Source of the DNA: a virus
IMG/VR virus record: IMGVR_UViG_3300005518_000017
Location: 1-64,000 of that record
Length of the DNA stretch: 64,000 bases
Direction: 5' to 3' (one strand)
Shown: in pieces, positions 1 through 64,000 of the stretch
Numbering within the stretch: position 1 is the stretch's first letter
How the letters are laid out: each line of letters begins with the position of its first letter
The notes under the pieces: generated by a model
Databases searched by the model: none
What the model was told of the DNA's origin: nothing
What the model saw: only the letters and a program-made list of their open reading frames with translations
Position numbers and translations under genes: made by a program

Positions 1-58
1 AATTTGCGGAATCTTCGCGTCCGCCTAACTTTTCGTTTAATTCTTTGAATGTTTTCAT
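1..58 (-). CDS. N-terminal fragment of an unknown gene cut by the window edge
   Basis: An ATG at 58..56 opens a minus-strand frame that stays open to base 1, giving 19 visible residues beginning MKTFKELNEKLGG. It lies directly downstream of a good sigma70-type promoter at 93..120, which makes a real gene likely. The function cannot be judged from this fragment. Confidence 0.6.
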   Translation of the reverse strand, partial: MKTFKELNEKLGGREDSAN

Positions 59-92
59 ATTTTCTGTTTACCGGATTTCCCGGATTTCAGAT

Positions 93-120
93 AATATAGC
101 ACAATGTTTAAACGAGTCAA
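93..120 (-). promoter_or_regulatory. sigma70-type promoter
   Basis: On the minus strand TTGACT (115..120) is followed after 16 bases by TATATT (93..98), a near-consensus host promoter. It drives the partial gene at 1..58, whose ATG starts 35 bases past the -10 box. It is of the host type, unlike the CACTAAT promoters elsewhere in the window. Confidence 0.65.
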
Positions 121-133
121 GTTTTATTTTAGA

Positions 134-157
134 CGGCGGAGTTATGACCCTCCGCCG
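134..157 (-). terminator. GC-rich hairpin between genes, possible weak terminator
   Basis: CGGCGGAG and CTCCGCCG form a perfect 8-base stem with an 8-base loop just after the stop of the gene at 178..1002. Minus-strand transcription would meet only a mixed A/T stretch afterwards, not a clean U-run, so termination is uncertain. Confidence 0.4.
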
Positions 158-177
158 AATTGGCCGAACAACCAATA

Positions 178-1002
178 TCAGGATTCTTTCAAAATACTGG
201 CCACAAGTTCCAACAATTCAGGAGTGGACTCCTGATTGCGAATCACGACCGGGACCCAATAAGTATTCTTATTTTGTTCTTCCGTTCGAGTGCTGACGGC
301 GACGGAGCACGACGGATAGCCCTTTCGCAGCCAGCCCATCTGCCGATTGGTGAAAAACACCCGCTTTGCCGCCTGCGTGTATTGCGTGCCTTTCATGGAC
401 CACATGGCGAGCGCGTATTTCTTCCCGTTCACCGGATAGATAAATACGGTGTCATCATCCGCACAGTGGGCGGGCCGTTCGATCAGAACCACGGCGTCGG
501 CCATGTATTCAAACCGCTTGATGCCGTCTTTTTCTTTCAACTTCCATTCATTGTAATCAAGTGTTCCTCCAGCCAGTCGGACGGCTTCCACAGTCTCGCA
601 TAGCATTCCTTTGCCGCCGCCTTGCACCTTTTCCACATACCGCGTAGGGCGAAAACCCAACACCGTAAGAATGAGCGGCGGCGTTCCCTGTTTGATCAAC
701 TCGTTGGATTTCTTGTTGTATATCGTGGGTTCGTAGATCACGAGATTTTGCCCGTGAATAATTGAACCGGGAGGAAAACTATCCTTCATGATCCCCACGT
801 TCTGCACAATATTGAGCCGAGGAAAAATGATTTCCGAAAACGTCGGCAGCTTATCGCCGAGCGCCAATCCCGTAGGCGCAGCGGGCGCCGAGGGGGGCAC
901 ATACTGTGCGAGACCCGTGTTCGGAGCGGTTTGAGTGACTGGCACGGACTCGACCGCTTCAGCGGGCGCGCTACCAGATTGAGGACCAAAGTTTACTTCC
1001 AT
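178..1002 (-). CDS. conserved-looking phage protein, possibly nucleic-acid metabolism
   Basis: A 274-residue soluble protein. The first 45 residues are rich in Pro, Ala, Ser and Val and look disordered. The rest is a compact mixed domain with no motif I can name. No signal peptide or membrane segment is visible. It starts at an ATG about 20 bases after a CACTAAA box. It is the last large gene of the leftward block that also holds a Cas4/DUF2800-like nuclease, an RNA ligase and an SF2 helicase. By position alone a single-strand DNA-binding or recombination accessory role is possible, because phages often place DUF2815-type binding proteins next to DUF2800 nucleases. That is inference only. Confidence 0.75.
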   Translation of the reverse strand: MEVNFGPQSGSAPAEAVESVPVTQTAPNTGLAQYVPPSAPAAPTGLALGDKLPTFSEIIFPRLNIVQNVGIMKDSFPPGSIIHGQNLVIYEPTIYNKKSNELIKQGTPPLILTVLGFRPTRYVEKVQGGGKGMLCETVEAVRLAGGTLDYNEWKLKEKDGIKRFEYMADAVVLIERPAHCADDDTVFIYPVNGKKYALAMWSMKGTQYTQAAKRVFFTNRQMGWLRKGYPSCSVAVSTRTEEQNKNTYWVPVVIRNQESTPELLELVASILKES

Positions 1003-1025
1003 ATATGCTTCTTTCTTTTTAGTGT

Positions 1026-1412
1026 TTAATGATTTGAGTTACCGTTTTGATTGTCGTGCGCTCCGTTATTCGTAGTGGAGCCGGTAGAACCAGCACTGGA
1101 TGCCGACGAGTCAGCAGAGGCAACGCCAGTTCCACCCGAAGTGTTGACCGAAGTTCGCGCCGGGCGAAGCACGAGCGAAGAACCAACCGCGCCGCCCGCA
1201 GAGACCACAGCGGAGCCGATGCCCGGCCCGTTCGCCGCAGAGATATAGTCAATTTTGCCGTCCGGGGTCTTCACGGCGATAACCGCAATGTTCGGACCAT
1301 CGAAGGACCGCTCGTGAATTGAGTAAAACTGGGTATCGCCGATTTTGCCGATGCGGTGAACATTGCTGACACAGCCAGTGAGTAGCAACAGAAGTGGAAT
1401 TGTGATTTTCAT
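1026..1412 (-). CDS. small phage lipoprotein
   Basis: 128 residues. The N-terminus is MKITIPLLLLLTGCVSN, a textbook lipoprotein signal peptide with a lipobox-like LLTGC, so processing would leave Cys14 as the lipidated first residue. A short globular part (about 15-80) is followed by a Ser/Gly/Asn/Thr-rich tail that is probably disordered. It should be anchored in a membrane facing the periplasm or exterior. Candidate roles are superinfection exclusion or an outer spanin, but there is no matching inner spanin next to it, so the function is open. Confidence 0.7.
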   Translation of the reverse strand: MKITIPLLLLLTGCVSNVHRIGKIGDTQFYSIHERSFDGPNIAVIAVKTPDGKIDYISAANGPGIGSAVVSAGGAVGSSLVLRPARTSVNTSGGTGVASADSSASSAGSTGSTTNNGAHDNQNGNSNH

Positions 1413-1419
1413 TTTTCGT

Positions 1420-1923
1420 TTAGTTTTTTATTTCAGGGAAATTAAGACGAGCAAATTCACCAAAAAGTTCTTTGGCTTTGCTATCATAAGCGCGCGCCGC
1501 TTCCTCGGCGTTATTAAAATAGCCTACGTGCGCGCTCTGACCGTTTAATTTAACGCGAGCCAACCATTTGCCAGCGCGGCTAGACCAAGAAACACCACTG
1601 AATCCCGATTTACTGTTGCGCCGGGTTCCTTGATTGGCCATATTTTGAATGTGCGTCACTGCGCGCAGGTTTGCGCGACGATTATTCAATTTGTTTCGAT
1701 CCCAATGATCTATCTCCAATCCGGCTTCTACTTTTCCAAAAATGTCGTGGTGAAGGTAACTTCTAGTCTGCCTTCGTCCCGGCGCTTGCACTGGAAAATT
1801 CCTAGCGGCATATCCACGTGTCGAATAATGATATTTAAAACCTCGCACTTTTTCAAAGTCCTCAAAATCAATTACGGCGGTTTTACCCTGCGACAGCGGA
1901 AGAAATACAATAGCTTCACTCAT
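1420..1923 (-). CDS. HNH-AP2 homing-type endonuclease
   Basis: 167 residues with the usual two-part architecture. An N-terminal beta-rich segment leads into an HNH nuclease core (HHDIFGKVEAGLEIDHWDRN, then NNRRANLRAVT at about 75-110). A C-terminal AP2 DNA-binding domain follows (FSGVSWSSRAGKWLARV at about 120-165), ending in the family tail KELFGEFARLNFP. The ATG overlaps the stop of the upstream nuclease gene (ATGA), so it is translationally coupled. Paralogues lie at 22048 and 30634 and a remnant at 59587. Such genes are typically selfish free-standing homing endonucleases. Confidence 0.9.
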   Translation of the reverse strand: MSEAIVFLPLSQGKTAVIDFEDFEKVRGFKYHYSTRGYAARNFPVQAPGRRQTRSYLHHDIFGKVEAGLEIDHWDRNKLNNRRANLRAVTHIQNMANQGTRRNSKSGFSGVSWSSRAGKWLARVKLNGQSAHVGYFNNAEEAARAYDSKAKELFGEFARLNFPEIKN

Positions 1924-3143
1924 GTTTCAGTTTCCTTGACTGGCACAGCTTTTAGGAACGGATATGCTGGTCCCTCAACAACGGCCCCGGCGTCGAGTAG
2001 TTGCTGGGCGAAGGTTTCGACAGCATTTTTTTTCTGCCCGCGCGGTGCCCGCTCAGAAATTAAATCCTCCAATTTTCCAAAACCGGGGGCATCTTGGAGC
2101 GCGGCATAGTCCTCGGCTTTTACGAAAAGTAAAGCTACTGATTTGAACTTAGCTTCATCAATTACCTCCCGCTTGCTGAAAGTTGAAATTTTGTAACCTT
2201 CGGGGGTCGGAGACACGCCGCGCAAAATTTGATCAGTAACTTGCCCTCGAACCGCCTTAGCCCATACTGCCATCACCGATGCTAATTCTAGCGCAAGTTT
2301 TGATTGCGCCGGATCACGGAGTGCGCCGGGAGTGGTATCTTCCGGGACGGCGAGCTTGTGAAATTTCGAGCCAACCTTCAACGCAAACTTCGCTACTGCG
2401 GGGCATCGTCCTAGGTTGGAACAAAATGCGCAGGTTGGATGTGTGGGATTGGCCGAAGAAAAATCATTCTGTTGTCTCGCTTCACGCGCGCGTGCTACGA
2501 CTGTAGTAACGCGAAGATAGAGGGCTGGAATTTGTTCGCGCGTGAACGTGGCGCTGGTAATAGCGCCGATTGTCGGAAGTTTGAACCAGACGGTGATGGT
2601 TTGCAACTCCGGGTATTTATAGAACAAGCCGAGCGCGTAGGCGATGCCCTGAAGATTTTTTTCAGCGCACTCTACTGACCATCGCCCGAATTTCCAGTCG
2701 AGCAGTTCCGCGTGATTCAGCGCGCTGCAAATCAAAACGTGATCCACATACCCGGCAGTAGTGGACTTGATCGTGTCCCATAGCAAACCGGTTTCGCCTT
2801 GATAAGCTTCCCGAAAAATGAGATCGTCAATTGGGAGGTATGCTTCCTTTAATTCATCAACCATATTGACTGCTTTTCCGATCAGGTCTTCCGGCAAATT
2901 TTTGGTCTCCAATTCGAGTTTGCGCCGGGCAATCAGATCAAGGCATTCGGCCACAGAAACAGCATCGTCGTCGCTCAACAAATCGTCGTCCTGCCCGGTC
3001 TCGACCGCCTTATGCGCACGCGTCCCGGCGATTGTCCGCTCATGCTGAACTTCATTCTGCCGGGACTGGAAGCAGGGGCAGCACTCTAACGAGGCCAGTG
3101 TGCTCGGCGAGTAAGGATGATGCTTTCGGGCTTCTTCGTTCAT
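1920..3143 (-). CDS. DUF2800 / Cas4-like PD-(D/E)XK nuclease
   Basis: 407 residues. The N-terminus has SPSTLASLECCPCFQSRQ and the C-terminal third has CAFCSNLGRCPAVAKF, the split cysteine pattern seen in Cas4/AddB-like Fe-S nucleases. Between them HAELLDWKFGRW supplies the D-x-K core of a PD-(D/E)XK site. This matches the phage DUF2800 family of exonucleases, thought to process DNA ends during recombination. It overlaps the RNA ligase gene upstream and the HNH-AP2 gene downstream by ATGA junctions, so the three are one translational unit. Confidence 0.8.
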   Translation of the reverse strand: MNEEARKHHPYSPSTLASLECCPCFQSRQNEVQHERTIAGTRAHKAVETGQDDDLLSDDDAVSVAECLDLIARRKLELETKNLPEDLIGKAVNMVDELKEAYLPIDDLIFREAYQGETGLLWDTIKSTTAGYVDHVLICSALNHAELLDWKFGRWSVECAEKNLQGIAYALGLFYKYPELQTITVWFKLPTIGAITSATFTREQIPALYLRVTTVVARAREARQQNDFSSANPTHPTCAFCSNLGRCPAVAKFALKVGSKFHKLAVPEDTTPGALRDPAQSKLALELASVMAVWAKAVRGQVTDQILRGVSPTPEGYKISTFSKREVIDEAKFKSVALLFVKAEDYAALQDAPGFGKLEDLISERAPRGQKKNAVETFAQQLLDAGAVVEGPAYPFLKAVPVKETET

Positions 3144-3796
3144 GTGATGTTTTCAAAATTTCTCGCACCGTTACTACAAGCGAATTCTTTAATGACGCAA
3201 GCAATTTGTTCTTTAATTGCTGTTGCCATTTTTGGCTGTCCATCATTTTCGAGTGTCATTTTGAAAAGCGTCTTCGCGGCGGTGTGATAAATCACGACGC
3301 CTTCTGGTTGCATAAATCCGGGAGCCGCCTTGCTGCCAAACTTTCCAAGTTCAAACAAGGCGCGAGAAATCTCATAAGCCAAGAAAGCTCCGGCATAGAG
3401 CACTGGAACAACCGAGCAACACGCGGATGGGACTTCCAGTGTGCTCCATCGGTGAGTATTGAAAAGTGAAAATCTACGCTCTCTCTGCCCATAACCACGT
3501 TGAATGCCTTGGCCCCACCACTCGCCGAAATGCCGACCGGGACCGAGCTTTAGAAGCTCCGTCTTGTTGCCTTCAACCCACCGAGCGAAACCAAAATTAT
3601 CATTCTGTGGAGTCAGATACCGGCTTCTGGAGCCAGCGATAATTTCTCCGCAGTCCCCGATAAAAATCTGCGCGTTCGTTCCGTCGATTTTTTCGGTAAT
3701 CACAATATCCCGATTGAGCCGGGCTATTTTTGGAAATTCCCTGAATTCTTCGACGACGGGAATACTAATATCAGAAAATTCTGGTAATGGATTCAT
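3140..3796 (-). CDS. RNA ligase (Rnl2-like nucleotidyltransferase)
   Basis: Covalent nucleotidyltransferase motifs are present in order: motif I EKIDGTN with the adenylated lysine at about residue 36, a motif III-like stretch FGEWWGQG, motif IV PEGVVIY, and a basic motif V-like FKM. Length is 218 residues from the chosen ATG at 3796. An alternative ATG at 3877 adds 27 low-quality residues and would overlap the next gene upstream by 37 bases, so I prefer the internal start. Phage enzymes of this type seal nicked RNA such as damaged tRNA. No polynucleotide kinase partner is visible here, which leaves the substrate open. Confidence 0.85.
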   Translation of the reverse strand: MNPLPEFSDISIPVVEEFREFPKIARLNRDIVITEKIDGTNAQIFIGDCGEIIAGSRSRYLTPQNDNFGFARWVEGNKTELLKLGPGRHFGEWWGQGIQRGYGQRERRFSLFNTHRWSTLEVPSACCSVVPVLYAGAFLAYEISRALFELGKFGSKAAPGFMQPEGVVIYHTAAKTLFKMTLENDGQPKMATAIKEQIACVIKEFACSNGARNFENIT

Positions 3797-3840
3797 TAAC
3801 GCCGAGATTATCACACCTCGCGAGATCGCCCAACAACAAT

Positions 3841-4302
3841 TTAAGTAATTTCGACTTTTTTGATGCTGTAAGGCCACGGATATTTTTTCATGCGCTCGCG
3901 GGCCCCTCGTGCCGATTTAATAGCGTGACAATTTGAGCATAAAACATCACATTTTTCTAATTCGAGAGCTATATTCTCCCAACGCCCGCCTTTTCTCGTC
4001 GAAATTGAAAATTTCTTTTGACCCCTAACGTGATCAAAAGCCAGAGCATCGGGGTGCGTTTTATACCCACAAATTTTGCATCCCAATTCCAATTTTAATT
4101 TTTTAAGCCGCTCATTATTTTCTTGAAAAAACTCGGCTCTAGTTTTACGCACGTATTCTGGGTCCGGAGTTCGCGCCTTAAACTCCCGATGGTATTTCTT
4201 CGACGCGGCATAACATTCTTCGCAACGGCACCCGTGTTGATACCTAGTTCTCGTGCCATGAAGTGATTTAGTCCCAGTGGGATTGCGAACTGGCGGGCGC
4301 AT
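3841..4302 (-). CDS. HNH endonuclease with N-terminal zinc-finger-like segment
   Basis: 153 residues. An N-terminal segment (HGTRTRYQHGCRCEECYAA) resembles short Cys-rich DNA-binding elements found in phage HNH proteins. A linker and a classic HNH/McrA-type core follow: CKICGYKTHPDALAFDHV, then CDVLCSNCHAIKS, with two CxxC zinc pairs and the catalytic DH pair. It sits alone between the RNA ligase and a small basic protein. A free-standing homing endonuclease is the likeliest role; a packaging-associated HNH is less likely because the terminase is 20 kb away. Confidence 0.85.
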   Translation of the reverse strand: MRPPVRNPTGTKSLHGTRTRYQHGCRCEECYAASKKYHREFKARTPDPEYVRKTRAEFFQENNERLKKLKLELGCKICGYKTHPDALAFDHVRGQKKFSISTRKGGRWENIALELEKCDVLCSNCHAIKSARGARERMKKYPWPYSIKKVEIT

Positions 4303-4303
4303 T

Positions 4304-4507
4304 CTAATACCGCTTCATGATCGCTTTGTGAAACTGTGCGCGGTGACTGGAAGATGACCTAGGCTTGAAATTCGGATTGTGCTCGATGGCGTTGAGAAGC
4401 CGCTCCTGTGCCTTGGCTTTCGCCTTGGTGGTATGCTTAGCTTTTACGCCGTTGGGAGTGGAGACCTTGTAAGAACCGCCTTTGTTTTTACGAATGGATA
4501 CCGGCAT
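4304..4507 (-). CDS. small basic protein
   Basis: 67 residues, very rich in Lys and Arg (IRKNKGGSYKVSTPNGVKAK, then repeated KAKAKAQ), so nucleic-acid binding is plausible. It has its own promoter of the phage TTGAC/CACTAAT class at 4516..4545, overlapping the end of the helicase gene. I do not recognise a family with certainty. Confidence 0.7.
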   Translation of the reverse strand: MPVSIRKNKGGSYKVSTPNGVKAKHTTKAKAKAQERLLNAIEHNPNFKPRSSSSHRAQFHKAIMKRY

Positions 4508-4515
4508 GGTATTTT

Positions 4516-4545
4516 ATTAGTGCGCTGATTCACTTATTGAGTCAA
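4516..4545 (-). promoter_or_regulatory. phage-class promoter, TTGACT-N17-CACTAAT
   Basis: On the minus strand TTGACT (4540..4545), exactly 17 bases, then CACTAAT (4516..4522); the ATG of the small basic gene starts at 4507. The element overlaps the last codons of the helicase gene. It is one of the best matches to the recurring promoter class described in the findings. Confidence 0.65.
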
Positions 4546-5974
4546 CTACGAAATCGCCATCATTGAGACAATCCAAATTGTTCAACTTCAGGTCGAGCGC
4601 ACGTTTAATCTTTTCCTCGATTGTTCCCGCCGCGAGCAATACTCGATAGTGCGCTACACTTTTTCCGCCGTCACGATGCAACCGTCCAAGGTCCTGTTTA
4701 AACGATACTGCACTGTGGGTGGGCATGATCAATCCCATTCGCGGATGCGCCCCATCTAAATCTTGAAGGCTTACGCATATCCCTCCGGCTTCGGAATTGG
4801 CCAAGATTAGCCGGATATCATTTCGTTGAAAGCTATCAATCACCGCGTCTCGATTTCTAACTCCCTCCGGCGAACCGTCAATGATTGCTTGACAGTTCAG
4901 CCGCTTGGACAATTCTTCTATCGTCTGCCGGTAATTCACGAAAACCACTACGCTAAAACCTTTTTCGATATAGTCCGAAGCCAATTCCACGGCAATCGGC
5001 ACTTTCAGTAATTCGATTTTCTGCCGCGCGCGGAGAATGGTAGTCACGGCCAGCCCAGAATCATTTTCGCTTCGCTTGTCCAGCACCGTTAATGCTTCAC
5101 TCATTTCGGCGTAGAGCCGGTCAATTTGACCCGCGCCATCGTCGAGGTCGTAAAGTTTTGCTTGGATTTCCCGTTTTGGGAAACCGGGGATATCTTCGCA
5201 TCGCACTCGCACGCCACGCGCCGGTATGATGCTTTCATTGATCTGCCGCATTACCGCATTCTGTTTATCCTTACCGACCATCCACCGGAATCCCGGACCG
5301 GCGGGGTCTTTGCGGCATCCGTAGCGCCTAGCCCATGCGTAGAATGAGCTACCGCCGCTGTGAAGATCGAGCACATAGCCAAGAGCCGACATTTGCAGCG
5401 GAGAACATGCTGCGGTTGCAGAAAGACCGAGAATTTTACGACCTTTTGCTGCTTCCAGCATCCGCGCGTTCAAAGAACCGATGCCCCCGCAGCGGTGAAC
5501 CTCGTCAAAAATGATTAGCTTCGCGCCGGGATGAAAATGAAACTTACCGTAATTCCATTTTCGTTTTTTGATTATGACGCAATGCGCGCCAATGGGAGAG
5601 CAATAGCACGGCTGAAACTTCTCGAAGTCCACTTGTCTCTGACAGCACTGGCACACGAAAAATTCTTCTCGCTCGAATCCGGGCGGGGGCGAGTTATCCC
5701 ACCAACCGAAAGGGGTCCTGCCAGTGCGAAGTTTTTCGTATCCGATTACTGTAAAAGAATCGTTGAAATGCGCGGCGGCTCGAAGCCACGAAGACCGGGC
5801 GATTTTAGGTGAGACAACTAGCGTTCCGACGTTTAGCCGTTTCGCCACTGCGGCAGCGACGTAGGTCTTGCCCGTGCCGGTGTCGGAGAGATCAAAGGCC
5901 GAGCCAAAAGCGGTTAGCGTCGAGACCAGTTTTTCAACCGGAACAAGCTGATGTGGCCTAAGCAGGTTTTTCAA
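4517..5974 (-). CDS. SF2 (SNF2/DEAD-like) DNA helicase
   Basis: 485 residues. Motif I DTGTGKT (31-37), motif II DEVH (157-160), motif III SAT (185-187) and a C-terminal RecA-like lobe ending in the motif VI-like QDLGRLHRDG make a complete superfamily 2 ATPase. An insert at about 108-132 carries six cysteines (CQCC, then CYC and HC), probably a zinc finger. The start is a TTG immediately after the TGA of the upstream gene; no better ATG exists before motif I. Phage helicases of this class act in replication initiation or recombination. Confidence 0.88.
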   Translation of the reverse strand: MKNLLRPHQLVPVEKLVSTLTAFGSAFDLSDTGTGKTYVAAAVAKRLNVGTLVVSPKIARSSWLRAAAHFNDSFTVIGYEKLRTGRTPFGWWDNSPPPGFEREEFFVCQCCQRQVDFEKFQPCYCSPIGAHCVIIKKRKWNYGKFHFHPGAKLIIFDEVHRCGGIGSLNARMLEAAKGRKILGLSATAACSPLQMSALGYVLDLHSGGSSFYAWARRYGCRKDPAGPGFRWMVGKDKQNAVMRQINESIIPARGVRVRCEDIPGFPKREIQAKLYDLDDGAGQIDRLYAEMSEALTVLDKRSENDSGLAVTTILRARQKIELLKVPIAVELASDYIEKGFSVVVFVNYRQTIEELSKRLNCQAIIDGSPEGVRNRDAVIDSFQRNDIRLILANSEAGGICVSLQDLDGAHPRMGLIMPTHSAVSFKQDLGRLHRDGGKSVAHYRVLLAAGTIEEKIKRALDLKLNNLDCLNDGDFVVDSISESAH

Positions 5975-6268
5975 TCACATCCAATTTGGCCGGACACCCG
6001 GAGGGAGCGGCACTCGCACTGGAGTATGTCGAATTTCAGCATTGTCGAGCGCGCAGTAGAAATTCTCAACGGTCCCGTATCCCGAATATTCCATGCGAAA
6101 TGACTCTACTGTTGCCTCTGGAATTTGTTCTCGTGGTAGGTGAATGATTACATCCCAAAAAAAAGGTTGCCTTCGCCATTGTGATACCGGGCGCGTCAGT
6201 AACAGCCACGCGGCAAACAGACCGAAAATGCTAGTGTCGAGGAATCGCGGGACGTTTTTCAATTGCAT
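5975..6268 (-). CDS. unknown protein, possible membrane segment
   Basis: 97 residues from the ATG at 6268 (MQLKNVPRFLD). A longer reading from 6334 overlaps the HD gene by over 100 bases and is less likely. Residues about 13-24 (IFGLFAAWLLL) are hydrophobic and could anchor it. The C-terminus is Pro/Arg rich. It overlaps the HD-hydrolase gene by 38 bases and abuts the helicase start. Confidence 0.6.
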   Translation of the reverse strand: MQLKNVPRFLDTSIFGLFAAWLLLTRPVSQWRRQPFFWDVIIHLPREQIPEATVESFRMEYSGYGTVENFYCALDNAEIRHTPVRVPLPPGVRPNWM

Positions 6269-6791
6269 CTTTCTCACATTTCTTACGCAGCCAATCATAC
6301 CACTGTGCATCTGAATCGAATACCCGGCCTCCATTCGCTGCGGCTTCTCGATACTCTTTCAATTCCCCGGAAAGCCGGGCGCGAAAGATATAGAACCACG
6401 GAGGATCGAATGCTGGCGACATCTTGTCGGCCCAGCAAAGCTGAGAGGGTTGTTCTCGTTCTTTTGCGGATAAGTATCGGCTATGATATCGAACCAACTC
6501 GAATAAATCAATGGCGCGACATACTCGTTTAACCTGACTTTCTCCGAATAATCGACTCCATTTGATGGATATCTTTGCGATCAACTGTGCGCCAAAAATC
6601 GGGTGTCGTTCGCCCTTTTCATCGTCCATTTTTTCGCAGCCCCAGTAGCCCCAATCATGAACCAGAATCGCGATCCAATCCCAGCCGCGCGGCCACTTGC
6701 CATAGAGCCGCCGCCATCCGCGCGCGACAGTAATCGGATGCCAGAAAAATTGATGGACTCCAAAAAGTAAGGATTTAGTCCCGGTTGTCAT
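6231..6791 (-). CDS. HD-domain phosphohydrolase
   Basis: 186 residues from the ATG at 6791, chosen because it overlaps the upstream stop by only 17 bases and starts just before the domain. The HD metal ligands appear in order: H18 (WHPIT), H45-D46 (LVHDWGY), H63 (ERHPIFG), H103 (RYHSR) and D122 (WADKMSP). Such phage enzymes hydrolyse nucleotides or nucleotide signals. Neighbours include a dNMP-kinase-like gene and a Nudix hydrolase, so nucleotide-pool remodelling is plausible. Clearance of cyclic-nucleotide defence signals cannot be excluded. Confidence 0.75.
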   Translation of the reverse strand: MTTGTKSLLFGVHQFFWHPITVARGWRRLYGKWPRGWDWIAILVHDWGYWGCEKMDDEKGERHPIFGAQLIAKISIKWSRLFGESQVKRVCRAIDLFELVRYHSRYLSAKEREQPSQLCWADKMSPAFDPPWFYIFRARLSGELKEYREAAANGGRVFDSDAQWYDWLRKKCEKDAIEKRPAIPRH

Positions 6792-7206
6792 ACTCCAGCA
6801 GCCGGAATCCCCATCTAATAATTGAGTCTTTGAACCGGGTTTCTTCGATCCGTCGTGGGATTTGATTTCCACTATCAACGAGCCAGCCATTTTCCACGAT
6901 GACATAATGACCCGGACCGTCGTCCACGACAAAAAGTAGCCATTCCTCCGGGTGATTACGGGAATATTCTAACACAAGCTTGGCAGAGTAAGCGAAAAAA
7001 TAAATCATGTCAAACTCGATGCCGAATCCAGCGCAGACATCTCGCAAGAACTCCCAAGGAACGCCGAGGGCTGGGTCCGCCCGGCGTTTCGCCAGTTCGG
7101 CGTTACACCATGATACCGGCTTGCCGGTAATTGACGACAGCACCGCAGGTCCACACCAGAGTTTCTGGCCGGGACAATCGTTATTTACGGGAGACAGCTT
7201 TAGCAT
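6775..7206 (-). CDS. C39-like / papain-fold cysteine peptidase domain protein
   Basis: 143 residues without a signal peptide. WCGPAVLSSITG (Cys18), GHYVIVENG (His99) and LVDSG (Asp110) give the Cys-His-Asp order of C39-like thiol proteases. It starts in a TAATG overlap with the dNMP-kinase-like gene, so the two are coupled. It would act in the cytoplasm. The target is unknown. Confidence 0.65.
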   Translation of the reverse strand: MLKLSPVNNDCPGQKLWCGPAVLSSITGKPVSWCNAELAKRRADPALGVPWEFLRDVCAGFGIEFDMIYFFAYSAKLVLEYSRNHPEEWLLFVVDDGPGHYVIVENGWLVDSGNQIPRRIEETRFKDSIIRWGFRLLEYDNRD

Positions 7207-8198
7207 TAGATCACAATTGCGGGGGCGGAACCGGGGGCAGCGACTCCGCCGCCGATTGCCGACAAAAATTCGGCTACGGTATAAAGCCGGGGCGACGGCG
7301 GTGGTTTACTGCTATTCCAAATTACGTTTAGCTTCGACCCAGTTCTCTGCGCAGAAATTTTTCGAGTCACATCAGCGTCGATTGCTGCCGCCAGTTTTTC
7401 AGAATAATCGCTGACTACCGGCGATTTGGAATCCAGCCCGTCTTTCTTTAGCCGTAACGCCCATTCGTCTGATGTCGTCAAGACGTGATAGTGACGAAAA
7501 CCAAATTCTTGCATCCGTTTAAACTCATGCTCGAATCGGACGCTGGTAGTAGCGACGCGTGCGTCTGGTGTATCTGCGAGAAACGCTTCCATGCGCATAA
7601 TCACCGCGTCGAGCCAAATATTGTCATCGTAGCCGAAGGCATCCCAATTGACTTTAAAGTCTTTGATTTCCGAGTGCCGCCCGCCGAACCCGGAAGCCGC
7701 GTGTTCCCGGACGAGATTCACAAAATTCGCGCGCTCGATTGACACTGGATACTGTTCGTTGATCACCCCTCGGCCAAGCTGTCCGCATTGTTGAAGAAAT
7801 TTGCGCGCGCCGTGCTTGTCTTTGTCTTCGACGCCGAAAAAATATTTCAACAGAAAGTAAAGCGGCTCGGAGAATCCGAAAATCTTTGCGCCGGTGAGTC
7901 CTGCCACGTGATCTTTACCAGCCTTAAGACGACCGGTATAAAAAACCTTGGCGCCATCGATTGCCTTCGAGGACGGTTTGGCCGCTTCTGGCGGGGCAAC
8001 TGGGGTGCTGTGTTTTTTTTCGATGGCGTTTACTCCTGCCACGAGAGATTCTACGCGCGCGCCGGTGATTTCAGGATTATTCAAGAAACCCACAAGGTCT
8101 CGCATCACGGCGGCGTCATTGCCGCGCGCGGCGGGGTCTAGCGGCCTTTTTAAAGTTGTGACGAGTAGGTCTTTGGTGTTTTCAATATTTTCGGGCAT
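7206..8198 (-). CDS. deoxynucleoside-monophosphate-kinase-like P-loop protein
   Basis: 330 residues. After about 80 Pro/Ala-rich residues comes YTGRLKAGKDHVA (P-loop 89-96), followed by KIFGFSEPLYFLLKYFFG. This layout is typical of phage dNMP kinases (G-x4-G-K-D, then a FxFxxPL lid region). Conserved Asp/Arg-rich helices and a final AEFLSAIGGG segment follow. The codons for that last segment (7244..7278) are duplicated as 35 identical bases in the repeat region at 15133. A CACTATT element ends just before the ATG. Confidence 0.72.
   Translation of the reverse strand: MPENIENTKDLLVTTLKRPLDPAARGNDAAVMRDLVGFLNNPEITGARVESLVAGVNAIEKKHSTPVAPPEAAKPSSKAIDGAKVFYTGRLKAGKDHVAGLTGAKIFGFSEPLYFLLKYFFGVEDKDKHGARKFLQQCGQLGRGVINEQYPVSIERANFVNLVREHAASGFGGRHSEIKDFKVNWDAFGYDDNIWLDAVIMRMEAFLADTPDARVATTSVRFEHEFKRMQEFGFRHYHVLTTSDEWALRLKKDGLDSKSPVVSDYSEKLAAAIDADVTRKISAQRTGSKLNVIWNSSKPPPSPRLYTVAEFLSAIGGGVAAPGSAPAIVI
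7244..7278. repeat. 35-bp sequence shared with 15133..15167 (inverted)
   Basis: These 35 bases at the 3' end of the kinase-like gene recur, reverse-complemented and without mismatch, in the non-coding divergence region. Here they are coding (part of AEFLSAIGGG). Confidence 0.85.
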
Positions 8199-8202
8199 AT
8201 TT

Positions 8203-8233
8203 AATAGTGTGTTAATGAGGGCGAGAAAAACGA
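8203..8233 (-). promoter_or_regulatory. putative phage promoter, TCGTTT-N18-CACTATT
   Basis: CACTATT on the minus strand (8203..8209) ends 4 bases before the ATG at 8198. A TTGTTT-like hexamer (TCGTTT, 8228..8233) lies 18 bases upstream. The same arrangement precedes the genes at 23728 and 29000. Confidence 0.45.
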
Positions 8234-8240
8234 AATTTTT

Positions 8241-8477
8241 TCAATTGCAAGGGCTGTTCGATCCAAGAAAGCGCATTCGGACAAACTCGACGGCCTGACT
8301 CGACGCCGAGGTCTCATAATACATCCAGCCATCGGCAAAAATAGTCGTGTTCGTTGCCAATTCCCAGTGCTTCAGGTCCCGGCTTATTTCAAATCGCCAG
8401 CGGTCGCACGGATTGGTTTGAGACCAATATTGGATTTGATTTTCCGGCATCGAGGGACGACGAATTATGAATTTCAT
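8241..8477 (-). CDS. small unknown protein
   Basis: 78 residues; alternate start at Met9. The sequence (YWSQTNPCDRWRFEISRD, then LKHWELA) looks like a small beta-sheet domain rich in aromatic residues. There is no signal peptide or known motif. It is one of a string of short genes at 8.2-11.9 kb in the same direction. Confidence 0.55.
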   Translation of the reverse strand: MKFIIRRPSMPENQIQYWSQTNPCDRWRFEISRDLKHWELATNTTIFADGWMYYETSASSQAVEFVRMRFLGSNSPCN

Positions 8478-8502
8478 TTTGGGTCGCGTGCAGCCAAAAT
8501 TT

Positions 8503-8727
8503 TCAAATTAGCTCCGGGGCGAGAATTTCAACTTGCCATCTTATGCCCCGCTTAGAAGTGGAATAAAATAACTCATCTTGCGTAACGACATCTCCGACGT
8601 AAATCCGGTAAAAAGTATTTCCTAGACCGGCAGGGCGGATGGGAAAATGCGCCCGGTTCTCTAACTTCTCCAGCCGATACGCTGGGGCTGATGTCGCCCT
8701 AACTCGCCGAAAAATTGCTTTATACAC
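8503..8727 (-). CDS. small unknown basic protein
   Basis: 74 residues, basic N-terminus and a beta-rich middle (FYRIYVGDVV). It overlaps the gene upstream (8720..9211) by 8 bases, which supports co-translation. I do not recognise the family. Confidence 0.55.
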   Translation of the reverse strand: MYKAIFRRVRATSAPAYRLEKLENRAHFPIRPAGLGNTFYRIYVGDVVTQDELFYSTSKRGIRWQVEILAPELI

Positions 8728-9211
8728 GATCCGCTCCTTTCGGCGCGCGCGCCGTTAACGCGGATTCGGCGGCTTCGATCACCATGTCTTGCCCAGCAGC
8801 GGCGATATTGAGCAGCGCGAGACCCTCTTGTTTGCGCGCCTCGAACACCGTTCGCTCTGCCTTCCCGGCGGCGTTGGGCGGTTCCATTGCTTCGAGCCGG
8901 ATGAAACGGTCTTGAAGTCCCTGCCTTCGGGCGACGGCGCGGCGGTAGATTTTCTGAAGCTGGAGATAAGTTTTTTGGGACATCTTCGCCGTGACCTTTG
9001 CCTCGATTGGCTTCTTTTCCAGAGTGGAGACGAAAACTTTGCTCCGGGCGTCCCGAAAGACTTTGCGCATTCGGTTAGTCAGCTTTGCGCCGGGGGCAGT
9101 CAACATGGACGTGGCCACTTCGTAAGGCATTGTATCCCGCTCCGCCAGCCGGTATGTTGGGGTAGTGATTTCTGGCGTGTTTCTGATGTGTTCAATTTCT
9201 TCTTTTTTCAT
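8720..9211 (-). CDS. unknown helical protein
   Basis: 163 residues from the ATG at 9211 (MKKEEIEHIRNTPE). The frame also runs upstream to a TTG at 9346, but that extension is Cys-rich and unlike the rest. The protein is mostly charged alpha-helix with long Arg/Lys/Gln stretches at about 70-125, suggesting a coiled coil or nucleic-acid-binding helix bundle. It overlaps the following small gene. Confidence 0.6.
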   Translation of the reverse strand: MKKEEIEHIRNTPEITTPTYRLAERDTMPYEVATSMLTAPGAKLTNRMRKVFRDARSKVFVSTLEKKPIEAKVTAKMSQKTYLQLQKIYRRAVARRQGLQDRFIRLEAMEPPNAAGKAERTVFEARKQEGLALLNIAAAGQDMVIEAAESALTARAPKGADRV

Positions 9212-9385
9212 AGTTTTGTCATAATTACAGTTTGTTGTCAGTGACCCAGCGAATTCGCCGATGCCACAACAGCAGTGGCGCGGAAAAATGATCGGTATGC
9301 CCTTCAGTCGCCCATTTCGTAAGCAAACTGTATCATGCGCTGGCAATATTCCAACTTCTTTTTCTGATTGCGGGGGTTGATTTGC

Positions 9386-9481
9386 TCACGACAGCAATGC
9401 TTTCACGAAGCCGTAGACCAGCACGAGTGCCGAGCCGACGACGATTATAGTCATGTAGTCAAATGCTTGATTTGGTGTCAT
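9386..9481 (-). CDS. 31-residue single-pass membrane peptide
   Basis: ATG at 9481, TGA at 9386..9388. The product starts MTPNQAFDYMTIIVVGSALV and has one hydrophobic span of about 17 residues followed by a short Lys-containing tail. The clear membrane segment, and a position that fills an otherwise empty gap in a tightly packed series, support it. Below that, the 9212..9385 stretch holds only short open frames. Confidence 0.5.
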   Translation of the reverse strand: MTPNQAFDYMTIIVVGSALVLVYGFVKALLS

Positions 9482-9490
9482 ATTTTTAGT

Positions 9491-9784
9491 TTAGGTGCAA
9501 CAGCCGCAGCAAGGAGCATCCTCGCATCGGCCATTAGCGTTTTGAGTGATAACTGCGCCGGAAGAAAATCGAATTACTGAAAGCCCACGACGGGCTAGTC
9601 GGCGGTCGCTTTTGAGAACTTCAGAGGACGGGGGCCACGGATTGACATTTTCGCAATCAATCGCCGGACTACAATTGGCATGACGAGCGCGGCCTTTACG
9701 AAAGTAATCAATAGTCTCGCCGGGCACGATATCGCACCCACAGGTGAAACATTGGCCGGGATATTTAGCTGTCATCGTTTTCAT
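9491..9784 (-). CDS. small zinc-finger-like protein
   Basis: 97 residues from the ATG at 9784; a TTG at 9832 would add 16. An N-terminal FTCGCDIVPGETIDYF with a later RHANC forms a CxC/HxxxC zinc-binding arrangement like small treble-clef fingers. The C-terminus carries a second cysteine cluster (CEDAPCCGCCT) that could bind metal too. DNA or protein binding is likely; the partner is unknown. Confidence 0.6.
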   Translation of the reverse strand: MKTMTAKYPGQCFTCGCDIVPGETIDYFRKGRARHANCSPAIDCENVNPWPPSSEVLKSDRRLARRGLSVIRFSSGAVITQNANGRCEDAPCCGCCT

Positions 9785-9873
9785 ACCAATACTATCGGCT
9801 ATTTCGTTTAAATAATCAAGCTTTATTTTCAACTTTGTTTTCGGCTTTTTTCGTCGGTAAAACCATAGGGTTT

Positions 9874-10257
9874 TCAGTAGACATAGGTTATTTCAGTCGC
9901 GCGGGAATCAAAAAATTTAACGGCTCGCAATAGCCCATTGGCAGTCCAGCCGTTTTCAGGCGTCACGAATTTCCCAACCGGGCAAGGATCGGTCCGCTCA
10001 TTGTCCACGACTGACCACGTTCCGCCGTAACGGAAAAGAACGATGGCGTGAATACCGGTATGGTCCCGGTGCCGCCAACGGTAATGAATCACGTGTGCAG
10101 TGTATCCGCGCGACTCCAAATCAGATTCCACGGCCTTTGCGTAAATCGAACACTGGCCTTTGACCCGTGCGCCGGGATAGGAACGCCAATCAACAATATG
10201 ACACCAACTGGCCGAAGCCGATTGCACGAGCAATAAAAAGAGAATCAGTTTCTTCAT
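9874..10257 (-). CDS. secreted transglutaminase-like cysteine protein
   Basis: 127 residues. MKKLILFLLLVQSASAS is a clear signal peptide with cleavage expected around residue 17. The mature part has GQCSIYA (Cys36), GIHAIVLF (His70) and SVVDNE (Asp85), the Cys-His-Asp order of transglutaminase-like cysteine peptidases. It should work in the periplasm or outside. Phage homologues are rare, so envelope modification or protection of the infected cell are guesses. The ATG overlaps the stop of the gene at 10254..10457. Confidence 0.65.
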   Translation of the reverse strand: MKKLILFLLLVQSASASWCHIVDWRSYPGARVKGQCSIYAKAVESDLESRGYTAHVIHYRWRHRDHTGIHAIVLFRYGGTWSVVDNERTDPCPVGKFVTPENGWTANGLLRAVKFFDSRATEITYVY

Positions 10258-10457
10258 ATAGAAATCTCGTGCTTGGCCCGTTCGGCGAGCCGCGAGTTCA
10301 ATTCTTTTTCCGCTTCAGCGTAGGTCTCGAACGGCATGGAGATAGGATACTTCCCGCCGTGGTATCGGCTATCTCGAAAGACTAATCGCCATTTCAGATT
10401 ACAATTACCAAAAACGCCGGGGGCGTTCGGAAGTATTTGCGAATTGGCGAGTATCAT
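10254..10457 (-). CDS. small unknown protein
   Basis: 67 residues; mixed fold, with a C-terminal helix (YAEAEKELNSRLAERAKHE). Both ends overlap neighbours by ATGA, so it belongs to a coupled series with 10454..10630 and 9874..10257. No recognised family. Confidence 0.6.
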   Translation of the reverse strand: MILANSQILPNAPGVFGNCNLKWRLVFRDSRYHGGKYPISMPFETYAEAEKELNSRLAERAKHEISI

Positions 10458-10630
10458 ACTGTCGGTCTGGTGTTACTTCGTCGGGCAGTCACCACCACGT
10501 CCCATCTATCCGGGCGAAAGTAAAAGTTGAAAATTCTGCGCGCCTCCGCGATGGCCGCTGCTTCATCCTCGGCCCAGAGTGTGAGCCACGACGTATTGCC
10601 GTCAATAATTATGTCCCACGCGGGTTTCAT
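10454..10630 (-). CDS. 58-residue unknown protein
   Basis: ATG at 10630, TGA at 10454..10456 overlapping the next ATG. The product begins MKPAWDIIIDGNTSWLTLW and continues with a helix EDEAAAIAEARRIF, then FYFRPDRWDVVV. This beta-alpha-beta pattern resembles small phage proteins of the DUF1508 or WGR size class, but no confident match can be made. The precise overlap is the main support. Confidence 0.55.
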   Translation of the reverse strand: MKPAWDIIIDGNTSWLTLWAEDEAAAIAEARRIFNFYFRPDRWDVVVTARRSNTRPTV

Positions 10631-10816
10631 ATCAATCTGACAATATTATCGTCAGGACGTTCAAAGACTTTAGGACTTTTTCTTAGCCCCCCGGATTCGC
10701 CGCAGCCGCAATCGAGAACGGAGGCGGGAGCGACACCGTGGGCCAATTATGCGCTCAGTGGCGGCGCAAAAAGGAACGACGGTCTGATCCCCGAAATATT
10801 GAAGTTCGAGGGAGGG

Positions 10817-11149
10817 CTAGAACGGTGAAAAAAATCGCCGGTCATGTATCATTCCACGCAACCGCCGAGACTGATTCTCCCTCCAAGTGCTTAATTCCTG
10901 TGCATCCTGTGTATTGGTATTCGCCGGACCGGTATCAAGACGCGGAGCAGAACATTGGCACTTACTGCTAAAAGTCTCGCCCGGCATCAAGCCACGCAGC
11001 CGTTTGCATTTTACCGTTTCGTTGATTACTCTGGGCGGCGGACCCTGCGGAGAAACCCCGTCCCATCTGTAAGGGTCACTCGGTTTTTCCTCAAAAATCG
11101 TTCCGAACCCACCGCCGACGAATATATACCTACGCTCAAACTCTCGCAT
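10817..11149 (-). CDS. unknown protein
   Basis: 110 residues. It begins MREFERRYIFVGGGFGTIFEE, contains a CKRLRG...SKCQCSA cysteine group near the middle and ends in a basic region. It overlaps the upstream gene by 14 bases. Codon content is plausible but no family is recognised. The 187 bases after it (10631..10816) hold no gene I can support. Confidence 0.45.
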   Translation of the reverse strand: MREFERRYIFVGGGFGTIFEEKPSDPYRWDGVSPQGPPPRVINETVKCKRLRGLMPGETFSSKCQCSAPRLDTGPANTNTQDAQELSTWRENQSRRLRGMIHDRRFFSPF

Positions 11150-11366
11150 TTACATTCGCATTTTCATTTAACCTAGTTAGTTTCCAGCCCGCCAGTTTGC
11201 AAGCGGACTTTACTTCTTCAAACGTTCTACCGAAAAATCTATCCCGCAATATCGGCGCGCAAGCCATCACTATGCCGTCCTGCCGGACCACCAATCCCGC
11301 GCAGAACATTCGAGATTCGACTTGATACACCGAGGGCGCAACGTAGCGGTTGGCCGGGGATTTCAT
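11136..11366 (-). CDS. small unknown protein
   Basis: 76 residues from the ATG at 11366, which overlaps the TGA of the upstream small gene (ATGA). The core (MFCAGLVVRQDGIVMACAPI, then FEEVKSACKLAGWKL) looks like a beta-hairpin followed by a helix. A longer start at 11399 adds 11 residues but breaks the overlap. Confidence 0.6.
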   Translation of the reverse strand: MKSPANRYVAPSVYQVESRMFCAGLVVRQDGIVMACAPILRDRFFGRTFEEVKSACKLAGWKLTRLNENANVNARV

Positions 11367-11521
11367 AGCCCGGCTTTGTCTTTTGCTTTGACAACACAAT
11401 TCCGGACTTCCTCGAACCGCAAATAAATTTCTCGCAGACTGGACGAAGAACGGTCGAGATAAGGAAAGTCCTGCCGTAATTTGTCCAAAGAAATTGCTTT
11501 ATACGGCACCGGGCCGGGCAT
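11363..11521 (-). CDS. 52-residue unknown protein
   Basis: ATG at 11521, TGA at 11363..11365 in an ATGA overlap with the next gene. The product is mostly helical: MPGPVPYKAISLDKLRQDF, then REIYLRFEEVRNCVVKAKDK. It overlaps the end of the upstream 42-residue gene by 23 bases. The coupled junctions on both sides support it. Confidence 0.55.
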   Translation of the reverse strand: MPGPVPYKAISLDKLRQDFPYLDRSSSSLREIYLRFEEVRNCVVKAKDKAGL

Positions 11522-11627
11522 CACGACCTTTAAGTTCGCGAAAAAACGATGATATTTTGGTTTCGTATTCGCACTTAACTTTAGCCGCTACCGCGTCGTA
11601 TTCCTCCTGTGTGAGCAAATACTGCAT
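11499..11627 (-). CDS. 42-residue unknown protein
   Basis: ATG at 11627, TAA at 11499..11501. The product is MQYLLTQEEYDAVAAKVKCE followed by a charged helix, looking like a tiny helical regulatory protein. It starts one base after the stop of 11629..11844. Small early phage proteins of the LTQEEYDAL type are common, but no function is known. Confidence 0.5.
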   Translation of the reverse strand: MQYLLTQEEYDAVAAKVKCEYETKISSFFRELKGRDARPGAV

Positions 11628-11628
11628 A

Positions 11629-11844
11629 TCAGTCCAGCGGCTTTGTGGCCCCAGACGGAACGCCGTAGAACTTGCGCTGGCGACCGGGGCTTATTCGGAT
11701 GAATCCATCGTCGTTTTTCGGAAACCGGATGGCTTCAAAATTACGCTTCCAATTAGCGTCGTGCCTGTATCTTGGGCTGTCGCCTTTGCCCGCGCCGGAG
11801 GAACCTATTCCCATATCGCGATTTGTTCCTGAGTGTTTTGGCAT
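11629..11844 (-). CDS. small conserved-type phage protein (GKGDSPR motif)
   Basis: 71 residues. The segment GSSGAGKGDSPRYRHDANWK with a following FEAIRFPK resembles a widespread family of tiny tailed-phage proteins built on a GKGDxPR core. It has no known biochemical role. It lies in the coupled early series. Confidence 0.6.
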   Translation of the reverse strand: MPKHSGTNRDMGIGSSGAGKGDSPRYRHDANWKRNFEAIRFPKNDDGFIRISPGRQRKFYGVPSGATKPLD

Positions 11845-11846
11845 AA

Positions 11847-12089
11847 CTAATTATAGACCGGTGACCATTGCAGCTTTGCGGTTACCTTCCCAACATGAGC
11901 ATCGGGGCGAAGAATGTATAGACTTCCATCAATCAGGGATATAACCCTTCGGTTATCTAACTTTGTCCCGGCGTAGCAAATCATCAGCATCCCGGCGAAA
12001 GAAAAAATGTCACCGATTTCTATTTTATCGGCGTCTGTAAATTTTTCTTCTGGTAAAATTGGAATTTTTTCGACGTGTATTATAGGCAT
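11847..12089 (-). CDS. small unknown protein
   Basis: 80 residues from the ATG at 12089 (MPIIHVEKIPILPEEK). A beta-rich domain with a hydrophobic FAGMLMICY stretch. Earlier starts in the same frame run back into the Nudix gene and are rejected. Family unknown. Confidence 0.55.
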   Translation of the reverse strand: MPIIHVEKIPILPEEKFTDADKIEIGDIFSFAGMLMICYAGTKLDNRRVISLIDGSLYILRPDAHVGKVTAKLQWSPVYN

Positions 12090-12103
12090 TACGATTCTGC
12101 TTT

Positions 12104-12706
12104 CTAATTTTTGGTTTTCGGCCCGGCGATGAATTTTAAAATCCGTCGCAGCACGCCGGAGTCTGCGCTGCATTTGTCCACCTTGTCCACACCCCACACT
12201 TTCACGTCTTCTTCGACTTTAGACGCCATGACTTCAAGTTGCTGCTTCATCCCGAAGTGTTGCGCGCGCGGCATCAGCCCGCAGTGGGAAAACGGTTTTC
12301 CCATTGTCATTTCGCCGCAGTCGGCGGAGATTGCAAGGGGAATAATCCAGCGCAGATTGTCGATTACGTTCGATACCTGCGACAGCGAAGCCAGATCGAC
12401 GACGAAAATTTCTTCCTCGGTCACTGTTTCCACGGTGCCGAACGCCTCGTGAAACGCCCGAAAAAAGTAAACTGTGGCATCCGGCAGCACCATCGTAAAG
12501 AAGTGATCCCATAAATCCAGTTCCGTGCGCACCCCAGTTTCTTCCAAAAATTCGCGGACCATTGCTTGCTTTGGTTTTTCGCCCCGCTCGATACTTCCGC
12601 CCATTCCGTTAAGTTTCCCCGCCTGCCAGTCCGGCTTAATCTTCTTGATCAAGACCACCTTGGTCTTTTCGGGGTTAAATAGAAATCCAACTACATAGTG
12701 CTGCAT
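12104..12706 (-). CDS. Nudix hydrolase
   Basis: 200 residues from the ATG at 12706. The Nudix box is complete and in the right spacing: G37 x5 E43 x7 R51-E52 FL E55-E56 T G58. This predicts a metal-dependent pyrophosphohydrolase acting on a nucleoside diphosphate derivative. The C-terminal 70 residues extend beyond the usual fold and are less typical. A GTG at 12760, directly after the upstream TGA, could add 18 residues. It fits the nucleotide genes at 6.2-8.2 kb. Confidence 0.85.
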   Translation of the reverse strand: MQHYVVGFLFNPEKTKVVLIKKIKPDWQAGKLNGMGGSIERGEKPKQAMVREFLEETGVRTELDLWDHFFTMVLPDATVYFFRAFHEAFGTVETVTEEEIFVVDLASLSQVSNVIDNLRWIIPLAISADCGEMTMGKPFSHCGLMPRAQHFGMKQQLEVMASKVEEDVKVWGVDKVDKCSADSGVLRRILKFIAGPKTKN

Positions 12707-12760
12707 ACTATTTAAAATTGAGATTAGCAAATTCTCCAAAGAGGCGGATTGCGGCGGCAC

Positions 12761-13135
12761 TCATTGTGGTTGAGTAGATTGCACGCGGCGGGCCTCAAGT
12801 TCTGCCTTCTCTTCTGCCTGCACATGAGCAACGCGCGAAAGAAGTCCTTTAACGCCTTGGACTAGCGGAATGAATTCGTGCTGGAGCACGACCCAACTGC
12901 CCAGCAACTCGGCGGCGTGATTGTATAGCTCGTTCCGAATAAAGCCCTCCAGCCCTTGCTGCTCGGCATCGCCGGTCTTTGTGCGGATGACCTGCGACTT
13001 CAAGTCGCGAAGCTTGTGAATGGCTTGCTGAAGATTTCCGACCAACGGAAAGGTTAATGGAGATATCGAAGGCAGTTCTCCAACGGGTTGATCGACGACA
13101 ATTGGTGTTATTGGTGACTTTGTGTTTTTACTCAT
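12761..13135 (-). CDS. unknown helical protein
   Basis: 124 residues from the ATG at 13135 (MSKNTKSPITP). After a Pro-rich start come long amphipathic helices (QQAIHKLRDLKSQVI, then a C-terminal AEEKAELEARR), suggesting a coiled-coil protein. Its TGA directly precedes the possible GTG of the Nudix gene. No motif recognised. Confidence 0.55.
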   Translation of the reverse strand: MSKNTKSPITPIVVDQPVGELPSISPLTFPLVGNLQQAIHKLRDLKSQVIRTKTGDAEQQGLEGFIRNELYNHAAELLGSWVVLQHEFIPLVQGVKGLLSRVAHVQAEEKAELEARRVQSTQPQ

Positions 13136-13199
13136 TGCCACAGACTTTAGCACTTCTTTGCGCGAGTCACAACAACTTTTTAATTTTTCTTTTCGCGGG

Positions 13200-13871
13200 T
13201 CAGTGTTCGTCGTTATCGTGAGGATTCTCCGCCGATTTCTTTTCGTTAGCTAACGCTTGACCTTGCGCCAACTGGGCATCGAAAAGCCGGGCGCGAATGG
13301 AATTCGAGGAGTTAGCGGCGGTCATCGCTTGGGCTAATTTCATATGCAGGTCTGCCGCGCTGATGCTATCGTCACCGTCTTCTTTTCGACGCGCCCTCTC
13401 TGGTGCAGTATCATTGAGCGCCGCATAAGACATCGCCGCCATTTTTTCCAATGCTGACGCCAAATCCGCAAGTGCCCTTGTGGACATACCCCCTCGCATT
13501 ACTTCACCACTCTTCAAATGAATTTTCTCAGGATTTATGAACTGATCTCTAAATTCCTGAGCCGTGAATCCGGTTAACTCAGTCACTACTCGCTCAAGTT
13601 GCATTCGGAATCGATGCGCGAGGACAAAATTCAAAGCGCGATTGCACGCGCGTTCCACATCACCGGGCCGCGTCGATTTTCGCAATTCAATAATTGGCTT
13701 AATCCGAGTAATCCAGCCGTCTGTATCGGCAATCTCAAGCACTTGCTCTGGCCGAATGTTCAGTGCCATTGCAGTTCGTTCCAAGTCCCCGGCGAAAGAA
13801 GCGTAAACCAGAAAAGCTTGAGCACGGTCAAAAGTCTGCGGGAGTAAATTATTGGGCGTTGGTAGTGGCAT
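13200..13871 (-). CDS. HTH-containing protein, candidate terminase small subunit
   Basis: 223 residues from the ATG at 13871. The first 60 residues contain RAQAFLVYASFAGDLERTA and LNIRPEQVLEIADTDGW, a helix-turn-helix pattern common in terminase small subunits. The middle is helical and the C-terminus is an Asn/Lys-rich tail. The large terminase is 10 kb away in the opposite direction, so the small-subunit assignment rests only on the N-terminal pattern. A DNA-binding regulator is the alternative. A GC-rich snapback at 13905..13929 lies upstream of its start. Confidence 0.55.
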   Translation of the reverse strand: MPLPTPNNLLPQTFDRAQAFLVYASFAGDLERTAMALNIRPEQVLEIADTDGWITRIKPIIELRKSTRPGDVERACNRALNFVLAHRFRMQLERVVTELTGFTAQEFRDQFINPEKIHLKSGEVMRGGMSTRALADLASALEKMAAMSYAALNDTAPERARRKEDGDDSISAADLHMKLAQAMTAANSSNSIRARLFDAQLAQGQALANEKKSAENPHDNDEH

Positions 13872-13932
13872 ATTTTTGTAGATATTGTACTTCAAAAGAA
13901 TCCTGAAAACCCCCAAGGGGGGCCCCCCCATG

Positions 13933-14091
13933 TTACACGTTAATTGAACCGATGTCCCTCCGCCATTCCAGCCGTTTCTGCTGCCGCCGTTCGGACTTGG
14001 CGAGCCGGGCTAGTCGTTTAACTTCTTTGGGCTGTTCCCGAAAAAGTAATTCATCTGGGTCGTATTTAGGTGCCGGGGGTCCCTTTTTCAT
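13933..14091 (-). CDS. 52-residue basic protein
   Basis: ATG at 14091, TAA at 13933..13935. The product begins MKKGPPAPKYDPDELLFREQ and ends in a strongly basic helix (RLARLAKSERRQQKRLEW). A CACTATT element (14098..14104) ends 6 bases before the ATG, as at other phage gene starts. It is probably nucleic-acid binding; function unknown. Confidence 0.6.
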   Translation of the reverse strand: MKKGPPAPKYDPDELLFREQPKEVKRLARLAKSERRQQKRLEWRRDIGSINV

Positions 14092-14199
14092 CTATTTAAT
14101 AGTGTATTCAAAGGCACGAAAAAGATGAATTATTTTTCACTTTTCGCTTGAGTATTTCGCCGGTTTAACCAAAACAGCACCAGCACGCACCTTTTTTTT

Positions 14200-14859
14200 T
14201 TACACATCGAAGGTCCAAATTTCTTTTTCCCGGACCGGGTCAAAACCTCGGCGCCCAAAGCCGGAATTGTGCAACTCTTCGCGGACGGCGTCCCACCATT
14301 TCAACGGGTCAGCACCCACATGCCGCAATATCTCCAGAACGGTTAGGCTTACCGTGGCTTCGCCGGGATGACATTTAGCCCAATCGTCGATGACCTTAGT
14401 CATACGGTAAAGAAACTCGGTTATAGTAAACCGGCGGTCTAAATCTGGACGAAGGGCTTTCTTGCTGCGTAAGAACTTTCGTAGACGAAAAATTGTGTTG
14501 GGATGGCCGTTACCGTCGTGCCGCATTTGATCCAGCCGGGCCGTAGCCTCTTCAACTGTGAGACGGGGCCGGGGCCGGGGCCCCTTACGCTCCAATTCTG
14601 GCGGTAGCATCCCAGCAGCGCGAAGAAATCGGCGCAGGTTACAGATTTGAGACGGGCACCCGCGAGTATCGAGGAGATGCTTCAGCTTGGCTATTTTCAC
14701 TTCCACCGAGGCCGCAACAGAACGTTTTTCAAGTTCTGGGGGCAATACGCCCTCGAATCGCAGCGCACGCCGCAAGAGGCAAATCCGGGACGGATCGCCG
14801 TTAGATTTCAGTAATTCAGTCAGCTTGGCTATTCGTTGTTCAGTAGTGTGTGGTTTCAT
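14200..14859 (-). CDS. triple-repeat protein beside the divergence region
   Basis: 219 residues containing three imperfect copies of a motif of about 38 residues: RIAKLTELLKSNGDPSRICL (starting about 9), KIAKLKHLLDTRGCPSQICN (about 55) and ARLDQMRHDGNGHPNTIFRL (about 112). Each is followed by LRRxLR and PxLxR. The copies are helix-loop-helix-like and basic, so tandem DNA-binding modules are plausible. It is the first leftward gene from the repeat-rich region at 14.88-15.86 kb, fitting a role in binding those repeats. No known family is recognised. Confidence 0.65.
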   Translation of the reverse strand: MKPHTTEQRIAKLTELLKSNGDPSRICLLRRALRFEGVLPPELEKRSVAASVEVKIAKLKHLLDTRGCPSQICNLRRFLRAAGMLPPELERKGPRPRPRLTVEEATARLDQMRHDGNGHPNTIFRLRKFLRSKKALRPDLDRRFTITEFLYRMTKVIDDWAKCHPGEATVSLTVLEILRHVGADPLKWWDAVREELHNSGFGRRGFDPVREKEIWTFDV

Positions 14860-14881
14860 GGTAATGAGTGTAGCCGATTAG

Positions 14882-14962
14882 GCGGTTCGGCACAACAACA
14901 ATTTATTTGCGGTTCGTCACAACAACAATTTATTTGCGGTTCGTCACAACAACAATTTATTT
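14882..14962. repeat. three tandem 27-bp direct repeats
   Basis: Copies at 14882-14908, 14909-14935 and 14936-14962, each GCGGTTCG-(G/T)-CACAACAACA followed by ATTTATTT. The third copy runs into the left arm of the large inverted repeat. No spacers separate them, so this is not a CRISPR array; iteron-like protein binding sites are more likely. Confidence 0.9.
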
Positions 14963-15122
14963 AACATTGATTGATGGTATGCCTTTTTGATAAACCCCTA
15001 CTTGGCCCTCCATATAGTTCATACCCCCTCCCCCCTCTAGTATACTATATATTCTAATTCTATCCCTTTTCAAAAAACACATACCATCAATCAATGTTAA
15101 ATAAATTGTTGTTGTGACGAAC
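14939..15122. repeat. 43-bp perfect inverted repeat around a 98-bp A/T-rich centre
   Basis: The left arm 14939-14981 and right arm 15080-15122 are exact reverse complements; pairing continues imperfectly further out. The centre contains TAGTATACTATATATTC and pyrimidine tracts, a region easy to melt. Minus-strand TTGAAA followed 18 bases later by TATAGT inside it could be a promoter. Confidence 0.9.
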
Positions 15123-15132
15123 TGCAACCGCG

Positions 15133-15167
15133 CGTAGCCGAATTTTTGTCGGCAATCGGCGGCGGAG
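15133..15167. repeat. 35-bp non-coding copy of kinase-gene sequence
   Basis: Identical over 35 bases to the reverse complement of 7244..7278. No open frame uses it here. It is flanked by related AACCGCGC-type direct repeats at about 15126 and 15176. Confidence 0.85.
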
Positions 15168-15238
15168 ACGAACCACAACCGCGCACAGCCACTTTTTCGT
15201 AGCGCCGGACTGCACGCTGCCTAATACTACACTAACTT

Positions 15239-15392
15239 AGTTGGAATTCTTATATTTAATAGTTGACTATCTAGTCAACTATTAAGCGAATCGAATCGAG
15301 GAGTTGGGTGTATATAGTTGGAATTCTTATATTTAATAGTTGACTATCTAGTCAACTATTAAGCGGATCGAATCGAGGAGTTGGGTGTATAC
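15239..15392. repeat. two 77-bp tandem repeats with internal 30-bp palindromes
   Basis: Copies 15239-15315 and 15316-15392 differ at only a couple of positions. Each contains the palindrome TTAATAGTTGACTA-TC-TAGTCAACTATTAA (15256-15285 and 15333-15362) and ends with a TTGGGTGTAT half-site. Dimeric protein binding sites are the natural reading. Confidence 0.9.
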
Positions 15393-15428
15393 ACCCAATG
15401 TTTTTACGAGTTGGGTGTATACACCCAA
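15381..15428. repeat. two 18-bp perfect palindromes TTGGGTGTATACACCCAA
   Basis: Copies at 15381-15398 and 15411-15428, spaced 30 bp apart (about three helical turns), plus a half-site at 15304-15313 spaced 77 bp from the first. The regular spacing suggests operators for a dimeric regulator binding one helix face. Confidence 0.85.
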
Positions 15429-15430
15429 CC

Positions 15431-15512
15431 CCTCAGGTAGGCAATATTTGCCGAGCATCTCGATATAAGGTCTAATGGTTGAATGCTCGGCAAGACTTGC
15501 CTACTTTTGAGG
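15431..15512. other. long two-part hairpin
   Basis: GTAGGCAA-TATT-TGCCGAGCAT (15437-15458) and ATGCTCGGCA-AGAC-TTGCCTAC (15483-15504) pair as a stem with a symmetrical internal bulge. CCTCA/TGAGG extends it outward. The loop is about 24 bases. It could be a structured RNA, a terminator (TTTT follows the right arm), or a recombination or replication site. Confidence 0.6.
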
Positions 15513-15689
15513 TCTAACTAGGCAAAATAAGGTCGAAACGGCGTGCCGACGACCTGCCGTGACGACGGTTCGGCGTTGCGCCGCGCGGGCGAGGCGGTTA
15601 GGCGTTATCGTTAAAGCCATGTGGGGGATTTTGCGCGGCGAGGGCCGCTTAGCACTCAAAGGCGGGAATAAAAAATTGGGATCGGGCTT

Positions 15690-15854
15690 TGTAGTTGGCT
15701 GAGCGCGCGCTTTGTGACAACTGATGTTAACGCGAGTGCGCGCTCTGTGACACTGGGATGCGCGCTCTGTGACACTGGAGTGACACTGGAGTGACACTGG
15801 AGTGACACTCAGTAATAATTTGTAGTTGACAGAGCGCGCGCTTTGTGACACTGA
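15690..15854. promoter_or_regulatory. operator/iteron array upstream of the ribbon-helix-helix gene
   Basis: Four copies of GCGCGCT(C/T)TGTGACA at about 15701, 15737, 15758 and 15832. The outer two belong to near-identical 35-bp units (TGTAGTTG-x-GAGCGCGCGC...). Between them an 11-bp unit GTGACACTGGA repeats about four times from 15769. A TTGACA at 15826-15831 and an extended -10-like TGATACTGT at 15852-15860 lie across the last copy, so repressor binding would overlap the promoter. Confidence 0.65.
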
Positions 15855-15862
15855 TACTGTAT

Positions 15863-16315
15863 ATGAGAAAAACCAAAATGCAAAATATCAGCCTAACCCC
15901 CGAAATTACTGCCCGGCTAATCGCCGCAATGGCTACCGGGCGCTGGGTCTCGAAGTCAGAATTCTTCCGGTATGCCATTGAGTTGGCGTTCGAGCGGCAT
16001 AACATCCGGGCGACACCCCTACCGGGAAAACCTGCTCCGGCTCCCGTCCGTCCAGTAGTGACTTCCGCCCCTCCCGTTGTTCCACTCAAAAAATCGAAGG
16101 CCGAGCAGATCGCAGATTCTCTGCGGGATACCGGCCCGTGGACCGAGGCAGAGAAGGCTGAGGTTTTTCGTTCCATGCCAACTGTGACGGAATCTGATCC
16201 CAAATTTGAAGAGTATTGCCTCTGGGCGAGAAATATTGCCTCTGGGCGAGAAATATTGCCTCTGGGCGAGAAAATTATGAAAAATAATTGTTGCGTCCCG
16301 CCGTCGTTGTGCTAG
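15863..16315 (+). CDS. ribbon-helix-helix DNA-binding protein
   Basis: 150 residues from the ATG at 15863; an ATG at 15878 is an alternative if transcripts start at the -10-like box just upstream. The first 40 residues (NISLTPEITARLIAAMATGR, then VSKSEFFRYAIELAFE) fit an Arc/CopG-type ribbon-helix-helix domain. A Pro-rich linker and a helical segment follow. The last 30 residues come from three 20-bp repeats read in three different frames. It directly follows an array of repeated operator-like sites, so it probably binds them and represses its own rightward operon. Confidence 0.7.
   Translation: MRKTKMQNISLTPEITARLIAAMATGRWVSKSEFFRYAIELAFERHNIRATPLPGKPAPAPVRPVVTSAPPVVPLKKSKAEQIADSLRDTGPWTEAEKAEVFRSMPTVTESDPKFEEYCLWARNIASGREILPLGEKIMKNNCCVPPSLC
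16214..16273. repeat. three tandem 20-bp repeats inside a coding region
   Basis: TATTGCCTCTGGGCGAGAAA occurs at 16214, 16234 and 16254. As 20 is not a multiple of three, the copies encode different peptides (YCLWARN, IASGREI, LPLGEKI). The array shifts the C-terminal frame of the ribbon-helix-helix gene and probably arose by slippage. Confidence 0.95.
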
Positions 16316-16348
16316 AGTGGCGTGACTGGGGAGAGACCCCGATCAAAT

Positions 16349-16567
16349 ATGAAAAAAAAAGCTAAAATCAAAGTTGAAAAGAAATACCGGATGAAGAATT
16401 GCATCAATGCGACTGGCACGTGTGGTCTTCCCGAATGGTGCGCGGGTCGTCTATGTGTGATAGATCATTTATCAGTTGCCCATTGGCCAAGGGTTCGTTT
16501 TTTGAGATGGCCTAAAGATTCTGCGCCCAACTGGTATGTTAAAGCCGAATACCTCACTCCGGTATGA
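16349..16567 (+). CDS. small basic, cysteine-containing protein
   Basis: 72 residues from the ATG at 16349. The N-terminus is a Lys-rich stretch (MKKKAKIKVEKKYRMKNC). The rest has four cysteines (C18, C25, C31, C36 approximately) and many Trp/Pro, suggesting a small metal-stabilised fold. A GGGG-AGAGA-CCCC hairpin sits just before the start and may affect translation. Function unknown. Confidence 0.55.
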   Translation: MKKKAKIKVEKKYRMKNCINATGTCGLPEWCAGRLCVIDHLSVAHWPRVRFLRWPKDSAPNWYVKAEYLTPV

Positions 16568-16713
16568 AAAAAATTATTGCACGCAGTATCATCATTGGGG
16601 TCTTTACCGGAGTGGCCACCTTTTTTGCGGTTAACAACATCGCCGCAAGTCTGCTGCTTGTCGCCGGGATAGCGGTCATTTTAACGTTGGCGTGGGCAAT
16701 TGGAGAAGCATGA
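16564..16713 (+). CDS. 49-residue two-helix membrane protein
   Basis: ATG at 16564, TGA at 16711..16713. It starts MKKIIARSIIIGVFTGVATF and has two hydrophobic spans (about 7-22 and 26-46) with a short turn, like a membrane hairpin. It overlaps the previous gene by 4 bases and the next by ATGA, supporting reality and coupling. Small early membrane proteins of phages often affect envelope or exclusion, but nothing specific can be said. Confidence 0.6.
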   Translation: MKKIIARSIIIGVFTGVATFFAVNNIAASLLLVAGIAVILTLAWAIGEA

Positions 16714-16913
16714 ACTTTCTCACCGAATCGCCCAACTGGCGGACCGCGATGCGCGAACGGATCGCTTTCAAGCAATTTGTTACGGGGGAGAAACCATTTG
16801 TTCAATCCACCTGCCATCCGGTATTCGGGCTTCAACATCGTGCTCGATCTCTCTTCTATAAGCCCGGACAGATAGTAAGCAAATGTCCAGCCAATTATTT
16901 TCCAGTAAACTAA
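16710..16913 (+). CDS. small unknown protein
   Basis: 67 residues, start fixed by the ATGA overlap at 16710. Basic, with two cysteines and several aromatic residues (FKQFVTGEKPFVQSTCHPVF). No recognised domain. Confidence 0.55.
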   Translation: MNFLTESPNWRTAMRERIAFKQFVTGEKPFVQSTCHPVFGLQHRARSLFYKPGQIVSKCPANYFPVN

Positions 16914-16920
16914 ATGAATT

Positions 16921-17232
16921 ATGTGGACCCAACGAGAAGCAATTGACCTGTGCATCGCTGTAGAAGCCGCCGCCCCGAAGGCCGGGTGCCATGTGGCTCT
17001 GACCGGCGGCTGTTTATACAAAACCACTTCAGAACCGCGCAAAGATTGCGATTTACTTTTCTACCGGATTCGGCAGAAGCCGAAGATCGATATAGGCCGC
17101 CTTTTTTCGCTCCTCGAAGAACTAGGTTTCAAAAAGATCACCGGGCAGGGATGGCTTTACAAGGCCCGGTATAACGACAAACCGCTCGATCTATTCTTTC
17201 CTGAAAATGAAGATGGAGACTACAATCCATGA
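16921..17232 (+). CDS. nucleotidyltransferase-fold protein (pol-beta-like)
   Basis: 103 residues. VALTGGCLYKTTSEPRKDCD has the Gly-Gly (29-30) and the Asp pair D42/D44, and KPLDLFF supplies a third acidic residue (D90). This is the minimal nucleotidyltransferase fold of small MNT/AntE-type enzymes. It lacks an HEPN partner next to it. It could modify a host tRNA or protein by adding nucleotides. The neighbour at 17229 overlaps by ATGA. Confidence 0.6.
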   Translation: MWTQREAIDLCIAVEAAAPKAGCHVALTGGCLYKTTSEPRKDCDLLFYRIRQKPKIDIGRLFSLLEELGFKKITGQGWLYKARYNDKPLDLFFPENEDGDYNP

Positions 17233-17633
17233 ACTGGCCGAAACCTAAAAATATGAAAGAGATACACATTAAGCGGTTGCTCAAACTAGCTAAACATCTG
17301 CGCAGTGACAAACGCGCGCATAGACGTTTCGATATTCATACTTACAACGCAGGGGTGTGGTTAGGCCCCGATCAATGCGGCACCGTTGGTTGCGCGATTG
17401 GAGAAACGCCCGCAGTGTGGCCCAGCTTGTTCCGATGGGGGTTTGGCGCGGTCTATTCCCGTCGCAACTCTACCGGGTGTACTCAAGGCGACCATCAGCG
17501 ATTTTTTGGGTTAACCTCATTGCAATATATACATTTGTTTTTGCCAGCCGGATATGGTTGGGTGGATGTTTCGGCCTTAGTTGTCGCCGAGCGGATTGAG
17601 CATTTTTGTTCGGGTCGCCATGAAATTCCTTAA
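17229..17633 (+). CDS. paralogue 1 of an unknown CGTxGCAxGExP family
   Basis: 134 residues. IKRLLKLAKHLRSDKRAHRR, then DQCGTVGCAIGETPAVWP, then RFFGLTSLQYIHLFLP. The same layout occurs at 18053 and 19095. The two cysteines of CGTxGC and a conserved C-terminal helix suggest a small metal- or disulphide-stabilised fold. The family is known to me from bacteria and phages only as an uncharacterised conserved protein with a CGTAGCALGW-type core. Coupled to the upstream nucleotidyltransferase. Confidence 0.65.
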   Translation: MNWPKPKNMKEIHIKRLLKLAKHLRSDKRAHRRFDIHTYNAGVWLGPDQCGTVGCAIGETPAVWPSLFRWGFGAVYSRRNSTGCTQGDHQRFFGLTSLQYIHLFLPAGYGWVDVSALVVAERIEHFCSGRHEIP

Positions 17634-17757
17634 CCTTTTGGTAGACGCTGTGTTCGTAATTTCGCTCCTCTTATTCGCGGCTATAATCGGATTCGGGGTC
17701 GGGTCCTTTATTTCAGACGTAGTTAGATTGAGTGTTCACCTATGGTATTCCTTATGA
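17620..17757 (+). CDS. 45-residue single-pass membrane protein
   Basis: ATG at 17620, TGA at 17755..17757 overlapping the next ATG. The product starts MKFLNLLVDAVFVISLLLFA and has one long hydrophobic span (about 4-32). It overlaps the previous gene by 14 bases. Function unknown. Confidence 0.6.
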   Translation: MKFLNLLVDAVFVISLLLFAAIIGFGVGSFISDVVRLSVHLWYSL

Positions 17758-18011
17758 TCTCTGGGACACTTGCGCTTCTTTTCACCAGCCAGTTCGCCTA
17801 TGTGTTCTTACTCGGAATACAACAGGTCAATGTCCATAAGGGCTACCGGCTCCGCGCGTTCTTGAATTCTTTCGGAATTGGACTGTGCCAAATCGCCGCG
17901 CTCTGGTTTATACCGCACGCGCGGACCTTCACTGAATTCGCGGTCTTTTTGATTGCCGGGCCGGTAGGAATCGTCGCGATGATGATATTTTATCCTGTAA
18001 TCAAAAAATAA
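17754..18011 (+). CDS. three-helix membrane protein of a phage family
   Basis: 85 residues from the ATG at 17754, chosen for its ATGA overlap with the stop of the small membrane gene; an in-frame ATG at 17742 is possible. Three hydrophobic helices (SGTLALLFTSQFAYVFLLGI; FGIGLCQIAALWFI; FAVFLIAGPVGIVAMMIF). The pattern QFAYVFLLGIQQxNV...RLRAFLNSFGIG is familiar from uncharacterised small membrane proteins of siphophages. An inner-membrane location is expected. Confidence 0.65.
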   Translation: MISGTLALLFTSQFAYVFLLGIQQVNVHKGYRLRAFLNSFGIGLCQIAALWFIPHARTFTEFAVFLIAGPVGIVAMMIFYPVIKK

Positions 18012-18014
18012 TTG

Positions 18015-18043
18015 TTGACTTTGTTTTTCGAGTCTGATACAGT
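18015..18043 (+). promoter_or_regulatory. sigma70-type promoter with extended -10
   Basis: TTGACT (18015..18020), a 17-base spacer, and TACAGT (18038..18043) preceded by TGA, giving an extended -10. The ATG at 18053 starts 9 bases past the -10 end, leaving almost no leader. Confidence 0.7.
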
Positions 18044-18052
18044 ATTCATAAT

Positions 18053-18481
18053 ATGAGAAAGATTTACATCAACCGGCTTCTGAAATTGGCCAAACATTTG
18101 CGCAGTGGAAAGCTGGCGCACAAGAGATTTAATTTCACTCACTACAACAACGGCAGCTTCGATGGAAATAGCTGCGGCACCTCCGGGTGTGCCATTGGAG
18201 AAGCCCCCGTAGTGTGGCCTAAACTTTTTGAGTGGAAAAGACATCTGGTCTTCGCTAAGGAAGATTCTACCGGGTATGTCTGTGATGACTTTTGCCGGTT
18301 CTTCGGGTTGCGGTTATCCGGATATGAAAAATTATTCATCCCATATTCACTCGAATACAACAAATCAAAACTATCCACATGTGCAACGGCGGTCGATGTC
18401 GCCGAGCACATTGAAAAATTCTGCGTCGAGGCGTCGAGGCGTCGAGGCGTCAAAGGCCCGGCAGATCGAGCGGGAACGTAA
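18053..18481 (+). CDS. paralogue 2 of the CGTxGCAxGExP family
   Basis: 142 residues: INRLLKLAKHLRSGKLAHKR, NSCGTSGCAIGEAPVVWP, then STGYVCDDFCRFFGL and YEKLFIP. It has its own promoter. The C-terminal end (SRRRGVKGPADRAGT) derives from a short GTCGAGGC triplet repeat at about 18423-18450 and is not shared with the paralogues. Function unknown; see 17229. Confidence 0.65.
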   Translation: MRKIYINRLLKLAKHLRSGKLAHKRFNFTHYNNGSFDGNSCGTSGCAIGEAPVVWPKLFEWKRHLVFAKEDSTGYVCDDFCRFFGLRLSGYEKLFIPYSLEYNKSKLSTCATAVDVAEHIEKFCVEASRRRGVKGPADRAGT

Positions 18482-18517
18482 CCGGCTTTATCATGTCAGC
18501 GTAGGCACCATCGTGGT

Positions 18518-18883
18518 ATGATAAAAACTATCCTTTGTATCTGCGGCGCGTGGGTCAGTTACGACACCACGAAGACGCGAGGCCGCAAGATGTGTGATGC
18601 CTGCTTGCCGATTCAGCGCGTAAAGGATGAGCAACGACGTGCCGTTGCCCGCCGTGAGATACAGCATCGGGAACAATCCCGGCGCGCTTCGCTCCATGCC
18701 GAATTGATCACCCTCGGAGGCCCCAAGATTTTTCGGGTGATCGAAGCTGCCGCCGAGCGGACGCAAGAAGAAACTGGAAAGATTCTCAATCTGTCGGGGG
18801 AAGCAGTCCGATTGATCGAAATGGAAGCCCTGATCAAACTGTTTAAACAATACCAAAAGTTACAAAACCTTCGAGACATATGA
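18518..18883 (+). CDS. zinc-ribbon plus sigma-region-4-like HTH protein
   Basis: 121 residues. The N-terminus has CICGAW...KMCDAC, a CxC...CxxC zinc ribbon. A basic helix follows, and the C-terminal TQEETGKILNLSGEAVRLIE with MEALIKLFK closely resembles sigma70 region 4 (EEIGxxLxxTxExVRQIExxALxKL). It lacks regions 2 and 3. A small RNA-polymerase-binding or DNA-binding transcription regulator is the likely role, perhaps an anti-sigma or an appropriator that redirects host polymerase. It overlaps the next gene by ATGA. Confidence 0.65.
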   Translation: MIKTILCICGAWVSYDTTKTRGRKMCDACLPIQRVKDEQRRAVARREIQHREQSRRASLHAELITLGGPKIFRVIEAAAERTQEETGKILNLSGEAVRLIEMEALIKLFKQYQKLQNLRDI

Positions 18884-19098
18884 ACGAGAACTACGAACAA
18901 GACTATGGCATCGGCAAATTTGTGTTTGTCGCCAAAGTCCAAAATGAGCACACAAAATCGGGAACTGAAACCGTGGAATTCACTATCGAGTTGGACGCGG
19001 ATTACGACTTCTCAGTCGCGAGAGGCCGGGCGGTATTTGCAGTGCTGTTTCCCAAATTGAAAGTCGAGCAAGTGCTCCGCTGCGGGAGGATTACATGA
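18880..19098 (+). CDS. small acidic unknown protein
   Basis: 72 residues, acidic (MNENYEQDYG, then TVEFTIELDADYDFS). It is joined to both neighbours by ATGA overlaps. Beta-rich prediction by eye; no family. Confidence 0.6.
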   Translation: MNENYEQDYGIGKFVFVAKVQNEHTKSGTETVEFTIELDADYDFSVARGRAVFAVLFPKLKVEQVLRCGRIT

Positions 19099-19523
19099 AA
19101 GTCAGGACTGGACGGCTTCTTCGTTTGGCCCGGCATCTTCGCAAGGGGAAATTGGCCCACAAGATTTTTTATTTTGGGGCTTACAATATCACGGTTATTC
19201 CAAAACCGGGAACCGTTTTCCCACTGCGGGCTCACCTTGAACCCGAAACGTGCGGCACGCAAGGATGCGCGTGGGGCGAATGTCCGGTCCTTTGGCCGAA
19301 GCAACTTATGTGGGATGGTAACGCAGTTAGAATGCGGCGCGGAGCCACTGGATTCGTTATCAACGATGCCGCCAAATTTTTTGGTCTTACTTATCAGGAG
19401 GCCATTCAGATATTCGTTCCGGGAAAACTGACCGATCGCGCGACGAAGGAACAAGTTGCGCGCGAGATTGAAGACTTTTGTCGCGAAGCGCGCGACAGTA
19501 ACAAGTGGCTCCGAGAGAGTTGA
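19095..19523 (+). CDS. paralogue 3 of the CGTxGCAxGExP family
   Basis: 142 residues: TGRLLRLARHLRKGKLAHKI, ETCGTQGCAWGECPVLWP, then GATGFVINDAAKFFGLTYQE and a C-terminal helix. It has an insert of about 14 residues before the CGT motif compared with paralogues 1 and 2. The last codons overlap the -35 hexamer of the promoter that drives the protease gene. Confidence 0.65.
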   Translation: MKVRTGRLLRLARHLRKGKLAHKIFYFGAYNITVIPKPGTVFPLRAHLEPETCGTQGCAWGECPVLWPKQLMWDGNAVRMRRGATGFVINDAAKFFGLTYQEAIQIFVPGKLTDRATKEQVAREIEDFCREARDSNKWLRES

Positions 19524-19549
19524 CCCGACCGCCGGACCGGCGCACTGTT
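19520..19549 (+). promoter_or_regulatory. phage-class promoter, TTGACC-N17-CACTGTT
   Basis: TTGACC (19520..19525), 17 bases, CACTGTT (19543..19549), then 4 bases to the protease ATG at 19554. One of the clearest examples of the class. Confidence 0.65.
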
Positions 19550-19553
19550 AAAT

Positions 19554-20393
19554 ATGAAACCGTTCAAAGTCGTCGTCCAGTCTCTCGTATTGTCTTCACT
19601 ACTGCTCGGAGGGTTCGCGACCTTTCTTCAGTGCCGTAATTATATTGAATCTGTTACTGGTGCTGGCGATACGGCTAAATGCGAAACTGCGCAGCGGCAG
19701 ACTGTCCTCGTGGCGACGGTGCATGGAAGCGGCAGCGGGTTCGTGGTTCTCAGGAAAAACATCGACGGCAAAACACGCGTCTTTGTGTGGACCGCCGCCC
19801 ATGTGGTAGAGGGTGTCGATACCGCGACGGTCAGGCTAACGTTTCGCAACGAGTCGCACAAAGCCGGTCTTGCGGTTTTTAATGCGCGGGTAGTCTACCG
19901 GACCCCCGGCGTTGACGCCGCGCTGATTCAGGTGGATGCCCCGCCCAGTTTTTTTGTGAATACTGAATTTGATTTTTCGGTGCCGAGAGTCGGGACGCCA
20001 ATATATCATGTGGGGAATTTGTTCGGGGATAATTTTGACGGGAGTTTTACAACTGGAGTGCTGTCTCAGGTCGGAGTGCAGATTGCAGGATGGCCGTGGA
20101 GACTATTGGATCAAACCACTTCTCTCGCGGTTCCGGGGTCTTCCGGCGGTCCGATTTTCAACGGTAGGAACCGGAAGGTGTTGGGAATTCTAGTGGGGGG
20201 TCCCGGCGTCCCCGGAATCTCGTGCTATATCCCGGTCCGGGAATTGCAGAGTGCAGTCAACCCAGACATGGATTGGATGTTCAAAGATAAAATGTGCCCA
20301 TCGGATAGGTTGCTCGATGCCATCGTCAACACCACGAAACTTTTAAAAATCGTGACGGCGTTGACCGGAGAGACTGAATCTCGCACTAGGTAA
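19554..20393 (+). CDS. secreted trypsin-like serine protease
   Basis: 279 residues. An N-terminal hydrophobic segment (about 5-26) acts as signal peptide or anchor. The S1/HtrA catalytic triad is complete: H83 in WTAAHVV, D121 in GVDAALIQV and S197 in PGSSGGP. There is no PDZ domain. The last 45 residues are an extension with one Cys (KDKMCPSD). It probably works in the periplasm. A full trypsin-fold protease is unusual in a phage early region. Its start is served by a phage-class promoter. Confidence 0.82.
   Translation: MKPFKVVVQSLVLSSLLLGGFATFLQCRNYIESVTGAGDTAKCETAQRQTVLVATVHGSGSGFVVLRKNIDGKTRVFVWTAAHVVEGVDTATVRLTFRNESHKAGLAVFNARVVYRTPGVDAALIQVDAPPSFFVNTEFDFSVPRVGTPIYHVGNLFGDNFDGSFTTGVLSQVGVQIAGWPWRLLDQTTSLAVPGSSGGPIFNGRNRKVLGILVGGPGVPGISCYIPVRELQSAVNPDMDWMFKDKMCPSDRLLDAIVNTTKLLKIVTALTGETESRTR
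20361..20390 (+). promoter_or_regulatory. phage-class promoter, TTGACC-N17-CACTAGG
   Basis: TTGACC (20361..20366), 17 bases, CACTAGG (20384..20390); the ATG follows at 20397. It lies inside the last codons of the protease gene. Confidence 0.6.
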
Positions 20394-20396
20394 TAT

Positions 20397-20624
20397 ATGG
20401 GAAATTTCTTGTTAGCCGGAGAGCGGACAACCCTTGAATGGGTTGCAACCTATCTGGAAAAAGGCGGCAGCGATCATCCTCTTGATGAAAAAGCAGCCGA
20501 CGAGTTGTCCAAGCATTATTCAACTTTCGGTTATGACTCCGAAGTGAAGATGCGCGAAGACCTGCGCGATGCGCCGGTGACTACGCTTTTGGGTGTCATC
20601 CTGTATATGGATGACCGGACTTGA
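20397..20624 (+). CDS. small acidic protein sharing a domain with 21198..21872
   Basis: 75 residues. HPLDEKAADELSKHYSTFGY with the surrounding LEWVATYLEKGG and LRDAPVTTLLGVIL aligns with residues 1-60 of the protein at 21198 (GPLDERAATELSKLWEPLGF, LQDEPFLTVFSSLK). The shared unit is a small helical domain. It has its own phage-class promoter; the tRNA follows directly. Confidence 0.6.
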   Translation: MGNFLLAGERTTLEWVATYLEKGGSDHPLDEKAADELSKHYSTFGYDSEVKMREDLRDAPVTTLLGVILYMDDRT

Positions 20625-20629
20625 TTTTT

Positions 20630-20706
20630 TGCGGGGTGGAGCAGCCCGGTAGCTCAGCACGCTCATAACGTGAAGGTCGCAAGTTCAAATCTTGCTCCCG
20701 CAACCA
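20630..20706 (+). tRNA. tRNA-Met (CAU), initiator-like
   Basis: A 77-base cloverleaf with encoded CCA. The sequence GTGGAGCAGCCCGGTAGCTC, the anticodon loop CTCATAA and TTCAAAT follow bacterial initiator tRNA closely, including the A11:U24 pair in the D stem. Two initiator hallmarks differ: the anticodon stem lacks the three G:C pairs (it has A:U, C:G, G:C plus a G27/A43 mismatch), and 1:72 is a weak U:A pair rather than C/A unpaired. It may supply initiator tRNA during infection or be a decoy. Confidence 0.85.
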
Positions 20707-20779
20707 ATACGCGGAAAGTCCGGGTGCAAATCCCGGCTTACTTGTGGTGTAACAGTAGCACAGCCGCACAATTTAAAAA
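20707..20779 (+). other. tRNA-like fragments in reversed order
   Basis: After the CCA of the tRNA comes a perfect T-arm-like hairpin (CCGGG-TGCAAAT-CCCGG), then GTGT-AACAGTA-GCAC resembling a D arm. A CCGC after the D arm could pair with GCGG before the T arm. Thus a 3' half precedes a 5' half. No matching acceptor stem is present, so a functional permuted tRNA is doubtful; decayed tRNA genes are the safer reading. Confidence 0.4.
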
Positions 20780-21196
20780 ATGAAAGTGAAAAATATGCCC
20801 ATACCAAAGAAATGTTTCAGATTTGAGGGAACCGGTGCCACGCGCCCCGTGTTTGGAACCGATGGCGTAATCTATATTGACGATGGGGGTAACTCCAATC
20901 TTCGGTATGTCTACAACCCGAATCAAGCGTGGGTGGATTTCAACGAATTTGGCGGCAACGCGCCGTTAGGTTGGAGTGTTAGCCCGTGGGATGGCGCACC
21001 GGTCTGGACTTCTCTCGGTGGCGTGAATAGCGCGGCGCTGATCCCGAAAGATATTCTGGATAGTCCCGGACTTCAGATCAAGCATGGCGGGGCGTCTCCG
21101 CCTATTGGTCCATACCAAGGCGACGTTTCTCCGTATCGAAGCGGCTTCTGGACGGTTGATGCCGCCGGAGTCGCAAAGTGGCTTGTGGAGGTGTAA
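20780..21196 (+). CDS. unknown beta-rich protein
   Basis: 138 residues (ATG at 20780; Met6 at 20795 also possible). Gly/Pro/Trp-rich with repeated short strands (FRFEGTGATRPVFGTDGVIY; WTSLGGVNSAALIPKDI). It looks like a small structural or decoration domain rather than an enzyme. The next gene begins one base after its stop. Confidence 0.55.
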   Translation: MKVKNMPIPKKCFRFEGTGATRPVFGTDGVIYIDDGGNSNLRYVYNPNQAWVDFNEFGGNAPLGWSVSPWDGAPVWTSLGGVNSAALIPKDILDSPGLQIKHGGASPPIGPYQGDVSPYRSGFWTVDAAGVAKWLVEV

Positions 21197-21197
21197 T

Positions 21198-21872
21198 ATG
21201 GCACTCACCGGAGCACAGTTGGATATCTTGGCGTTTGTCCAACGCTATACCCGGCAAACTGGGACCGGGCCGCTAGACGAGCGCGCGGCTACGGAACTTT
21301 CCAAACTCTGGGAGCCGCTAGGTTTCACGAGTCAACTCGATCTACTGCATCGGCTGCAAGATGAACCGTTCCTCACAGTATTTTCATCCCTCAAGACCTT
21401 ACTTGAAACCGGGGGCGGGGGAGACTGCCCGGATTGTCCGGATTGCCCGGAATGCCCACCCGATAGACCCAATGGGGACCCGATAACATTTTTTGGCGGA
21501 GGTGCTGGATATTTTATGGTCTCTGTTGCCAAAGACTTTGAGTATGCTTGGCTTCCTACAATTGGCGACCTGAATGCTTGGGGTGCGGGCAGTTCAACGC
21601 CCGGTTGGTATTTCTATGACGGCGTTGCTGTTTCTTTTTTGGGCGCTGGGCCAACCACTTTGGTGCCTGAAATATTTGCTCTTAATTTTGATAGATTATT
21701 TATTTCGCCTTCCGGGACAGGCGCGGGGACGTGGGATATCCGTCCGGGTGACGGTGCCGCCGAGTCTGGATTTTCTGCTCAGTGGGATACAAGACTTCGT
21801 TTTGGAAAAGTGTATCCCGGAGTTGCTACGTGGACAGATGGCAGTAGTTTTAACTATATTGAATACCCGTAA
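21198..21872 (+). CDS. two-domain protein with Cys-Pro linker
   Basis: 224 residues from the ATG at 21198, preceded by GGAGGTG, one of the few good Shine-Dalgarno sequences here. The N-terminal helical domain (1-60) is related to the protein at 20397. A linker of repeated CPDCP units (about 75-90) could form metal or disulphide links. The C-terminal 130 residues are Gly/aromatic-rich beta structure ending YIEYP. It resembles a surface or decoration protein but sits outside the late module. Confidence 0.55.
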   Translation: MALTGAQLDILAFVQRYTRQTGTGPLDERAATELSKLWEPLGFTSQLDLLHRLQDEPFLTVFSSLKTLLETGGGGDCPDCPDCPECPPDRPNGDPITFFGGGAGYFMVSVAKDFEYAWLPTIGDLNAWGAGSSTPGWYFYDGVAVSFLGAGPTTLVPEIFALNFDRLFISPSGTGAGTWDIRPGDGAAESGFSAQWDTRLRFGKVYPGVATWTDGSSFNYIEYP

Positions 21873-21878
21873 TTGGTT

Positions 21879-22016
21879 ATGGAACCCATTGAAAAACCAA
21901 ACGGCGACGACAGCGGCCAGAACCCGGCATGGCCGGGTGAAGACCTTCAGAAACCCGGAACGCGCAAGCGGGACGAAGACCGGGACGAAGTTACGATAAT
22001 TCCAATTATCCGTTGA
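21879..22016 (+). CDS. 45-residue charged protein
   Basis: ATG at 21879, TGA at 22014..22016. It begins MEPIEKPNGDDSGQNPAWPG and continues highly charged (GTRKRDEDRDEVTIIPIIR). Its stop overlaps the -35 box of the next promoter. Low complexity makes it uncertain, but it fills the space between two real genes exactly. Confidence 0.4.
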   Translation: MEPIEKPNGDDSGQNPAWPGEDLQKPGTRKRDEDRDEVTIIPIIR

Positions 22017-22041
22017 CAATCCAGTAGTCGCATAGTATTCT
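22013..22041 (+). promoter_or_regulatory. sigma70-type promoter
   Basis: TTGACA (22013..22018), 17 bases, TATTCT (22036..22041). The HNH-AP2 ATG is at 22048, where transcription should start, so the message would be leaderless. Confidence 0.7.
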
Positions 22042-22047
22042 ATACCT

Positions 22048-22521
22048 ATGAGAGCGATTCAGCTTACTCGCGGGAAAGTGGCTTTTGTAGATGACGAAGA
22101 CTACGAATCAGTTTCTGATTTTTCATGGCGTGCCGTGCTATGTAACGGAAAGTGGTATGCGAGAGCATATGTCGGGGGCGGGGCGAGTAACCCGGTAGAT
22201 AAATATTTGCATCATTTATTGTTGGGAGGAATCAGGGTAGATCATATTGATAGTAATGGGCTAAATAATTGTCGAGATAATTTGCGTCCCGCCACACAGC
22301 AACAGAATCGGTGGAATTCTGCCAGTCATTCAGATGCTATTAGTAAATTTAAAGGAGTGTCCGTAGACCCCCGGCGCAAGAAAAAATGGCGAGCCAGAAT
22401 ACTATGTTCTGGTAAATCGCATTGGTTGGGTTATTTTTATTCTGAACAGGAGGCGGCGGATGCCTACGACAAATCGGCCAAAGAACTGTTTGGAGAATTC
22501 GCCAAACTTAATCGGGTATGA
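22048..22521 (+). CDS. HNH-AP2 homing-type endonuclease
   Basis: 157 residues. N-terminal RAIQLTRGKVAFVDDEDYES, HNH core around HHLLLGGIRVDHIDSNGLNN and NCRDNLRPAT, and a C-terminal AP2 domain (FKGVSVDPRRKKKWRARI) ending KELFGEFAKLNRV. It has its own host-type promoter, unlike the two paralogues that depend on upstream genes. The last codon overlaps the recombinase start. Confidence 0.9.
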   Translation: MRAIQLTRGKVAFVDDEDYESVSDFSWRAVLCNGKWYARAYVGGGASNPVDKYLHHLLLGGIRVDHIDSNGLNNCRDNLRPATQQQNRWNSASHSDAISKFKGVSVDPRRKKKWRARILCSGKSHWLGYFYSEQEAADAYDKSAKELFGEFAKLNRV

Positions 22522-23375
22522 CTGGCTTCGCCTACATTCGGGTAAGCGGTGCGAGTCAAGTGGATAAGGATGGTCCCATCCGCCAGCGCGACGCAATCAA
22601 ATCCTTCTGCGGCCAGCACAAGATTGAACTCATTGATGAGTTTTTTGAAGCCGGAGTTTCCGGGGCAAAAGACTCTATGGATCGCCCCGCTTTTCGAGAT
22701 TTAATCAATATGGCCGCGCGTTGTCGCGAGCGAGGAATCCCGGTCGAGGCAATTATTGTCGAACGAATGGACCGGATGGCGCGCGATTTGATGATCAGCG
22801 AAATCATGCTCAAAAATTGCAGAGATAATAAGCTTCAAGTGTTTGCGTCGGATCATGGAACACTCACTGATATGGCTTCGGATGGCGACGACCCCACGCG
22901 AAAATTAATACGACAAATTTTTTCTGCCCTGAGTGAGTGGGAAAAAAATGTAATTGTGAAAAAACTGCAAGCGGCCCGCCGTCGCCTTCAATTTGAAGGT
23001 CGTCCATTTGGCCATGCGGTTCGCTACGGCGGCAAGCCGGGGGAACAGGCGGTTATCCGGGACATGCACGAACTCTATATCATTCGCGGATACAGTCTGT
23101 CCAGAACGGCGGAAGAATTGAACAAGCTGGGTCATCAGACTCGCTTTGGAAGGCCGTGGAGAGTGGGGACCGTGCTAAACGTTTTGGAAAAAACTACGGA
23201 GGTGAGGGAGCCGGAGACCGTCCAAGAAGAAATTGATCAAATCCGAGAGCACAAAATTCATACTCGCGGACATCCGCTTTTCTTGATTCCCCTTAATCCG
23301 CATACACTTAGGGTTCCTAAACAGATTCCGAGGAGTGGGAAAACTGAATCAGAGATGGTGGAAATTTCGGGGTAA
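22518..23375 (+). CDS. serine recombinase
   Basis: 285 residues. FAYIRVSGASQ places the nucleophile at Ser10. QRDAIKSFC, FFEAGVSGAKDS and IIVERMDRMARD are the resolvase-domain active-site segments (about 1-150). A recombinase-type domain with HTH (about 175-225) and a short basic tail follow. It is shorter than the large phage integrases (often above 450 residues) and has no attachment site or repressor I can identify nearby. Roles could be dimer resolution, inversion of a segment, or integration. Confidence 0.85.
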   Translation: MTGFAYIRVSGASQVDKDGPIRQRDAIKSFCGQHKIELIDEFFEAGVSGAKDSMDRPAFRDLINMAARCRERGIPVEAIIVERMDRMARDLMISEIMLKNCRDNKLQVFASDHGTLTDMASDGDDPTRKLIRQIFSALSEWEKNVIVKKLQAARRRLQFEGRPFGHAVRYGGKPGEQAVIRDMHELYIIRGYSLSRTAEELNKLGHQTRFGRPWRVGTVLNVLEKTTEVREPETVQEEIDQIREHKIHTRGHPLFLIPLNPHTLRVPKQIPRSGKTESEMVEISG

Positions 23376-23439
23376 AAGTGGGGGAAATATAGACTATATT
23401 TTTCCCCAAAACCAAACAAAAAAAAAGAAAGAAAAAAAA

Positions 23440-23619
23440 ATGGACCAAGCATTCATCTACTACACGAAATTCAAGGGTCTCGGCGCGCGTTCTGAAGTCG
23501 TCGAGGACGCCCGGCAACGCGCGAAGGAAGACGCCCAGCTTCGGCTGGCCAGAATCACCAATGGAGTCCACCCGGACTACATCAACGGAAACCCAAAAGA
23601 CAAAGAGAAAGGCAGATAA
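23440..23619 (+). CDS. 59-residue basic protein
   Basis: Starts at the ATG at 23440 after an A-rich tract. MDQAFIYYTKFKGLGARSEV leads into a charged helix. It ends just before the terminator at 23659. Function unknown. Confidence 0.5.
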   Translation: MDQAFIYYTKFKGLGARSEVVEDARQRAKEDAQLRLARITNGVHPDYINGNPKDKEKGR

Positions 23620-23658
23620 ATAGGACGTAATGGCCCAAGAAAAATCTAGTTTCAGTAG

Positions 23659-23690
23659 TGACCGCTCTTATGGGCGGTCATTTTTTTTTG
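23659..23690 (+). terminator. rho-independent terminator closing the rightward early block
   Basis: TGACCGC and GCGGTCA pair around a short loop and are followed by nine T residues. It separates the early genes from the late module. Confidence 0.85.
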
Positions 23691-23718
23691 TTTTTTCACC
23701 CCTACCGGGGGCACTACT
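23688..23718 (+). promoter_or_regulatory. putative phage promoter, TTGTTT-N18-CACTACT
   Basis: TTGTTT (23688..23693) lies in the terminator T-tract, followed after 18 bases by CACTACT (23712..23718). ATG at 23728. The same combination precedes 29000. It would restart transcription for the packaging genes. Confidence 0.5.
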
Positions 23719-23727
23719 ATATAGAAC

Positions 23728-24102
23728 ATGAAAGTTTTTATTGTCTATGATCTGGCTGGCCCGGCCCGGCAAGCTGAATTGATCCGGCTGTTCGAGAGAT
23801 CGTGGGGTGCGCGCGGATGGCGGGTTCTCCTACTCACGAAATGGCAGGCGCGCAAACATCCCGATTTTGTGGAAACTATGCCGGTCGAGGAATGGAAATG
23901 GTTGGCGCTTTACATACGGACTCGTGGGCGCGGGGGCTTAGTGATGTCGTCCTCCATGATGAATTTTTCAGCCCGCAACGGTAAAGAAGCGGAACGGATA
24001 GCGCAATTCTCTTATGAGGGTTGGGAAACTTCCCCGGTGGTGAACTTCCCCAATAATTTTGGGATGGACGAGATTTTGACTTGCGGCAGGTCGTTAGAAT
24101 GA
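23728..24102 (+). CDS. unknown protein upstream of the terminase
   Basis: 124 residues. The N-terminus MKVFIVYDLAGPARQAELIR followed by SWGARGWRVLLLT has the look of a Rossmann-like beta-alpha start of a small glycosyltransferase-type domain. The sugar genes at 31.1-35.0 kb include similar openings (TLIAVCCYAGD). It overlaps the terminase ATG. Confidence 0.55.
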   Translation: MKVFIVYDLAGPARQAELIRLFERSWGARGWRVLLLTKWQARKHPDFVETMPVEEWKWLALYIRTRGRGGLVMSSSMMNFSARNGKEAERIAQFSYEGWETSPVVNFPNNFGMDEILTCGRSLE

Positions 24103-26045
24103 CGCCAGAGCAAATTCAATTGGCGGGCGTAGTATCCGGTCTGGTTCACATGGAAAAATGGGCCGACGCCGCACGTCTGTTGAACGATTGCCTCGATCTG
24201 AAATTGAAAGTGGATTTCAGCGATCCAAAAAAATCGGGGACCGTCTTGCAGACGTATCTTCATTTTTTGCTTAACGCTCCGGGGGGAATGACACTCGCCG
24301 CCGGGCTTCTATGGACCCCCAATCAATTCACCTCCAAACCCCAGAGCGTGCGCGATCTTTGGACTCTCATAGATGAGGCAGATACCGGGTTGATCATGGG
24401 TGCCGCATCTATGGGAAAAAGTTTTTCTGTGGGTGCTAGATTTTTTCTCGAATGGATACGTGATCCTATTTACACGTCGATTAAGTTCATCGGCCCAAGT
24501 AAAGAACACCTAGAAGCAAATTTGTTTTCGCATATAGTCAGTCTTCATAAGGCGTCCAAACTGCCGCTTCCCGGAGAAGTGGGGGAACTCTATATAGGGC
24601 TGGATCGCAGAGATCAGCTTTCTGCGATTCGCGGCGTTATCATTCCGATAGGGCATTCCCGAAAAGCGGGCCGGTTACAAGGCACAAAACGAAAGCCGAG
24701 AACGAATCCCCATCCGATTTTCGGGCCACTTTCCCGGCTATTGATTTTCATAGATGAAATTGAAAACGTCCCCGGAGGGCTGTGGAAAGATATTGATAAT
24801 GTGCTCTCCAATTCGGATAGCGAGTATCATTCGATGAAACTCTTCGGTGCTTACAATCCAACTAATCAGCACGACGAAGTAGCAAAACGCACTGAGCCGG
24901 TTTTCGGTTGGGGTGATTTCGACGCAGACACGCATTTTCGATGGAAATCTAAACGCGGTTGGGAAGTTCTTCGCCTCGACGGAGAAAAATCTGAAAATGT
25001 AATTCAGGGGAAAGTGATTTATCCCGGCCTACAAACGCGCGAGGGGCTGGAAACGATTGCTAAGAATGCTGGTGGGCGTCAAGCCGGGGGATACCTTAGC
25101 ATGGGCCGAGGTGCATATCCAGAGCAGGGCACTGAGTTGGTGATTGTTCCTATGGCGATGGCGCTTCGCGCGCGCGGAGAGGCAATCTGGTATGATAACC
25201 CGAATCCCGTGGCCGGTTGCGATGTGGCGCTGGAAGGCCGGGACACGTGCAGCTATTCTTTGGGAAAATGTGGGCTGGCGACTGGGGTGAAATATCCCCC
25301 GAATATTGAACACCCAAACGGATATACCATCATGTTCAAAGACCGGAGTAATCAGGTCATTCCGCGATGGCTTATTCAACTCGATCAACAATTTCCGCTT
25401 CCGAAAGCCGCCACTCCAGAAATGAAAGACGCAGTGATAAGTGTCACGAAGCGAGCCGGAGTCAAACCCGAATATTTCGCGATTGATCGAACTGGTATCG
25501 GAACCGGTGTCGCAGATTTTGTCAAATCGGAATGGTCGTCTCAAATTTACGACATCAATTATTCTGCTGGGTGTTCCGAGGGAAAACGCATCATGGCCGA
25601 GGACGCGAAGACGTGTGACGAGGATTTTAGCCAAATGTGCTCCCAGCTTTGGTTTATGCTTCGGGCGTTTTTAGAATTTGGTAATTTGCTGATTCACCCC
25701 TCGGTGGATACCACCTTACTTTTCTCCCAGATAACTACGCGCCGTTTTCGCATGGTAGGAAAGCAACGAAAAGCCGAGTCTAAGCGGGACTATATGTCAC
25801 GAGAATCTCAAGGCTCTCCCGGAGAAGCGGACTCGTTGACTTTGATGTGTCACGCGGCATGGGCGGGTTCGGGAGTTACGCCTTCGATGAAGGGGACGGA
25901 TAATGCCGGGGGTGGGAATGCGGGAGACGACGATGATTGGTATTCGAGCCGGTATCCGGGAGGTGTCATAATCGATGAAACAAACCGGACAGACGTGCTT
26001 GACGACCGCGTGAGAGACGGGGACTTCTTGACAGACATGATATGA
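24099..26045 (+). CDS. terL: terminase large subunit
   Basis: 648 residues, start at the ATGA overlap with the upstream gene. The ATPase has a Walker A variant GAASMGKS (101-108) and Walker B LLIFIDE (214-220). The C-terminal nuclease half has acidic strands GCDVALEGRD and FAIDRTGIGTG, matching the RNase H-like terminase nuclease. It packages DNA through the portal. The small subunit is not adjacent; a candidate lies at 13200. Confidence 0.9.
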   Translation: MTPEQIQLAGVVSGLVHMEKWADAARLLNDCLDLKLKVDFSDPKKSGTVLQTYLHFLLNAPGGMTLAAGLLWTPNQFTSKPQSVRDLWTLIDEADTGLIMGAASMGKSFSVGARFFLEWIRDPIYTSIKFIGPSKEHLEANLFSHIVSLHKASKLPLPGEVGELYIGLDRRDQLSAIRGVIIPIGHSRKAGRLQGTKRKPRTNPHPIFGPLSRLLIFIDEIENVPGGLWKDIDNVLSNSDSEYHSMKLFGAYNPTNQHDEVAKRTEPVFGWGDFDADTHFRWKSKRGWEVLRLDGEKSENVIQGKVIYPGLQTREGLETIAKNAGGRQAGGYLSMGRGAYPEQGTELVIVPMAMALRARGEAIWYDNPNPVAGCDVALEGRDTCSYSLGKCGLATGVKYPPNIEHPNGYTIMFKDRSNQVIPRWLIQLDQQFPLPKAATPEMKDAVISVTKRAGVKPEYFAIDRTGIGTGVADFVKSEWSSQIYDINYSAGCSEGKRIMAEDAKTCDEDFSQMCSQLWFMLRAFLEFGNLLIHPSVDTTLLFSQITTRRFRMVGKQRKAESKRDYMSRESQGSPGEADSLTLMCHAAWAGSGVTPSMKGTDNAGGGNAGDDDDWYSSRYPGGVIIDETNRTDVLDDRVRDGDFLTDMI

Positions 26046-26614
26046 AGTTCAATCAGAATCTTCATCCCAAAAATGGTGGATATCTTTTCATAGAATCCGA
26101 TGGGTCTCCCTTGCGCGGAGATAGTTTCCGAAGTTTAGTTGCACGGGTTCAGGATTATCGTAAACGAAACGGTTTTTCGCTGGGGGACCCGGAGGGAGAA
26201 GTGACTCAACAGCTATGCGCGAGAAATCCGGCTCTTTGTTCGCACGAAACTCCTGCGGCTAAAAGAAAAAAGCAAGAAGTCTCTTTGAAAGGCCGGTTGC
26301 TTTCTTGGCTCAGCCGTCAGCGTCAGAAAAAACAACCCCTCGATTTTGTAGACGCACAACTTGCGAAACGCCGGGCTGCGATCTGTGCTTCGTGCCCGAT
26401 GAATCAAGCCCTGCCGGAAGGATGTTCATCTTGTCGCGCTGCGGTCCGAGAAATGCGGGAAGAGTTATTGGGAAATAGAAAAATCGATAGACGGCTATAC
26501 GGATGTATTATATTGGGTCACGATTGCGCTGTTGCTACTCATTTGGAGGAAATACGGACAGACAACCCGGAACTCCCGGCTCAATGCTGGCGTAAAGTGG
26601 GTGGTGCCCAATGA
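26042..26614 (+). CDS. cysteine-rich phage protein
   Basis: 190 residues. A basic N-terminal half is followed by RRAAICASCPMNQALPEGCS and SCRAAV, then a late CIILGHDC and CW. The CxxCP...C...C set looks like a zinc ribbon. Similar proteins follow terminase genes in several phages without a known role. Coupled by ATGA junctions to both neighbours. Confidence 0.65.
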   Translation: MKFNQNLHPKNGGYLFIESDGSPLRGDSFRSLVARVQDYRKRNGFSLGDPEGEVTQQLCARNPALCSHETPAAKRKKQEVSLKGRLLSWLSRQRQKKQPLDFVDAQLAKRRAAICASCPMNQALPEGCSSCRAAVREMREELLGNRKIDRRLYGCIILGHDCAVATHLEEIRTDNPELPAQCWRKVGGAQ

Positions 26615-26877
26615 CGATACCGCGCCCGTGGTATGCCGTTGCTTCGATTTTTCGCGTAGCCTATGCCCGATGGTATGGGTATTCTATACTCGCTTCGTCT
26701 TCGGAAGTTTTGATACGCTTGCCAATTTGTATAGATTGCCCGTTTAGAAATGGAAGCCAATGCGGTGTTTGCGGCTGTTTAATCGAGGCCAAAACGATGA
26801 TAGCTGTCGAGAAATGCCCAAAAGGTAAGTGGCCGTCAATATGGACGAAACGCTCTAAATCGAGCACTAATCATTAA
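26611..26877 (+). CDS. small zinc-ribbon protein
   Basis: 88 residues. The hydrophobic first third (WYAVASIFRVAYARWYGYSI) could be a membrane helix. The C-terminus has CIDCPFRNGSQCGVCGCLIE and KCPKGKW, five to six cysteines of a zinc ribbon related in style to 26042..26614. Its last codons contain the CACTAAT box of the portal promoter. Confidence 0.65.
   Translation: MTIPRPWYAVASIFRVAYARWYGYSILASSSEVLIRLPICIDCPFRNGSQCGVCGCLIEAKTMIAVEKCPKGKWPSIWTKRSKSSTNH
26842..26871 (+). promoter_or_regulatory. phage-class promoter, TGGACG-N17-CACTAAT
   Basis: TGGACG (26842..26847), 17 bases, CACTAAT (26865..26871); portal ATG at 26883. Confidence 0.55.
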
Positions 26878-26882
26878 ATACA

Positions 26883-28943
26883 ATGCCGTCTCAACCCTAT
26901 TACAGCACAGGTCCCCTTAATCCAACTGGGGGTATTATCCAGTCGCCCGAAATTAACAAATCCGGCGAGCCGACGCAAAAATCCATCAAGGACGCTGGAA
27001 TGGCGCGGGAAGTTGTGAAATTGGTGATCCAAGCGAATCGCTACGCCAACATCGTAAATGCGAGAATTCTTGCGAAGTATAACGCGGAGCGGCCCCACGA
27101 TGCGGCGAAGCTGGAACAAGAAGGTTTGGGCTGGAAGCAGAATTTTACTACAAAGCCGTTGCCGTCCATGATCGAAAAAGTGGCTCCTCGATTTACTGAG
27201 GCCGTTCAAGGGGTGAAATATCTTACAAATTCGTCATTGTCTTCAGATCATGACAATTCGACCGCCAAAACGGAAAAATTCAGAGAGGTCATCACCAATA
27301 CCATCCGGGGGCGCAAGGGATGGAAAACACTAGTTGAAGATATTGCGTTTGACAATTCACTGTTCGGGCACACAGTAGTCGCGTGGCTCGATGAATTTTC
27401 GTGGTTTCCGCTTCATTTTAAACAGGATGAAAATTTTCTTGCTGATGGGTGTAAACAGACCGTGGCTTTTGCGCAGATCGCGATTTTAAAAGAGACCTAC
27501 CTGCCGCATGAACTGTTTGCCAAAATCAAAGACAGTGATACTGCCAAGACTCTTGGATGGAACATAGAGAAAACTCGCGACCAGATAAATAAGGCGTCAC
27601 CCGCGCAAATTCGGGACCGGCTAAACGTTGGCGGGACGCTGGAGACATGGTATCAGAATGCTCAGCGAGAATTGGTTCTTGGAACTTCTTACATGGCCGG
27701 GGCCAGTGTGATTGTGGTTTATACGCTACTCGCGCGCGAGGTTAGTGGAAAAATTTCTCATTATCGCCTTGCGGGAACCGAACTGGAAGAAATTTTTTCC
27801 AAAGATGACCGGTTTGATAGCGCAGAAGATTGTCTTGCTTTTTTTGCTTACCAAAAAGGCAATGGCACTATGCGGGGGTCTAAGGGGGTCGGTCGTGATG
27901 TTTATGAACTGGCGGGAATGCTGGATCGAAATAGAAACGAAATAGTTGACCGTTCGATTCTGTCCGGGAAAACTTTTGTTCAGGGCGATATTAAGCGGAT
28001 TCACACCTTCAAGATGTCGGTAATCGGTTCTACTGTCGTTATACCGAACGGCTGGACAGTGCTCGATCAGCGGATCGATGGTAATGTCGAACCTTTCTTG
28101 AAACTCGATGCCTATTTTTCGATGCTCGTAGATCAACTTGTTGGTTCGACTTCTACCCCGCAGGCGCTACTTCAGGGTGAACGAAAATCTCCCGATCTCG
28201 TCAATTTGTTTGCGTCGCGGGAAGAGGAATCGCGGGATACGAAGATTTCACGCTTCATGGAGCAATTTACGGACATGGTTGCTACGATGCAAAAACGTAT
28301 TTGCGACCCGGAGACGATAGAAGAGGATGCCAAGGAGGCGCAAAAAGAATTGTTGAAAATAATGTCTCGTGAGGAGATCAACGAGATATGTAAAAAACCG
28401 GTCGCGTCTACCGTAAAAGATTTGACTCCGCAGCAACGGCAAATGATTGCCGCGATTGTGGCGGAAAAAAAAGGCCATCCACTTTACAATCAACTCCAGC
28501 TTGAGAAAGAAGATTTGATTGCCCGGATTGGATCAGATTTTGCCAACCGAGTTTTGCTACCAGAAAATGATCCCACGGTTGAGGCCGAGAACTCTCGGCA
28601 AGCGCAGATGGAGATGGCTTTGCTCAGTTTGGGTCAGCCGGTCCCGGTGAGTCCTCGCGATAATCATCTTGTGCATTTGAGTATTCACGCGCCGGGCGCG
28701 GAGCAAATGGCGCAGCATTTGATGGACGGGAAAACTGAAACTCCCGCGTTCGAGGCGGTGTTAGCCCACATAACTGAACATTTCAATCAAGCACTTTCTC
28801 ACGGAGGGCCGAAAGAGAAATTAGCTCCCATTGCGGCTTTGGTGAAACAGGCCGGACCGATGCTGGCTAAGCTTAAAGAACTGGATGCACAGGCTGAACA
28901 ATTATCGGCCCAGACTCAAGAGCACGACCAAGAAATGCCATAA
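26883..28943 (+). CDS. portal protein
   Basis: 686 residues, placed directly after the terminase block and before the scaffold. Portal-like features are an N-terminal helix-rich region, a central part with DQLVGSTSTPQALLQGERKS (typical before the portal stem helices) and a long C-terminal helical region rich in Gln/Glu (about 560-686). Length fits podovirus-type portals. Assignment rests on size, order and this central motif; no catalytic residues are expected. Confidence 0.75.
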   Translation: MPSQPYYSTGPLNPTGGIIQSPEINKSGEPTQKSIKDAGMAREVVKLVIQANRYANIVNARILAKYNAERPHDAAKLEQEGLGWKQNFTTKPLPSMIEKVAPRFTEAVQGVKYLTNSSLSSDHDNSTAKTEKFREVITNTIRGRKGWKTLVEDIAFDNSLFGHTVVAWLDEFSWFPLHFKQDENFLADGCKQTVAFAQIAILKETYLPHELFAKIKDSDTAKTLGWNIEKTRDQINKASPAQIRDRLNVGGTLETWYQNAQRELVLGTSYMAGASVIVVYTLLAREVSGKISHYRLAGTELEEIFSKDDRFDSAEDCLAFFAYQKGNGTMRGSKGVGRDVYELAGMLDRNRNEIVDRSILSGKTFVQGDIKRIHTFKMSVIGSTVVIPNGWTVLDQRIDGNVEPFLKLDAYFSMLVDQLVGSTSTPQALLQGERKSPDLVNLFASREEESRDTKISRFMEQFTDMVATMQKRICDPETIEEDAKEAQKELLKIMSREEINEICKKPVASTVKDLTPQQRQMIAAIVAEKKGHPLYNQLQLEKEDLIARIGSDFANRVLLPENDPTVEAENSRQAQMEMALLSLGQPVPVSPRDNHLVHLSIHAPGAEQMAQHLMDGKTETPAFEAVLAHITEHFNQALSHGGPKEKLAPIAALVKQAGPMLAKLKELDAQAEQLSAQTQEHDQEMP

Positions 28944-28964
28944 CCGGAGGCCCCCAATAATTTT

Positions 28965-28995
28965 TTGTTTTTTCCGTAAAAAATACGGCACTATT
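28965..28995 (+). promoter_or_regulatory. putative phage promoter, TTGTTT-N18-CACTATT
   Basis: TTGTTT (28965..28970), 18 bases, CACTATT (28989..28995), then 4 bases to the ATG at 29000. CCGTA-AAAAA-TACGG between them is a small palindrome that may be an operator. Confidence 0.5.
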
Positions 28996-28999
28996 AAAC

Positions 29000-29308
29000 A
29001 TGATAGTAGATGATGCTTTGCCGTGGACCAGCGATGATATCGCAAATTGGGCGGCATTCTTGAATACTAAAACCGGGCAACGGCTGATTCCCAAACTGGT
29101 AGAAAGTTGTCCGGCCCTTTTGGGATGCGGAGACACTAACAATATTCTTATACGGAGCGGCGAAGTAAGAGGATTTGCGGAGACCGCCCGTGTTCTGCTT
29201 TCACTGACTCACGAACCCGAAGGTCTTAAAAAAGACCCGACTGCGTATCCTTCACCGGAGGACGATGCGGCGTGGGACGATAAAGAAAAACTCAACTCTG
29301 AACACTAA
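29000..29308 (+). CDS. unknown acidic protein
   Basis: 102 residues, acidic, helical (WTSDDIANWAAFLNTKTGQR; then a C-terminal DDAAWDDKEK). Small proteins of the type 'WAxFLxTxTGQRLLxxL' occur between portal and scaffold genes in some phages. No function known. The stop overlaps a CACTAAT box just before the next gene. Confidence 0.6.
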   Translation: MIVDDALPWTSDDIANWAAFLNTKTGQRLIPKLVESCPALLGCGDTNNILIRSGEVRGFAETARVLLSLTHEPEGLKKDPTAYPSPEDDAAWDDKEKLNSEH

Positions 29309-29314
29309 TCATTT

Positions 29315-30637
29315 ATGCCTGAAAATACAGACCCATCCATCATTGTAGAAAAAACTCTCGACCCGGCAGAAAATAATTCTGACGTGGCGAGAAAATTGGC
29401 GGAGCAAGATCAAACACTGAAGCCGTCTAAGCCAGAAGCCCTCCTAGACGCGGGTTCCGCGCTCGACGCCTTACTAACAGAGAAGCAAAAGCCGAAAGTT
29501 GACGAGGCCCCGGTTGTCCCTCCGCCAGAGAAACCGGCTGAGAAGGCCCCCGCAGATACCGCGACCCCTCCGCCGCCGGTTGAAGACCCTCATAAGAAGC
29601 GCGCCGAAGAACTTTTCAAAGATTCCCCGGCTCTGCCGCCCGGCGCTAGTCCAAAATCGTCCGAAGCGTTTTCGGCGGTAAAGATTAAAGCCGCGCAGGA
29701 AATAAGCGCGCGCGAACAGCAATTGGCAGACTTACAGAAGAAGAACAAGGAGCTAGAGGAAAAGTTAAAAACCACGGTGCCAGAGGCGCTAACTAAAGAA
29801 CTTGAAGACCTTCGTCAATTTCGTTCCCGGCTCGATATCGAGGCTGATCCAAAATTCAAGGAATTCGATTCTGCGGTGGAACGGACTCGCGAATTCATCT
29901 ATTCTCAGCTTAAGCAATCCCCCGCTGTTACAGAGGAAGTCATCGCTGCCATCAAGAAGCATGGAGGCCCCGAAAACGTAAATTTGGATAAGCTTTTCGA
30001 GGCGATCAAAGACCCCGCGATTCGTCGGGTAGTGGATTCTGCCGTAATGGATATCGAGAAGACCAAGTTCAACAAGGAAGAAACGATCAAAGCGGCAAAA
30101 GCAAACGTTCAGTCTTATGTGGCCGAACGCCAAAAGCAGTTTGAGCAATTGTCTACCTCTCACGCAGAGCAAACTAAAGCGAAACTCGATCCGTATTTGC
30201 AGAATCTCGAATGGATGAAACCTCGCGAAATTCCCACTGGGGCCGACGAAGCGACGAAGAAAAGCGCAGAGGAGCATAATGCTTTTGTGGTCCAAACGTC
30301 ACAGGGGTTGCAGGCGGCGCTCCAAGACGACACGCCTGAAATGCGGGCGATTTTACTTACTGGGATGGCTCAGCTTTTGAATCTTCAGCGGGTCCACGAA
30401 GGAATGGCGGCGGAAAACAAGACGCTGAAGGCGGAAGTCGCAAAACTTACCGAACAAGTAAATAAATTCAAGACTGGAAGCACTACTCGGCTTCGCGAGA
30501 ATGCTGCGGCCCCCGGCGCTGGCGGAACACCTGAACCCAAACCGGCGGATATGGTGAATATGCGTCCATCGGATGCTTTGGATGCTATTGCCAAGAGCAT
30601 TTCTGAGCAACGCGCCAAGGCGGCGGCTGGAACGTGA
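29315..30637 (+). CDS. scaffolding-type protein
   Basis: 440 residues. Pro/Ala/Lys-rich, disordered N-terminus (about 1-110), long coiled coil with Glu/Lys heptads (about 120-175 and 230-280) and another at about 350-385. The C-terminal tail is Pro/Ala-rich. The composition and the position between portal and capsid are typical of phage scaffolds that shape the prohead. A CACTAAT box (29303..29309) precedes the ATG by 5 bases, though no good -35 accompanies it. Confidence 0.65.
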   Translation: MPENTDPSIIVEKTLDPAENNSDVARKLAEQDQTLKPSKPEALLDAGSALDALLTEKQKPKVDEAPVVPPPEKPAEKAPADTATPPPPVEDPHKKRAEELFKDSPALPPGASPKSSEAFSAVKIKAAQEISAREQQLADLQKKNKELEEKLKTTVPEALTKELEDLRQFRSRLDIEADPKFKEFDSAVERTREFIYSQLKQSPAVTEEVIAAIKKHGGPENVNLDKLFEAIKDPAIRRVVDSAVMDIEKTKFNKEETIKAAKANVQSYVAERQKQFEQLSTSHAEQTKAKLDPYLQNLEWMKPREIPTGADEATKKSAEEHNAFVVQTSQGLQAALQDDTPEMRAILLTGMAQLLNLQRVHEGMAAENKTLKAEVAKLTEQVNKFKTGSTTRLRENAAAPGAGGTPEPKPADMVNMRPSDALDAIAKSISEQRAKAAAGT

Positions 30638-31092
30638 AAACTATTCCGCTGACAAGGGGGTTTGTTGCTACAATAGATGATGCTGATTATGACAAAGTGA
30701 TACAGTATAAGTGGCACGCGCGGGTCAAGGCAACCGGTGTTTATGCTGTCTCTGAACGAATACCGGGTAAATACCTCCATAGGTTTTTGTTGCCGGGCGT
30801 CCCGCAAGTGGATCATCGAGATGGAAACGGATTAAACAACTCGCGCGGGAATCTTCGCGCATCAGACAACGCGGCCAACAAACGAAGTTTTCGTAAAAAA
30901 TCTATCGGGAAAACCTCAACTTTTCGCGGCGTATATTGGTGTCGGGAAACGAATAAATGGCGCGCCCAAATTCATACCTTCGGGAAGCACATTTCTTTGG
31001 GCCGATTTTTTGATGAAACAGACGCCGCTAAGGCCAGAGACAAAAAAGCAAAAGAACTCTGGGGCGAGGTCGCACAATTAAATTTTCCATGA
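30634..31092 (+). CDS. HNH-AP2 homing-type endonuclease
   Basis: 152 residues: KTIPLTRGFVATIDDADYDK, HNH core LHRFLLPGVPQVDHRDGNGL with NNSRGNLRASD, and AP2 domain FRGVYWCRETNKWRAQIHTF ending KELWGEVAQLNFP. It is inserted between scaffold and the sugar cassette with ATGA overlaps on both sides. Confidence 0.9.
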   Translation: MKTIPLTRGFVATIDDADYDKVIQYKWHARVKATGVYAVSERIPGKYLHRFLLPGVPQVDHRDGNGLNNSRGNLRASDNAANKRSFRKKSIGKTSTFRGVYWCRETNKWRAQIHTFGKHISLGRFFDETDAAKARDKKAKELWGEVAQLNFP

Positions 31093-31952
31093 ATTCTGAA
31101 ATCATTACTCCAGTTACGTCTCTTAAATTGTATGAAAAAAAAGTAATGATTTCATGTCCTTGGTATCGTGAGGTTGCGCCGCAAACTGCCTTTTCGTTTG
31201 CGCAACTCCGGGATAGACGACGAACTTCTACAGTTCTTAACTTTGGCGACGCTTTTATTGCGCACTGTCGAAACCACATCGCGGATATTTTTCTTAAGTC
31301 AGATTGCGAATATCTTTTGACCGTTGATTCAGATATGTTGATTCCTTTTGGAAATTCTGTTTGGTATCGCGCGCATACTGGATGGAATATTCCGGAACCC
31401 TTTGCCAGTTTTAATACTCTCGACCGGTTAATGAGTCATGGTAAAACTCTTGTGGGCGCGCTTTATTTTGGTAGGCAATCTCCAGACAGCAAACCGGTGT
31501 TTAACGAAGCCCTCGCCAATGAAACAGTAGCAAAAGAAATCCGGGAAAATTGTCCGCGAGATGAAATTCGGCAAACCGCGTGGGTTGGGACGGGCGCGAT
31601 GTTGATTTCCCGTAAAGTGTTCGAGGATATTGAAAAAAAATTTCCGCTACTCGCCCGCAAGCCCGCGTTAAATGGTGAAAAGAGTGGGGGCAATTGGTTC
31701 ACCAGTAGTGAGCACGAATTGATGGAAGATGTTCGTCTTACCCACGAAATGCTTTCTGGGGGCGCGATGACCGGAGAAAAATGTTTGAAGGCGTATGCTA
31801 TGCTAGATGCGGCATTGACAAAGGCCCGCAATGTTTCTGGTCTTGGTGTGGGCGAAGATGTCATTTTTTGCAGGCGCGCGGCACAATCTGGACATCCTGC
31901 ATTTGTTGATTTGGGTCTGCGCGTCGGGCATATCGGAAGCAGAGTTTTCTGA
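31089..31952 (+). CDS. glycosyltransferase-like (GT-A) protein
   Basis: 287 residues. VMISCPWYREV opens a GT-A-like Rossmann unit, and EYLLTVDSDMLIP holds the metal-binding DxD (D80-S81-D82). Later WVGTGAMLISRKVFEDIE resembles the acceptor-side region of family 2-type enzymes. The ATGA overlap couples it to the HNH-AP2 gene. It begins a five-gene sugar cassette; donor and acceptor are unknown. Confidence 0.7.
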   Translation: MNSEIITPVTSLKLYEKKVMISCPWYREVAPQTAFSFAQLRDRRRTSTVLNFGDAFIAHCRNHIADIFLKSDCEYLLTVDSDMLIPFGNSVWYRAHTGWNIPEPFASFNTLDRLMSHGKTLVGALYFGRQSPDSKPVFNEALANETVAKEIRENCPRDEIRQTAWVGTGAMLISRKVFEDIEKKFPLLARKPALNGEKSGGNWFTSSEHELMEDVRLTHEMLSGGAMTGEKCLKAYAMLDAALTKARNVSGLGVGEDVIFCRRAAQSGHPAFVDLGLRVGHIGSRVF

Positions 31953-32689
31953 TGAAAAAAATTCTGCTGGCATTACAGTTTTGGGCCGGGGATAAGAACC
32001 AAGCCGCGCGACTCGCAGATTTTATCGCCGATCTGGAATCCACACATTGTGAATGCGCTGATTTCCTTTTTGCGGCCCGTTTTGATTGCCCGCTGGACTT
32101 AGAATTGGTGAAGCGGGTTTCCAGAAAGTTCAATGTCCATACATACACTAGCCGACGACGGGGGAAGGGATGGCCGCAAGGATGCACAGAACTTTGGTTG
32201 AGCACGATGGAATGGTGCTACAGCATGAAACGCGGCAAGCGAATCCCAGACTACAGTGCGGTATTTATGATGGAGGCTGATTGCGTGCCGATATCTCGTG
32301 GCTGGGTTCAACATTTTCACGATCACTGGGAAAAAGAACAGGCCCGTTTAAACGGTAAATTATCAGTAATGGGTGTCTGGTTGCCTAATGGGGTGAGAGA
32401 AAATATCGGCCATATTAACGGGGCGTGCTTATGTTCTCTCGAAATGAAAATGGCGGCGGAGATAATCAGAATTGGTAATCGCTGTCCAGTTAATTTGGGG
32501 TGGGATTACTACGCTGGGCCGCAATTCAAAGCCCTTGGGTGGTCGGAAATGCCGGGATTTGTTTTTGATTGGCGTTCTGAAAAAGTTACTGAGGAAAAAT
32601 TTAGAGACCTGATATCGAAGGGAACGGTCTTTCATCATGGCTGTAAAGATCGGTCTTTATTCGATCTGAGCCGGAAGAATCTATTATGA
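31952..32689 (+). CDS. glycosyltransferase-like protein
   Basis: 245 residues. The start KKILLALQFWAGDKNQAARL and the acidic motif AVFMMEADCVPIS resemble GT-A enzymes with an ExD in place of DxD. Cys- and Trp-rich. Joined to its neighbours by TGATG and ATGA overlaps. Confidence 0.65.
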   Translation: MKKILLALQFWAGDKNQAARLADFIADLESTHCECADFLFAARFDCPLDLELVKRVSRKFNVHTYTSRRRGKGWPQGCTELWLSTMEWCYSMKRGKRIPDYSAVFMMEADCVPISRGWVQHFHDHWEKEQARLNGKLSVMGVWLPNGVRENIGHINGACLCSLEMKMAAEIIRIGNRCPVNLGWDYYAGPQFKALGWSEMPGFVFDWRSEKVTEEKFRDLISKGTVFHHGCKDRSLFDLSRKNLL

Positions 32690-33594
32690 GAATCACAGTC
32701 GCCGGGGGCACCGGCTATATCGGAAGTCGTCTCACAAAATTTTTGAGAGAGAAAGGGCACGAAGTTCTTGCGGTATCCCGAAAATTTGTTGATTTGAAGA
32801 ACCCGGCTAGCGCGCACATGGTGTGCGATGGCGCGGATATGGTGTTTAACCTAGCGGCGAACGTCGGGGGCATCGGGTTTGTGTCGAAATCTCGAACAGA
32901 TTGCCTGCTTTCGTCTTTGATCAATACAAATCTACTGACTGCGAGTGTCGATTGCGGGGTTAAGCGGTATTTTTTCGCCTCTAGCTCTTGTATTTATCCT
33001 GATTCCGCCTATGGGGCCGCGCTGATTGAATCCGATGCGTATCCCGCCAGTCCCGCCGTCGATTATGGCTGGGAGAAATTGTTTTCGGAGCGGATGTGTT
33101 CGGCTTTTTCGGCTGAAAAAAATTTGCCTACTACCGTAGCTCGACTTCACGGGGTCTACGGGCCGGGAGATATCCGCCCGGAGGGTAGAGACCATGTAGT
33201 AACGGCTCTTTGTCGAAAGGTTATCGCGGCCAAGCTGAGCGGGAGTAATGAAATTGCTATCTGGGGAGACGGAACTCAGACCCGAAGCTTTATTTTCATC
33301 GATGACGTTATCGAAGGTATCTGGAAACTCGCGCTCCAAGGCGTTCCGGGGCCGATCAATCTTGCGAACAGTGAAATTGTGTCAGTAAATGATATCGTCA
33401 ACATGCTGGAGGATATCGCGGGAGTAAAACCTACCCGTTTTTATTCCGTAGATGCCCCGGTTGGCTGTAAACACAAAATCGCAAATGTGGCCGCGTTACG
33501 AAAAGCTATTAATTGGGAACCGATGACGACGATTCGTAACGGATTGGAAATTGTCTACCGGGAATTATGGGATCAGACAATCCAGAAACTCTAA
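32686..33594 (+). CDS. NAD-dependent sugar-nucleotide epimerase, GDP-mannose 3,5-epimerase-like
   Basis: 302 residues, extended short-chain dehydrogenase fold. GGTGYIG (7-13) binds NAD. The active site has SSSCIYP and YGWEK (YxxxK). AANVGGIGFVS, CRKVIAAK and WGDGTQTRSFIFIDDVIEGI match GDP-mannose 3,5-epimerases of plants and bacteria more closely than generic UDP-glucose epimerases. It would make GDP-L-galactose or a related sugar for the adjacent transferases. GDP-fucose synthase is the alternative. Confidence 0.8.
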   Translation: MRITVAGGTGYIGSRLTKFLREKGHEVLAVSRKFVDLKNPASAHMVCDGADMVFNLAANVGGIGFVSKSRTDCLLSSLINTNLLTASVDCGVKRYFFASSSCIYPDSAYGAALIESDAYPASPAVDYGWEKLFSERMCSAFSAEKNLPTTVARLHGVYGPGDIRPEGRDHVVTALCRKVIAAKLSGSNEIAIWGDGTQTRSFIFIDDVIEGIWKLALQGVPGPINLANSEIVSVNDIVNMLEDIAGVKPTRFYSVDAPVGCKHKIANVAALRKAINWEPMTTIRNGLEIVYRELWDQTIQKL

Positions 33595-34274
33595 TAGCTG
33601 TGTGCTGCTATGCGGGCGATAAATCGCTCGTCGAGCGCGCGCTTCCAGTCCACGTAGCGCATGGATGCCCGGTGGTTATCTTGAGTCCTTTAGATTCACA
33701 AGTAAAGATTCCGCCGCATATTTGCAGGCACGCCGGTCGCCGCGCGTATATCGGAGCGGAATCATGGATACGTCAACGTGAGCATTTACGATTGCTTTTG
33801 GAATTTCCGCACAAATATTTTTTGATCAATGACGCCGACAGTTTTTGTGTTTCTCCAAAAATTCCAGAGCGGCTTTATTCCGAATCTGAAAATACTCTGT
33901 GGTCCAACGAAGTAATCGAGCCGAGACCACATTCGAGTCCATATCCGAAAATTGCTTGCCAGCCTCCGTATTTTCTGTCTCGTGAATCTCTTGTCAAGAT
34001 AATTCAGGCGTATAGAAAAGTTCCGGTGCACCCGATTACGCCCTATATAGATTACGCTATGCTCGCATGGGCCTGCGAGGCTGGGCTTAAACACCGGGCT
34101 TTTTCAGAACTGGAAACCCGTAGTGATTATGTTTTTCACCCCGTAGGGCCTGTTGAATATCATTGCTGGCAGCGGCTCGATTACCGGATACGATACAACG
34201 GTTGTGTTTTCATGCATCCGATAAAGACGGAGGAACAATTTAAAATGTGCAGGTCTAGTTATGAGCAACGATAA
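33567..34274 (+). CDS. glycosyltransferase-like protein, paralogue of 34261
   Basis: 235 residues. ETLIAVCCYAGDKSLVERAL and the acidic KYFLINDADSFCVSPKIP (D89-A90-D91) mark a GT-A-type transferase; PYFLSRESL lies further on. The next gene has the same motifs in the same places, so the pair arose by duplication. Its start overlaps the epimerase end by 28 bases. Confidence 0.65.
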   Translation: MGSDNPETLIAVCCYAGDKSLVERALPVHVAHGCPVVILSPLDSQVKIPPHICRHAGRRAYIGAESWIRQREHLRLLLEFPHKYFLINDADSFCVSPKIPERLYSESENTLWSNEVIEPRPHSSPYPKIACQPPYFLSRESLVKIIQAYRKVPVHPITPYIDYAMLAWACEAGLKHRAFSELETRSDYVFHPVGPVEYHCWQRLDYRIRYNGCVFMHPIKTEEQFKMCRSSYEQR

Positions 34275-34983
34275 CACTCTCATCGCGGTAAGTGCATATG
34301 CCGGAGATTTGCATCAGGTGGAGACCAATTTGCCAGTTTATACGCACCACAAATGTCCAGTCCTGATTCTTTCACCAAGCGACGCTCCGATAACGAAAGT
34401 ATCGAATCCGAGGATTCATTGCAAATGGGATGGCCTCGCCGGGTGGATTGGGCCGCATACTCTTGAGCGGCACCTCCGCTATCTAAAGATTCTGCTGTCG
34501 ACTCCGCAGGAATATTTTCTTTTTCACGACGCCGATTCGGTTTGCCTCTCCGCAAGAATTCCAAAATATCTCTATGCCGAACCGGATACCATCTGGTCGA
34601 ACATTGTGACAGATACCAATCCCGGACCCTCATATTTGCCGAAGCTCGCGCTTCAACCCCCATATTTTCTGTCCCGCAAATCAATCCACGCGCTGCTTGC
34701 AGCGGCGAATGATCCGCCGGTATCTTACTACGCAGGCGTGTCAGAACATGACGGTTGCCCCATTCCCACCAATTGTATCGATCATTTCATGCTTCAACTC
34801 GCGGTTGGAAGCGGGCTTCCTTTTAAATCTTTTCCTGACGGAGCCTCGTGGGAGACTTCTTCGGAAGTTGGTTTAAACGAGATGGCGCGTCGCGCGCGAA
34901 GCGGAGTGGTAATGATTCATCAAGTTAAATCAGAAAAAGTGTTGCGACGATTATATGCAGAACATCGAAAATTTAGAAGCTAA
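34261..34983 (+). CDS. glycosyltransferase-like protein, paralogue of 33567
   Basis: 240 residues. NTLIAVSAYAGDLHQVETNL, then EYFLFHDADSVCLSARIP (D90-A91-D92) and PYFLSRKSI correspond one to one with the gene before. Specificity probably diverged: the C-terminal third differs. Coupled by ATGA. Confidence 0.65.
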   Translation: MSNDNTLIAVSAYAGDLHQVETNLPVYTHHKCPVLILSPSDAPITKVSNPRIHCKWDGLAGWIGPHTLERHLRYLKILLSTPQEYFLFHDADSVCLSARIPKYLYAEPDTIWSNIVTDTNPGPSYLPKLALQPPYFLSRKSIHALLAAANDPPVSYYAGVSEHDGCPIPTNCIDHFMLQLAVGSGLPFKSFPDGASWETSSEVGLNEMARRARSGVVMIHQVKSEKVLRRLYAEHRKFRS

Positions 34984-35914
34984 ACTATTGGCTCTCGGCG
35001 GCGAAAAGGTCAATCATGAAATCACTGGATGGGATGAATTTCTGATGGCCGTCGAGAGTAGTGGCACGATTTTCGATACCGAAAAGCAAACCGTTTTCGG
35101 GGTGCTTTTAGCCGCGCAAAAATGCCACGATAACGCTGCGCTTCTGTGTCACGATATTCCAGAACTTGAGGGATGGACTGGGTTCGCCCTGACTTCTCAG
35201 GGGACGTGGGTGAACCACAGTTGGTGCTGGCATCCAGAATGGAAAGCCGTGATCGAGACCACTGGATATTTCAAAAAATATTTTGGGGTGCGAATGCCGG
35301 TTGAATTTCTTCGCAGCGAGTTGGCCAATGCAGAGGAATGTCGGACAGCGTTGGGAATACCGAAGGAATTGGGAAAAGTGCTTTGGGCGAAGACGCACAA
35401 AATGTGCATCAAATGTCGGCAAGAAAAATTGTTGACCGGGTTTCGCGTGCTCAAGTATCCGCTAAAAGACGGCCGGATTAAATTGTGGGTCCGTAAGGAC
35501 TGCCGAGAGTGTGAGCGGGTGGCGCTTAAGAAACGGGACCCGGATAAATTGGCAGCGGCGGCTAGAAAGTGGAGTAAGGATAATCCCGAAAAACGAAATG
35601 CTACTAGACGAAAATATAATCGAAAATACCCAGAAAGATATCGAGCGCAATCGAGAAAATATTTATATGGGCTTTCAGACGAGAACTTTAAACAAATGCT
35701 ATTAGATCAAAAAGCTTGTTGCGCGATTTGCGGGCGGGTATTTTGTTTAGACAGAAAGGAGCGTAAGTCTGCGCCACATGTAGACCATGATCACATTACC
35801 GGAAGTATCCGCGCACTCCTTTGCGGCCCCTGCAATTCTGGTTTGGGGTATTTTCAGGAATCACTACTCCTTCTCCAAAAAGCTTCAGAGTATCTTCAAA
35901 AATATTCGGGTTGA
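34955..35914 (+). CDS. fusion of an unknown N-terminal domain to endonuclease VII
   Basis: 319 residues. Residues about 1-135 form a domain (WTGFALTSQGTWVNHSWCWH) seen alone in other phages as a hypothetical protein. The middle has CIKCRQEKLLTGF and CREC, a zinc finger pair. Residues about 225-319 are recombination endonuclease VII (LDQKACCAICGRVF, HVDHDHITGSIRALLCGPCN), the T4 gp49-type HNH enzyme. Fusion probably followed insertion of an endonuclease into the 3' end of the first gene. The N-terminal ATG lies inside the preceding gene (29-base overlap). Confidence 0.8.
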   Translation: MQNIENLEAKLLALGGEKVNHEITGWDEFLMAVESSGTIFDTEKQTVFGVLLAAQKCHDNAALLCHDIPELEGWTGFALTSQGTWVNHSWCWHPEWKAVIETTGYFKKYFGVRMPVEFLRSELANAEECRTALGIPKELGKVLWAKTHKMCIKCRQEKLLTGFRVLKYPLKDGRIKLWVRKDCRECERVALKKRDPDKLAAAARKWSKDNPEKRNATRRKYNRKYPERYRAQSRKYLYGLSDENFKQMLLDQKACCAICGRVFCLDRKERKSAPHVDHDHITGSIRALLCGPCNSGLGYFQESLLLLQKASEYLQKYSG

Positions 35915-35940
35915 CCGATTTCTTTCTTCCCCGCACTAAT
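35911..35940 (+). promoter_or_regulatory. phage-class promoter for the capsid gene, TTGACC-N17-CACTAAT
   Basis: TTGACC (35911..35916), 17 bases, CACTAAT (35934..35940), starting at the stop of the endonuclease VII fusion. Unlike the other copies it has a leader of about 145 bases before the ATG at 36093, which shows that the motif is not simply a ribosome-binding signal. Confidence 0.7.
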
Positions 35941-36092
35941 CAATACGAGCCTAAACTTCGATTCGATTGCTCATCGAATCACGGCCTATCCGCTGATGGC
36001 CACAGCGACAAACCCGTTGAGGGGTAATTTTCTCAACAACCGGCGATACAATCATCAGAGGGCCGGGGTAAGTCTCTGGTAAACAATTTTTT
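35941..36092 (+). promoter_or_regulatory. structured 5' leader of the capsid mRNA
   Basis: Contains a perfect 8-base stem GATTCGAT-TGCTC-ATCGAATC (35960..35980) and a second stem GTTGAG/CTCAAC (36016..36037). A long structured leader on the most highly expressed virion gene probably stabilises the message or tunes translation. Confidence 0.55.
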
Positions 36093-37373
36093 ATGGCATT
36101 TATTTGCGACGATCCCACGGCGATTTCTGACATCGCCAGTAAAAATACTAACAGAATAATCGGAACCATCGCGAAAACTCTCGCGGCCAATTCAGTTTAC
36201 ATGAACGTCATCGGCGGAGGTGTATTTCCTTCTGGCGTAAGCAACTCAGTGCGCTCCGTCGTGCAGATGCAAGCTGCGCCCGGCGATTCGCTCGCGATTC
36301 CTACGTTCGTGTGCGATACCGACATTTGCGGACAGACGGGCGTGCAAGACCTCACCGATACGGTGGAATTCAATCTCCGATTGGAGTCTTTTCGTGGTCG
36401 AGGCCCGAACATTTGCGTCAAGAAAGGCTACGCGGCCTTCAAAGGCAGTTACGTGATGGCGGAAGACAGTTTGAAGAAACTGATCACCCAGTATGTGAAT
36501 GCCGATATTCGCGCGCAGCTTTATCTGCGAAGCGCGAGCAAGTTCACCGCGAACGCTGGTTACGACTTCAATTCTCTTTTCACCGGCGGTCTCGAAAGCG
36601 ATCTCGGCGTCCAGTTTGCTCCTTTGCTGCCCACCGGTCCCATGACCTTCAAGGCGCTTCATTACATTGCCCGATATCTCCGCGAGGTGCTTTTCGGCGA
36701 ATGGTATGAGAACAGCCAAGGTATGCCTCATTTCCGTTTCATCGGCGGCTCTGATCAGATCGAATATTTTCGTTCTGAAATCGGCGTCCAGAACGTTATG
36801 GTTGCCCTTACTACGGGCGGCTACAGACTCGGTGAAACTACGCTCTCGGCCTATAGTTTCGAGCAATCCCCCGCGTATCGCGGAATCGCCTTCGGTGTTG
36901 ATCAACGACCCCTCCGGGCGACCGGCTTCAAGGAAGACGGCACGCTCGATCTAGTGGACCCGGTGACCATCGTTGCGAATCCGGCGAAAGGCACGGCTTA
37001 CGCGAAACCGAATCCTACGTGGCTGACCGCCGACTATGAAGTTGGCGTGCTGATTGCAGACGGTTCGTTTGAACGTCTGGTCCCTGAGAAGTATGCTGGC
37101 GAAGGAAGCTTCAAGTTTTCTCCGCAGCTTCACATGGGTGAACTCGATTGGCACTATCAGATCGACAATCAGTGCAATCAGTGGGGTGACTTCGGCTGGC
37201 ACAAGTATCAGATTACTCGCGCCTACCGTCCGTTGCGCCCGCAGCACATTATTCCGATTCTGTATAAGCGTTGTCAGGCAGACCTCGGTCTCGTGAACTG
37301 CGCTGATACCAGTTCCAGCACCTTCAGTGGCGCGGACGCCTTCTCCACGATTGGTTGCGTGGAGGATGTCTAA
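36093..37373 (+). CDS. major capsid protein
   Basis: 426 residues. Placed after portal and scaffold, with its own promoter, a structured leader and a strong terminator 25 bases after the stop, the pattern of a very highly expressed gene. No signal peptide. Rich in beta-forming and aromatic residues. I see no clear HK97 signature, but size, order and expression features support the assignment. Confidence 0.75.
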   Translation: MAFICDDPTAISDIASKNTNRIIGTIAKTLAANSVYMNVIGGGVFPSGVSNSVRSVVQMQAAPGDSLAIPTFVCDTDICGQTGVQDLTDTVEFNLRLESFRGRGPNICVKKGYAAFKGSYVMAEDSLKKLITQYVNADIRAQLYLRSASKFTANAGYDFNSLFTGGLESDLGVQFAPLLPTGPMTFKALHYIARYLREVLFGEWYENSQGMPHFRFIGGSDQIEYFRSEIGVQNVMVALTTGGYRLGETTLSAYSFEQSPAYRGIAFGVDQRPLRATGFKEDGTLDLVDPVTIVANPAKGTAYAKPNPTWLTADYEVGVLIADGSFERLVPEKYAGEGSFKFSPQLHMGELDWHYQIDNQCNQWGDFGWHKYQITRAYRPLRPQHIIPILYKRCQADLGLVNCADTSSSTFSGADAFSTIGCVEDV

Positions 37374-37397
37374 AAATCCCGATTGATTAAAAAACAG

Positions 37398-37434
37398 AGG
37401 CCGGTCTCAGTAACCCTGATGACCGGCCTTTTTT
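37398..37434 (+). terminator. strong rho-independent terminator after the capsid gene
   Basis: AGGCCGGTC pairs with GACCGGCCT over nine bases with a 14-base loop, followed by six T. Confidence 0.9.
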
Positions 37435-37452
37435 CCAAGACAGATAAATTTT

Positions 37453-38607
37453 ATGGCGTTAGCACGACCCGGAGACTCCAAAATGATTCTGCTCAGGAAA
37501 ATTCTTGAGCAAACAGCACCGGGGACTTCGAGACCCGGAGACTCGTCGAACAACCTCTTGAGAAAAATTTTGATGGCACTTGGCGGGAGGTTTAGATTCG
37601 ACGACACCGACAACAATCTTTTGAGAAAAATTCTCACTCAGCTATCGTCAGGAGTTCCCGATACGAATGATTTTCGTCCGGGCGACATCGACGCCGTAGT
37701 TCTTCGCAAAATTTTGAAGCGCATTGGCGGCGTCTTTAAGCCGGGGGATTACGAAACGATCATACTCAGGAAGATTTTGGAACTCGGATTTCCCCAGACC
37801 GCAACAGCTACCGATTGGAAAAACCGAGTCGTGCAAGCCGGGGGTCTGGTTTCGGACAGCGTATTCGCGGCGCATGACGCCTTCTCGCGTTCGCTTTCCT
37901 CCGCCGGTTTGCTTCCAAAAATTTACAGACTGAACACGTTTAGCGGTAACGGTCTGACTTCAGCCCTTGTTCCTTTCATTAATACGCTCGGAGCGGCTAC
38001 TGATCAAAATAATGGTTTCGTCCCCGGCGATTGGTCACAGGCTGGCGGGCTAAAGGGGGATGGCGCGTCAAAAGAATTACGAACTGGAGTGTTAGATAAT
38101 CAGGTAAGTATTTCTAACTTGTCCCTAGTTTTTTTCGGAGATGAGTTTGAGCAGACCAATACGAACCACTATGCTATCGGGGTCTTAACTGCCGGGAATT
38201 CGGCCTCTATCTTTCTTTCCGTTAGAAGGACTTTTACTCCTGCGGCTCCATCATACTCTTGCAGTCAATCTAACGATGCCCCGCTCGTTAGGGAACTTCC
38301 TTTTTCTGTTGGTCAATCTGGCGGTTTTATTTCGGGAAGCGCAATTGGACTGGGGCCAACGGTAGGATATTTTAACGGAGAATTTGACAGTCAACAACCT
38401 CCGGGGACTACTAGAATTGCGCCGGTAAGTTCTGTCGCGCGGGACTTTTACGTGTTTAGTCGAAATTTTGGAGCGGGTGTTCCGTTTGATGGCGCGACAT
38501 CTGCGCGCGGATTCGGATATGGTATCTTTTCGGGCCTGACTGGAGATGAAACGCGAAAACTCTTTCAGGCGATGTCCGTTTTATTTTCTTCACTCAATAG
38601 AATATGA
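37453..38607 (+). CDS. repeat-bearing protein with lectin-like C-terminal domain
   Basis: 384 residues. The first 118 consist of five copies of a unit of about 25 residues built on (R/K)PGDSxxxLLRKIL: RPGDSKMILLRKIL, RPGDSSNNLLRKIL, DDTDNNLLRKIL, RPGDIDAVVLRKIL and KPGDYETIILRKIL. The remainder (about 120-384) resembles a LamG/concanavalin-like jelly roll. The short amphipathic repeats may assemble on the capsid surface and present the binding domain. It lies directly after the capsid gene. Function inferred only from layout. Confidence 0.7.
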   Translation: MALARPGDSKMILLRKILEQTAPGTSRPGDSSNNLLRKILMALGGRFRFDDTDNNLLRKILTQLSSGVPDTNDFRPGDIDAVVLRKILKRIGGVFKPGDYETIILRKILELGFPQTATATDWKNRVVQAGGLVSDSVFAAHDAFSRSLSSAGLLPKIYRLNTFSGNGLTSALVPFINTLGAATDQNNGFVPGDWSQAGGLKGDGASKELRTGVLDNQVSISNLSLVFFGDEFEQTNTNHYAIGVLTAGNSASIFLSVRRTFTPAAPSYSCSQSNDAPLVRELPFSVGQSGGFISGSAIGLGPTVGYFNGEFDSQQPPGTTRIAPVSSVARDFYVFSRNFGAGVPFDGATSARGFGYGIFSGLTGDETRKLFQAMSVLFSSLNRI

Positions 38608-38828
38608 AAAATCTGTCTCCTGAATTTCAAGCCCTCGGACTTCTGAGCGCGAATACCATCGCGGAAGCGATAAAACATGCGCTCTCTGTGATTGAGCCTA
38701 TGTTAAACCCCATACTTGTGATGCTACAGATTGGAATCGCGGCGGTCACCATAATTTGGATTTGGAGACGCGCTAAAGGAGCGAAATTAGATAATGAAAA
38801 AGCCGAAAGGGACCTCGACAATGAATAA
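38604..38828 (+). CDS. small membrane protein, possible holin
   Basis: 74 residues. One hydrophobic helix (PILVMLQIGIAAVTIIWIW, about 37-55) followed by a charged tail with RRAKGAK and many Glu/Asp/Lys. The single span and basic start of the tail fit class III holins or a structural membrane protein. The next gene is a lipoprotein, so a lysis pair is possible but no endolysin is recognisable nearby. Confidence 0.55.
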   Translation: MKNLSPEFQALGLLSANTIAEAIKHALSVIEPMLNPILVMLQIGIAAVTIIWIWRRAKGAKLDNEKAERDLDNE

Positions 38829-39369
38829 AATCCGAAACACAAAAATTTTGGTCTGGGCGTGCAACTCAATTCTGATTTTAGGAATGCTGGGATGCGCTTT
38901 TCGCCCCCTCCGTCCCGGTATCGGGACTATCAATCTCCCCGGCGTGACGAGCACCGTGCAACAGTCCGAGAATCCCAAGACCGAATCGACGCAGCACTAT
39001 GAAAAAATTACGGATGGCGTCAAAACCACAGAAAAGCTTGAGACCAAAATCGGGGCATCTCAAAAAGACACGGCCCGCGAAGTCGCAGCCAAATTGTCCT
39101 CCCTCAAAGGTGTGGTTTGGATCGGAATTCTGCTCTTTGTTCTCGGTGTGGCTTCGGCGGTGTGGCCCCCACTCAAAGTGATTGTGGGAAGTCTTACTAC
39201 CAGTGTAGTGTGCGCGGTAGCGGGCGTCGCTTTGATCGTTCTTCCCTCTTTGATTGTGGGCAATGAAATTCTTATTTTGAGCGTTGCCGGGGGCGCAGTT
39301 GTGCTTTGGTTTTTTGCTCACCGGCATGGAACCGCGAGAGGCGAATTAAAAACTTTAAAACGTGACTAG
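38821..39369 (+). CDS. lipoprotein with membrane segments
   Basis: 182 residues from the ATG at 38821 (an upstream in-frame ATG at 38794 is less likely because the signal starts at MNKIRNTKILVW). ILILGMLGCAF is a lipobox. A helical middle (about 35-90) is followed by three hydrophobic spans (GVVWIGILLFVLGVASAV; TTSVVCAVAGVALIVL; ILILSVAGGAVVLWFF). Role possibly envelope-associated. Confidence 0.65.
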   Translation: MNKIRNTKILVWACNSILILGMLGCAFRPLRPGIGTINLPGVTSTVQQSENPKTESTQHYEKITDGVKTTEKLETKIGASQKDTAREVAAKLSSLKGVVWIGILLFVLGVASAVWPPLKVIVGSLTTSVVCAVAGVALIVLPSLIVGNEILILSVAGGAVVLWFFAHRHGTARGELKTLKRD

Positions 39370-39380
39370 CTCACGTTTTT
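39357..39380 (+). terminator. rho-independent terminator
   Basis: AAAACGTGA-CTAGC-TCACGTTTTT is a compact hairpin with a T-run. It overlaps the -35 region of the next phage promoter, so one block stops and the fibre block restarts. Confidence 0.65.
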
Positions 39381-39391
39381 CTTGCACTAAT
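39362..39391 (+). promoter_or_regulatory. phage-class promoter, GTGACT-N17-CACTAAT
   Basis: GTGACT (39362..39367), 17 bases, CACTAAT (39385..39391), then 4 bases to the ATG at 39396. Confidence 0.6.
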
Positions 39392-39395
39392 ACAT

Positions 39396-40433
39396 ATGCC
39401 TTGCGGTTGCGCTAACAACGTCCATCATTGCGGTAATCCTTGCGGAGTTTCCCCGGCTAACACCGCCGCGTGCGAGAGCCTGCCATCACAGATCGCTAAT
39501 TTTACTTTGCAGTTTTTCGGCACTGTGGTAAAGACCGAATTTGATGGAGTCGTTAGTTGGTCTCTGCCGTGCAATCTTAACATCGGCTTAGAAAATAATC
39601 CTCGCGCCGTAGATGAGGGGCTGGCGTGCTACTTCCTTCGACTTTTTCAAGAAGGCATCACTGGCGCTACTGGCCCGCAGGGCGAACCGGGAGAACCCGG
39701 AACGGACGGCAATAATGCCTATTCAGTGACGCTGGCGAGTTTCACGCAGCCGACGCTCGGAGCGCCGAATGTGACCGTCGTCGGTGCCGCGAATCCTTCC
39801 ATTTTAGAAGGGCTTTATGTCTTCATTCAGACTTCTGGCTGGTATCTCGTCAACAACGTATCCGGTGGAACCTTTAGCCTAACCTTAGCGCGCGCGGTAG
39901 ATTCACCCCCGGTCACTGTGAGCGCGGGACGACTGATTGTCCCTGCTGGCTTCCCCGGCGCAAGTATCACCGGTCCGCAAGGCCCGAAAGGGGACAAAGG
40001 AGATACCGGGAACGCGGGACAGTCCTTTACCGCGACCCGTGGACAATATTCTGTCGCGCTCGGTGTTGATTACAACCTGCCGGTTATCTATACCGCCGTA
40101 AATTTCACCAATTCTTCTCCCGAATTATTGCTACCTACACGCGGTTCGTATCTCGTGACCGGGGTTGTGGATATTATCGGGCTGTCGGGAGTAGACCTTG
40201 CGGATATCGTGTCTGCTAAGCTCTACAATTCCACGAATGCCGCCGATATTGAGGGTTCTGATCACTCTGTTTCTCACTTGGTAGAGAATGAGCGAAAACA
40301 AATAGTTTTTTCGGTAATCGTCGATACCGATGGGGACAATCAAACTGTATCCCTCTACGGAAAATGCTCGACTGCCGATAAAGTAGCGGTGCTCGCGGTG
40401 ACTACCACCCTGAATTTTGTGAGGCTCGCATGA
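39396..40433 (+). CDS. collagen-like fibre protein
   Basis: 345 residues. Two Gly-X-Y stretches ([16 protein letters not shown] at about 90 and GPQGPKGDKGDTGNAG at about 198) are separated by a beta domain and followed by a C-terminal beta domain with HSVSHL. The N-terminal 60 residues carry eight cysteines or so (CGCANNVHHCGNPCG), probably for virion attachment. Collagen-like segments trimerise phage fibres. Confidence 0.8.
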   Translation: MPCGCANNVHHCGNPCGVSPANTAACESLPSQIANFTLQFFGTVVKTEFDGVVSWSLPCNLNIGLENNPRAVDEGLACYFLRLFQEGITGATGPQGEPGEPGTDGNNAYSVTLASFTQPTLGAPNVTVVGAANPSILEGLYVFIQTSGWYLVNNVSGGTFSLTLARAVDSPPVTVSAGRLIVPAGFPGASITGPQGPKGDKGDTGNAGQSFTATRGQYSVALGVDYNLPVIYTAVNFTNSSPELLLPTRGSYLVTGVVDIIGLSGVDLADIVSAKLYNSTNAADIEGSDHSVSHLVENERKQIVFSVIVDTDGDNQTVSLYGKCSTADKVAVLAVTTTLNFVRLA

Positions 40434-40624
40434 GTTGCCAGTGCAAAGATAACGGCCCCGTGGTTCGGATGACGGATTGCTTTTCATCGCGCGCGTGGCC
40501 CCAGATTACGATTGTGATTGTTAATCCAGACGGAAACGAGTTTATATTTTTGCAGGAAGACACGGGAGAATTTCTTTTCGAGGACGACAACACCCATTTT
40601 ACACTTTTACAAACAGACCTATGA
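40430..40624 (+). CDS. small protein between two fibre genes
   Basis: 64 residues. [18 protein letters not shown] and an acidic C-terminus ([18 protein letters not shown]). ATGA overlaps on both sides. It may be a small structural partner of the fibre proteins. Confidence 0.6.
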
Positions 40625-41385
40625 TCGCAAGCCAAATACCTATCCAATCTTTGCCGCTAGTCAGTGGCTACGTTTTTGTTCAATCAGAAATCGCTCCCGG
40701 CATTTTTCGTTTTCGCCGGATGCCGAAAGAACTTGTTGGTGCTACCGGCCCGCAAGGAGAGGTTGGCGCGACGGGAGCTACTGGCGCTACGGGTGCAACT
40801 GGCGCAACTGGGGCGACCGGTGCGGCTGGGAGTAATGGAACCAACGGCACTAATGGAACCAACGGCGCTGTGTGGAGGACAGGTTCGGGCGCTCCGTCGA
40901 ACGGGCTTGGTGTAAACGGCGATTTTTATCTCGACGACGTAAACGGGGACGTTTATGAAAAAGCGGCGGGGACCTACTCCGTCGTGGCGAATATCAAAGG
41001 CGCGACTGGGGCCAATGGCACAAATGGCACAAATGCTGCGTATCAAATCGGAGTCGCGGTGAGCGACGAAACCACAGACCTCACCACGGGCACTGCCAAG
41101 ATTACTTTTCGGATGCCCGCCGCCATGACTTTGACAGCGGTGAGATCAAACATAAACACAGTATCTTCTTCGGGTTTAGTTACCGTGGACATCAAAGAAG
41201 CCGGTGTCTCGGTGCTGAGCACTTTGCTCAGTATTGACCAAGGAGAAAAAACGTCAACTACTGCGGCAACCCCGCCGGTGATTAGTGACGCCAATTTGGC
41301 CGATGACGCGGAAATCACAATCGACATTACCGCAGCCGGAACCGGCGCAAAGGGACTCAAAGTTTGGTTAATCGGAACTTTTTGA
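40621..41385 (+). CDS. collagen-like structural protein
   Basis: 254 residues. A short N-terminal domain, then a run of GAT/GxT triplets (about 45-80; [19 protein letters not shown]), a second short stretch (GATGANGTNGTN), and a C-terminal beta domain ending KVWLIGTF. Probably a trimeric head or tail fibre. Overlaps the gene before by ATGA. Confidence 0.8.
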
Positions 41386-41386
41386 T

Positions 41387-42094
41387 ATGCCTTTTTTGAT
41401 CAATCCATTTTGGGCTACGCCGTCGTTCGGACCCGCATCATTTGCAGGATTAGCCGGATGGTGGAAAGCCGATTCTTTTTCATTGTCAGATGGAACGGCT
41501 ATCGGAGGGACTGGAGTAGAGTGGATAGACCAATCTGGTAACGGAAACGATTTAGTGCAATCAACCGCCCTTTTGCGGCCTACTTATAGGACAAATCAAT
41601 TTGGAAGTATGCCCGCGATTGAATTGCCCGGAATTCAATATCTGCTCCCTTCGAGTAGCATTAATCTATCCGGGGATTTCTGTGCGCTGGTCGTATGTAA
41701 ACAAACCCTTTCAGATGATGGTATCCTTGCTGGTCACGACACGTTAAACCGGCAAATGCGGCTCAATCGTCTCTTGGGGAATGTTTGCAGTTATTATGCG
41801 GGCGGGTCAGAGTTTACCAGCAGCGGATATGGGACTCAAGACGATTTGAAAATGTATGCGTTTCGACGTTCTGGCGGAACGGTGTCGTTCCGTGAGAACA
41901 AAACGGCGCGCGGAACCGGTGCCGATGCTAATGCGTTTCTGATAACTCAGATTTTCATTTCTTCGGGCGCGGGAGGAACAAATGCCCTCGCGGGACTCGT
42001 GGGGGAATTGGTAATTTACACGGCGCACCTGAGTGATAGCGATATCGACAATCTGTATGACAATTATCTAGCCTCTCGCTGGGGGCTTCCTTAA
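41387..42094 (+). CDS. LamG/concanavalin-like domain protein
   Basis: 235 residues. GLAGWWKADSFSLSDG, WIDQSGNGNDLVQ, and a C-terminal VGELVIYTAHLSDSDIDNLY match the LamG-type jelly roll with its conserved WWKAD / DQSGNGNDL / GEL(I)I(Y) signatures. Expected to bind sugars on the cell surface or to decorate the capsid. The related domain in 37453 suggests a shared origin. Confidence 0.8.
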   Translation: MPFLINPFWATPSFGPASFAGLAGWWKADSFSLSDGTAIGGTGVEWIDQSGNGNDLVQSTALLRPTYRTNQFGSMPAIELPGIQYLLPSSSINLSGDFCALVVCKQTLSDDGILAGHDTLNRQMRLNRLLGNVCSYYAGGSEFTSSGYGTQDDLKMYAFRRSGGTVSFRENKTARGTGADANAFLITQIFISSGAGGTNALAGLVGELVIYTAHLSDSDIDNLYDNYLASRWGLP

Positions 42095-42097
42095 AAT

Positions 42098-42463
42098 ATG
42101 AAAACAAAACTCAATATTGATCTCGGAGAATCAGATGGCCCGTGTCCTTGTCCGACAACCGACGCTGCTGGTCCTAACAAATATTATCCTACGATATACT
42201 ATCGGGGCAAGGATTCTTTAGACCTGCCGAAAGAAGGAATCATGACAATCAAATTTCGTGTCAAATCGGAAACAGAATCTGAGACTTCGGAAGGTGAGCA
42301 TTCATACTCATGCGATATCGAGGTTCAGAAAATTCTGGAAGTTGAAAGCGATTCGCCGGAAGCCCCCTATAAGTCTCGGAACGGCGCTGGAGATGCGCTC
42401 GATGCCCTGATGAAGGCCGCGATGAAAATGAAAGACAGCGATTCCGATAAAGAAGAATACTGA
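42098..42463 (+). CDS. acidic unknown protein
   Basis: 121 residues. Cys-containing start (ESDGPCPCP), a beta domain (IMTIKFRVKSETESETSEGE) and a highly charged helical tail. Probably a minor virion protein because it is inside the tail or fibre block. No motif recognised. Confidence 0.55.
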   Translation: MKTKLNIDLGESDGPCPCPTTDAAGPNKYYPTIYYRGKDSLDLPKEGIMTIKFRVKSETESETSEGEHSYSCDIEVQKILEVESDSPEAPYKSRNGAGDALDALMKAAMKMKDSDSDKEEY

Positions 42464-42465
42464 TC

Positions 42466-43473
42466 ATGTTTACTGTGGCCGAAATTGAAGACGAATCCCG
42501 AAAAATTATTGGTGTCTGTGATGACGCCAAATTTTTTCGCTGGGTTGGGGACGCACTTTCGATAATCGTCAACAAGGGGGATTTCGAGGGCCTCAAAGGT
42601 GACATTGATATTTGCACTACCGGCTGTTCATGCGGACAGACCCCGGCTACGCTTTGCCGATCCGCCAATTGCGGACGGAAACTTATCGCCCTTCCGCGCG
42701 ACGTTGAAACAGTAATCGCGGTCAATATCGGTGGGCGTCCGACTCTTGGATTCGGTCAACTTTTTTCGTATCATCTTAACGGACCGGGGGACTGCCATCA
42801 ATCGTGCGACTGGAGTTGGTATGATCAAGGTGGTAACCATCCTACCTTTCGCGAACTGGTGACGCCATCGAAACTCGTAGTGCATCTTCAGAATCAAGAA
42901 GACAACGGTAAGAAATTCTTGATATATGGATACGATAATAATGGACTTTTGCTGCGCCGGAAAGTGGGCGATGTTTGGGAAAACGGATGGCAGGCACCCA
43001 CGATTTATGGATATGCAATTCCTGATACACAGGCTCCGGTCATCAGCCGGATAACTGGAATTTTTAAGGAGCGAAGCGCCGGGTCTATGCGGCTTTCAAC
43101 CACCGACGATTCAGGCACGACCGGCGTCACTCTCGGTATATATGAGCCGGATGAAGAAATACCACAACTGCGGCGCATAAAAATCAACCGCGCCTGTAAT
43201 TGGGTTCGGATTGCTTACACCAAAGGCGCATCGTCTTTTCATAGCCGATACGATCACATTCCGCTTGCGAGTCGGCTCGCCTTTTTGCTGGCGGTTCAGG
43301 CGCGCAAACATTATTCTGACCGGCAATGGTCCGAGGCTCACGCCGCCGAGGCGGATGCTGCCCGGCTTGAAATCGAGGCCCAAAATAAAAAAGAAGCCCC
43401 GCTGTATTTCCCTATGCAAGTCGTAGATCGCAATAATCTCAGGGACAAAGGCGAATTCGACGCTATCCGGTAG
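42466..43473 (+). CDS. virion structural protein
   Basis: 335 residues. N-terminal helical start, a Cys-rich segment (ICTTGCSCGQTPATLCRSAN), a central beta domain and a C-terminal long helix rich in Ala/Glu (AEAHAAEADAARLEIEAQ) typical of tail-adaptor or neck proteins. Immediately precedes the tail-nozzle candidate. Confidence 0.55.
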   Translation: MFTVAEIEDESRKIIGVCDDAKFFRWVGDALSIIVNKGDFEGLKGDIDICTTGCSCGQTPATLCRSANCGRKLIALPRDVETVIAVNIGGRPTLGFGQLFSYHLNGPGDCHQSCDWSWYDQGGNHPTFRELVTPSKLVVHLQNQEDNGKKFLIYGYDNNGLLLRRKVGDVWENGWQAPTIYGYAIPDTQAPVISRITGIFKERSAGSMRLSTTDDSGTTGVTLGIYEPDEEIPQLRRIKINRACNWVRIAYTKGASSFHSRYDHIPLASRLAFLLAVQARKHYSDRQWSEAHAAEADAARLEIEAQNKKEAPLYFPMQVVDRNNLRDKGEFDAIR

Positions 43474-43482
43474 GAATTTCAA

Positions 43483-45492
43483 ATGCCCGACAATCCGTTA
43501 TTTGATTTTGACGGCCCATTCCCTCTCGGCATGAAGTCAGACGGAGACCCCGGACTTTTACCAAAAGGCTACTATTGGAACGGGCTAAATATCATCAATC
43601 AAGGTGGTGTTATTTCTTGTCGTCCCGGTCATCGGTGCATTGTCAAATTCCCGAAAGGTAAGCTTCAGGGGTCCGCCATTTTTTACCCGCGCGCCGGGCT
43701 TGAACAAATGCTGGTGTGTATTGCCGGAATAGTTTACGTTTCCCCGTATCCGTTCAACAATTTTCGCATTCTCCCAAATATCTTGATGTCGGCTGATGCG
43801 AAACAAGTCTATTTTAAATTGACTACTCAATCTGCCCGGCGAGTCAGCCCAGATTTCAGTTCAATAATCGAAGTAATTGATCCGCGTGCGGTGATATTTA
43901 TTCAAGACGGCGGCATCACCGCCCCAGCATGGTTTGACGGGTCAAATTCGGGGCACGTCCGGGATAATCTTTTTGAGACTCCAATCGGCGGGCCGATGGC
44001 GTGGGTCGGAGATCGTCTCTGGGTCGCGAATCGCAATCGGCTATTCGCTAGCGATATCGCAAATCCGTTTTCGTTCCGAGAACAAATTTATCTTGGCGGC
44101 AATGATGCGTTCTATTTCAACGACGAAATCACTGCGCTAGCAAAAACACCAAGTTTGGATTTTCCGCAATTGGTGGTTTACACATCGAGTAATGCCTCGG
44201 TAGTCAAAGCAAATATTCGAGATCGATCACTCTGGCCAACTACGGATGGGATGCAAGTAGAAACATTTCAGATTGGATGTGCGTCTCAGCGGTCTATCGT
44301 GCTTCATCAAGGCGAGTTGACGTGGTTCAATCAATCAGGAATCGTATTCTATAACGCCGCGATGGTCGCAAAGATATCATCGCACATGCCGATTCGAGAC
44401 AACGAGATGATGGTTAGCAAATCTCTTCTGTCGCCAGATTTAAGTCTCGTCGCCGGGGCTGCATTTGGTCCGTATTTGCTCATGTCGGTTCCCGCAGAGG
44501 ATTCTTTCAATAAGCATACTTGGTGTTTAAACGGCGCTCCGATACAGAGTTTCGCGGGCGAATCAGGAGAAGCATGGGCTGGAATTTGGACCGGCACTCG
44601 TCCCGTTGAATGGCTATATGGCAATATTTTTGGCCGAGAACGTATTTATCACGTGTCCACTGACGTAGACGAAGAAAATCGATTGTGGGAATCTTTTACG
44701 GAAGAGCGGATGGATAATGGGTGCCCGATCACATGGGCTGTCGAAACACGAGGGCATTTCGGGTTGACCAGTGATGCCAAAAAATTGCCCGGTTCTAATT
44801 GTCGTTACGGATACACAGATGTTTCATTGAGCGGGGTCGAAGAAGAACTCGACATCGGAGTTTTTTACGCGGGCGGCACGCGGGGCGCGTATAAAAATAT
44901 CATGGCCAAGAAAATTTCTGTTGAACGCGGGTCCCTTCGGTTCGATCAGGAAATAAATATGACGAGCCAGCTTTTTGCTTACAAGCCACAGGCACGCAAA
45001 GAGAGAACGCAAGATGCGAACCAGCAATCAACTTCGCTAGATACCGGAAGTTGCCCCGTAGAGTCCGAAGAAATTGAGAATTTGGACGAGTCCATTCAAC
45101 TGTTAATTGTTGGTCACGGCCCCGCGAGTATTCGCTGGATTCGGTCTTTCGCCTTTGATACGCCGGAAGATCGTTCAGGAGATAATAAAGCGTGCGTGGA
45201 CGAAACGCCATATAATCTTGTTCGTTTCGATGGGGCGGGAGTTAGATCAGAGGATTTGACAGACGCTTCGACTTTGCTTGCCGCCGCCCCAGTGTCACAT
45301 TTTACTTCGGTCAAAACCGCAGTGGTTACTCAAGACGGACTCACCGCTGTAGGAGTCGGCATGGCGGAAAGCGTCACAACTCAAGAAGCCGCCGATAGAG
45401 TCGCGGAACGAATCGCGACCCGTCAGGCCGAGACAGAATTGATTCTTGCGTTGCCCCCAACGTTAAGCGTCGGAGAGGGGTTTGATGAATAG
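43483..45492 (+). CDS. large structural protein, tail-nozzle/beta-propeller type
   Basis: 669 residues, mostly beta strands with repeated short Trp/Gly blades (MAWVGDRLWVANRNRLFASD; WTGTRPVEWLYGNIFG) typical of podovirus nozzle or propeller proteins. The C-terminal 100 residues are helical and Ala/Thr-rich. Overlaps the next gene by 8 bases. Confidence 0.6.
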   Translation: MPDNPLFDFDGPFPLGMKSDGDPGLLPKGYYWNGLNIINQGGVISCRPGHRCIVKFPKGKLQGSAIFYPRAGLEQMLVCIAGIVYVSPYPFNNFRILPNILMSADAKQVYFKLTTQSARRVSPDFSSIIEVIDPRAVIFIQDGGITAPAWFDGSNSGHVRDNLFETPIGGPMAWVGDRLWVANRNRLFASDIANPFSFREQIYLGGNDAFYFNDEITALAKTPSLDFPQLVVYTSSNASVVKANIRDRSLWPTTDGMQVETFQIGCASQRSIVLHQGELTWFNQSGIVFYNAAMVAKISSHMPIRDNEMMVSKSLLSPDLSLVAGAAFGPYLLMSVPAEDSFNKHTWCLNGAPIQSFAGESGEAWAGIWTGTRPVEWLYGNIFGRERIYHVSTDVDEENRLWESFTEERMDNGCPITWAVETRGHFGLTSDAKKLPGSNCRYGYTDVSLSGVEEELDIGVFYAGGTRGAYKNIMAKKISVERGSLRFDQEINMTSQLFAYKPQARKERTQDANQQSTSLDTGSCPVESEEIENLDESIQLLIVGHGPASIRWIRSFAFDTPEDRSGDNKACVDETPYNLVRFDGAGVRSEDLTDASTLLAAAPVSHFTSVKTAVVTQDGLTAVGVGMAESVTTQEAADRVAERIATRQAETELILALPPTLSVGEGFDE

Positions 45493-47140
45493 CGTTGTTG
45501 AGACTCTTTATTTGCGACGCCCGAAAATCGAATACGTTTCTCCGCCGGTGTGTGATTTTTTATTTTCATCGAGCGGCGGTCCGGTGATAGTGCTCAATGA
45601 CATTAGCAAGCGGCGCGGCCCATCGGGTTTGATACTGAGCGGTGAGGGGAATTTTAGGCTGTCGTGGAATACATATCCCGGCGCTCTTTGCTACAATATA
45701 TACCGGCTAGAGGACGGAGAATACGTAATCTTTGCGGAATGCCAAGAGGCTACGTTTATCGATTTGCCGCCCGGAACTTACATCGTCACTGCTATCACGA
45801 AAGATGGAGAAACCGATCCTAGCGATCCGATTGTCGTTAGTGGCACCCCTCCGCCGATTGAACCGACGATTGAAGAGGTTGGGATGAATCCCATTAACAT
45901 GCTGGCGGAAGACGGGACAATCGTTGGTGTGATTCCGGTTGGATTTGGAAGGCCGGGGATTCACGCCGGGGGAGTTACGGGCGACCTGCGAACCGAAACC
46001 GAAAGCGATCCGATTCAAGCCAGCCAGTTAGCAACCACTGTCACGGCTAGCGACACTATTTTTCAGGCGAGCGACGTGGGCAAAGTAATTGTGTTTTCGA
46101 CCAGTGAACAGGCTCAGATAACTGCGTTTGTGTCTCAGCTTCAGGTAACGGTGACGCCTAGCCAAACCGTGGCGTCCACGGTATTCACCATTCGCGGTGA
46201 AACTCTGGGGGGTTCTTTTGGTAACGCGCATCTCTGTAATTCAAATGGGATAGTGGCGGGAGTAGAATCTATTTTCGGGGATTCTCAATCAGATTATTTT
46301 TGGCTAAACCGGGCGACTGGTGAGATCAGAGATTTGTTTGTTTTCACGGATGTAGCCGGGTTCGTCTACTCGATAAACGAAAATGGATTTTTGCTGCTGG
46401 CGCACAATTCCGGCCCGCACATTAGTTCAAAACTTTACGATCCAGTCTCGCAGACCGTCACAGATTTGGGGAGTATTGACGGGAATCTAGGACAGACTTC
46501 TCCCAAAGGTTTAAACGATGCTTTGCAATGCGCCGTGACTGCGCAGACGATCAATAACGTTCCGTTTCCGCATACTCAGAATAAAGCAGCTATTTGGCAA
46601 TCTGGAATAATGACGGACTTGCATCCTGCCGCCGCTGGGAATGAAAACAGTCAAGCGGTAGGGATAAACGCAATCGGGCATGTTTTTGGAACGTTTTTCG
46701 ATTCAGTTACTTTCAACACCCGATCTTTCTTGAATCAAGGCGGTGCGTCTTTCGACATTGGCGGAATCGGAGACACCGAGGTAGACGCTATCGCCATAAA
46801 CGATTCCGATACCATAGTCGGAACCTGTGACAATGGATCAGGAGATTTTGTTCCCTTTGTCTATTCTCCATCTGGTGGGTTTCAATTGATACCACTACTC
46901 CCCGGCACCACTTCCGGGCAAGCGAACGACGTTAACAATGGCGGAGAGGTAGTGGGAAATATGGACGGGATTGGATTTCACTATAAGGATGGAGTCACAA
47001 CTCCTTTGACCGACTTTTTGCCGGATAACCCGGATGGGTGGACTACCCTAAGCCCGCTATTCATAAACAACGCGAGACAGGTGACTGGATACGGGTTGCA
47101 CAACGCGGCGCTGGTGGGTTTTCTGTTGCAGATGGCATGA
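45485..47140 (+). CDS. tail spike-type protein with FN3-like and HAF-like repeats
   Basis: 551 residues from the ATG at 45485. A fibronectin-III-like domain (about 55-125: FRLSWNTYPGALCYNIYR, then FIDLPPGTYIVTAI) is followed by a domain of unknown fold and then repeats of the extracellular HAF type (GINAIGHVFGTFFDS, AINDSDTIVGTCDN, DVNNGGEVVGN). Such repeats form a propeller. Presumably surface-exposed on the tail and involved in host contact. Confidence 0.65.
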   Translation: MNSVVETLYLRRPKIEYVSPPVCDFLFSSSGGPVIVLNDISKRRGPSGLILSGEGNFRLSWNTYPGALCYNIYRLEDGEYVIFAECQEATFIDLPPGTYIVTAITKDGETDPSDPIVVSGTPPPIEPTIEEVGMNPINMLAEDGTIVGVIPVGFGRPGIHAGGVTGDLRTETESDPIQASQLATTVTASDTIFQASDVGKVIVFSTSEQAQITAFVSQLQVTVTPSQTVASTVFTIRGETLGGSFGNAHLCNSNGIVAGVESIFGDSQSDYFWLNRATGEIRDLFVFTDVAGFVYSINENGFLLLAHNSGPHISSKLYDPVSQTVTDLGSIDGNLGQTSPKGLNDALQCAVTAQTINNVPFPHTQNKAAIWQSGIMTDLHPAAAGNENSQAVGINAIGHVFGTFFDSVTFNTRSFLNQGGASFDIGGIGDTEVDAIAINDSDTIVGTCDNGSGDFVPFVYSPSGGFQLIPLLPGTTSGQANDVNNGGEVVGNMDGIGFHYKDGVTTPLTDFLPDNPDGWTTLSPLFINNARQVTGYGLHNAALVGFLLQMA

Positions 47141-47155
47141 AAAACTTGCACTAAT
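47126..47155 (+). promoter_or_regulatory. phage-class promoter, TTGCAG-N17-CACTAAT
   Basis: TTGCAG (47126..47131), 17 bases, CACTAAT (47149..47155), then 4 bases to the ATG at 47160. Confidence 0.55.
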
Positions 47156-47159
47156 TGAT

Positions 47160-47978
47160 ATGGCACTCAACGACACATCTCTTTTCGTCGAAATGGCAAA
47201 ATTGCCCGCGACATTCAAAGGCACCCCTCAGCAATTTGCCGATATTTTGGTTCGACGGATGAAAATTGTTTCGCCCACTGGCGTATCATTTATTTTTACC
47301 GGGGATACCGAGCCGACGCTTGACGCCGGACCGTGGCTTCGCAATGGCACCCAGTGGTGGGTGTTCGACGAAGCCACAAAAAGATACATTCCTCTCGATA
47401 TCTCTGCTTCGGAAACGCAATGGTTTCAGGTCGGTGCTTCGACCCCGGCTACCGGCGACCCCCCGGTGTGGCTTCGGACAATCAAAGATCAAACCGAGGC
47501 TGATCCTTCGATTGGCAGTCCGGTATCGTGGCATGTTTTCGATGGAGTAAATTGGATTCCATTCAACAGCATCGTGACCTCCGGTCCTACCGCCTCGCGG
47601 CCCTTAAGTCCGGTCGCCTTGCAGCAGTTTTACGATACTACTATTTCATGCCTGATTTGGTTTGAACGCAGCCTGTGGAGGACAGTTTCAGGCGTTCCGG
47701 GGGATGTAAAATCGGTTGCTTTTCCTACCCTTACCGAAGCCCTGACGGCCAACCCCGGATGGGAAGTGCTCGGTAACTCGAATCAGAATCTACGAGGCCG
47801 GTATATTGTGCAGGCAACCAAGGATGCAGGCGCTACCCCAGAAACGGTTTTGAATGTGAATATCGGCGTGCCAGAACGCGCAGCTTTCGAGATTTTTGGC
47901 GAAGACGTTCATGTTTTGGATTCCTCGGTGGTCGTGTATCCCCCAACACTGGCCTTGTGGACGCTGACTAAGCTTTAA
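47160..47978 (+). CDS. virion protein, unknown
   Basis: 272 residues. Beta-rich, with repeated TGDTEPTLDAGPWLRNGTQW and PPVWLRTIKDQT segments, resembling short domains attached to tail fibres. No signal peptide. Its own phage-class promoter suggests separate timing. Confidence 0.6.
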   Translation: MALNDTSLFVEMAKLPATFKGTPQQFADILVRRMKIVSPTGVSFIFTGDTEPTLDAGPWLRNGTQWWVFDEATKRYIPLDISASETQWFQVGASTPATGDPPVWLRTIKDQTEADPSIGSPVSWHVFDGVNWIPFNSIVTSGPTASRPLSPVALQQFYDTTISCLIWFERSLWRTVSGVPGDVKSVAFPTLTEALTANPGWEVLGNSNQNLRGRYIVQATKDAGATPETVLNVNIGVPERAAFEIFGEDVHVLDSSVVVYPPTLALWTLTKL

Positions 47979-47981
47979 TAC

Positions 47982-48011
47982 TCGCCAAGTAGCCGAATTT
48001 TCGGCACTAAT
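47982..48011 (+). promoter_or_regulatory. phage-class promoter, TCGCCA-N17-CACTAAT
   Basis: CACTAAT (48005..48011), 17 bases after TCGCCA (47982..47987), then 4 bases to the ATG at 48016. The -35 is weak. CCGAATTTTCGG between the boxes may be an operator palindrome. Confidence 0.45.
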
Positions 48012-48015
48012 ACAT

Positions 48016-48447
48016 ATGCCGATAGAGCTTACGCCATCGCAATTTGATTCAAAGTTCTCCCCCATTTTTGAGCACGTGTCTGCTGAAACGGGAATAGAAT
48101 TTGACCCGGATCATTTTTTCCCGGTATGGAAAAGTTTGATGTCTTCTGGAATCGCGCGCACGTGGGAAAATGACGGCTGTATTCTAGGCGCGTTATTCGC
48201 CCCGGATGTGTTCAATGGCGCGATCCGCGCATTGGTCCACTTTTGGTTTTCGCTGCCAGAAGCGCGCGGCACTGGGCGACCCAAAGAATTGCTGGATGTT
48301 TTCGAGTCAGCCGCCTCGGCTGGGAATTGTAAAAATATTTCTATCGCGAGCCACGTTATCGCCAGTCCGCACCACCTTCAAGAATTCTTTCACCGAAGAG
48401 GTTACTCCCGGAGTGAAATAGTGTTTTCTAAGCAATTGCACCTATGA
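48016..48447 (+). CDS. GNAT acetyltransferase-like protein
   Basis: 143 residues. RALVHFWFSLPEARGTGRPK (acetyl-CoA-loop-like), NCKNISIASHVI and EFFHRRGYSRSEIVFSKQ follow the order of GNAT strands 4-6 with the F/Y-RRxGY end. Small GNATs often precede internal virion protein genes in podoviruses. The substrate is unknown. Confidence 0.6.
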   Translation: MPIELTPSQFDSKFSPIFEHVSAETGIEFDPDHFFPVWKSLMSSGIARTWENDGCILGALFAPDVFNGAIRALVHFWFSLPEARGTGRPKELLDVFESAASAGNCKNISIASHVIASPHHLQEFFHRRGYSRSEIVFSKQLHL

Positions 48448-48857
48448 ATACAGTTTTTATCTACGCTTTGAATGATCCCGAAACGGGAAAAACTCGATAT
48501 ATCGGGAAGTCGAAGAACCCCCAAAAAAGGTTTTGGGATCACCTTTCGGATCAAGAACAGAATCATCGAACAAATTGGATTAAGTCTTTATGCGCGCACG
48601 GCCTTAAACCGGTTCTCCAAATTTGGGATGAAGTCCCAGAAGAATACTGGCAGCGGTGGGAGCGCGGGTATATTCAAAGTTTTCGAGAGGCCGGGTTTGA
48701 TTTAGTGAACGGGACTGACGGGGGAGATTCGGGACCTTCATTGAAGGGTATAAAACTTTCTCCAGAGCGATGCGCAAAATCTCCAGAGCATATAGCTGCG
48801 GCTCGCCTCGGTAGAATTTTATCACAAGAAAGAAAGGCGAAGGTGGGATATCTCTGA
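48444..48857 (+). CDS. GIY-YIG homing endonuclease, shorter copy
   Basis: 137 residues. VFIYALNDPETGKTRYIGKS is the GIY-YIG motif (variant YAL/YIG), followed by KRFWDHL and GYIQSFREAGFDLVNGTDGG. It aligns with the paralogue at 51886 but stops about 45 residues earlier, within the NUMOD-type tail (RILSQERKAKVGYL). Its last codons overlap the coding-like start of the next virion gene, suggesting an insertion at this site. Confidence 0.85.
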   Translation: MNTVFIYALNDPETGKTRYIGKSKNPQKRFWDHLSDQEQNHRTNWIKSLCAHGLKPVLQIWDEVPEEYWQRWERGYIQSFREAGFDLVNGTDGGDSGPSLKGIKLSPERCAKSPEHIAAARLGRILSQERKAKVGYL

Positions 48858-48909
48858 GATTTTTTCTGCGGCGGGTAATATTGCTTCGGCGGCGATCACT
48901 GCTTCCGCA

Positions 48910-49836
48910 ATGCGTGACGCCACGAATGCACAATTGGACGCTTTGGACCGGCAACGAAGTTTCGTCTATAACGAGTTGGAACCGTCGAAATTAAACGCTG
49001 CCGCTTCTTCCGCAGATGTTCAGAACGCCCAACAGCGGCTCGCGCTACAAGGAAGCACTGATCCCGCGTTGCTCGCGGCGCGCTACGCCGCACAGCAAAA
49101 AATTCTTCAAGATGTAAACACGCTCGGCACCGGGCCGGATACCGAGGTTGCCGCTGCGGCGACTAAAGAGGCTTTAGCTAGCAGCCCCGGAATGACCGAG
49201 GCAAAAAACAAATTGATCGATGCCGCGCTCCATGAATTGTCGCTTGGGGCTACTCTTCCTCCCGATGTCCAGAACCAGCTTGTTCAAACTGGGCTTGAGA
49301 AAACCGGAATGGTTACCGGCTCGGCGAGTGCGAAAGGATTTGGGGGGCACCTGCTTCGTCAGATTCTTGGCACCGCCGGAATTCAACTCCAAGCAGATCG
49401 ACAGCAGCGCGCGGCGGCGTTGACCAAATCAGCGCAGGATTTAGATTCGAGCCGCCAGCAAATCCTTCAGACTCTTTTTCCGAATTTGGCGTCAACTCAA
49501 CTTAACCGGCAGCAAGCGGCGCAATCGGCGCTGACTCAAGCCGAGGCTTTGAAACCCGCAGCCGGGCTGAGCGGGGGAGATATTGCTAACATTTGGCTCT
49601 CGCGGGTGGGCGCGACGAATCAACTCGCCCAATCCGCAGCGGATGCCGCAGGCCGAGGTGGAATTGCAGCGGCCCAAGCGTGGCAACCTGCGCTCGGTGC
49701 AGCGACCCAATTCGGGGCTTCTATGCTCCCTAGCACTGCCTCTCTCTGGGGCGGAAGTAACAGCGGGGGCGGCGGATATGGCGGTTCGGGTTTTTCAAAT
49801 AATATGACTAGCACCGGCATGTCATTACTGGGTTAA
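48910..49836 (+). CDS. internal virion/ejection-type protein, 5' end probably lost
   Basis: 308 residues from the first ATG in frame. The Ala/Gln-rich helical body (AQLDALDRQRSFVYNELEPS; later RQILGTAGIQLQADRQQRAA) is typical of DNA-ejection proteins; the tail is Gly-rich (GGSNSGGGGYGGSGF). In the same frame, about 20 more residues upstream (DISEIFSAAGNIASAAITAS) look like genuine coding but have no ATG, GTG or TTG. They abut the GIY-YIG stop, so the original start may have been destroyed. Confidence 0.7.
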   Translation: MRDATNAQLDALDRQRSFVYNELEPSKLNAAASSADVQNAQQRLALQGSTDPALLAARYAAQQKILQDVNTLGTGPDTEVAAAATKEALASSPGMTEAKNKLIDAALHELSLGATLPPDVQNQLVQTGLEKTGMVTGSASAKGFGGHLLRQILGTAGIQLQADRQQRAAALTKSAQDLDSSRQQILQTLFPNLASTQLNRQQAAQSALTQAEALKPAAGLSGGDIANIWLSRVGATNQLAQSAADAAGRGGIAAAQAWQPALGAATQFGASMLPSTASLWGGSNSGGGGYGGSGFSNNMTSTGMSLLG

Positions 49837-49842
49837 AAAAAT

Positions 49843-50412
49843 ATGGCTTGGACCGCAACCACACTTTCGCCCAAATCAACTTGGGCCACTACTCCGAGAC
49901 CCGCTTCAGCCATCCCGGCAACGGCACAGCCGGTGGGAAATCCCACCGCGAATGTTTCCGGGGCGATGCCAGCATTTTTACAGCCAATGATTTCCGGGCT
50001 TAACGCCGGTCAAGGATTTTCGGGAGCATCAAATCCGCAAGCCGCGTGGCTTCAAGCTATTTTCGGTGCGTTGACTGGTCAACCGTCTGGTGCCGATGCC
50101 TATTCACGCGTTAATTCTCCCGGCGCGCGGGCTGAAATGCTTGCTGGTATGCCTCCCGCTGGTCCCGCTATGGGCAATACTACGGCTTCAATGAATCCCG
50201 CCGATGCTTTTCAGAAAAAGGTAGCCGGGATTCAGCAGCAAAAAGCTGCGCTTGGTCCCGCCAGATTCGGGGCATATCAAAATTCTCCTCAGCAAAGGTT
50301 AGATCAAAAATTATTTGATGCTCAATTCGAGCAGTCACCAACTTCTCAATTGATTGGGCCGACTACCACTACTCCGAAGAGTCAGTGGGGCACGATAGCC
50401 AATATGTGGTAA
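49843..50412 (+). CDS. unknown virion protein
   Basis: 189 residues, low complexity, rich in Ala/Pro/Gln/Thr. It begins MAWTATTLSPKSTWATTPRP and the C-terminus repeats the pattern (TTTTPKSQWGTIANMW), so the two ends share a TTxxPKSxW motif. Small disordered proteins in this position may coat or follow the DNA during ejection. Confidence 0.55.
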   Translation: MAWTATTLSPKSTWATTPRPASAIPATAQPVGNPTANVSGAMPAFLQPMISGLNAGQGFSGASNPQAAWLQAIFGALTGQPSGADAYSRVNSPGARAEMLAGMPPAGPAMGNTTASMNPADAFQKKVAGIQQQKAALGPARFGAYQNSPQQRLDQKLFDAQFEQSPTSQLIGPTTTTPKSQWGTIANMW

Positions 50413-50425
50413 AAAAAAAAAAATT

Positions 50426-51889
50426 ATGGCAGATCAAGAAAATAGAGTTTCTCCCGGCCTTTTGGCGACAAGCAATCTTGTTACTCCTGCCGCGCCAATC
50501 GTTGAGCCACGCGCGGTAGCGGCATTGGCCGAGGCTTTTCGTGGCGGGCAATTGAATGCGAATGACGTTATCGACCGAGCGGGCGAACTTGCCCAGAAAA
50601 GAAAAAAGGCAGAGCTTCAATTGCTCGATGAGGCCGGGGGGCCGCAAGCTGCCGAGGCCCGCGCTCTCGCACAGCAAGCCGCAGTCGAAAAGAATCGTCT
50701 CGGTATCGCGCAATCACAAGCCGCGCAACCAATGGTTCCACAGACCGCCGAATTGGCGCAAGGGCAGCTTGACTATCAGCTAGCAATTCAAAAATATCCT
50801 GCGGCAGAATTTTTCACTAAGTATGCCCCCGCGATGGGGCTTGAAACTCCGATGACAGGCGACGGCAAACCAGACTACGCAAAGATGGCGCAAGTTGGCG
50901 CGCAACTCGCGACGTGGGTTACCGACAAATCTCGCGCAGAGGAAGAATTAAAAAATATCGATACTCACGTTTCAGCGGATGGGACTCAATTGATTCCAAT
51001 AACGAAGCAGGGAACCCCCGTGCCGGTATCGCACGTCAAAGAACTCCAAGACAAGTTGAAACGGCCCTTCCAGTTCATGGAACCCGGCGCTGTCATCGCA
51101 GCTAAAACACCGGTTGCACCGGTTTCAGCCGTCGCCCCCAACCGCCCAACCCAAACCCTTTTCGGTGCCGACGCCCAGCGGGCAGCAGATTTTGCGGAAA
51201 ATCAATCGGTGAGTGCTGCGCCCGTGGTGACTACTAAAACCGCTGCGCCAATGTCATCCAAACCTGAAATAGCACCCGTGGGAACACAACTTGGTGATAC
51301 TGGTTTTTCGTTGGGTTCCCCGAAGGCAAGAGACATGCAAGATAAACCTCCTACCGAGGCGCAACAGCGGGCACAATTGGCCCTTGCAAGATTTTCTCAA
51401 AGTGGCGATATGCTTAAGTCTCTAGCAGATGCTGGATATGATCCTACTACAACCACTAGTTGGATAGACGGCATGTTACCAGAAATTTTAAAAAGCGGTA
51501 ATCGTAAAACATATGACGCCGCCGTTGATGCTTGGTCCCAAGGAACTCTTAGGTTGGAGAGTGGGGCCGCTATCTCTAGACAGGAAAAATCGTGGTATGA
51601 AAAATCTTTTTTCCCACAAGTTGGAGACCCGCCCTCTGTAGTGGAATCCAAAGCCGCACTTCGGCATGATGTCGAAAAGATGACGGCTGAAATAGCGCAA
51701 GCTGGGTCCGTTCTCTCGCCGCAAAGCGTAGAGCAGACTCGGCGAATATATGCGCAAGCAGACGCTTTTGCCAAAGGAAAATCTACGACTCCAACGATAA
51801 ATTCTGGCGGTCAAAGCCCGGTATATACTCTATCCTCTGGTAAGAAGGTGCAGCGGGGTGCAGATGGACAATTTTATCAAGTGCCATGA
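50426..51889 (+). CDS. internal virion protein
   Basis: 487 residues. Long Ala/Gln/Glu helices at about 30-130 (coiled-coil-like; AQQAAVEKNRLGIAQSQAAQ), a Pro/Thr-rich linker (about 225-300) and a C-terminal helical domain (PTEAQQRAQLALARF). It ends YTLSSGKKVQRGADGQFYQV. Consistent with DNA-ejection proteins of short-tailed phages. Its stop overlaps the GIY-YIG start. Confidence 0.6.
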   Translation: MADQENRVSPGLLATSNLVTPAAPIVEPRAVAALAEAFRGGQLNANDVIDRAGELAQKRKKAELQLLDEAGGPQAAEARALAQQAAVEKNRLGIAQSQAAQPMVPQTAELAQGQLDYQLAIQKYPAAEFFTKYAPAMGLETPMTGDGKPDYAKMAQVGAQLATWVTDKSRAEEELKNIDTHVSADGTQLIPITKQGTPVPVSHVKELQDKLKRPFQFMEPGAVIAAKTPVAPVSAVAPNRPTQTLFGADAQRAADFAENQSVSAAPVVTTKTAAPMSSKPEIAPVGTQLGDTGFSLGSPKARDMQDKPPTEAQQRAQLALARFSQSGDMLKSLADAGYDPTTTTSWIDGMLPEILKSGNRKTYDAAVDAWSQGTLRLESGAAISRQEKSWYEKSFFPQVGDPPSVVESKAALRHDVEKMTAEIAQAGSVLSPQSVEQTRRIYAQADAFAKGKSTTPTINSGGQSPVYTLSSGKKVQRGADGQFYQVP

Positions 51890-52437
51890 AAACAGTTTTT
51901 ATCTACGCTTTGAACGATCCTGAAACCGGTAGAATCCGATATATAGGTAAATCCAACAATTTAAAAGAACGCATTCGTATGCATTTAAAAGACAAGAAGC
52001 ATACACATAAATGTCATTGGATTCAATCCCTTCTTGCCCGCGATCTCAAACCCCGGCTTCAAATTCTTGCTGAGGTATCCGAAGATAGATGGCAGATGTG
52101 GGAGCGGGGATATATTGAAATTTTTCGAAATGCAGGATACGATTTAGTAAACGGAACCGATGGCGGGGATGGGGTCTGTTTAACGGGACCTAAGAATCCG
52201 ATGTTTGGTAAGCATCTCTCACAAGAGCATAAAGATAAATTAAGCCGCGCGACAAAAGGTATTCCAAAATCTCCAGAGACACGATTAAAAATGAGCGTAA
52301 ATCGAAGGGGTATGAAATTTTCAGATTCTCATCGCGCCAATATACGTTTCGCGCGATTGGGAAAACCAACATCAGAAAAAACGAAGGCTAAACTTAGAGC
52401 ATATCAAGCGGCACGAAAAGCCAGTTTATGCCCTTGA
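51886..52437 (+). CDS. GIY-YIG homing endonuclease, full-length copy
   Basis: 183 residues. GIY-YIG domain 1-95 (VFIYALNDPETGRIRYIGKS, GYIEIFRNAGYDLVNGTDGG) and NUMOD-type DNA-binding repeats in the tail (GKHLSQEHKDKLSRATKGIP; KSPETRLKMS; SEKTKAKLRAYQAARK). The ATG overlaps the stop of the previous virion gene. The next virion gene starts 10 bases before its own end. Confidence 0.88.
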   Translation: MKTVFIYALNDPETGRIRYIGKSNNLKERIRMHLKDKKHTHKCHWIQSLLARDLKPRLQILAEVSEDRWQMWERGYIEIFRNAGYDLVNGTDGGDGVCLTGPKNPMFGKHLSQEHKDKLSRATKGIPKSPETRLKMSVNRRGMKFSDSHRANIRFARLGKPTSEKTKAKLRAYQAARKASLCP

Positions 52438-55400
52438 CGCCCGAAGAAATCGCTGAAGCGAATTCGCTAGAATCCGCTGCGCAACCCAAACCGTTAAATC
52501 CCATCAAGGATTTGTCGGCTCAGGAATTGGTTGACCTCACTACCAAAGACCCGGACAATTTCGATCTGGTATCAGAATTTCAGCGGAATAAGGACTTGTG
52601 GGCCGATTCTAACCTCGTCCAAAAAGTTGCAGACGCGCACAATCTGGTAAAACAGCGCGGTTTTCAATTCTCCGATCTGCCCGGTCCTAAAAAACTTCTA
52701 AAGTCTGGATTCGATGTAGTCAAGGGATTTGGAAAACAGATTTGGAATTACGCCAATGCGGCGGGCGCGGCGGTCGCAGGTCAGTTAGTTCCCGGTTCTG
52801 AAGAAGAAATGAATCGCGAAGCACAGCGGCGCGTCGCTGAAAGTTTTTCTGGAACGGAATCTGCGGTCACTGGACTCGCAGAAATGGGAAAACGCGGGAT
52901 AGAAAAAGCCGGGCGCGGGTTAGGAATTTCTAAGCCGCTTACGCAATTCACGCCGGAAGAAAAAGTTAAAGACCTTTTCGATGCTGTCGGAGCGGGCGAG
53001 ACGCAAGAAGAAATTTTAAAAGGCCACGGCGGATTCATGCAACCCGTAGGTGGAGAAGTGATCAAAGAACTTGAGCAGAAGGGAATGCCGGTTCGTCCCG
53101 AAGAAACGCAAGCCTTAGCGGCTGGCGATCCTTTTTCGTGGTATCTCTTCGGTAAGGCATTGCAACCAGTAGAAGCCGCTGGTAAAGCGGTCGCTGGCGC
53201 GCTACCGACGATCAAAGGCGCTAAGGGATTGACCGGCGCGGTAGGTGAGAGTCTGGAACAGACCGGGAAAGCGATTCAACAATCTGGCCGCGCGGCGGAA
53301 GTGGTTCCTAAAGTCGCGACTCCTGTATTGCCTGTCGCCGGTGCTGTTATCGGTGGGGCCAAATTTGGACCGGCTGGAATACTTGGTGGTCTCGCCGCCG
53401 GAAAACAAGCAGCGGGGGGTGTTGGTAAAGTCGCGGCACCAATTGCGGCGGGAGCTAAAAAATTAGGTTCGAGTTTAGAATCTCTCGGAAAACAAATCGC
53501 CGGGAGCGCGCCGATGAAATCGGCCTACGCGCAAATTGGAAAAGATATTTTAGAGGCGACGCCCGGCGCTGTAGCTTCTACCGCGAAGGGCGCGGCTTTG
53601 GATATCGGGCTTGCTGCGGCAACTAGCGAAACTCCGCAAGAAACCGGCGGAGTGGGATTAGGAACCGCACTCGGCGCGCTCGGCGGCGCAGGGCGAATCG
53701 GAAAGCGAGTAATAAGCGGCCAGATTATTGCACCTCGTGAATTCGGCGCGACTGCCGCTATTCCTTCTTCGGGACAATTTCCTACCTTGGACGCGATGCA
53801 CCAATCAGCTTTCGCCGGTGCTGAGCCGGGAGTTAAGTTGCGTTTAAACGCGATTAGAGAATTTGTCAAAGGCGCTGCGCCGGGGACCGACGTTTTTTTA
53901 GCTAAAGATGCGCCTTCATTGGAATCGGCGCTTGTGCAATCCGGCGTTTCGCCAGAACAAGCCAAGCAATGGTCCCAGCAAGAAGGAATTTTCACGCGCG
54001 ATTTACCATCCAAGGATGGAGCAACCCGCCGAGTAATCATCGCCAAAAATGTTGATTCCGCGCCTCACGAATCTTTTCACGCGATTCAAGACGTAATTGG
54101 CGAAGAGGGAAATAGACAGATTGACGATCTGGTCAAAAAAGAATACGCTGACCAGTGGGACACCGAAGGTAATAGATATGCACATCGACTCGGAATTGAT
54201 TTAAAAACCAACACATGGGAAGAGGGAATCCTCGATAAGTCCGGCTGGGGAATCGACGCGGCCAAAGAAAAACTTATCCAGACCTATGGGACCCCTAAAG
54301 CGGCGGCTGATGTTTTGCAAATGGCCGTCGAGGGGGCAAAGGAGCGTAATCCGCAAGCGAGCGAGCAACAAATTTGGCGGGATATTTTAACGCCGGAGGA
54401 AGCCAAAGCAGAAGCAGACCGATACATCGCGCGCGAACTTGCCGCCGAAAACTTCGATGCCGTTTTCAAGCACGGAGGGCCAAGATTGGAGAATCAAACT
54501 CTTCCCGGACAATTAGCCCGGCTGGCCGCAAAAATAATGGTGGGACTTGGTATCGAACCCTTAGCCGGTCGCAAGACGGAAATTGGTCAGATCGAGCCAA
54601 AGTTTAGGGTTGCAGAATCCGTTCAACAGATCGGCAAGGTAACGCCGGGTGAGACGATTGTTCCCAAAACATCTTCGACACCAACCCCACCTACGGCCCC
54701 CCTTTCACCGGAAGGCGAAATACTGCGCAATTGGATCGCTAAGAATCCAATCACCGTCCCGGATCGTGCGCGCGCGGCTTCGGCTATCGCCGACGCTGCT
54801 GAACAAGGCAAGGCGGTTCAAGTTATCTATTACGGCGCGAAGGGAGAGCCGGGAGGGTCAATAGAATCCGAAAGACCAGAACGCCGAGCCGAGATAGAAT
54901 CTCAACGGGAAGCTGAGAACAAAGACCGCCCGCTAGTGAGAAAAACTTTCACCCCGGAGCGAGTAGAGATCACCGGTAAGGGTCCTCAGATAATCGGTTG
55001 GAGTCCTGACAACTTTTTCGCTAACGCAAACAAATTGGCGGAATGGGCTTCTAAAACCGGAGTCGCGTTACCGTATGAAATCGCAGACGGAAAATTTACT
55101 GATGCTGGATGGAACTCTCTGCAAGCTGATCTGAAAACTTTCATGCAGAATCAGCGCGCCGGAGCTACAGGCTCAGGGGAAGCGTTGGTAGTCCCTAAAG
55201 AAACCCTCGCGCGCGGATTTACTCAGCCTAAAGCGGAAGGAACGCCGCAGGCGTTAGATCAAGCCCGCGCGGACATAATCAATTATCTTTTCGGGACCAA
55301 GATTCCTGAGACCACTAGCCGGGTCGCCCCCCTGCACATCGCGGGTCAGGAAATTTCGGCGGCAACGGCTCCGGGCCGAGTCGAAATACCGGTTCGTCCA

Positions 55401-58400
55401 CGGGGCGAATATACCGAGGCGCAACTGCTTAAAGCCGGTATTGTAGAGCCGAAAGGTGTGCGCGAGGTAAATCCTTTTCGCCAGCAAATAGAAAACACGG
55501 CGAAGCAAACCGGCGTTCCGGTTCCAGAATTGATTGAAGTAAGCCAAAGACTGAATCTCAACCGAATTGCGGATGCGTCGGTCGCTCCCGAAGTTCAACC
55601 AATACGGGCGAATACTTTGACCCTTGCCGCCGGTTTTCAACCGCGAGAATGGCGAGTGCAAGGCGTGCGTAACGGGACTAAGGACGAGCAGACCTTTAAA
55701 GCAGATACCGAAAACGAAGCGCGACAAATGGCTTTGGCAAACGGATTGCGGCCAACTTCAGTATCAGCGGCAGGAGAGAACGCGGCGCTGGCGTCTGGTA
55801 TGTTTCAACCCCCAAAATTGTCTAAAGAACCAGAAGCAATCAAGATAGCCGCAGTTCGGTTTCCGAACGGAAAAATTTATACCGCCGATGAAAGCCTAAC
55901 GCATGGCGGGGCGCTCCGAAAAGCTTTCAATGCTGGAGAACCTCGCACTGAAGGATATGATGTTGGATTCACCACTAATGCGGGTGAATTTTTAAGCCGA
56001 AAAGCTGCTTTTAAGCGGGCAAAAGAATTCGGACAAATCACCGGCGAAGAATACACCCCCCGGCCCGGAGAACTAGAGTCTGTAATGTTTGAGGGCGCAA
56101 AAGCCGGTCCCGCTATCAGAATGGAATCTCAATTTCAACCAAAGACCGCTCAAGAAATTGAGCAGATGTCTTCGGAAGATTTTCAAAAATGGACGCAAAC
56201 TCTCCCCGGCGGATTTACGAAATTCGCCTACGATTTAGGGCAAGGTGCGGCTGATAAGGGGCCGGAGGAAGTCGCCAAGCTGCGCGATAGTTATTCTGCG
56301 CTTCAAGATCAAGCCGCGAAACTATTACAGACCGATGTTCAAACCGCAATGACTACTTCGTTCAAGGCCCAACTTTTTCGTGAAGCTTGGGAAGCGGCAA
56401 CCGGACTGGGTTCGGGCGGCGAAATGATGCGCACTCTGCGAGCCAAATCACAAGCGCAACCGGCGAAAGAAGATTTCAAATTTCCCGAAAGGTCAGCTTC
56501 CGGCTTTAAAAAAGCATGGATTTTACCGGACGGAACGCCTGTGCAGCTTGGCGGTAAGTGGCATCACCAGTGGCTCGCAGAAAATAAAGACGTAATCGGA
56601 TTAGACGTTCCGCCGTTCGAGGGAACTGATACTGCGGGGGTGCGAGAAAAAGCTTTGCAAAAAGGATTCGTGCGAGTCAATTATACAGTCCGCAGCGGTT
56701 CTATGAATGTTGAAGCGCGCGCCGCCGATTGGCCGAATCAGAAAGAGGCGATTCGCAGCATGGTAGAAGCCAATGCGCCGGACCTTGACAATATCCACAT
56801 TTCTCTAACCAATGAAGCTGGTGATAAAGTAATTAGGTCCGAAAGTGCTAAGCTTTTTGAACTTGACGACGCGGATAAAATGAGCCGTATTCCTTTAATG
56901 GAAAATGCCGAAATTACGCCGCGAAAAGAACTGGGACCCGCTGTGGAACCAGAAGCCCTTCGCCCTCCGCCGGTCGAAGAGCCGAGCGCCGTGAAAGGCA
57001 AGGCCAAATCTATCGAAGAAACGCTCAAAAATCAAGCGCAACCTGAATTGTTTTCTGACCCCGAATTTGAATCCCGGTTAGACGAAGTTCGTAATGGTTC
57101 GCGCGCGGGAGAAACTTTCACTCCGGGCGGTAATAGTTGGCGCACGGGCGGAAAAGATTATGATATCGTGACGCTCGCGAGTGTCAATGTCCCAAAGAAA
57201 GAATTAACCGCAGACCGAGTTCGGACGGAATTGGCCCCCTATTCAGAACTGTTGAAAACTCCCGGCGTTGTTGCTGGCGTTTTTTCGTTCGAGAAAGACG
57301 GAAAGCCAATGGTTTCTATCGATCTGAACGCCGCCGTGCCGCAGGAGCACCGTGAAAATTCTGTAAATTTTGCCAAAGCCAACAATCAAATTTCCATCTG
57401 GGACGCCTCGGCAGCGGAGGAAGTCAAAACCGGCGGCACCGGCGAAACGACGCTCAAGACGCCGGAGCAAATCAACAAAATTTTGAAGCCACTGCTAGCG
57501 GGCGAGCCGGTAGATATCGAGACTGCTATAAAAAGTCAGGCGCAGCCTAAAGCGCAGGAAGATTTATTCGGCACCGAGGGTGAGCAACACAAACGCCCCT
57601 TGTCTTCTTCGGAACTGGGGGGCATGACTAATCAACAAATCAAAGAATATTACCCGGAATCGGTAATACCAAAATCACGAGAGGATCGAATTCAGTCCAA
57701 AATTACTGAGTCCCCGCTCTATAAAAAAGCGGGCGATGAGGACGCCGCAGTCAATGCGTTCGCTGATAAGCTGGTAGAATTCGCTCACTCGCGAGAAAAC
57801 GATCCCGCTTTCAAAGACGGGATGGAGTGGTATTCCGACTTCACCACCAAATTCAAAAAAGAATTCGGAAAAGATTCTCAATTGATGGCTGAGATGTTAG
57901 CCGCAACCAGCCCGCAGACCGACGTGTCAATGAATTTTCGCTACGCATTCGAGGCAGTCGAATCCATGAAAGCCGGGCGGTTCGACAAAATCATTTCTAA
58001 ATTCAATGAAGGTCTGGGGATGATGGAAGACGGCTCGTGGGAGAAATGGATAAACAAAGAAATCAAAGCCGGGCGGGTTCCCGATCCACCCGCCAAATTG
58101 ACTCCGGCTACCTTCATGGCGCATTGGGTGATGACGCATAATCTCAAGCCAATCCGGCCCAACGGTAAACTTTTTGGACTTCATTCAACCAATGTGCTTC
58201 GCGTCTTCGCTCGCCGATGGCTGGATATGAGTGTCGGACCCAAGACGAAGAACTTTGTGGCGAATCTGTTGGGTGATAGCCACGAAGCGACTATCGACTT
58301 GTGGGCAGACCGGACAATGCGCCGAATTGGATATTCTGATTTTCAAGAGCGTTGGCGTATTCTACCAAAAAATTTACATCCGGTCAGCGACAAAGATTTT

Positions 58401-58649
58401 GCTTTTTCTCAGAAGGCTTTTCGTGCTGCCGCTGAGAAGTATGGTGTCAAGCCGGATGCACTTCAGGGCGCGCTGTGGTTCGCCGAAAAATCTCTGTGGG
58501 CTGAAAAGGGTTGGAGCGCGTTAGACTACGGCGATTTCCGTAAAGAGATGGAAAAAATCCCAGCCTTGCGCAAGGCTATGCAGTCTCAAACTGACGAGAC
58601 GCCGCCCGCAATCACACCCGATTTAATCACGGCAAGAAAGAAAAAGTAA
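52428..58649 (+). CDS. giant internal/ejection protein with HExxH protease motif
   Basis: 2073 residues. It is the largest gene here and sits where podoviruses encode pore-forming ejection proteins. A Gly/Ala-rich hydrophobic stretch (about 298-325: VLPVAGAVIGGAKFGPAGIL) could insert in membranes. APHESFHAIQ at about 545-554 is a zinc-metalloprotease HExxH motif (H547, E548, H551). The last 250 residues (WYSDFTTKFKKEFGKDSQLM, AATSPQTDVSMNFRYAFEAV, DLWADRTMRRIGYSD) form a domain found at the end of other very large phage proteins. Pro/Gln-rich linkers separate the domains. No lysozyme is seen. Confidence 0.75.
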   Translation: MPLTPEEIAEANSLESAAQPKPLNPIKDLSAQELVDLTTKDPDNFDLVSEFQRNKDLWADSNLVQKVADAHNLVKQRGFQFSDLPGPKKLLKSGFDVVKGFGKQIWNYANAAGAAVAGQLVPGSEEEMNREAQRRVAESFSGTESAVTGLAEMGKRGIEKAGRGLGISKPLTQFTPEEKVKDLFDAVGAGETQEEILKGHGGFMQPVGGEVIKELEQKGMPVRPEETQALAAGDPFSWYLFGKALQPVEAAGKAVAGALPTIKGAKGLTGAVGESLEQTGKAIQQSGRAAEVVPKVATPVLPVAGAVIGGAKFGPAGILGGLAAGKQAAGGVGKVAAPIAAGAKKLGSSLESLGKQIAGSAPMKSAYAQIGKDILEATPGAVASTAKGAALDIGLAAATSETPQETGGVGLGTALGALGGAGRIGKRVISGQIIAPREFGATAAIPSSGQFPTLDAMHQSAFAGAEPGVKLRLNAIREFVKGAAPGTDVFLAKDAPSLESALVQSGVSPEQAKQWSQQEGIFTRDLPSKDGATRRVIIAKNVDSAPHESFHAIQDVIGEEGNRQIDDLVKKEYADQWDTEGNRYAHRLGIDLKTNTWEEGILDKSGWGIDAAKEKLIQTYGTPKAAADVLQMAVEGAKERNPQASEQQIWRDILTPEEAKAEADRYIARELAAENFDAVFKHGGPRLENQTLPGQLARLAAKIMVGLGIEPLAGRKTEIGQIEPKFRVAESVQQIGKVTPGETIVPKTSSTPTPPTAPLSPEGEILRNWIAKNPITVPDRARAASAIADAAEQGKAVQVIYYGAKGEPGGSIESERPERRAEIESQREAENKDRPLVRKTFTPERVEITGKGPQIIGWSPDNFFANANKLAEWASKTGVALPYEIADGKFTDAGWNSLQADLKTFMQNQRAGATGSGEALVVPKETLARGFTQPKAEGTPQALDQARADIINYLFGTKIPETTSRVAPLHIAGQEISAATAPGRVEIPVRPRGEYTEAQLLKAGIVEPKGVREVNPFRQQIENTAKQTGVPVPELIEVSQRLNLNRIADASVAPEVQPIRANTLTLAAGFQPREWRVQGVRNGTKDEQTFKADTENEARQMALANGLRPTSVSAAGENAALASGMFQPPKLSKEPEAIKIAAVRFPNGKIYTADESLTHGGALRKAFNAGEPRTEGYDVGFTTNAGEFLSRKAAFKRAKEFGQITGEEYTPRPGELESVMFEGAKAGPAIRMESQFQPKTAQEIEQMSSEDFQKWTQTLPGGFTKFAYDLGQGAADKGPEEVAKLRDSYSALQDQAAKLLQTDVQTAMTTSFKAQLFREAWEAATGLGSGGEMMRTLRAKSQAQPAKEDFKFPERSASGFKKAWILPDGTPVQLGGKWHHQWLAENKDVIGLDVPPFEGTDTAGVREKALQKGFVRVNYTVRSGSMNVEARAADWPNQKEAIRSMVEANAPDLDNIHISLTNEAGDKVIRSESAKLFELDDADKMSRIPLMENAEITPRKELGPAVEPEALRPPPVEEPSAVKGKAKSIEETLKNQAQPELFSDPEFESRLDEVRNGSRAGETFTPGGNSWRTGGKDYDIVTLASVNVPKKELTADRVRTELAPYSELLKTPGVVAGVFSFEKDGKPMVSIDLNAAVPQEHRENSVNFAKANNQISIWDASAAEEVKTGGTGETTLKTPEQINKILKPLLAGEPVDIETAIKSQAQPKAQEDLFGTEGEQHKRPLSSSELGGMTNQQIKEYYPESVIPKSREDRIQSKITESPLYKKAGDEDAAVNAFADKLVEFAHSRENDPAFKDGMEWYSDFTTKFKKEFGKDSQLMAEMLAATSPQTDVSMNFRYAFEAVESMKAGRFDKIISKFNEGLGMMEDGSWEKWINKEIKAGRVPDPPAKLTPATFMAHWVMTHNLKPIRPNGKLFGLHSTNVLRVFARRWLDMSVGPKTKNFVANLLGDSHEATIDLWADRTMRRIGYSDFQERWRILPKNLHPVSDKDFAFSQKAFRAAAEKYGVKPDALQGALWFAEKSLWAEKGWSALDYGDFRKEMEKIPALRKAMQSQTDETPPAITPDLITARKKK

Positions 58650-58650
58650 A

Positions 58651-58815
58651 ATGAACACCAAAATTGAACTGACAAAAAAAGAAAAAGAACAATTCGTTGC
58701 GGGCGCGCGCATCGCGGAAGCTATACCCGGCGAACAACAATTCTGGCGGGAAGTCGAAACCCGGCTCGATAAATACGTCCCGGAAGTTGCGCCCCGGCCC
58801 GGAAAACAGCACTAA
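58651..58815 (+). CDS. 54-residue charged protein
   Basis: ATG at 58651, TAA at 58813..58815. It begins MNTKIELTKKEKEQFVAGAR and continues with an amphipathic helix (QQFWREVETRLDKYV). It lies in a phage-gene gap between two virion genes. Its last codons carry the CACTAAA box of the next promoter. Unknown function. Confidence 0.6.
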   Translation: MNTKIELTKKEKEQFVAGARIAEAIPGEQQFWREVETRLDKYVPEVAPRPGKQH

Positions 58816-58816
58816 A
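58787..58816 (+). promoter_or_regulatory. phage-class promoter, TTGCGC-N17-CACTAAA
   Basis: TTGCGC (58787..58792), 17 bases, CACTAAA (58810..58816), then 5 bases to the ATG at 58822. Confidence 0.55.
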
Positions 58817-58821
58817 GAACT

Positions 58822-59469
58822 ATGGACCAAGCTATTGTTGAACCTTCACCTACCGCCGACGCCGTTGCTGAGGTAACCCCCACCGCCCCGCAAGCAAAAG
58901 GAACAACTGCACCGGCGCTCTCCGATGAACTTTTACAAATCCCCGCGCTTCAGGCAGTTTTTGCCGGTCAGCCCGCCGCCGTGTCGGCTTCATTGAAGGA
59001 CTTTCAGGCGCGGCCCGAAGGAAAACTCATTGCTGAGCACAAGGACGAACTAATGAAAGCCGGAATGGGGCTGTATCGCTCGCTGAACGGCGATCTAGGC
59101 GTGATCTTCAATCTACTGCACATTCACCCGGAGCAGCTAAAAGCTGCCGATAAAGCCGGGCAGTTGCTTCAGGTAGCCCCCTCATTTGACGATGTAAATG
59201 CCCAAGTGGCGTCTTCGGGGGCTGATCATCCTGTGCTCAAGGCTCAGGGGGTGCCAAATGGCCCCGCCGCTGCCCCGCTGGCGAGTCCGCCGCAGGCAAC
59301 CTCTGGTATGGTGGCTCCCCCATCGACTTCCGTGGCCCCTGCTGCCTCTGGCGCGCAAAGACTGGCAGAATCAGCGAAGATCAAAGCTTTGACTACGGAT
59401 AAGCCTACGGCTGGCTCTAGGGCTGGCGCTGGGGCGCTTCTGCGCTCCATCCTGAAGCCAGTGGTTTGA
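58822..59469 (+). CDS. last rightward virion-block gene, unknown
   Basis: 215 residues. Ala/Pro-rich N-terminus, a central helical domain (GKLIAEHKDELMKAGMGLYR, NLLHIHPEQLKAADKAGQLL) and a long Ala/Pro/Ser tail that is probably disordered. It ends the rightward transcription unit, at the convergence with minus-strand genes. Confidence 0.55.
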   Translation: MDQAIVEPSPTADAVAEVTPTAPQAKGTTAPALSDELLQIPALQAVFAGQPAAVSASLKDFQARPEGKLIAEHKDELMKAGMGLYRSLNGDLGVIFNLLHIHPEQLKAADKAGQLLQVAPSFDDVNAQVASSGADHPVLKAQGVPNGPAAAPLASPPQATSGMVAPPSTSVAPAASGAQRLAESAKIKALTTDKPTAGSRAGAGALLRSILKPVV

Positions 59470-59586
59470 CCTGAGAATTCCGGGTGTCCTACCCCGGATA
59501 GCTAGCTTTACGGTATCCTTCTCCCGAAGACTGATTGTGCGGATCGTTCAGTGAGGCTAGCATCCCCGCACGGTGCTATTCTCAGA
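59470..59586. other. convergent junction between late and minus-strand genes
   Basis: About 117 bases with two hairpins: CCGGG-TGTCCTAC-CCCGG near 59480 and GTGCGG...CCGCAC with a 24-base loop near 59540. Neither has a clean T-run, so a bidirectional, possibly factor-dependent, stop is the best guess. No gene is seen. Confidence 0.45.
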
Positions 59587-59811
59587 TCAAAGTTTTGTAG
59601 GTGCCGGTTGGACCGTCTGACTTGCAGGGCCATTCGCCCCCGCATCCCGCGCAGCATTCGATTTCCTTCTTCGGCCACTGCCGGTATTTGCGAAAATAAT
59701 CTTTGATGTTTTCGGATAGCGTCCGGCATACCATTTGAATTGAGACACCCGCTCAAAATCCGCGTCATCCACAATTGCGAATTGCCCTTGAGTTAACGTA
59801 ATTGTCTTCAC
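59587..59811 (-). pseudogene. remnant of an HNH-AP2 endonuclease fused out of frame to another gene end
   Basis: From a GTG overlapping the phosphoesterase stop, KTITLTQGQFAIVDDADFER and VSQFKWYAGRYP match the N-terminal domain of the HNH-AP2 paralogues (compare 30634). The HNH and AP2 parts are gone and the frame continues as Arg/Asn/Ala-rich nonsense. In the next frame the same bases read KDYFRKYRQWPKKEIECCAG then CGGEWPCKSDGPTGTYKTLI, which looks like the true C-terminus of another protein. A deletion or recombination event joined the two. Confidence 0.6.
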
Positions 59812-61043
59812 TGCAACGAAAAATTCCCCGGAATGGAATACGGGGCCGGTCCCATTGCATCCGCGAATTTGAGATTGAGAGAATAACACGCGGCTCGTCC
59901 GTGTTTGGGGTGGACGAAGAAAAACTTTTGCATTGGATCGCAGGCGGTGAAATTTTCCATCGTGCCATATTCATCTACTCCGATAAAACCCCCATTGACT
60001 AGGATTTCGCCTCCCGCGTGCGGAAGCTCCATTGGACGGTGCAGATGTCCCAATAGATAGTAATTGATCCCCGGTTTTTGCGCTTTAAGCCGAAGCTGTG
60101 CTGCCGCACTAATATTCCGGCCTATGGCGTGCGCCGGAATGCCAAGTGCTTTGTCTCCACCCCGCAAATGATCGCCATGCGCGGCGAGAAATCGCCAGTT
60201 GTATACGCCGAATTCCGCGAACGGTTGCTGGTTTAGATGAAACTTAATCCGGGGTTGTTCTACGAGCAGAGCTTCGATATAGGCGTATAAGAAAAAATCA
60301 AGGTTGGAAAATCTATTCTTGGTCGGCATCTTTTTTTGAGTTCCCCAGCGTGGATGATTACCCACACAGGTATGAACTCTTATTGAAGGGACCATCGTTG
60401 ACAGATTACGAAGAAACTGCGCAATAGCGTGCCCGGCCCCGTAGAATTGATTAAATAGCGGATTGACCTGCCCACATTCAGCCGAGTGTTGCAACGCCCC
60501 GTCAATACAATCTCCTAGTAACGGAACGACTAATTCTTCCACCGCCGTCGAGGTATGATCAGTGAGGATCGAAGCCACTGAGTTTTCCAATCGCTTCAGC
60601 CGACGCCGAAAAATATCGAAGTTATACCCGCCAAAGTCCAGAGTTTGTTCCGGGCGCACTAGCGCGCCGACGTGAGTGTCGGAGAGCATGAGCATCGCCG
60701 TTTGCGGACTGCTCTCGCCCCGCTTGTGCTGAATTTCGATGAAGGGTGCTGGAGCGTAGGCCACGGGTGCGAGTTCCCGCACCTGTTCGACGAGGATTCC
60801 GGTAGCCGTTTCTTGCTTTGTCGAATCGTCGATTCGCCGCTGTAGCTGGGTGGCTTTGTCTTTCCAATATTCGATCCCAGCGCGCTCCTGCGGAGTTTGT
60901 TCAACAACCGGTATCCGTTCCAGTTGGACTTGGACCGCCTTGATCGTCCTCCCCAGAATCTCGGCCATTTCTCTCGCCGAGGCTCCCGTCGATTTTAGTG
61001 TTTGTAGTTGAGTCAATTCCGCCGGTGTCCAAGTTTTTCTCAT
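59808..61043 (-). CDS. calcineurin-like metallophosphoesterase with N-terminal HTH
   Basis: 411 residues. The N-terminus (RKTWTPAELTQLQTLKSTGA, SAREMAEILGRTIKAVQ) is a Myb/HTH-like DNA-binding unit. From about 118 the phosphoesterase motifs follow: LSDTHVG (D, H), GDCIDG (GDxxD), VGNHPRWG (GNH), AAHGDHLRGG and LGHLHRP (GHxH). It would use two metal ions to cleave a phosphodiester. It resembles DNA-processing phosphoesterases (SbcD/Mre11 fold). The start lies 143 bases inside the preceding gene. Confidence 0.85.
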   Translation of the reverse strand: MRKTWTPAELTQLQTLKSTGASAREMAEILGRTIKAVQVQLERIPVVEQTPQERAGIEYWKDKATQLQRRIDDSTKQETATGILVEQVRELAPVAYAPAPFIEIQHKRGESSPQTAMLMLSDTHVGALVRPEQTLDFGGYNFDIFRRRLKRLENSVASILTDHTSTAVEELVVPLLGDCIDGALQHSAECGQVNPLFNQFYGAGHAIAQFLRNLSTMVPSIRVHTCVGNHPRWGTQKKMPTKNRFSNLDFFLYAYIEALLVEQPRIKFHLNQQPFAEFGVYNWRFLAAHGDHLRGGDKALGIPAHAIGRNISAAAQLRLKAQKPGINYYLLGHLHRPMELPHAGGEILVNGGFIGVDEYGTMENFTACDPMQKFFFVHPKHGRAACYSLNLKFADAMGPAPYSIPGNFSLQ

Positions 61044-61554
61044 TTTGTTGTGATTCGTTGTTTTGTTTTTCTTGAATCCATTTCATTAAGTGCTCCGGGA
61101 CTTGCCCCTCGAAAACCATGTCGAAAGCTTTAACCGCCGCCGCCGGATTTTCGCCCAGTCCTAAGATCGCATTCCCAAGATCGTTGATATCACCCAAGAA
61201 AGCGATCCACATTCCGTCGCTCAATTGCGCCAGCTTGGGTTTAAATCGCATGTGCGGGGCCGCAGCCATTTCATTCGCCCGGCGAATCGCCACATGGGCT
61301 TCAATAAGTGACGCCTCCAAGGAATTCTGAGAATCCAATGACCACCGTTGCTTGTCCCCGATTATATCTCCAATTCGATTACAGATTTCTACGAGAGTCG
61401 TTTCGATTGCCATGCGCGCGCCGCCGTCCGTGATTCCGCTGCCGTCTGTGTATGTCATGGAAACAAACATGCCGTGCATCGTCGCCGCCGCGCCCAAAAG
61501 CGAAGAAAGTTGAGTATGGGTCACGGCGTCTCGATGGACTACTTGTTGTTTCAT
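60901..61554 (-). CDS. unknown protein with long overlap into the phosphoesterase gene
   Basis: 217 residues. A folded helical N-terminal part (1-165; LLGAAATMHGMFVSMTYTDG, LIEAHVAIRRANEMAAAPHM) is followed by a low-complexity tail (NESQQNEKNLDTGGIDSTTN...). That tail is encoded in the 143 bases shared, in another frame, with the N-terminal HTH of the phosphoesterase. The start overlaps the RuvC-like stop. Function unknown. Confidence 0.65.
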   Translation of the reverse strand: MKQQVVHRDAVTHTQLSSLLGAAATMHGMFVSMTYTDGSGITDGGARMAIETTLVEICNRIGDIIGDKQRWSLDSQNSLEASLIEAHVAIRRANEMAAAPHMRFKPKLAQLSDGMWIAFLGDINDLGNAILGLGENPAAAVKAFDMVFEGQVPEHLMKWIQEKQNNESQQNEKNLDTGGIDSTTNTKIDGSLGERNGRDSGEDDQGGPSPTGTDTGC

Positions 61555-62105
61555 ACAATCGCGCGCGAAAGATTTTTAAGCCCCCACCGATGCAACCACA
61601 CTGCATCAACGGTATTGTCATCGATTTGATGCACCGTAGTCGTAAATCCCGATTGGACGTGTGTATAATATATTTTGCTGGGGTCTGCTCCAATAGAAAA
61701 TCGAGAATCTAAATTGGCTAAGGCGAGCGCCATGTGATTTTTTTTAGCGGCCCCGCTTCCGGTAGCGAATTTTTTCAACGTTCCAACAGGCACGCATTCC
61801 AACAGTATTCCACAACCGCCGTAAGCCAGCCAAACTGCGGCCCGAAGACTGCTCCAAAGTTGAACTTGGAGAGTGTAGCTAGAAAATTGAACGTCCTCAA
61901 AAACTACCGCATCGAAAGGATGCGCAACGTTGAGTTTTTTATACAGGGCTAAAACGCGCGGGTCGCAGCGTCGGTCTAGCCGCTTCGTTCTCGCTATCGC
62001 AAGTTCTTTATCTGTTGCCAACGTCCATGTGCCGCATGAAAAATTGCTTCCAACATTGTAGGCATAGCCCGTTTTGCTCCCAAGGTCGAGTGCGAGTATG
62101 TCCAT
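61551..62105 (-). CDS. RuvC-like Holliday junction resolvase
   Basis: 184 residues. MDILALDLGSKTGYAY gives D7. VVFEDVQ gives E70. The GSGAAKKNHMALAL stretch holds the Lys of the RuvC fold, and IDDNTVDAVWL (D162/D163, D167) supplies the last acidic residues. It cleaves four-way junctions before packaging or in recombination. It starts 6 bases after a CACTAAT box and heads a minus-strand operon with the next two genes. Confidence 0.82.
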   Translation of the reverse strand: MDILALDLGSKTGYAYNVGSNFSCGTWTLATDKELAIARTKRLDRRCDPRVLALYKKLNVAHPFDAVVFEDVQFSSYTLQVQLWSSLRAAVWLAYGGCGILLECVPVGTLKKFATGSGAAKKNHMALALANLDSRFSIGADPSKIYYTHVQSGFTTTVHQIDDNTVDAVWLHRWGLKNLSRAIV

Positions 62106-62108
62106 ACA

Positions 62109-62771
62109 TCAATTAGTGTAGAATTCTTTAATATCCCACAAGCGGTTTCTCACCTTCCGCAGCGCGTGAGAGTGTGTGCCTTGCACTGCGGAACGAGTGA
62201 TTTCCAGCATCCGCCCAATCTCTTTGAAATTAAAACCGCCCCGGTAATGTAAATCGACAATCATACGTTCTTGGTCATTCAACTCCCACGCCAATATCGG
62301 GGCGACCCGTGCCCAGCGTTCCTTAATGTGAATTTTGTCAAATTCCGGCTCCACTAAATTCGGGGGATTTAACAATTTGATATATGAGCACTTCTTATCT
62401 TCGGAATCTTCGTCCGTTTGAATTTCATCGATATACTCGACGCATTCCCCGTTTGCAACGATTTTCAATCGGCTCCATGTTCGTCGAATTTCCCCCCGGA
62501 TATAAGGTTTTGCGTAACCGAAAAACCGGGACTCAGCAAACCGCCGGTTGAGATTGGGCTTGTAGTTCTTGGCGGCGTTTGTCAAAGCGGTGTAGCAGAG
62601 AGAAAACAAATCTCCATCGGGCAATTGTCCGTGAGAGGTATTCTTGGAGTAAGAAAACGCCTCGCGCATGTTGGCGAGAACCAGTTTAGTTCGGCCCGCA
62701 GCGGTCTTGACGGCAGCGGATTCTTGTTTCAACGTCAGCGGAGTTTCTGGCAACCCAGATAAGATGTTCAT
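62109..62771 (-). CDS. phage-encoded sigma factor (sigma70-like, regions 2 and 4)
   Basis: 220 residues. Region 2-like helices (about 50-105: FSLCYTALTNAAKNYKPNLN, FFGYAKPYIRGEIRRTWSRL) resemble the SLxxxLxxAxxxYdp...FxxYaxxxIrgeI core of group 3 sigmas. The C-terminal ELNDQERMIVDLHYRGGFNF, KEIGRMLEITRSAVQG and THSHALRKVRNRLW form region 4 with its HTH. There is no region 1 and little region 3. It is coupled to the D5-like gene. Candidate reader of the TTGAC/CACTAAT promoters; one lies at the end of its own coding region. Confidence 0.8.
   Translation of the reverse strand: MNILSGLPETPLTLKQESAAVKTAAGRTKLVLANMREAFSYSKNTSHGQLPDGDLFSLCYTALTNAAKNYKPNLNRRFAESRFFGYAKPYIRGEIRRTWSRLKIVANGECVEYIDEIQTDEDSEDKKCSYIKLLNPPNLVEPEFDKIHIKERWARVAPILAWELNDQERMIVDLHYRGGFNFKEIGRMLEITRSAVQGTHSHALRKVRNRLWDIKEFYTN
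62112..62141 (-). promoter_or_regulatory. phage-class promoter, TTGTGG-N17-CACTAAT
   Basis: On the minus strand TTGTGG (62136..62141), 17 bases, CACTAAT (62112..62118); RuvC-like ATG at 62105. It overlaps the last codons of the sigma gene. Confidence 0.55.
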
Positions 62772-64000
62772 AGTTTTTCGATTTGGGGCGGCGTTGGCGG
62801 CAGTGTCGAATTGGCAGAAGCGCCGCGCCTATAAAAAATCCACGTTCGAGTTTTTTCTTCCCCGCAGGTTTCTACGGAGCATTTCAACAAATTCTCTCGC
62901 TGGATCATCTCAAGATACCGGGCCGATTGTTCCATTCGGATAGCCCGGATCATGTGTTCGTTGGTGGGATTCCACATGAGCAGTCGCGTAATCTGAGTGA
63001 CAGTCCCTCGAAATTCCCGTTCATTCGGGTTTACTATAAACCATTGATCGAGGGCTTCCAACAATAATTCTTTGAATGGAGTTGATTTACTCCCCTGATG
63101 CGCCTGATCAAGCAAAGTTTTTTCGTGATACGCCGCGTAGCCGTATCGAGAATCCCGCGTAACGTGCTCCGGGGGTTCCCAAGCCAGCAGCCAGCGCAGG
63201 AAATAAGGCAATTCCTGCTCAATCGTGCCTGCGATTTCCGCGCGCGTAGTGAATAGACTGCGGGTGCCCGCTCCACATCGAAAAATACAAGTTTTATCCG
63301 CGCTCGAATTATCCATCGGGCCGAGGACCTTGCTTGAGATGTAATCCGTGTTAGTAGTGCAAATGATACGGCCCATCCATTCAGTCATGGTAGACACTTC
63401 AAATTTTTTGTTATGAGAAATTTCTTGATTGGCAGCGGTTTTTTTCCACATTGCTTGAAAATTATTATACGCCGCTTGGGACTCCCCCATAGTCTCGTCA
63501 TCCACACACCAAAGCGGATACTCGATCAAGTGAGAATTGAAATTTGAACCCCCGATAAGAAAGGAAGAAGCATCCGCGAACCCGCCTACAGATTTTCCGA
63601 CTAGATGCCGACTAGTGAGTGTTTTACCGGTGCCTGCCTCGCCCATCAGAAAAATATTCTGGCCGGGCACCGGGGTTTGGTTCACCGCAGCGGTGTAGTA
63701 ATACTTCCACCACGCCAAGAAGAATTCCTTTTGGTGCGCCGGTTCAAAGAGAGTATCCAGAAGCTTTGAGAGAAAAGGAAATCTGCCCTTTTCTCCCCAC
63801 GGGGTCCACTCAATCGCGGCTTGCACCGGCTTTCCCATATAGGTATTCAGTTTTCGCCGCCCCATGAAATCAATCAATCCCGAAGGGCGAAAGATAAATG
63901 GGGCCGCGCCGTCTATCCGTCCGTTATTATAGATATGATTCAAAGCCATGTCGATCATTGATATTCCCGCGTTTCCGGGTTTGGCGGTCAATCCACATTC
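62768..64000 (-). CDS. SF3/D5-type helicase-primase ATPase, N-terminus outside the window
   Basis: At least 410 residues; the frame is open to base 64000. FLMGEAGTGKT is Walker A. YPLWCVDDE is a Walker B-like acidic strand, and IICTTNTDYIS fits the SF3 sensor. FLRWLLAWEP and a C-terminal winged-helix-like region (FKELLLEALDQWF) follow. This is the ATPase half of D5-like helicase-primases, used in phage replication. The primase part presumably lies beyond the window end. The stop overlaps the sigma-factor start. Confidence 0.75.
   Translation of the reverse strand, partial: ECGLTAKPGNAGISMIDMALNHIYNNGRIDGAAPFIFRPSGLIDFMGRRKLNTYMGKPVQAAIEWTPWGEKGRFPFLSKLLDTLFEPAHQKEFFLAWWKYYYTAAVNQTPVPGQNIFLMGEAGTGKTLTSRHLVGKSVGGFADASSFLIGGSNFNSHLIEYPLWCVDDETMGESQAAYNNFQAMWKKTAANQEISHNKKFEVSTMTEWMGRIICTTNTDYISSKVLGPMDNSSADKTCIFRCGAGTRSLFTTRAEIAGTIEQELPYFLRWLLAWEPPEHVTRDSRYGYAAYHEKTLLDQAHQGSKSTPFKELLLEALDQWFIVNPNEREFRGTVTQITRLLMWNPTNEHMIRAIRMEQSARYLEMIQRENLLKCSVETCGEEKTRTWIFYRRGASANSTLPPTPPQIEKL

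Follow-up and report, generated by a model that had tools for sequence, protein, structure and literature searches.

A putative phage-type promoter class with a CACTAAT-like −10 box in uncultured soil phages encoding a sigma70-family protein

Ten places in a window of 64,000 nucleotides (the whole stretch of DNA analyzed here, from the 68,628-base record IMGVR_UViG_3300005518_000017) were originally predicted to carry one two-box element, a TTGAC-like hexamer followed after 17 bases by CACTAAT, which raised the question of whether this element is a promoter and, if so, which polymerase reads it. At all ten places we found a CACT-type box separated from the upstream hexamer by 17 bases. The hexamer was less uniform than proposed: exact TTGAC occurs in only four sites (4516 on the minus strand, 19520, 20361 and 35911), seven begin with TTG, and the other three read TGGACG (26842), GTGACT (39362) and TCGCCA (47982). 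The expected location at gene starts was borne out by nine boxes, whose first base stands 11–18 nt ahead of the A of an ATG, the box of site 35911 being the sole far-upstream one at 159 nt before its gene. The claim that the element differs from ordinary sigma70 promoters also stood, as CACTAAT and its variants are not TATAAT-like and the genomes that carry them have TTGAC-TANNNT promoters as a distinct class (Table 1). Two weak sites, 8203-8232 and 14864-14893, both on the minus strand, were absent from the original list.

Table 1. Two-box sites and associated features in the window. Gene functions were assigned from family searches only; "added" marks further sites that the original prediction did not list.
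Feature	Position	Strand	Remarks
TTGACT-N17-CACTAAT	4516..4545	-	ahead of ATG of ORF 4304-4507
Weak site, CACTATT, no -35	8203..8232	-	4 nt before ATG of 7206-8198 (dNMP kinase-like)
Weak site, GTGCCG-N17-CACTCAT	14864..14893	-	ahead of 14200-14859
TTGACA-N17-CACTGAT	15826..15855	+	ahead of 15863-16315; added
TTGACC-N17-CACTGTT	19520..19549	+	box 4 nt before ATG of 19554-20393 (trypsin-like)
TTGACC-N17-CACTAGG	20361..20390	+	ahead of 20397-20624
Sigma70-type promoter TTGACA-N17-TATTCT	22013..22041	+	6 nt before ATG of 22048-22521; contrasts with the phage type
TGGACG-N17-CACTAAT	26842..26871	+	ahead of 26883-28943 (686 aa, conserved); box in 6/16 orthologues
Weak site, CACTATT	28966..28995	+	4 nt before ATG of 29000-29308; added
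CACTAAT, weak -35	29280..29309	+	5 nt before ATG of 29315-30637; added
TTGACC-N17-CACTAAT	35911..35940	+	putative promoter of capsid-like gene 36093-37373; kept in relatives
Leader of capsid-like gene	35941..36092	+	pseudoknot at 35983-36007, covariation support
GTGACT-N17-CACTAAT	39362..39391	+	ahead of 39396-40433 (tail-fibre-like)
TTGCAG-N17-CACTAAT	47126..47155	+	ahead of 47160-47978; box in 4/16 orthologues
TCGCCA-N17-CACTAAT	47982..48011	+	ahead of 48016-48447 (acetyltransferase-like)
TTGCGC-N17-CACTAAA	58787..58816	+	ahead of 58822-59469
Phage sigma factor, 220 aa	62109..62771	-	proposed reader of the two-box promoters
TTGTGG-N17-CACTAAT	62112..62141	-	within 3' end of sigma gene; ahead of 61551-62105 (RuvC-like); box in 5/15 orthologues

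Within the full record, CACTAAT occurs 12 times, and six of these copies lie 10–19 nt before a called start (0.056 expected; binomial 9e-12), while a seventh (48005) precedes an ORF missed by the gene caller. Among the 210 distinct orderings of its letters CACTAAT ranks first, no other having more than two copies before starts. With a matrix derived from the relatives only and a threshold of at least 11 bits, 17 two-box matches were obtained in the studied genome, about half of which are expected by chance because first-order shuffles yield 8.6. Six of the 17 matches lie 8–20 nt before called starts (0.10 expected), many of the chance-expected ones fall inside genes, and equally good matches away from starts occur at about chance frequency. 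As a stand-alone detector in the studied genome this cross-genome matrix was dropped as insufficiently specific, and a free two-box EM run per genome was dropped since it overfitted, calling up to 90% of genes.

The promoter reading gains most from the clade, which consists of uncultured soil phages with genomes of ~60–75 kb. We compared 16 long genomes (the studied phage and 15 relatives, two of the 16 nearly identical), not selected for the sigma gene, and analyzed 1,087 starts. The pattern ACT[AG]NT is found 12, 13, 17, 14 and 8 times at 10 to 14 nt before the ATG, respectively, against a background of 1.2 per position. TTG stands at exactly −24 from the A, equivalent to 17-bp spacing, in 21 of 84 sites and at other tested offsets in 0–5 of the 84; control values were 1.0–3.0, the 3.0 falling at −24, where the control still includes the sites. 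Strict two-box matches number 87 in 17 genomes; a called start is no more than 120 nt away in only 23 of them, and in 21 of these 23 the box ends 4–14 nt before the ATG. By the rule of this analysis, a phage-type site precedes only 95 of 1,138 called genes, and 55 of these 95 belong to the structural block as compared to 4 of 18 sigma70-type leaderless genes (p 0.009). Many −35 hexamers at phage-type sites are poor, and the conservation of the ACT bases themselves is by construction because the site rules are anchored on ACT. In several relatives ACT counts ahead of starts exceed chance only a little (G013, 11 vs 9.8; G037, 10 vs 8.0; G014, 12 vs 8.2; G022, 16 vs 10.4). Conservation at single genes ranges from a box ahead of 13 of 16 orthologues of 58822-59469 to none ahead of any of the 16 orthologues of the sigma gene.

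The capsid-like gene, the most conserved gene and a probable capsid gene, carries the clearest case of the phage-type element. Twenty-four of 31 orthologous upstream regions score at least 13 as compared to 32 of 3,000 random segments, the spacing is 17 in 23 of these 24, and the element lies 132–176 nt upstream of the gene among the orthologues. This site is not a translation signal, being far from the start codon. For the pseudoknot in the intervening leader, a free search proved too lenient, 23% of shuffles reaching the score, and an anchored swap test was used instead. Taken on the clade-wide 17-bp spacing and this orthologous promoter, reading the two-box element as a promoter is strongly supported by sequence comparison.

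The sigma70-type promoters of the same genomes share the TTGAC −35 and have spacers of 16–18 bp. They differ in their −10, TANNNT, often with a preceding TG, and in being rarer in the structural block; the −10 ends 5–7 nt before the ATG in 17 of 34 near-start sites. Shine-Dalgarno-like words were found at 11% of starts (147 of 1,290) as compared to 5% for windows lying farther upstream. Since the box tends to lie right against the ATG and few starts have a Shine-Dalgarno word, mRNAs from the phage-type promoters probably have no leader or almost none, a feature absent from the original prediction.

The protein originally named as the likely reader, encoded at 62109-62771, is by sequence and structural modeling a sigma70-family protein with predicted regions 2 and 4, and its gene is present in 16 of 16 long genomes. 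Pfam Sigma70_r4 was matched in all 17 sigma members and Sigma70_r2 in only four, region 2 being otherwise read from the alignment with FliA, the closest solved relative (E 7e-16), and from the structural model. This model has two helical domains (pLDDT 84.7, pTM 0.49), and its Foldseek matches are sigma70-family proteins with TM-scores of at most 0.37 among the matches listed.

The box drifts within the clade, which one genome could not show: at least four −10 variants (CACTAAT, CACTGTT, GACTGTT and AACTATT) occur by genome on one architecture, and the first base of the box differs among genomes (permutation p 0.0002). This base is tracked by sigma residue 90 in region 2.3/2.4, aligned by eye to W434 of E. 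coli sigma70; of 187 sigma columns, that of residue 90 has the lowest p (permutation p 0.001, before correction for the 187 columns). Examples are G000 (Y, with a C box), G010 (A, with GACTGTT) and G016 (G, with AACTATT). All eight genomes with Y at residue 90 have C in at least half of their sites, as compared to two of the nine others (Fisher 0.002; G017 and G022 contribute only two counted sites each), and the first base of the capsid promoter is C in all 7 of the Y genomes counted there and in 2 of the 9 others (Fisher 0.003). Other sigma columns correlate with the first base too, and G012 (D, with C) and G021 (H, mixed) do not follow a simple residue-90 rule. The family of the protein agrees with the original prediction; its role as the reader is one that we infer, since the residue-90 association is suggestive only, corresponding to a single change on the tree and not being significant after correction for the 187 columns.

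We consider it likely that the two-box sites are late, and in some cases middle, promoters that the host core RNA polymerase serves once the phage sigma factor is bound to it. The host holoenzyme would transcribe the early genes, the sigma operon among them, from sigma70-type TTGACA-N17-TATAAT-like promoters; as sigma accumulates, host core polymerase with the 62109-62771 product would open the CACTAAT-type promoters, shifting transcription to that set. These would have a −35 of TTGAC type (often only TTG), 17 bp, and a −10 of [C/G/A]-ACT-[A/G]-[T/A]-T, which is CACTAAT in the studied phage. Because the box usually ends 4–14 nt before the ATG, the first transcribed base would be that of the start codon or one a few nucleotides ahead of it, and the transcripts would be leaderless or nearly so, the exception being a capsid-like mRNA with a conserved structured leader of ~125–170 nt. 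The elements, their spacing, positional enrichment, conservation and drift and the presence of the sigma gene are read from sequence; from these we infer transcription start, temporal class and leaderless translation, with "late" reflecting gene content and "non-host" the separate TANNNT class.

A host sigma, either an alternative one or the housekeeping one with unusual −10 tolerance, could instead read these promoters while the phage sigma serves other sites. We regard this as unlikely: the −35 does agree with the sigma70 consensus and a sigma-like protein alone is no proof of its target, but the TTGAC-TANNNT promoters form a class of their own in the same genomes and the −10 box varies among phages in step with the phage sigma, albeit through one tree change and not exclusively against a host sigma because hosts may differ too. 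The short and narrowly set spacing of the box to the ATG and the rarity of Shine-Dalgarno-like words would also suit a site bound by an activator or repressor of the phage, or a signal for translation initiation, in place of a −10. The exact coupling to TTG at 17 bp and the conservation 132–176 nt upstream of the capsid-like gene fit a promoter and not a ribosome signal; we consider this reading very improbable. Slighter still is the chance that a phage RNA polymerase, not the sigma-dependent host enzyme, serves the promoters. CACTATA-like cores occur in promoters of single-subunit polymerases such as those of T7 and SP6, and the structural block encodes a 2,073-aa protein with no assigned function; yet a distinct −35 set apart by 17 bp is characteristic of sigma promoters, and PF00940 was matched in none of 17 genomes, a weak argument as 14 control genomes were equally silent.

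Phage sigma subunits that redirect host polymerase in time include T4 gp55 and SPO1 gp28 and gp33-34, with consensus sequences (TATAAATA for T4 late promoters, AGGAGA..TTTNTTT for SPO1) unlike that of the clade. phi32_gp36 of phiEco32 is also a phage-encoded sigma for middle and late genes, but its promoters have a single tAATGTAtA element and no −35, in contrast to the conserved −35 of the clade (PMC8948821; PMC4331800), and it lacks the region 4 that the clade sigma has (PMC8948821). The nearest precedent is the late promoters of Salmonella phage 7-11, where SaPh711_gp47 was proven in vitro to direct host core polymerase to late promoters (PMC8948821), whereas the clade sigma is known from its sequence. 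Phage 7-11 likewise has a sigma with region 4, two-element promoters before late genes, early genes on sigma70 promoters, as we propose for the clade, and ACTA within the −10 of its consensus GTAAtg-16-aCTA; this consensus is otherwise not matched, with −35 GTAAtg and a 16-bp spacer versus TTGAC-N17-xACTRWT, and the main text of that report does not use the word leaderless (PMC8948821). Compared by hhalign against the single 7-11 sequence, the two sigmas were not recognizably close, with a probability of 2% and an alignment in region 4 only. Among titles and abstract openings of the literature on phage sigma factors, late promoters and leaderless mRNAs, a scope mostly outside subscription papers, we found no description of this promoter class.

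Further sigma-promoter pairs, as yet undescribed, were predicted for related phages in the 7-11 study (PMC8948821), and the present clade, unrelated to 7-11, supplies four or more versions of the −10 within a single architecture. Such natural pairs make −10 recognition by the W434-aligned residue directly testable, and the promoters could serve as orthogonal ones; the clade also appears to be a phage group whose late mRNAs manage without a Shine-Dalgarno leader. More tentatively, and with some doubt on our side, the clade may have radiated mutually distinct sigma-promoter pairs, the −12 base being set by one region 2.3/2.4 residue (aromatic Y giving C; small residues giving G or A), for a nearly leaderless late programme in which one pseudoknotted leader was kept for the capsid-like mRNA.

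Pattern scans of 84,980 genomes with two conserved proteins found no relative, INPHARED contained none for these two or for a 24-kb stretch, and a single sigma sequence found none among viral contigs; a sigma alignment (A3) used as the query there yielded three new genomes and another (A4) zero further ones. With the sigma protein as query, tblastn against phage records matched 13 of them when E values as high as 1 were allowed, the best being 2e-6; all 13 are unannotated and 11 are human faecal contigs.

All ten two-box sites of the original prediction were present with the 17-base gap between hexamer and CACT box; CACT was constant, whereas TTGAC was exact in only four. In the 68,628-base IMG/VR source record, of which the window covers bases 1–64000, CACTAAT occurs 12 times, and six copies lie 10–19 nt before a called start (0.056 expected), while the runner-up among the 210 distinct letter permutations compared had two copies before starts. 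Starts came from our own codon-model script, which is blind to promoters, called 64 genes in this genome and misses some (e.g. 48016–48447). The top enriched 6-mers upstream of called starts were CACTAA and GCACTA (8 versus 0.21 and 0.22). Equally good matches inside genes, raised beforehand as an argument against the class, were found in part: a matrix built from relatives only gave 17 matches of at least 11 bits in this genome versus 8.6 in first-order shuffles, so that a lone two-box match elsewhere than at a start carries little weight. However, six of the 17 stand directly before called starts (0.10 expected), and the set of sites at gene starts is therefore real; two further matches (35935 and 48006) are among the ten predicted sites.

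To collect relatives, the 669-aa protein was used as a query (12 loci), and its alignment gave 156 relatives, of which 80 were kept; the longest records were analysed over their whole length, "long" meaning 59–75 kb, and G and L numbers denote related phage genomes or records. In the 16 long genomes including this one (1,087 starts; G013 being almost the same as G014), ACT[AG]NT reaches its maximum 10–14 nt before ATG, with 12, 13, 17, 14 and 8 occurrences per position over a background of 1.2. In 21 of the 84 sites TTG stands exactly at −24 from the A, equivalent to a 17-bp spacer (other tested offsets, 0–5). The box itself drifts: the forms include at least CACTAAT in this phage, ACACTGTTTA in G009 and TGACTGTTG in G010, and those listed further include TGACTATT (G001), AGACTATT (G014), TAACTGTT (G020) and AGACTGTT (G039). 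Its first base differs between genomes (permutation p 0.0002; 93 sites in 18 genomes with at least three sites). The raw ACT count before starts barely exceeds chance in G013, G014, G022 and G037.

Among strict phage-type matches (87 in total), the box ends 4–14 nt before ATG in 21 of the 23 within 120 nt of a start, and the sigma70-type element TTGAC-N16-18-TANNNT (109 in total) ends 5–7 nt before ATG in 17 of 34. Since Shine-Dalgarno-like words are present but rare (147 of 1,290 starts, 11%, versus 5% further upstream), both classes look leaderless or nearly so from their placement. With genome blocks assigned by proximity to conserved genes, the structural block contains 55 of 95 phage-type sites versus 4 of 18 sigma70-type leaderless sites. 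This block also holds a 2,073-aa protein that matched just two PHROGs, both of unknown function, and by sequence nothing in the PDB. The genome carries a tRNA-Met that we take to be initiator-like from its body and D stem, yet it has a U1-A72 pair; several relatives have similar genes, and the G013 and G014 tRNAs combine initiator-like bodies with the anticodon GTT. An initiator-like tRNA may bear on leaderless translation.

A box acting merely as a start-codon signal is argued against by a conserved promoter standing far from its start. The 426-aa protein, which we infer to be capsid-like, is the most conserved (matches in 16/16 relatives searched, mean identity 83%) and has no match in PHROGs or INPHARED. 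TTGAC-N17-xACT occurs at the orthologous position 132–176 nt before its start. Of 31 distinct upstream regions, 24 score at least 13, versus 32 of 3,000 random segments, and the remaining seven score 7–11; this set omits L050, L053, G037 and L081, for which no start could be used, as well as duplicates and regions of insufficient length. Between this promoter and the ATG lies an H-type pseudoknot conserved with 26 related leaders, with no Rfam match at gathering thresholds. In a partner-swap test (27 of the 31 leaders, four low-scoring ones excluded; 500 swaps), stem 2, its register left free, kept 134/135 pairs versus a swap mean of 118 and maximum of 127, and stem 1 kept 98/108 versus a maximum of 97. 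A second interleaved pair seen by eye, GAGC/GCTC with TTCGAT/ATCGAA, may precede it.

Coordinates of features in the record
Feature	Position	Strand	Detail
Sigma70-type promoter	93-120	minus	TTGACT..TATATT, GTTTAAAC within spacer
Partial sigma region 4 protein	18518-18883		121 aa
tRNA-Met	20630-20706
Pseudoknot	35983-36007		GGCC..CGCTG..GGCC..CAGCG
Capsid-like gene	36093-37373		426 aa
Query protein	43483-45492		669 aa
Structural-block protein	52428-58649		2,073 aa
Sigma factor	62109-62771	minus	220 aa
GTTTAAAC copies	106, 4696, 7517, 18841, 32346, 34871, 44525, 46509, 53842, 65194, 66311		last two outside window

The likely reader of the phage-type promoters, judged from sequence, is the phage sigma factor. 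Its ORF matches Sigma70 region 4 (E 1e-9) as well as, among PHROGs, a family of RNA polymerase sigma factors (E 1.5e-10); Pfam gives no region 2 match in the ORF itself and one in 4/17 members of the family alignment, for which the best solved chain is FliA (E 7e-16). The predicted structure has two helical domains, residues 14–103 and 144–213 (pLDDT 84.7, pTM 0.49), and presumably, by domain order, neither region 1.1 nor region 3; the 50 Foldseek matches listed are sigma70-family chains or complexes thereof, with E between 1e-5 and 1e-3 and no TM-score above 0.37. Sigma70_r4 passes the cut-off in 3/9 records of one search and 17/28 of another (including G024, a 99-aa partial); records without a match are fragments below 45 kb, and the sigma factor is present in 16/16 long genomes. 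The phage-type box was found before 0/16 sigma orthologues, fitting a sigma factor that would be expressed before the class it would serve. A helix-turn-helix of sigma region 4 is present in part in the 121-aa protein, at 23.9 bits against a cut-off of 24.1, and several relatives also have short partial matches to region 4.

Across 17 genomes with the sigma factor and at least three sites, residue 90 (in the context K-P-Y), which we take by eye to align with W434 of E. coli sigma70, had the lowest permutation p of 187 sigma columns (0.001, uncorrected) when compared with the presence of C as first base of the box. C occupied that base in at least half of the sites in 8/8 Y genomes versus 2/9 others (Fisher 0.002), the share being exactly half in G027 and G021. 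At the capsid promoters of 16 genomes, with first bases assigned by eye (G020 by hand; G001 and G012 read ACC instead of ACT), C was first in 7/7 Y genomes versus 2/9 others (Fisher 0.003). These p values overstate the evidence, because one change on the sigma tree explains the Y label. Late promoters that go with a sigma factor encoded by the phage are of a known kind; as far as our literature searches show, this consensus, its drift across the clade and its position at ATG are undescribed.

The palindrome GTTTAAAC has 11 copies here versus a mean of 2.25 for eight control palindromes, and 6–17 in the other long genomes except G020 (0) and G039 (1). It is possibly an operator, or a stoperator-like genome-wide set, and 7 of the 18 sigma70-type leaderless starts have it directly upstream, inside the promoter.

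Follow-up and report, generated by a model that had tools for sequence, protein, structure and literature searches.

The switch from leftward to rightward genes in this phage lies between a leftward gene at 14200-14859 (minus strand) and a rightward gene at 15863-16315 (plus strand). In repeat density the intervening region exceeds every other kilobase of the window, that is, of the whole 64-kb stretch analysed (positions 1-64000 of the 68,628-base virus record IMGVR_UViG_3300005518_000017). Here, repeated or inverted 12-mers account for 290-362 bases per 1-kb segment (starts 14500-15250), whereas the median for the 64-kb stretch is 0. A preliminary description had reported six repeat families within 1 kb at this gene switch and had read them together as a candidate replication origin; both the gene switch and every named repeat element were found at the positions given. 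Based on the comparisons described below, we regard the region as a divergent control region consisting of an old core and newer right-hand additions.

The phage (68.6 kb) belongs to a family of uncultivated soil phages with genomes of 69-75 kb. At least 122 relatives were detected in IMG/VR by their terminase protein, and no TerL relatives were found among 50,697 phage records; the name terminase derives from sequence motifs and from the role of this protein as family anchor, with no library match behind it. A host search in bacterial genomes gave a lone match, to the terminase at 45% identity. It lies on a 12.7-kb contig from a Peribacteraceae MAG and is not conclusive. The gene set includes a family A DNA polymerase, a DUF5906 primase-helicase, a RuvC-like resolvase and a sigma-70-like factor, and further an SF2 helicase, a DUF2800 exonuclease, an RNA ligase, a short serine recombinase and the terminase. 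The recombinase gene (22518-23375; 230-293 aa) is present upstream of the terminase in 16/16 near-complete genomes. Three relatives are self-closing, with end overlaps of 70 or 127 bases, and contig starts differ among relatives, so that the map is circular or permuted. As anchor for the family comparison we used a small-terminase-like gene, which occurs in 16/16 near-complete relatives.

The core is a quasi-palindrome of 194 bp (14934-15127), made up of two 55-bp arms (14934-14988 and 15073-15127; 52/55 positions paired) and an 84-nt spacer. The previously described 43-bp exact inverted repeat forms the central part of these arms. The core has an ungapped inverted-repeat score of 46, and local shuffles reach no more than 11. 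Aligned to its own reverse complement, the full 194 bp matches in 148/203 columns, for a score of 113 against a maximum of 38 in shuffles. The A/T-rich centre that had also been claimed is not clearly present: with 42% GC and C-tracts the spacer is at most mildly A/T-rich, the A/T-richest 50 bp nearby, at 22% GC, belong to the 77-bp repeats, and the window has six further places that are as A/T-rich as these. An exact search of IMG/VR with the arm sequence gave no match.

Three direct repeats of 27 bp flank the palindrome on the left (14882-14962; 96-100% identical). They repeat the outer part of the left arm in tandem, the innermost copy being the arm's own outer half. At the right edge we found a seventh element, missed before: an exact inverted 35-nt copy (15133-15167, plus strand) of the 3' end of gene 7206-8198 (source side 7241-7278), whose product shows a weak match to deoxynucleoside monophosphate kinase. 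This copy and the abundant tandem duplications indicate a site prone to rearrangement. A degenerate 34-nt direct repeat spans 15116-15200 on the plus strand (copies 15116-15149 and 15167-15200), with TTTTTCGT at 15193. Using blastn against phages, no homologues of the region were found.

Further to the right, the stretch 15238-15391 is made up of two 77-bp units in tandem that are 99% identical to each other, and each unit contains a perfect 30-bp palindrome (15256-15285 and 15333-15362). Two 18-bp palindromes, TTGGGTGTATACACCCAA, occupy 15381-15428 (starts 15381 and 15411, 30 bp apart). Next come a long stable hairpin of 82 nt on the plus strand (15431-15512; -42.5 kcal/mol, z = -7.6) and an array (15704-15854, plus strand) with four copies of GCGCGCT(C/T)TGTGACA (15705, 15738, 15760 and 15836) and the 11-bp repeat GTGACACTGGA (15769-15809). 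We saw the 77-bp repeats, both kinds of palindrome, the hairpin and the TGTGACA array in no other phage, and TGTGACA is absent from the motifs enriched beside the palindromes of relatives. As these repeats look like operators and were observed in one phage only, the six families do not form one origin, and only the palindromic core, whose position is conserved in the family, stays a candidate for that role. The 77-bp units and the TTGGGTGTATACACCCAA palindromes are likely operators. The GCGCGCT-TGTGACA repeats, previously called iterons, are present as such and are probably operators as well.

The array stops 8 bases before the first rightward gene (15863-16315), which encodes a 150-aa probable ribbon-helix-helix DNA-binding protein. 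This assignment draws on a weak Pfam RHH_1 match at the N-terminus (E = 0.09, below the cut-off) and on a low-confidence structure model that places helices at suitable positions (13-24 and 31-45) and gave no fold match. The simplest reading of this weak evidence is that the TGTGACA array may serve as autoregulatory operator of the gene. Known omega-type ribbon-helix-helix repressors act on short direct repeats (heptads; work cited in PMC9178275); the two systems are alike in that a probable ribbon-helix-helix gene stands behind a repeat array, whereas the repeat period in the phage is at least 11 bp and the domain match lies below the cut-off. The 3' part of the gene itself carries three exact 20-bp repeats (16214-16273), each copy in a different frame.

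We then compared the core across the family by an ungapped inverted-repeat scan of the whole genomes of 16 near-complete members, the window phage included. In 11/16 genomes, the strongest inverted repeat of the entire genome is a palindrome at the leftward/rightward switch (window phage 46, G013 28, G010 43, G017 55, G019 45, G014 41, G015 18, G018 33, G021 72, G011 20, G016 30). These scores of 18-72 compare with 12-18 for the runner-up in each genome and 11-13 in shuffled genomes; only in the window phage does the runner-up reach 24, and there it is formed by the two 30-bp palindromes described above, within the same kilobase. The palindrome site coincides with the strand switch in 11/11 cases and falls within the divergent intergenic gap in 10/11, according to our own gene calls; the exception is G011, where it overlaps the start of a called gene. 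Such a family-conserved location is what would be expected of an origin. Spacers range from 38 to 176 nt, and the palindrome centre is the A/T-richest 50 bp of the genome in 6/11 genomes. The remaining five genomes (G006, G007, G008, G009 and G020) showed no inverted repeat scoring above 16 in the whole-genome scan. When partial contigs are counted, 17-18 of 25 distinct phages have the palindrome. In a tree of core proteins the palindrome-less genomes are scattered, so that the palindrome is probably ancestral in the family and was lost at least four times. All five palindrome-less relatives retain the polymerase and the primase-helicase, which implies that the palindrome is not strictly required. 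A search of open-licence papers found no report of a comparable family-wide palindrome. An unassigned 274-aa protein (178-1002), without match in Pfam, PHROG or PDB, is encoded in 11/11 genomes with the palindrome and 2/5 without; since it was picked from many families, this phyletic partnership is only a hint.

The dyad is conserved between phages and the arm sequence is not. Using blastn, no similarity was found inside the palindromes of different phages; the only stretch detected, 38 bp common to L125 and L135, lies immediately beyond the palindrome. No 6- to 8-mers shared among the arms, and no motifs in arms or spacers, rose above shuffles, and no iteron or initiator site shared among the arms was found. 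Even L106 and L132, whose small-terminase-like proteins are 74% identical, have unrelated arms (the L132 palindrome is weak), with the same outcome for the next pairs at 58-62% identity; at this degree of relatedness of the neighbouring gene product, unrelated arms indicate that the symmetry itself is kept. The arms are 80-100% paired, with 24 G-T and 18 A-C mismatches. These near-equal counts give no support for selection on RNA pairing, and an RNA hairpin was rejected on the lack of wobble bias and on Rfam matches, which pointed to hairpins of a generic kind and fell far short of the gathering scores.

Long palindromes are unstable in bacteria. That such an element has mostly been kept at one position while its sequence was fully turned over points to a structural signal in the DNA. 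In its strictest form, this would mean that a start of replication, or a master control site, is recognised by shape, with any long enough inverted repeat with an openable centre being sufficient and the arm letters free to change provided both arms change together; we consider this strict form unlikely. Alternatively, the palindrome might be an incidental by-product of inverted duplications that arose by template switching and persist without function. The lack of conserved sequence, the 35-nt inverted copy of a distant gene beside the palindrome and the many local tandem duplications would all fit. However, one position in 11/16 genomes, always with the top inverted repeat and with arms this well paired, is hard to reconcile with an absence of selection, and we therefore judge a functionless by-product very improbable.

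A further explanation is a processing or packaging site, such as a cruciform cut by a RuvC-like resolvase, a pac site or a hairpin-telomere junction. The phage encodes a RuvC-like resolvase, a small-terminase-like gene adjoins the palindrome in relatives, and a target defined by structure only would explain the free divergence of sequence. On the other hand, contig ends are scattered relative to the palindrome and three relatives self-close, so the palindrome is not a genome end. With spacers of 38-176 nt, the element does not resemble a telomere-resolution palindrome; besides this departure from a contiguous palindrome, no protelomerase was found among the proteins scanned, which were part of the gene set. 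In all relatives examined, a small basic gene and the small-terminase-like gene run rightward from the palindrome, whereas here the small-terminase-like gene (13200-13871) and the small basic gene (start 14091, leftward) are inverted and lie on its other side. The neighbourhood has thus been rearranged and the gene pair moved, but the palindrome stayed at the divergence point. Taken together, we regard a processing or packaging role as improbable.

The main rival to an origin is a purely transcriptional element, either a dyad of regulator sites or mirrored promoter or leader sequences, with replication starting elsewhere. We consider this a real possibility, if a somewhat doubtful one. In every genome that has one, the palindrome lies exactly between both transcription units, and five relatives manage without it. 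Moreover, the spacer of the window phage contains two overlapping, opposed sigma-70-like promoter matches (15018-15073), with one -35 box abutting an arm. Such matches are, however, at chance level (3 found, 1.9 expected). The leftward gene adjoining the palindrome in relatives (alignment A6) encodes an unassigned N-terminal domain and a coiled-coil region, and its product may bind DNA, which would suit a regulator. For the first gene of the leftward unit in the window phage (14200-14859; 219 aa, with three internal repeats of about 46 aa read from the translation) no homologue was found, and its similarity to the gene beside the palindrome in relatives was not significant.

Against a transcriptional role, operators are usually shorter than arms of 60-78 bp, no binding motif is common to the arms, and two relatives have repeated promoter-like sites outside the palindrome. 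In G010, one 16-mer stands at the start of both divergent units, outside the palindrome, and recurs upstream of a third gene; in G013, the site on the leftward side, likewise outside the palindrome, is found again in front of a further leftward gene. With such sites on both sides in G010 and on the left in G013, the palindrome seems, at the level of sequence, to stand between promoters rather than to be them. For the window phage, weak matches point to predicted promoters outside the palindrome. The candidate leftward promoter TTGTGC-17-TACACT (14867-14895, minus strand) was read from the sequence and has a weak -35 box (3/6), and its TACACT part resembles TTGTGATACACT and GTGCTACACT, which precede two leftward genes in G013. 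TTTTTCGT is enriched to the right of the palindrome in relatives and was considered as part of it. As it also precedes the relocated small gene and turns up at other places in other genomes, it is probably a promoter element instead.

The preliminary description had proposed cumulative GC skew as a check on the origin. A minimum is indeed found at the region (15236), with the maximum at 58551, near gene convergence and about 0.65 of the circle away rather than opposite the minimum. In G013 the skew does not fall on the left side, and in G018 its sign is reversed. Because the extremes track gene direction and do not lie opposite each other, and because the skew is absent or reversed in some relatives, GC skew does not discriminate an origin, and we rejected it as a test.

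The candidate initiator is a 726-aa primase-helicase encoded on the minus strand (62768-64000, continuing to 64948 outside the window). It matches Pfam DUF5906, and its AlphaFold model (pLDDT 83.9) is most similar to the C-terminal region of NrS-1 polymerase (E 1e-11, 13% identity), with further fold matches to ASFV PrimPol, monkeypox (MPXV) E5, poxvirus D5 and the SaPI5 primase-helicase. The model combines an AEP-like with an SF3/D5-like fold: the family encodes a primase of PrimPol type and an SF3-like helicase in one fused protein. With this protein and its family A polymerase, the phage has its own machinery of a kind that uses a dedicated origin. The phage NrS-1 primase-polymerase (PMC7102993) is the best structural match, but the phage family differs in having a separate family A polymerase. 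Rep helicases of SaPIs recognise dedicated iteron origins located directly downstream of the helicase gene (PMC7581432). The SaPI/SCCmec Rep/Cch2 replicons resemble our phage in using an element-encoded, D5-like primase-helicase machinery at a dedicated origin (PMC7581432). They differ in that their origins are short iterons beside the helicase gene, whereas the candidate in the phage is a palindrome about 19 kb away around the circle. No SaPI-type iterons were recognised in the phage family, and 62768-64948 overlaps 62109-62771, leaving no gap for an origin directly downstream of the helicase gene.

A replication origin between divergent promoters is, in our assessment, the best single explanation of the core, a tentative one held at somewhat less than even confidence. 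In support of this part of the original proposal, the core is conserved in position, is the top inverted repeat and occurs in a phage with its own replication genes; GC skew does not serve as proof, and the 5/16 genomes without a palindrome speak against it. With the core placed back to back between leftward replication genes and rightward structural genes, its centre could open, aided by the negative supercoiling that arises as two promoters fire outward from it, and the arms would be able to fold as hairpins. The phage PrimPol/SF3-type primase-helicase might then load onto both strands, and two forks would leave. The right-hand additions would act as operators beside this core.

A similar layout is known from the alphaherpesvirus origins oriL and oriS, where a palindrome with an A/T-rich centre lies between divergent genes and the arms carry conserved initiator boxes. 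The phage arms, unlike these, have no shared motif, and we claim no homology. Divergent ul29-ul30 transcripts overlap oriL (PMC10541914). Among phages, the cluster O mycobacteriophages (Corndog and others) also have an A/T-rich element with complex repeats between divergent operons, which the authors call a plausible origin (PMC4351075). Their 39-nt A/T element is near-invariant among close relatives, in contrast to the arms described here, and the part of that account drawn on here describes no long palindrome of free sequence (PMC4351075). If the core is an origin, it would offer a sequence-independent rule for finding origins in unknown phages with PrimPol-helicases, and recognition of an origin by shape could be put to the test in this family; if transcriptional, the core would represent an unusually long dyad control element.

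Other features were observed elsewhere in these genomes. Three related small rightward genes follow each other in a row (17229-17633, 18053-18481 and 19095-19523) and are apparently paralogues, as judged by eye. Also by eye, we recognised HNH-type proteins with an AP2-like C-terminal region at 1420-1923 and 22048-22521 and in the relative L009 (4948-5406), which are probably homing endonucleases. In the relative G006 (L017, 13774-14160), a gene for alanine-rich AEWAA repeats contains a 260-bp low-complexity tandem array.
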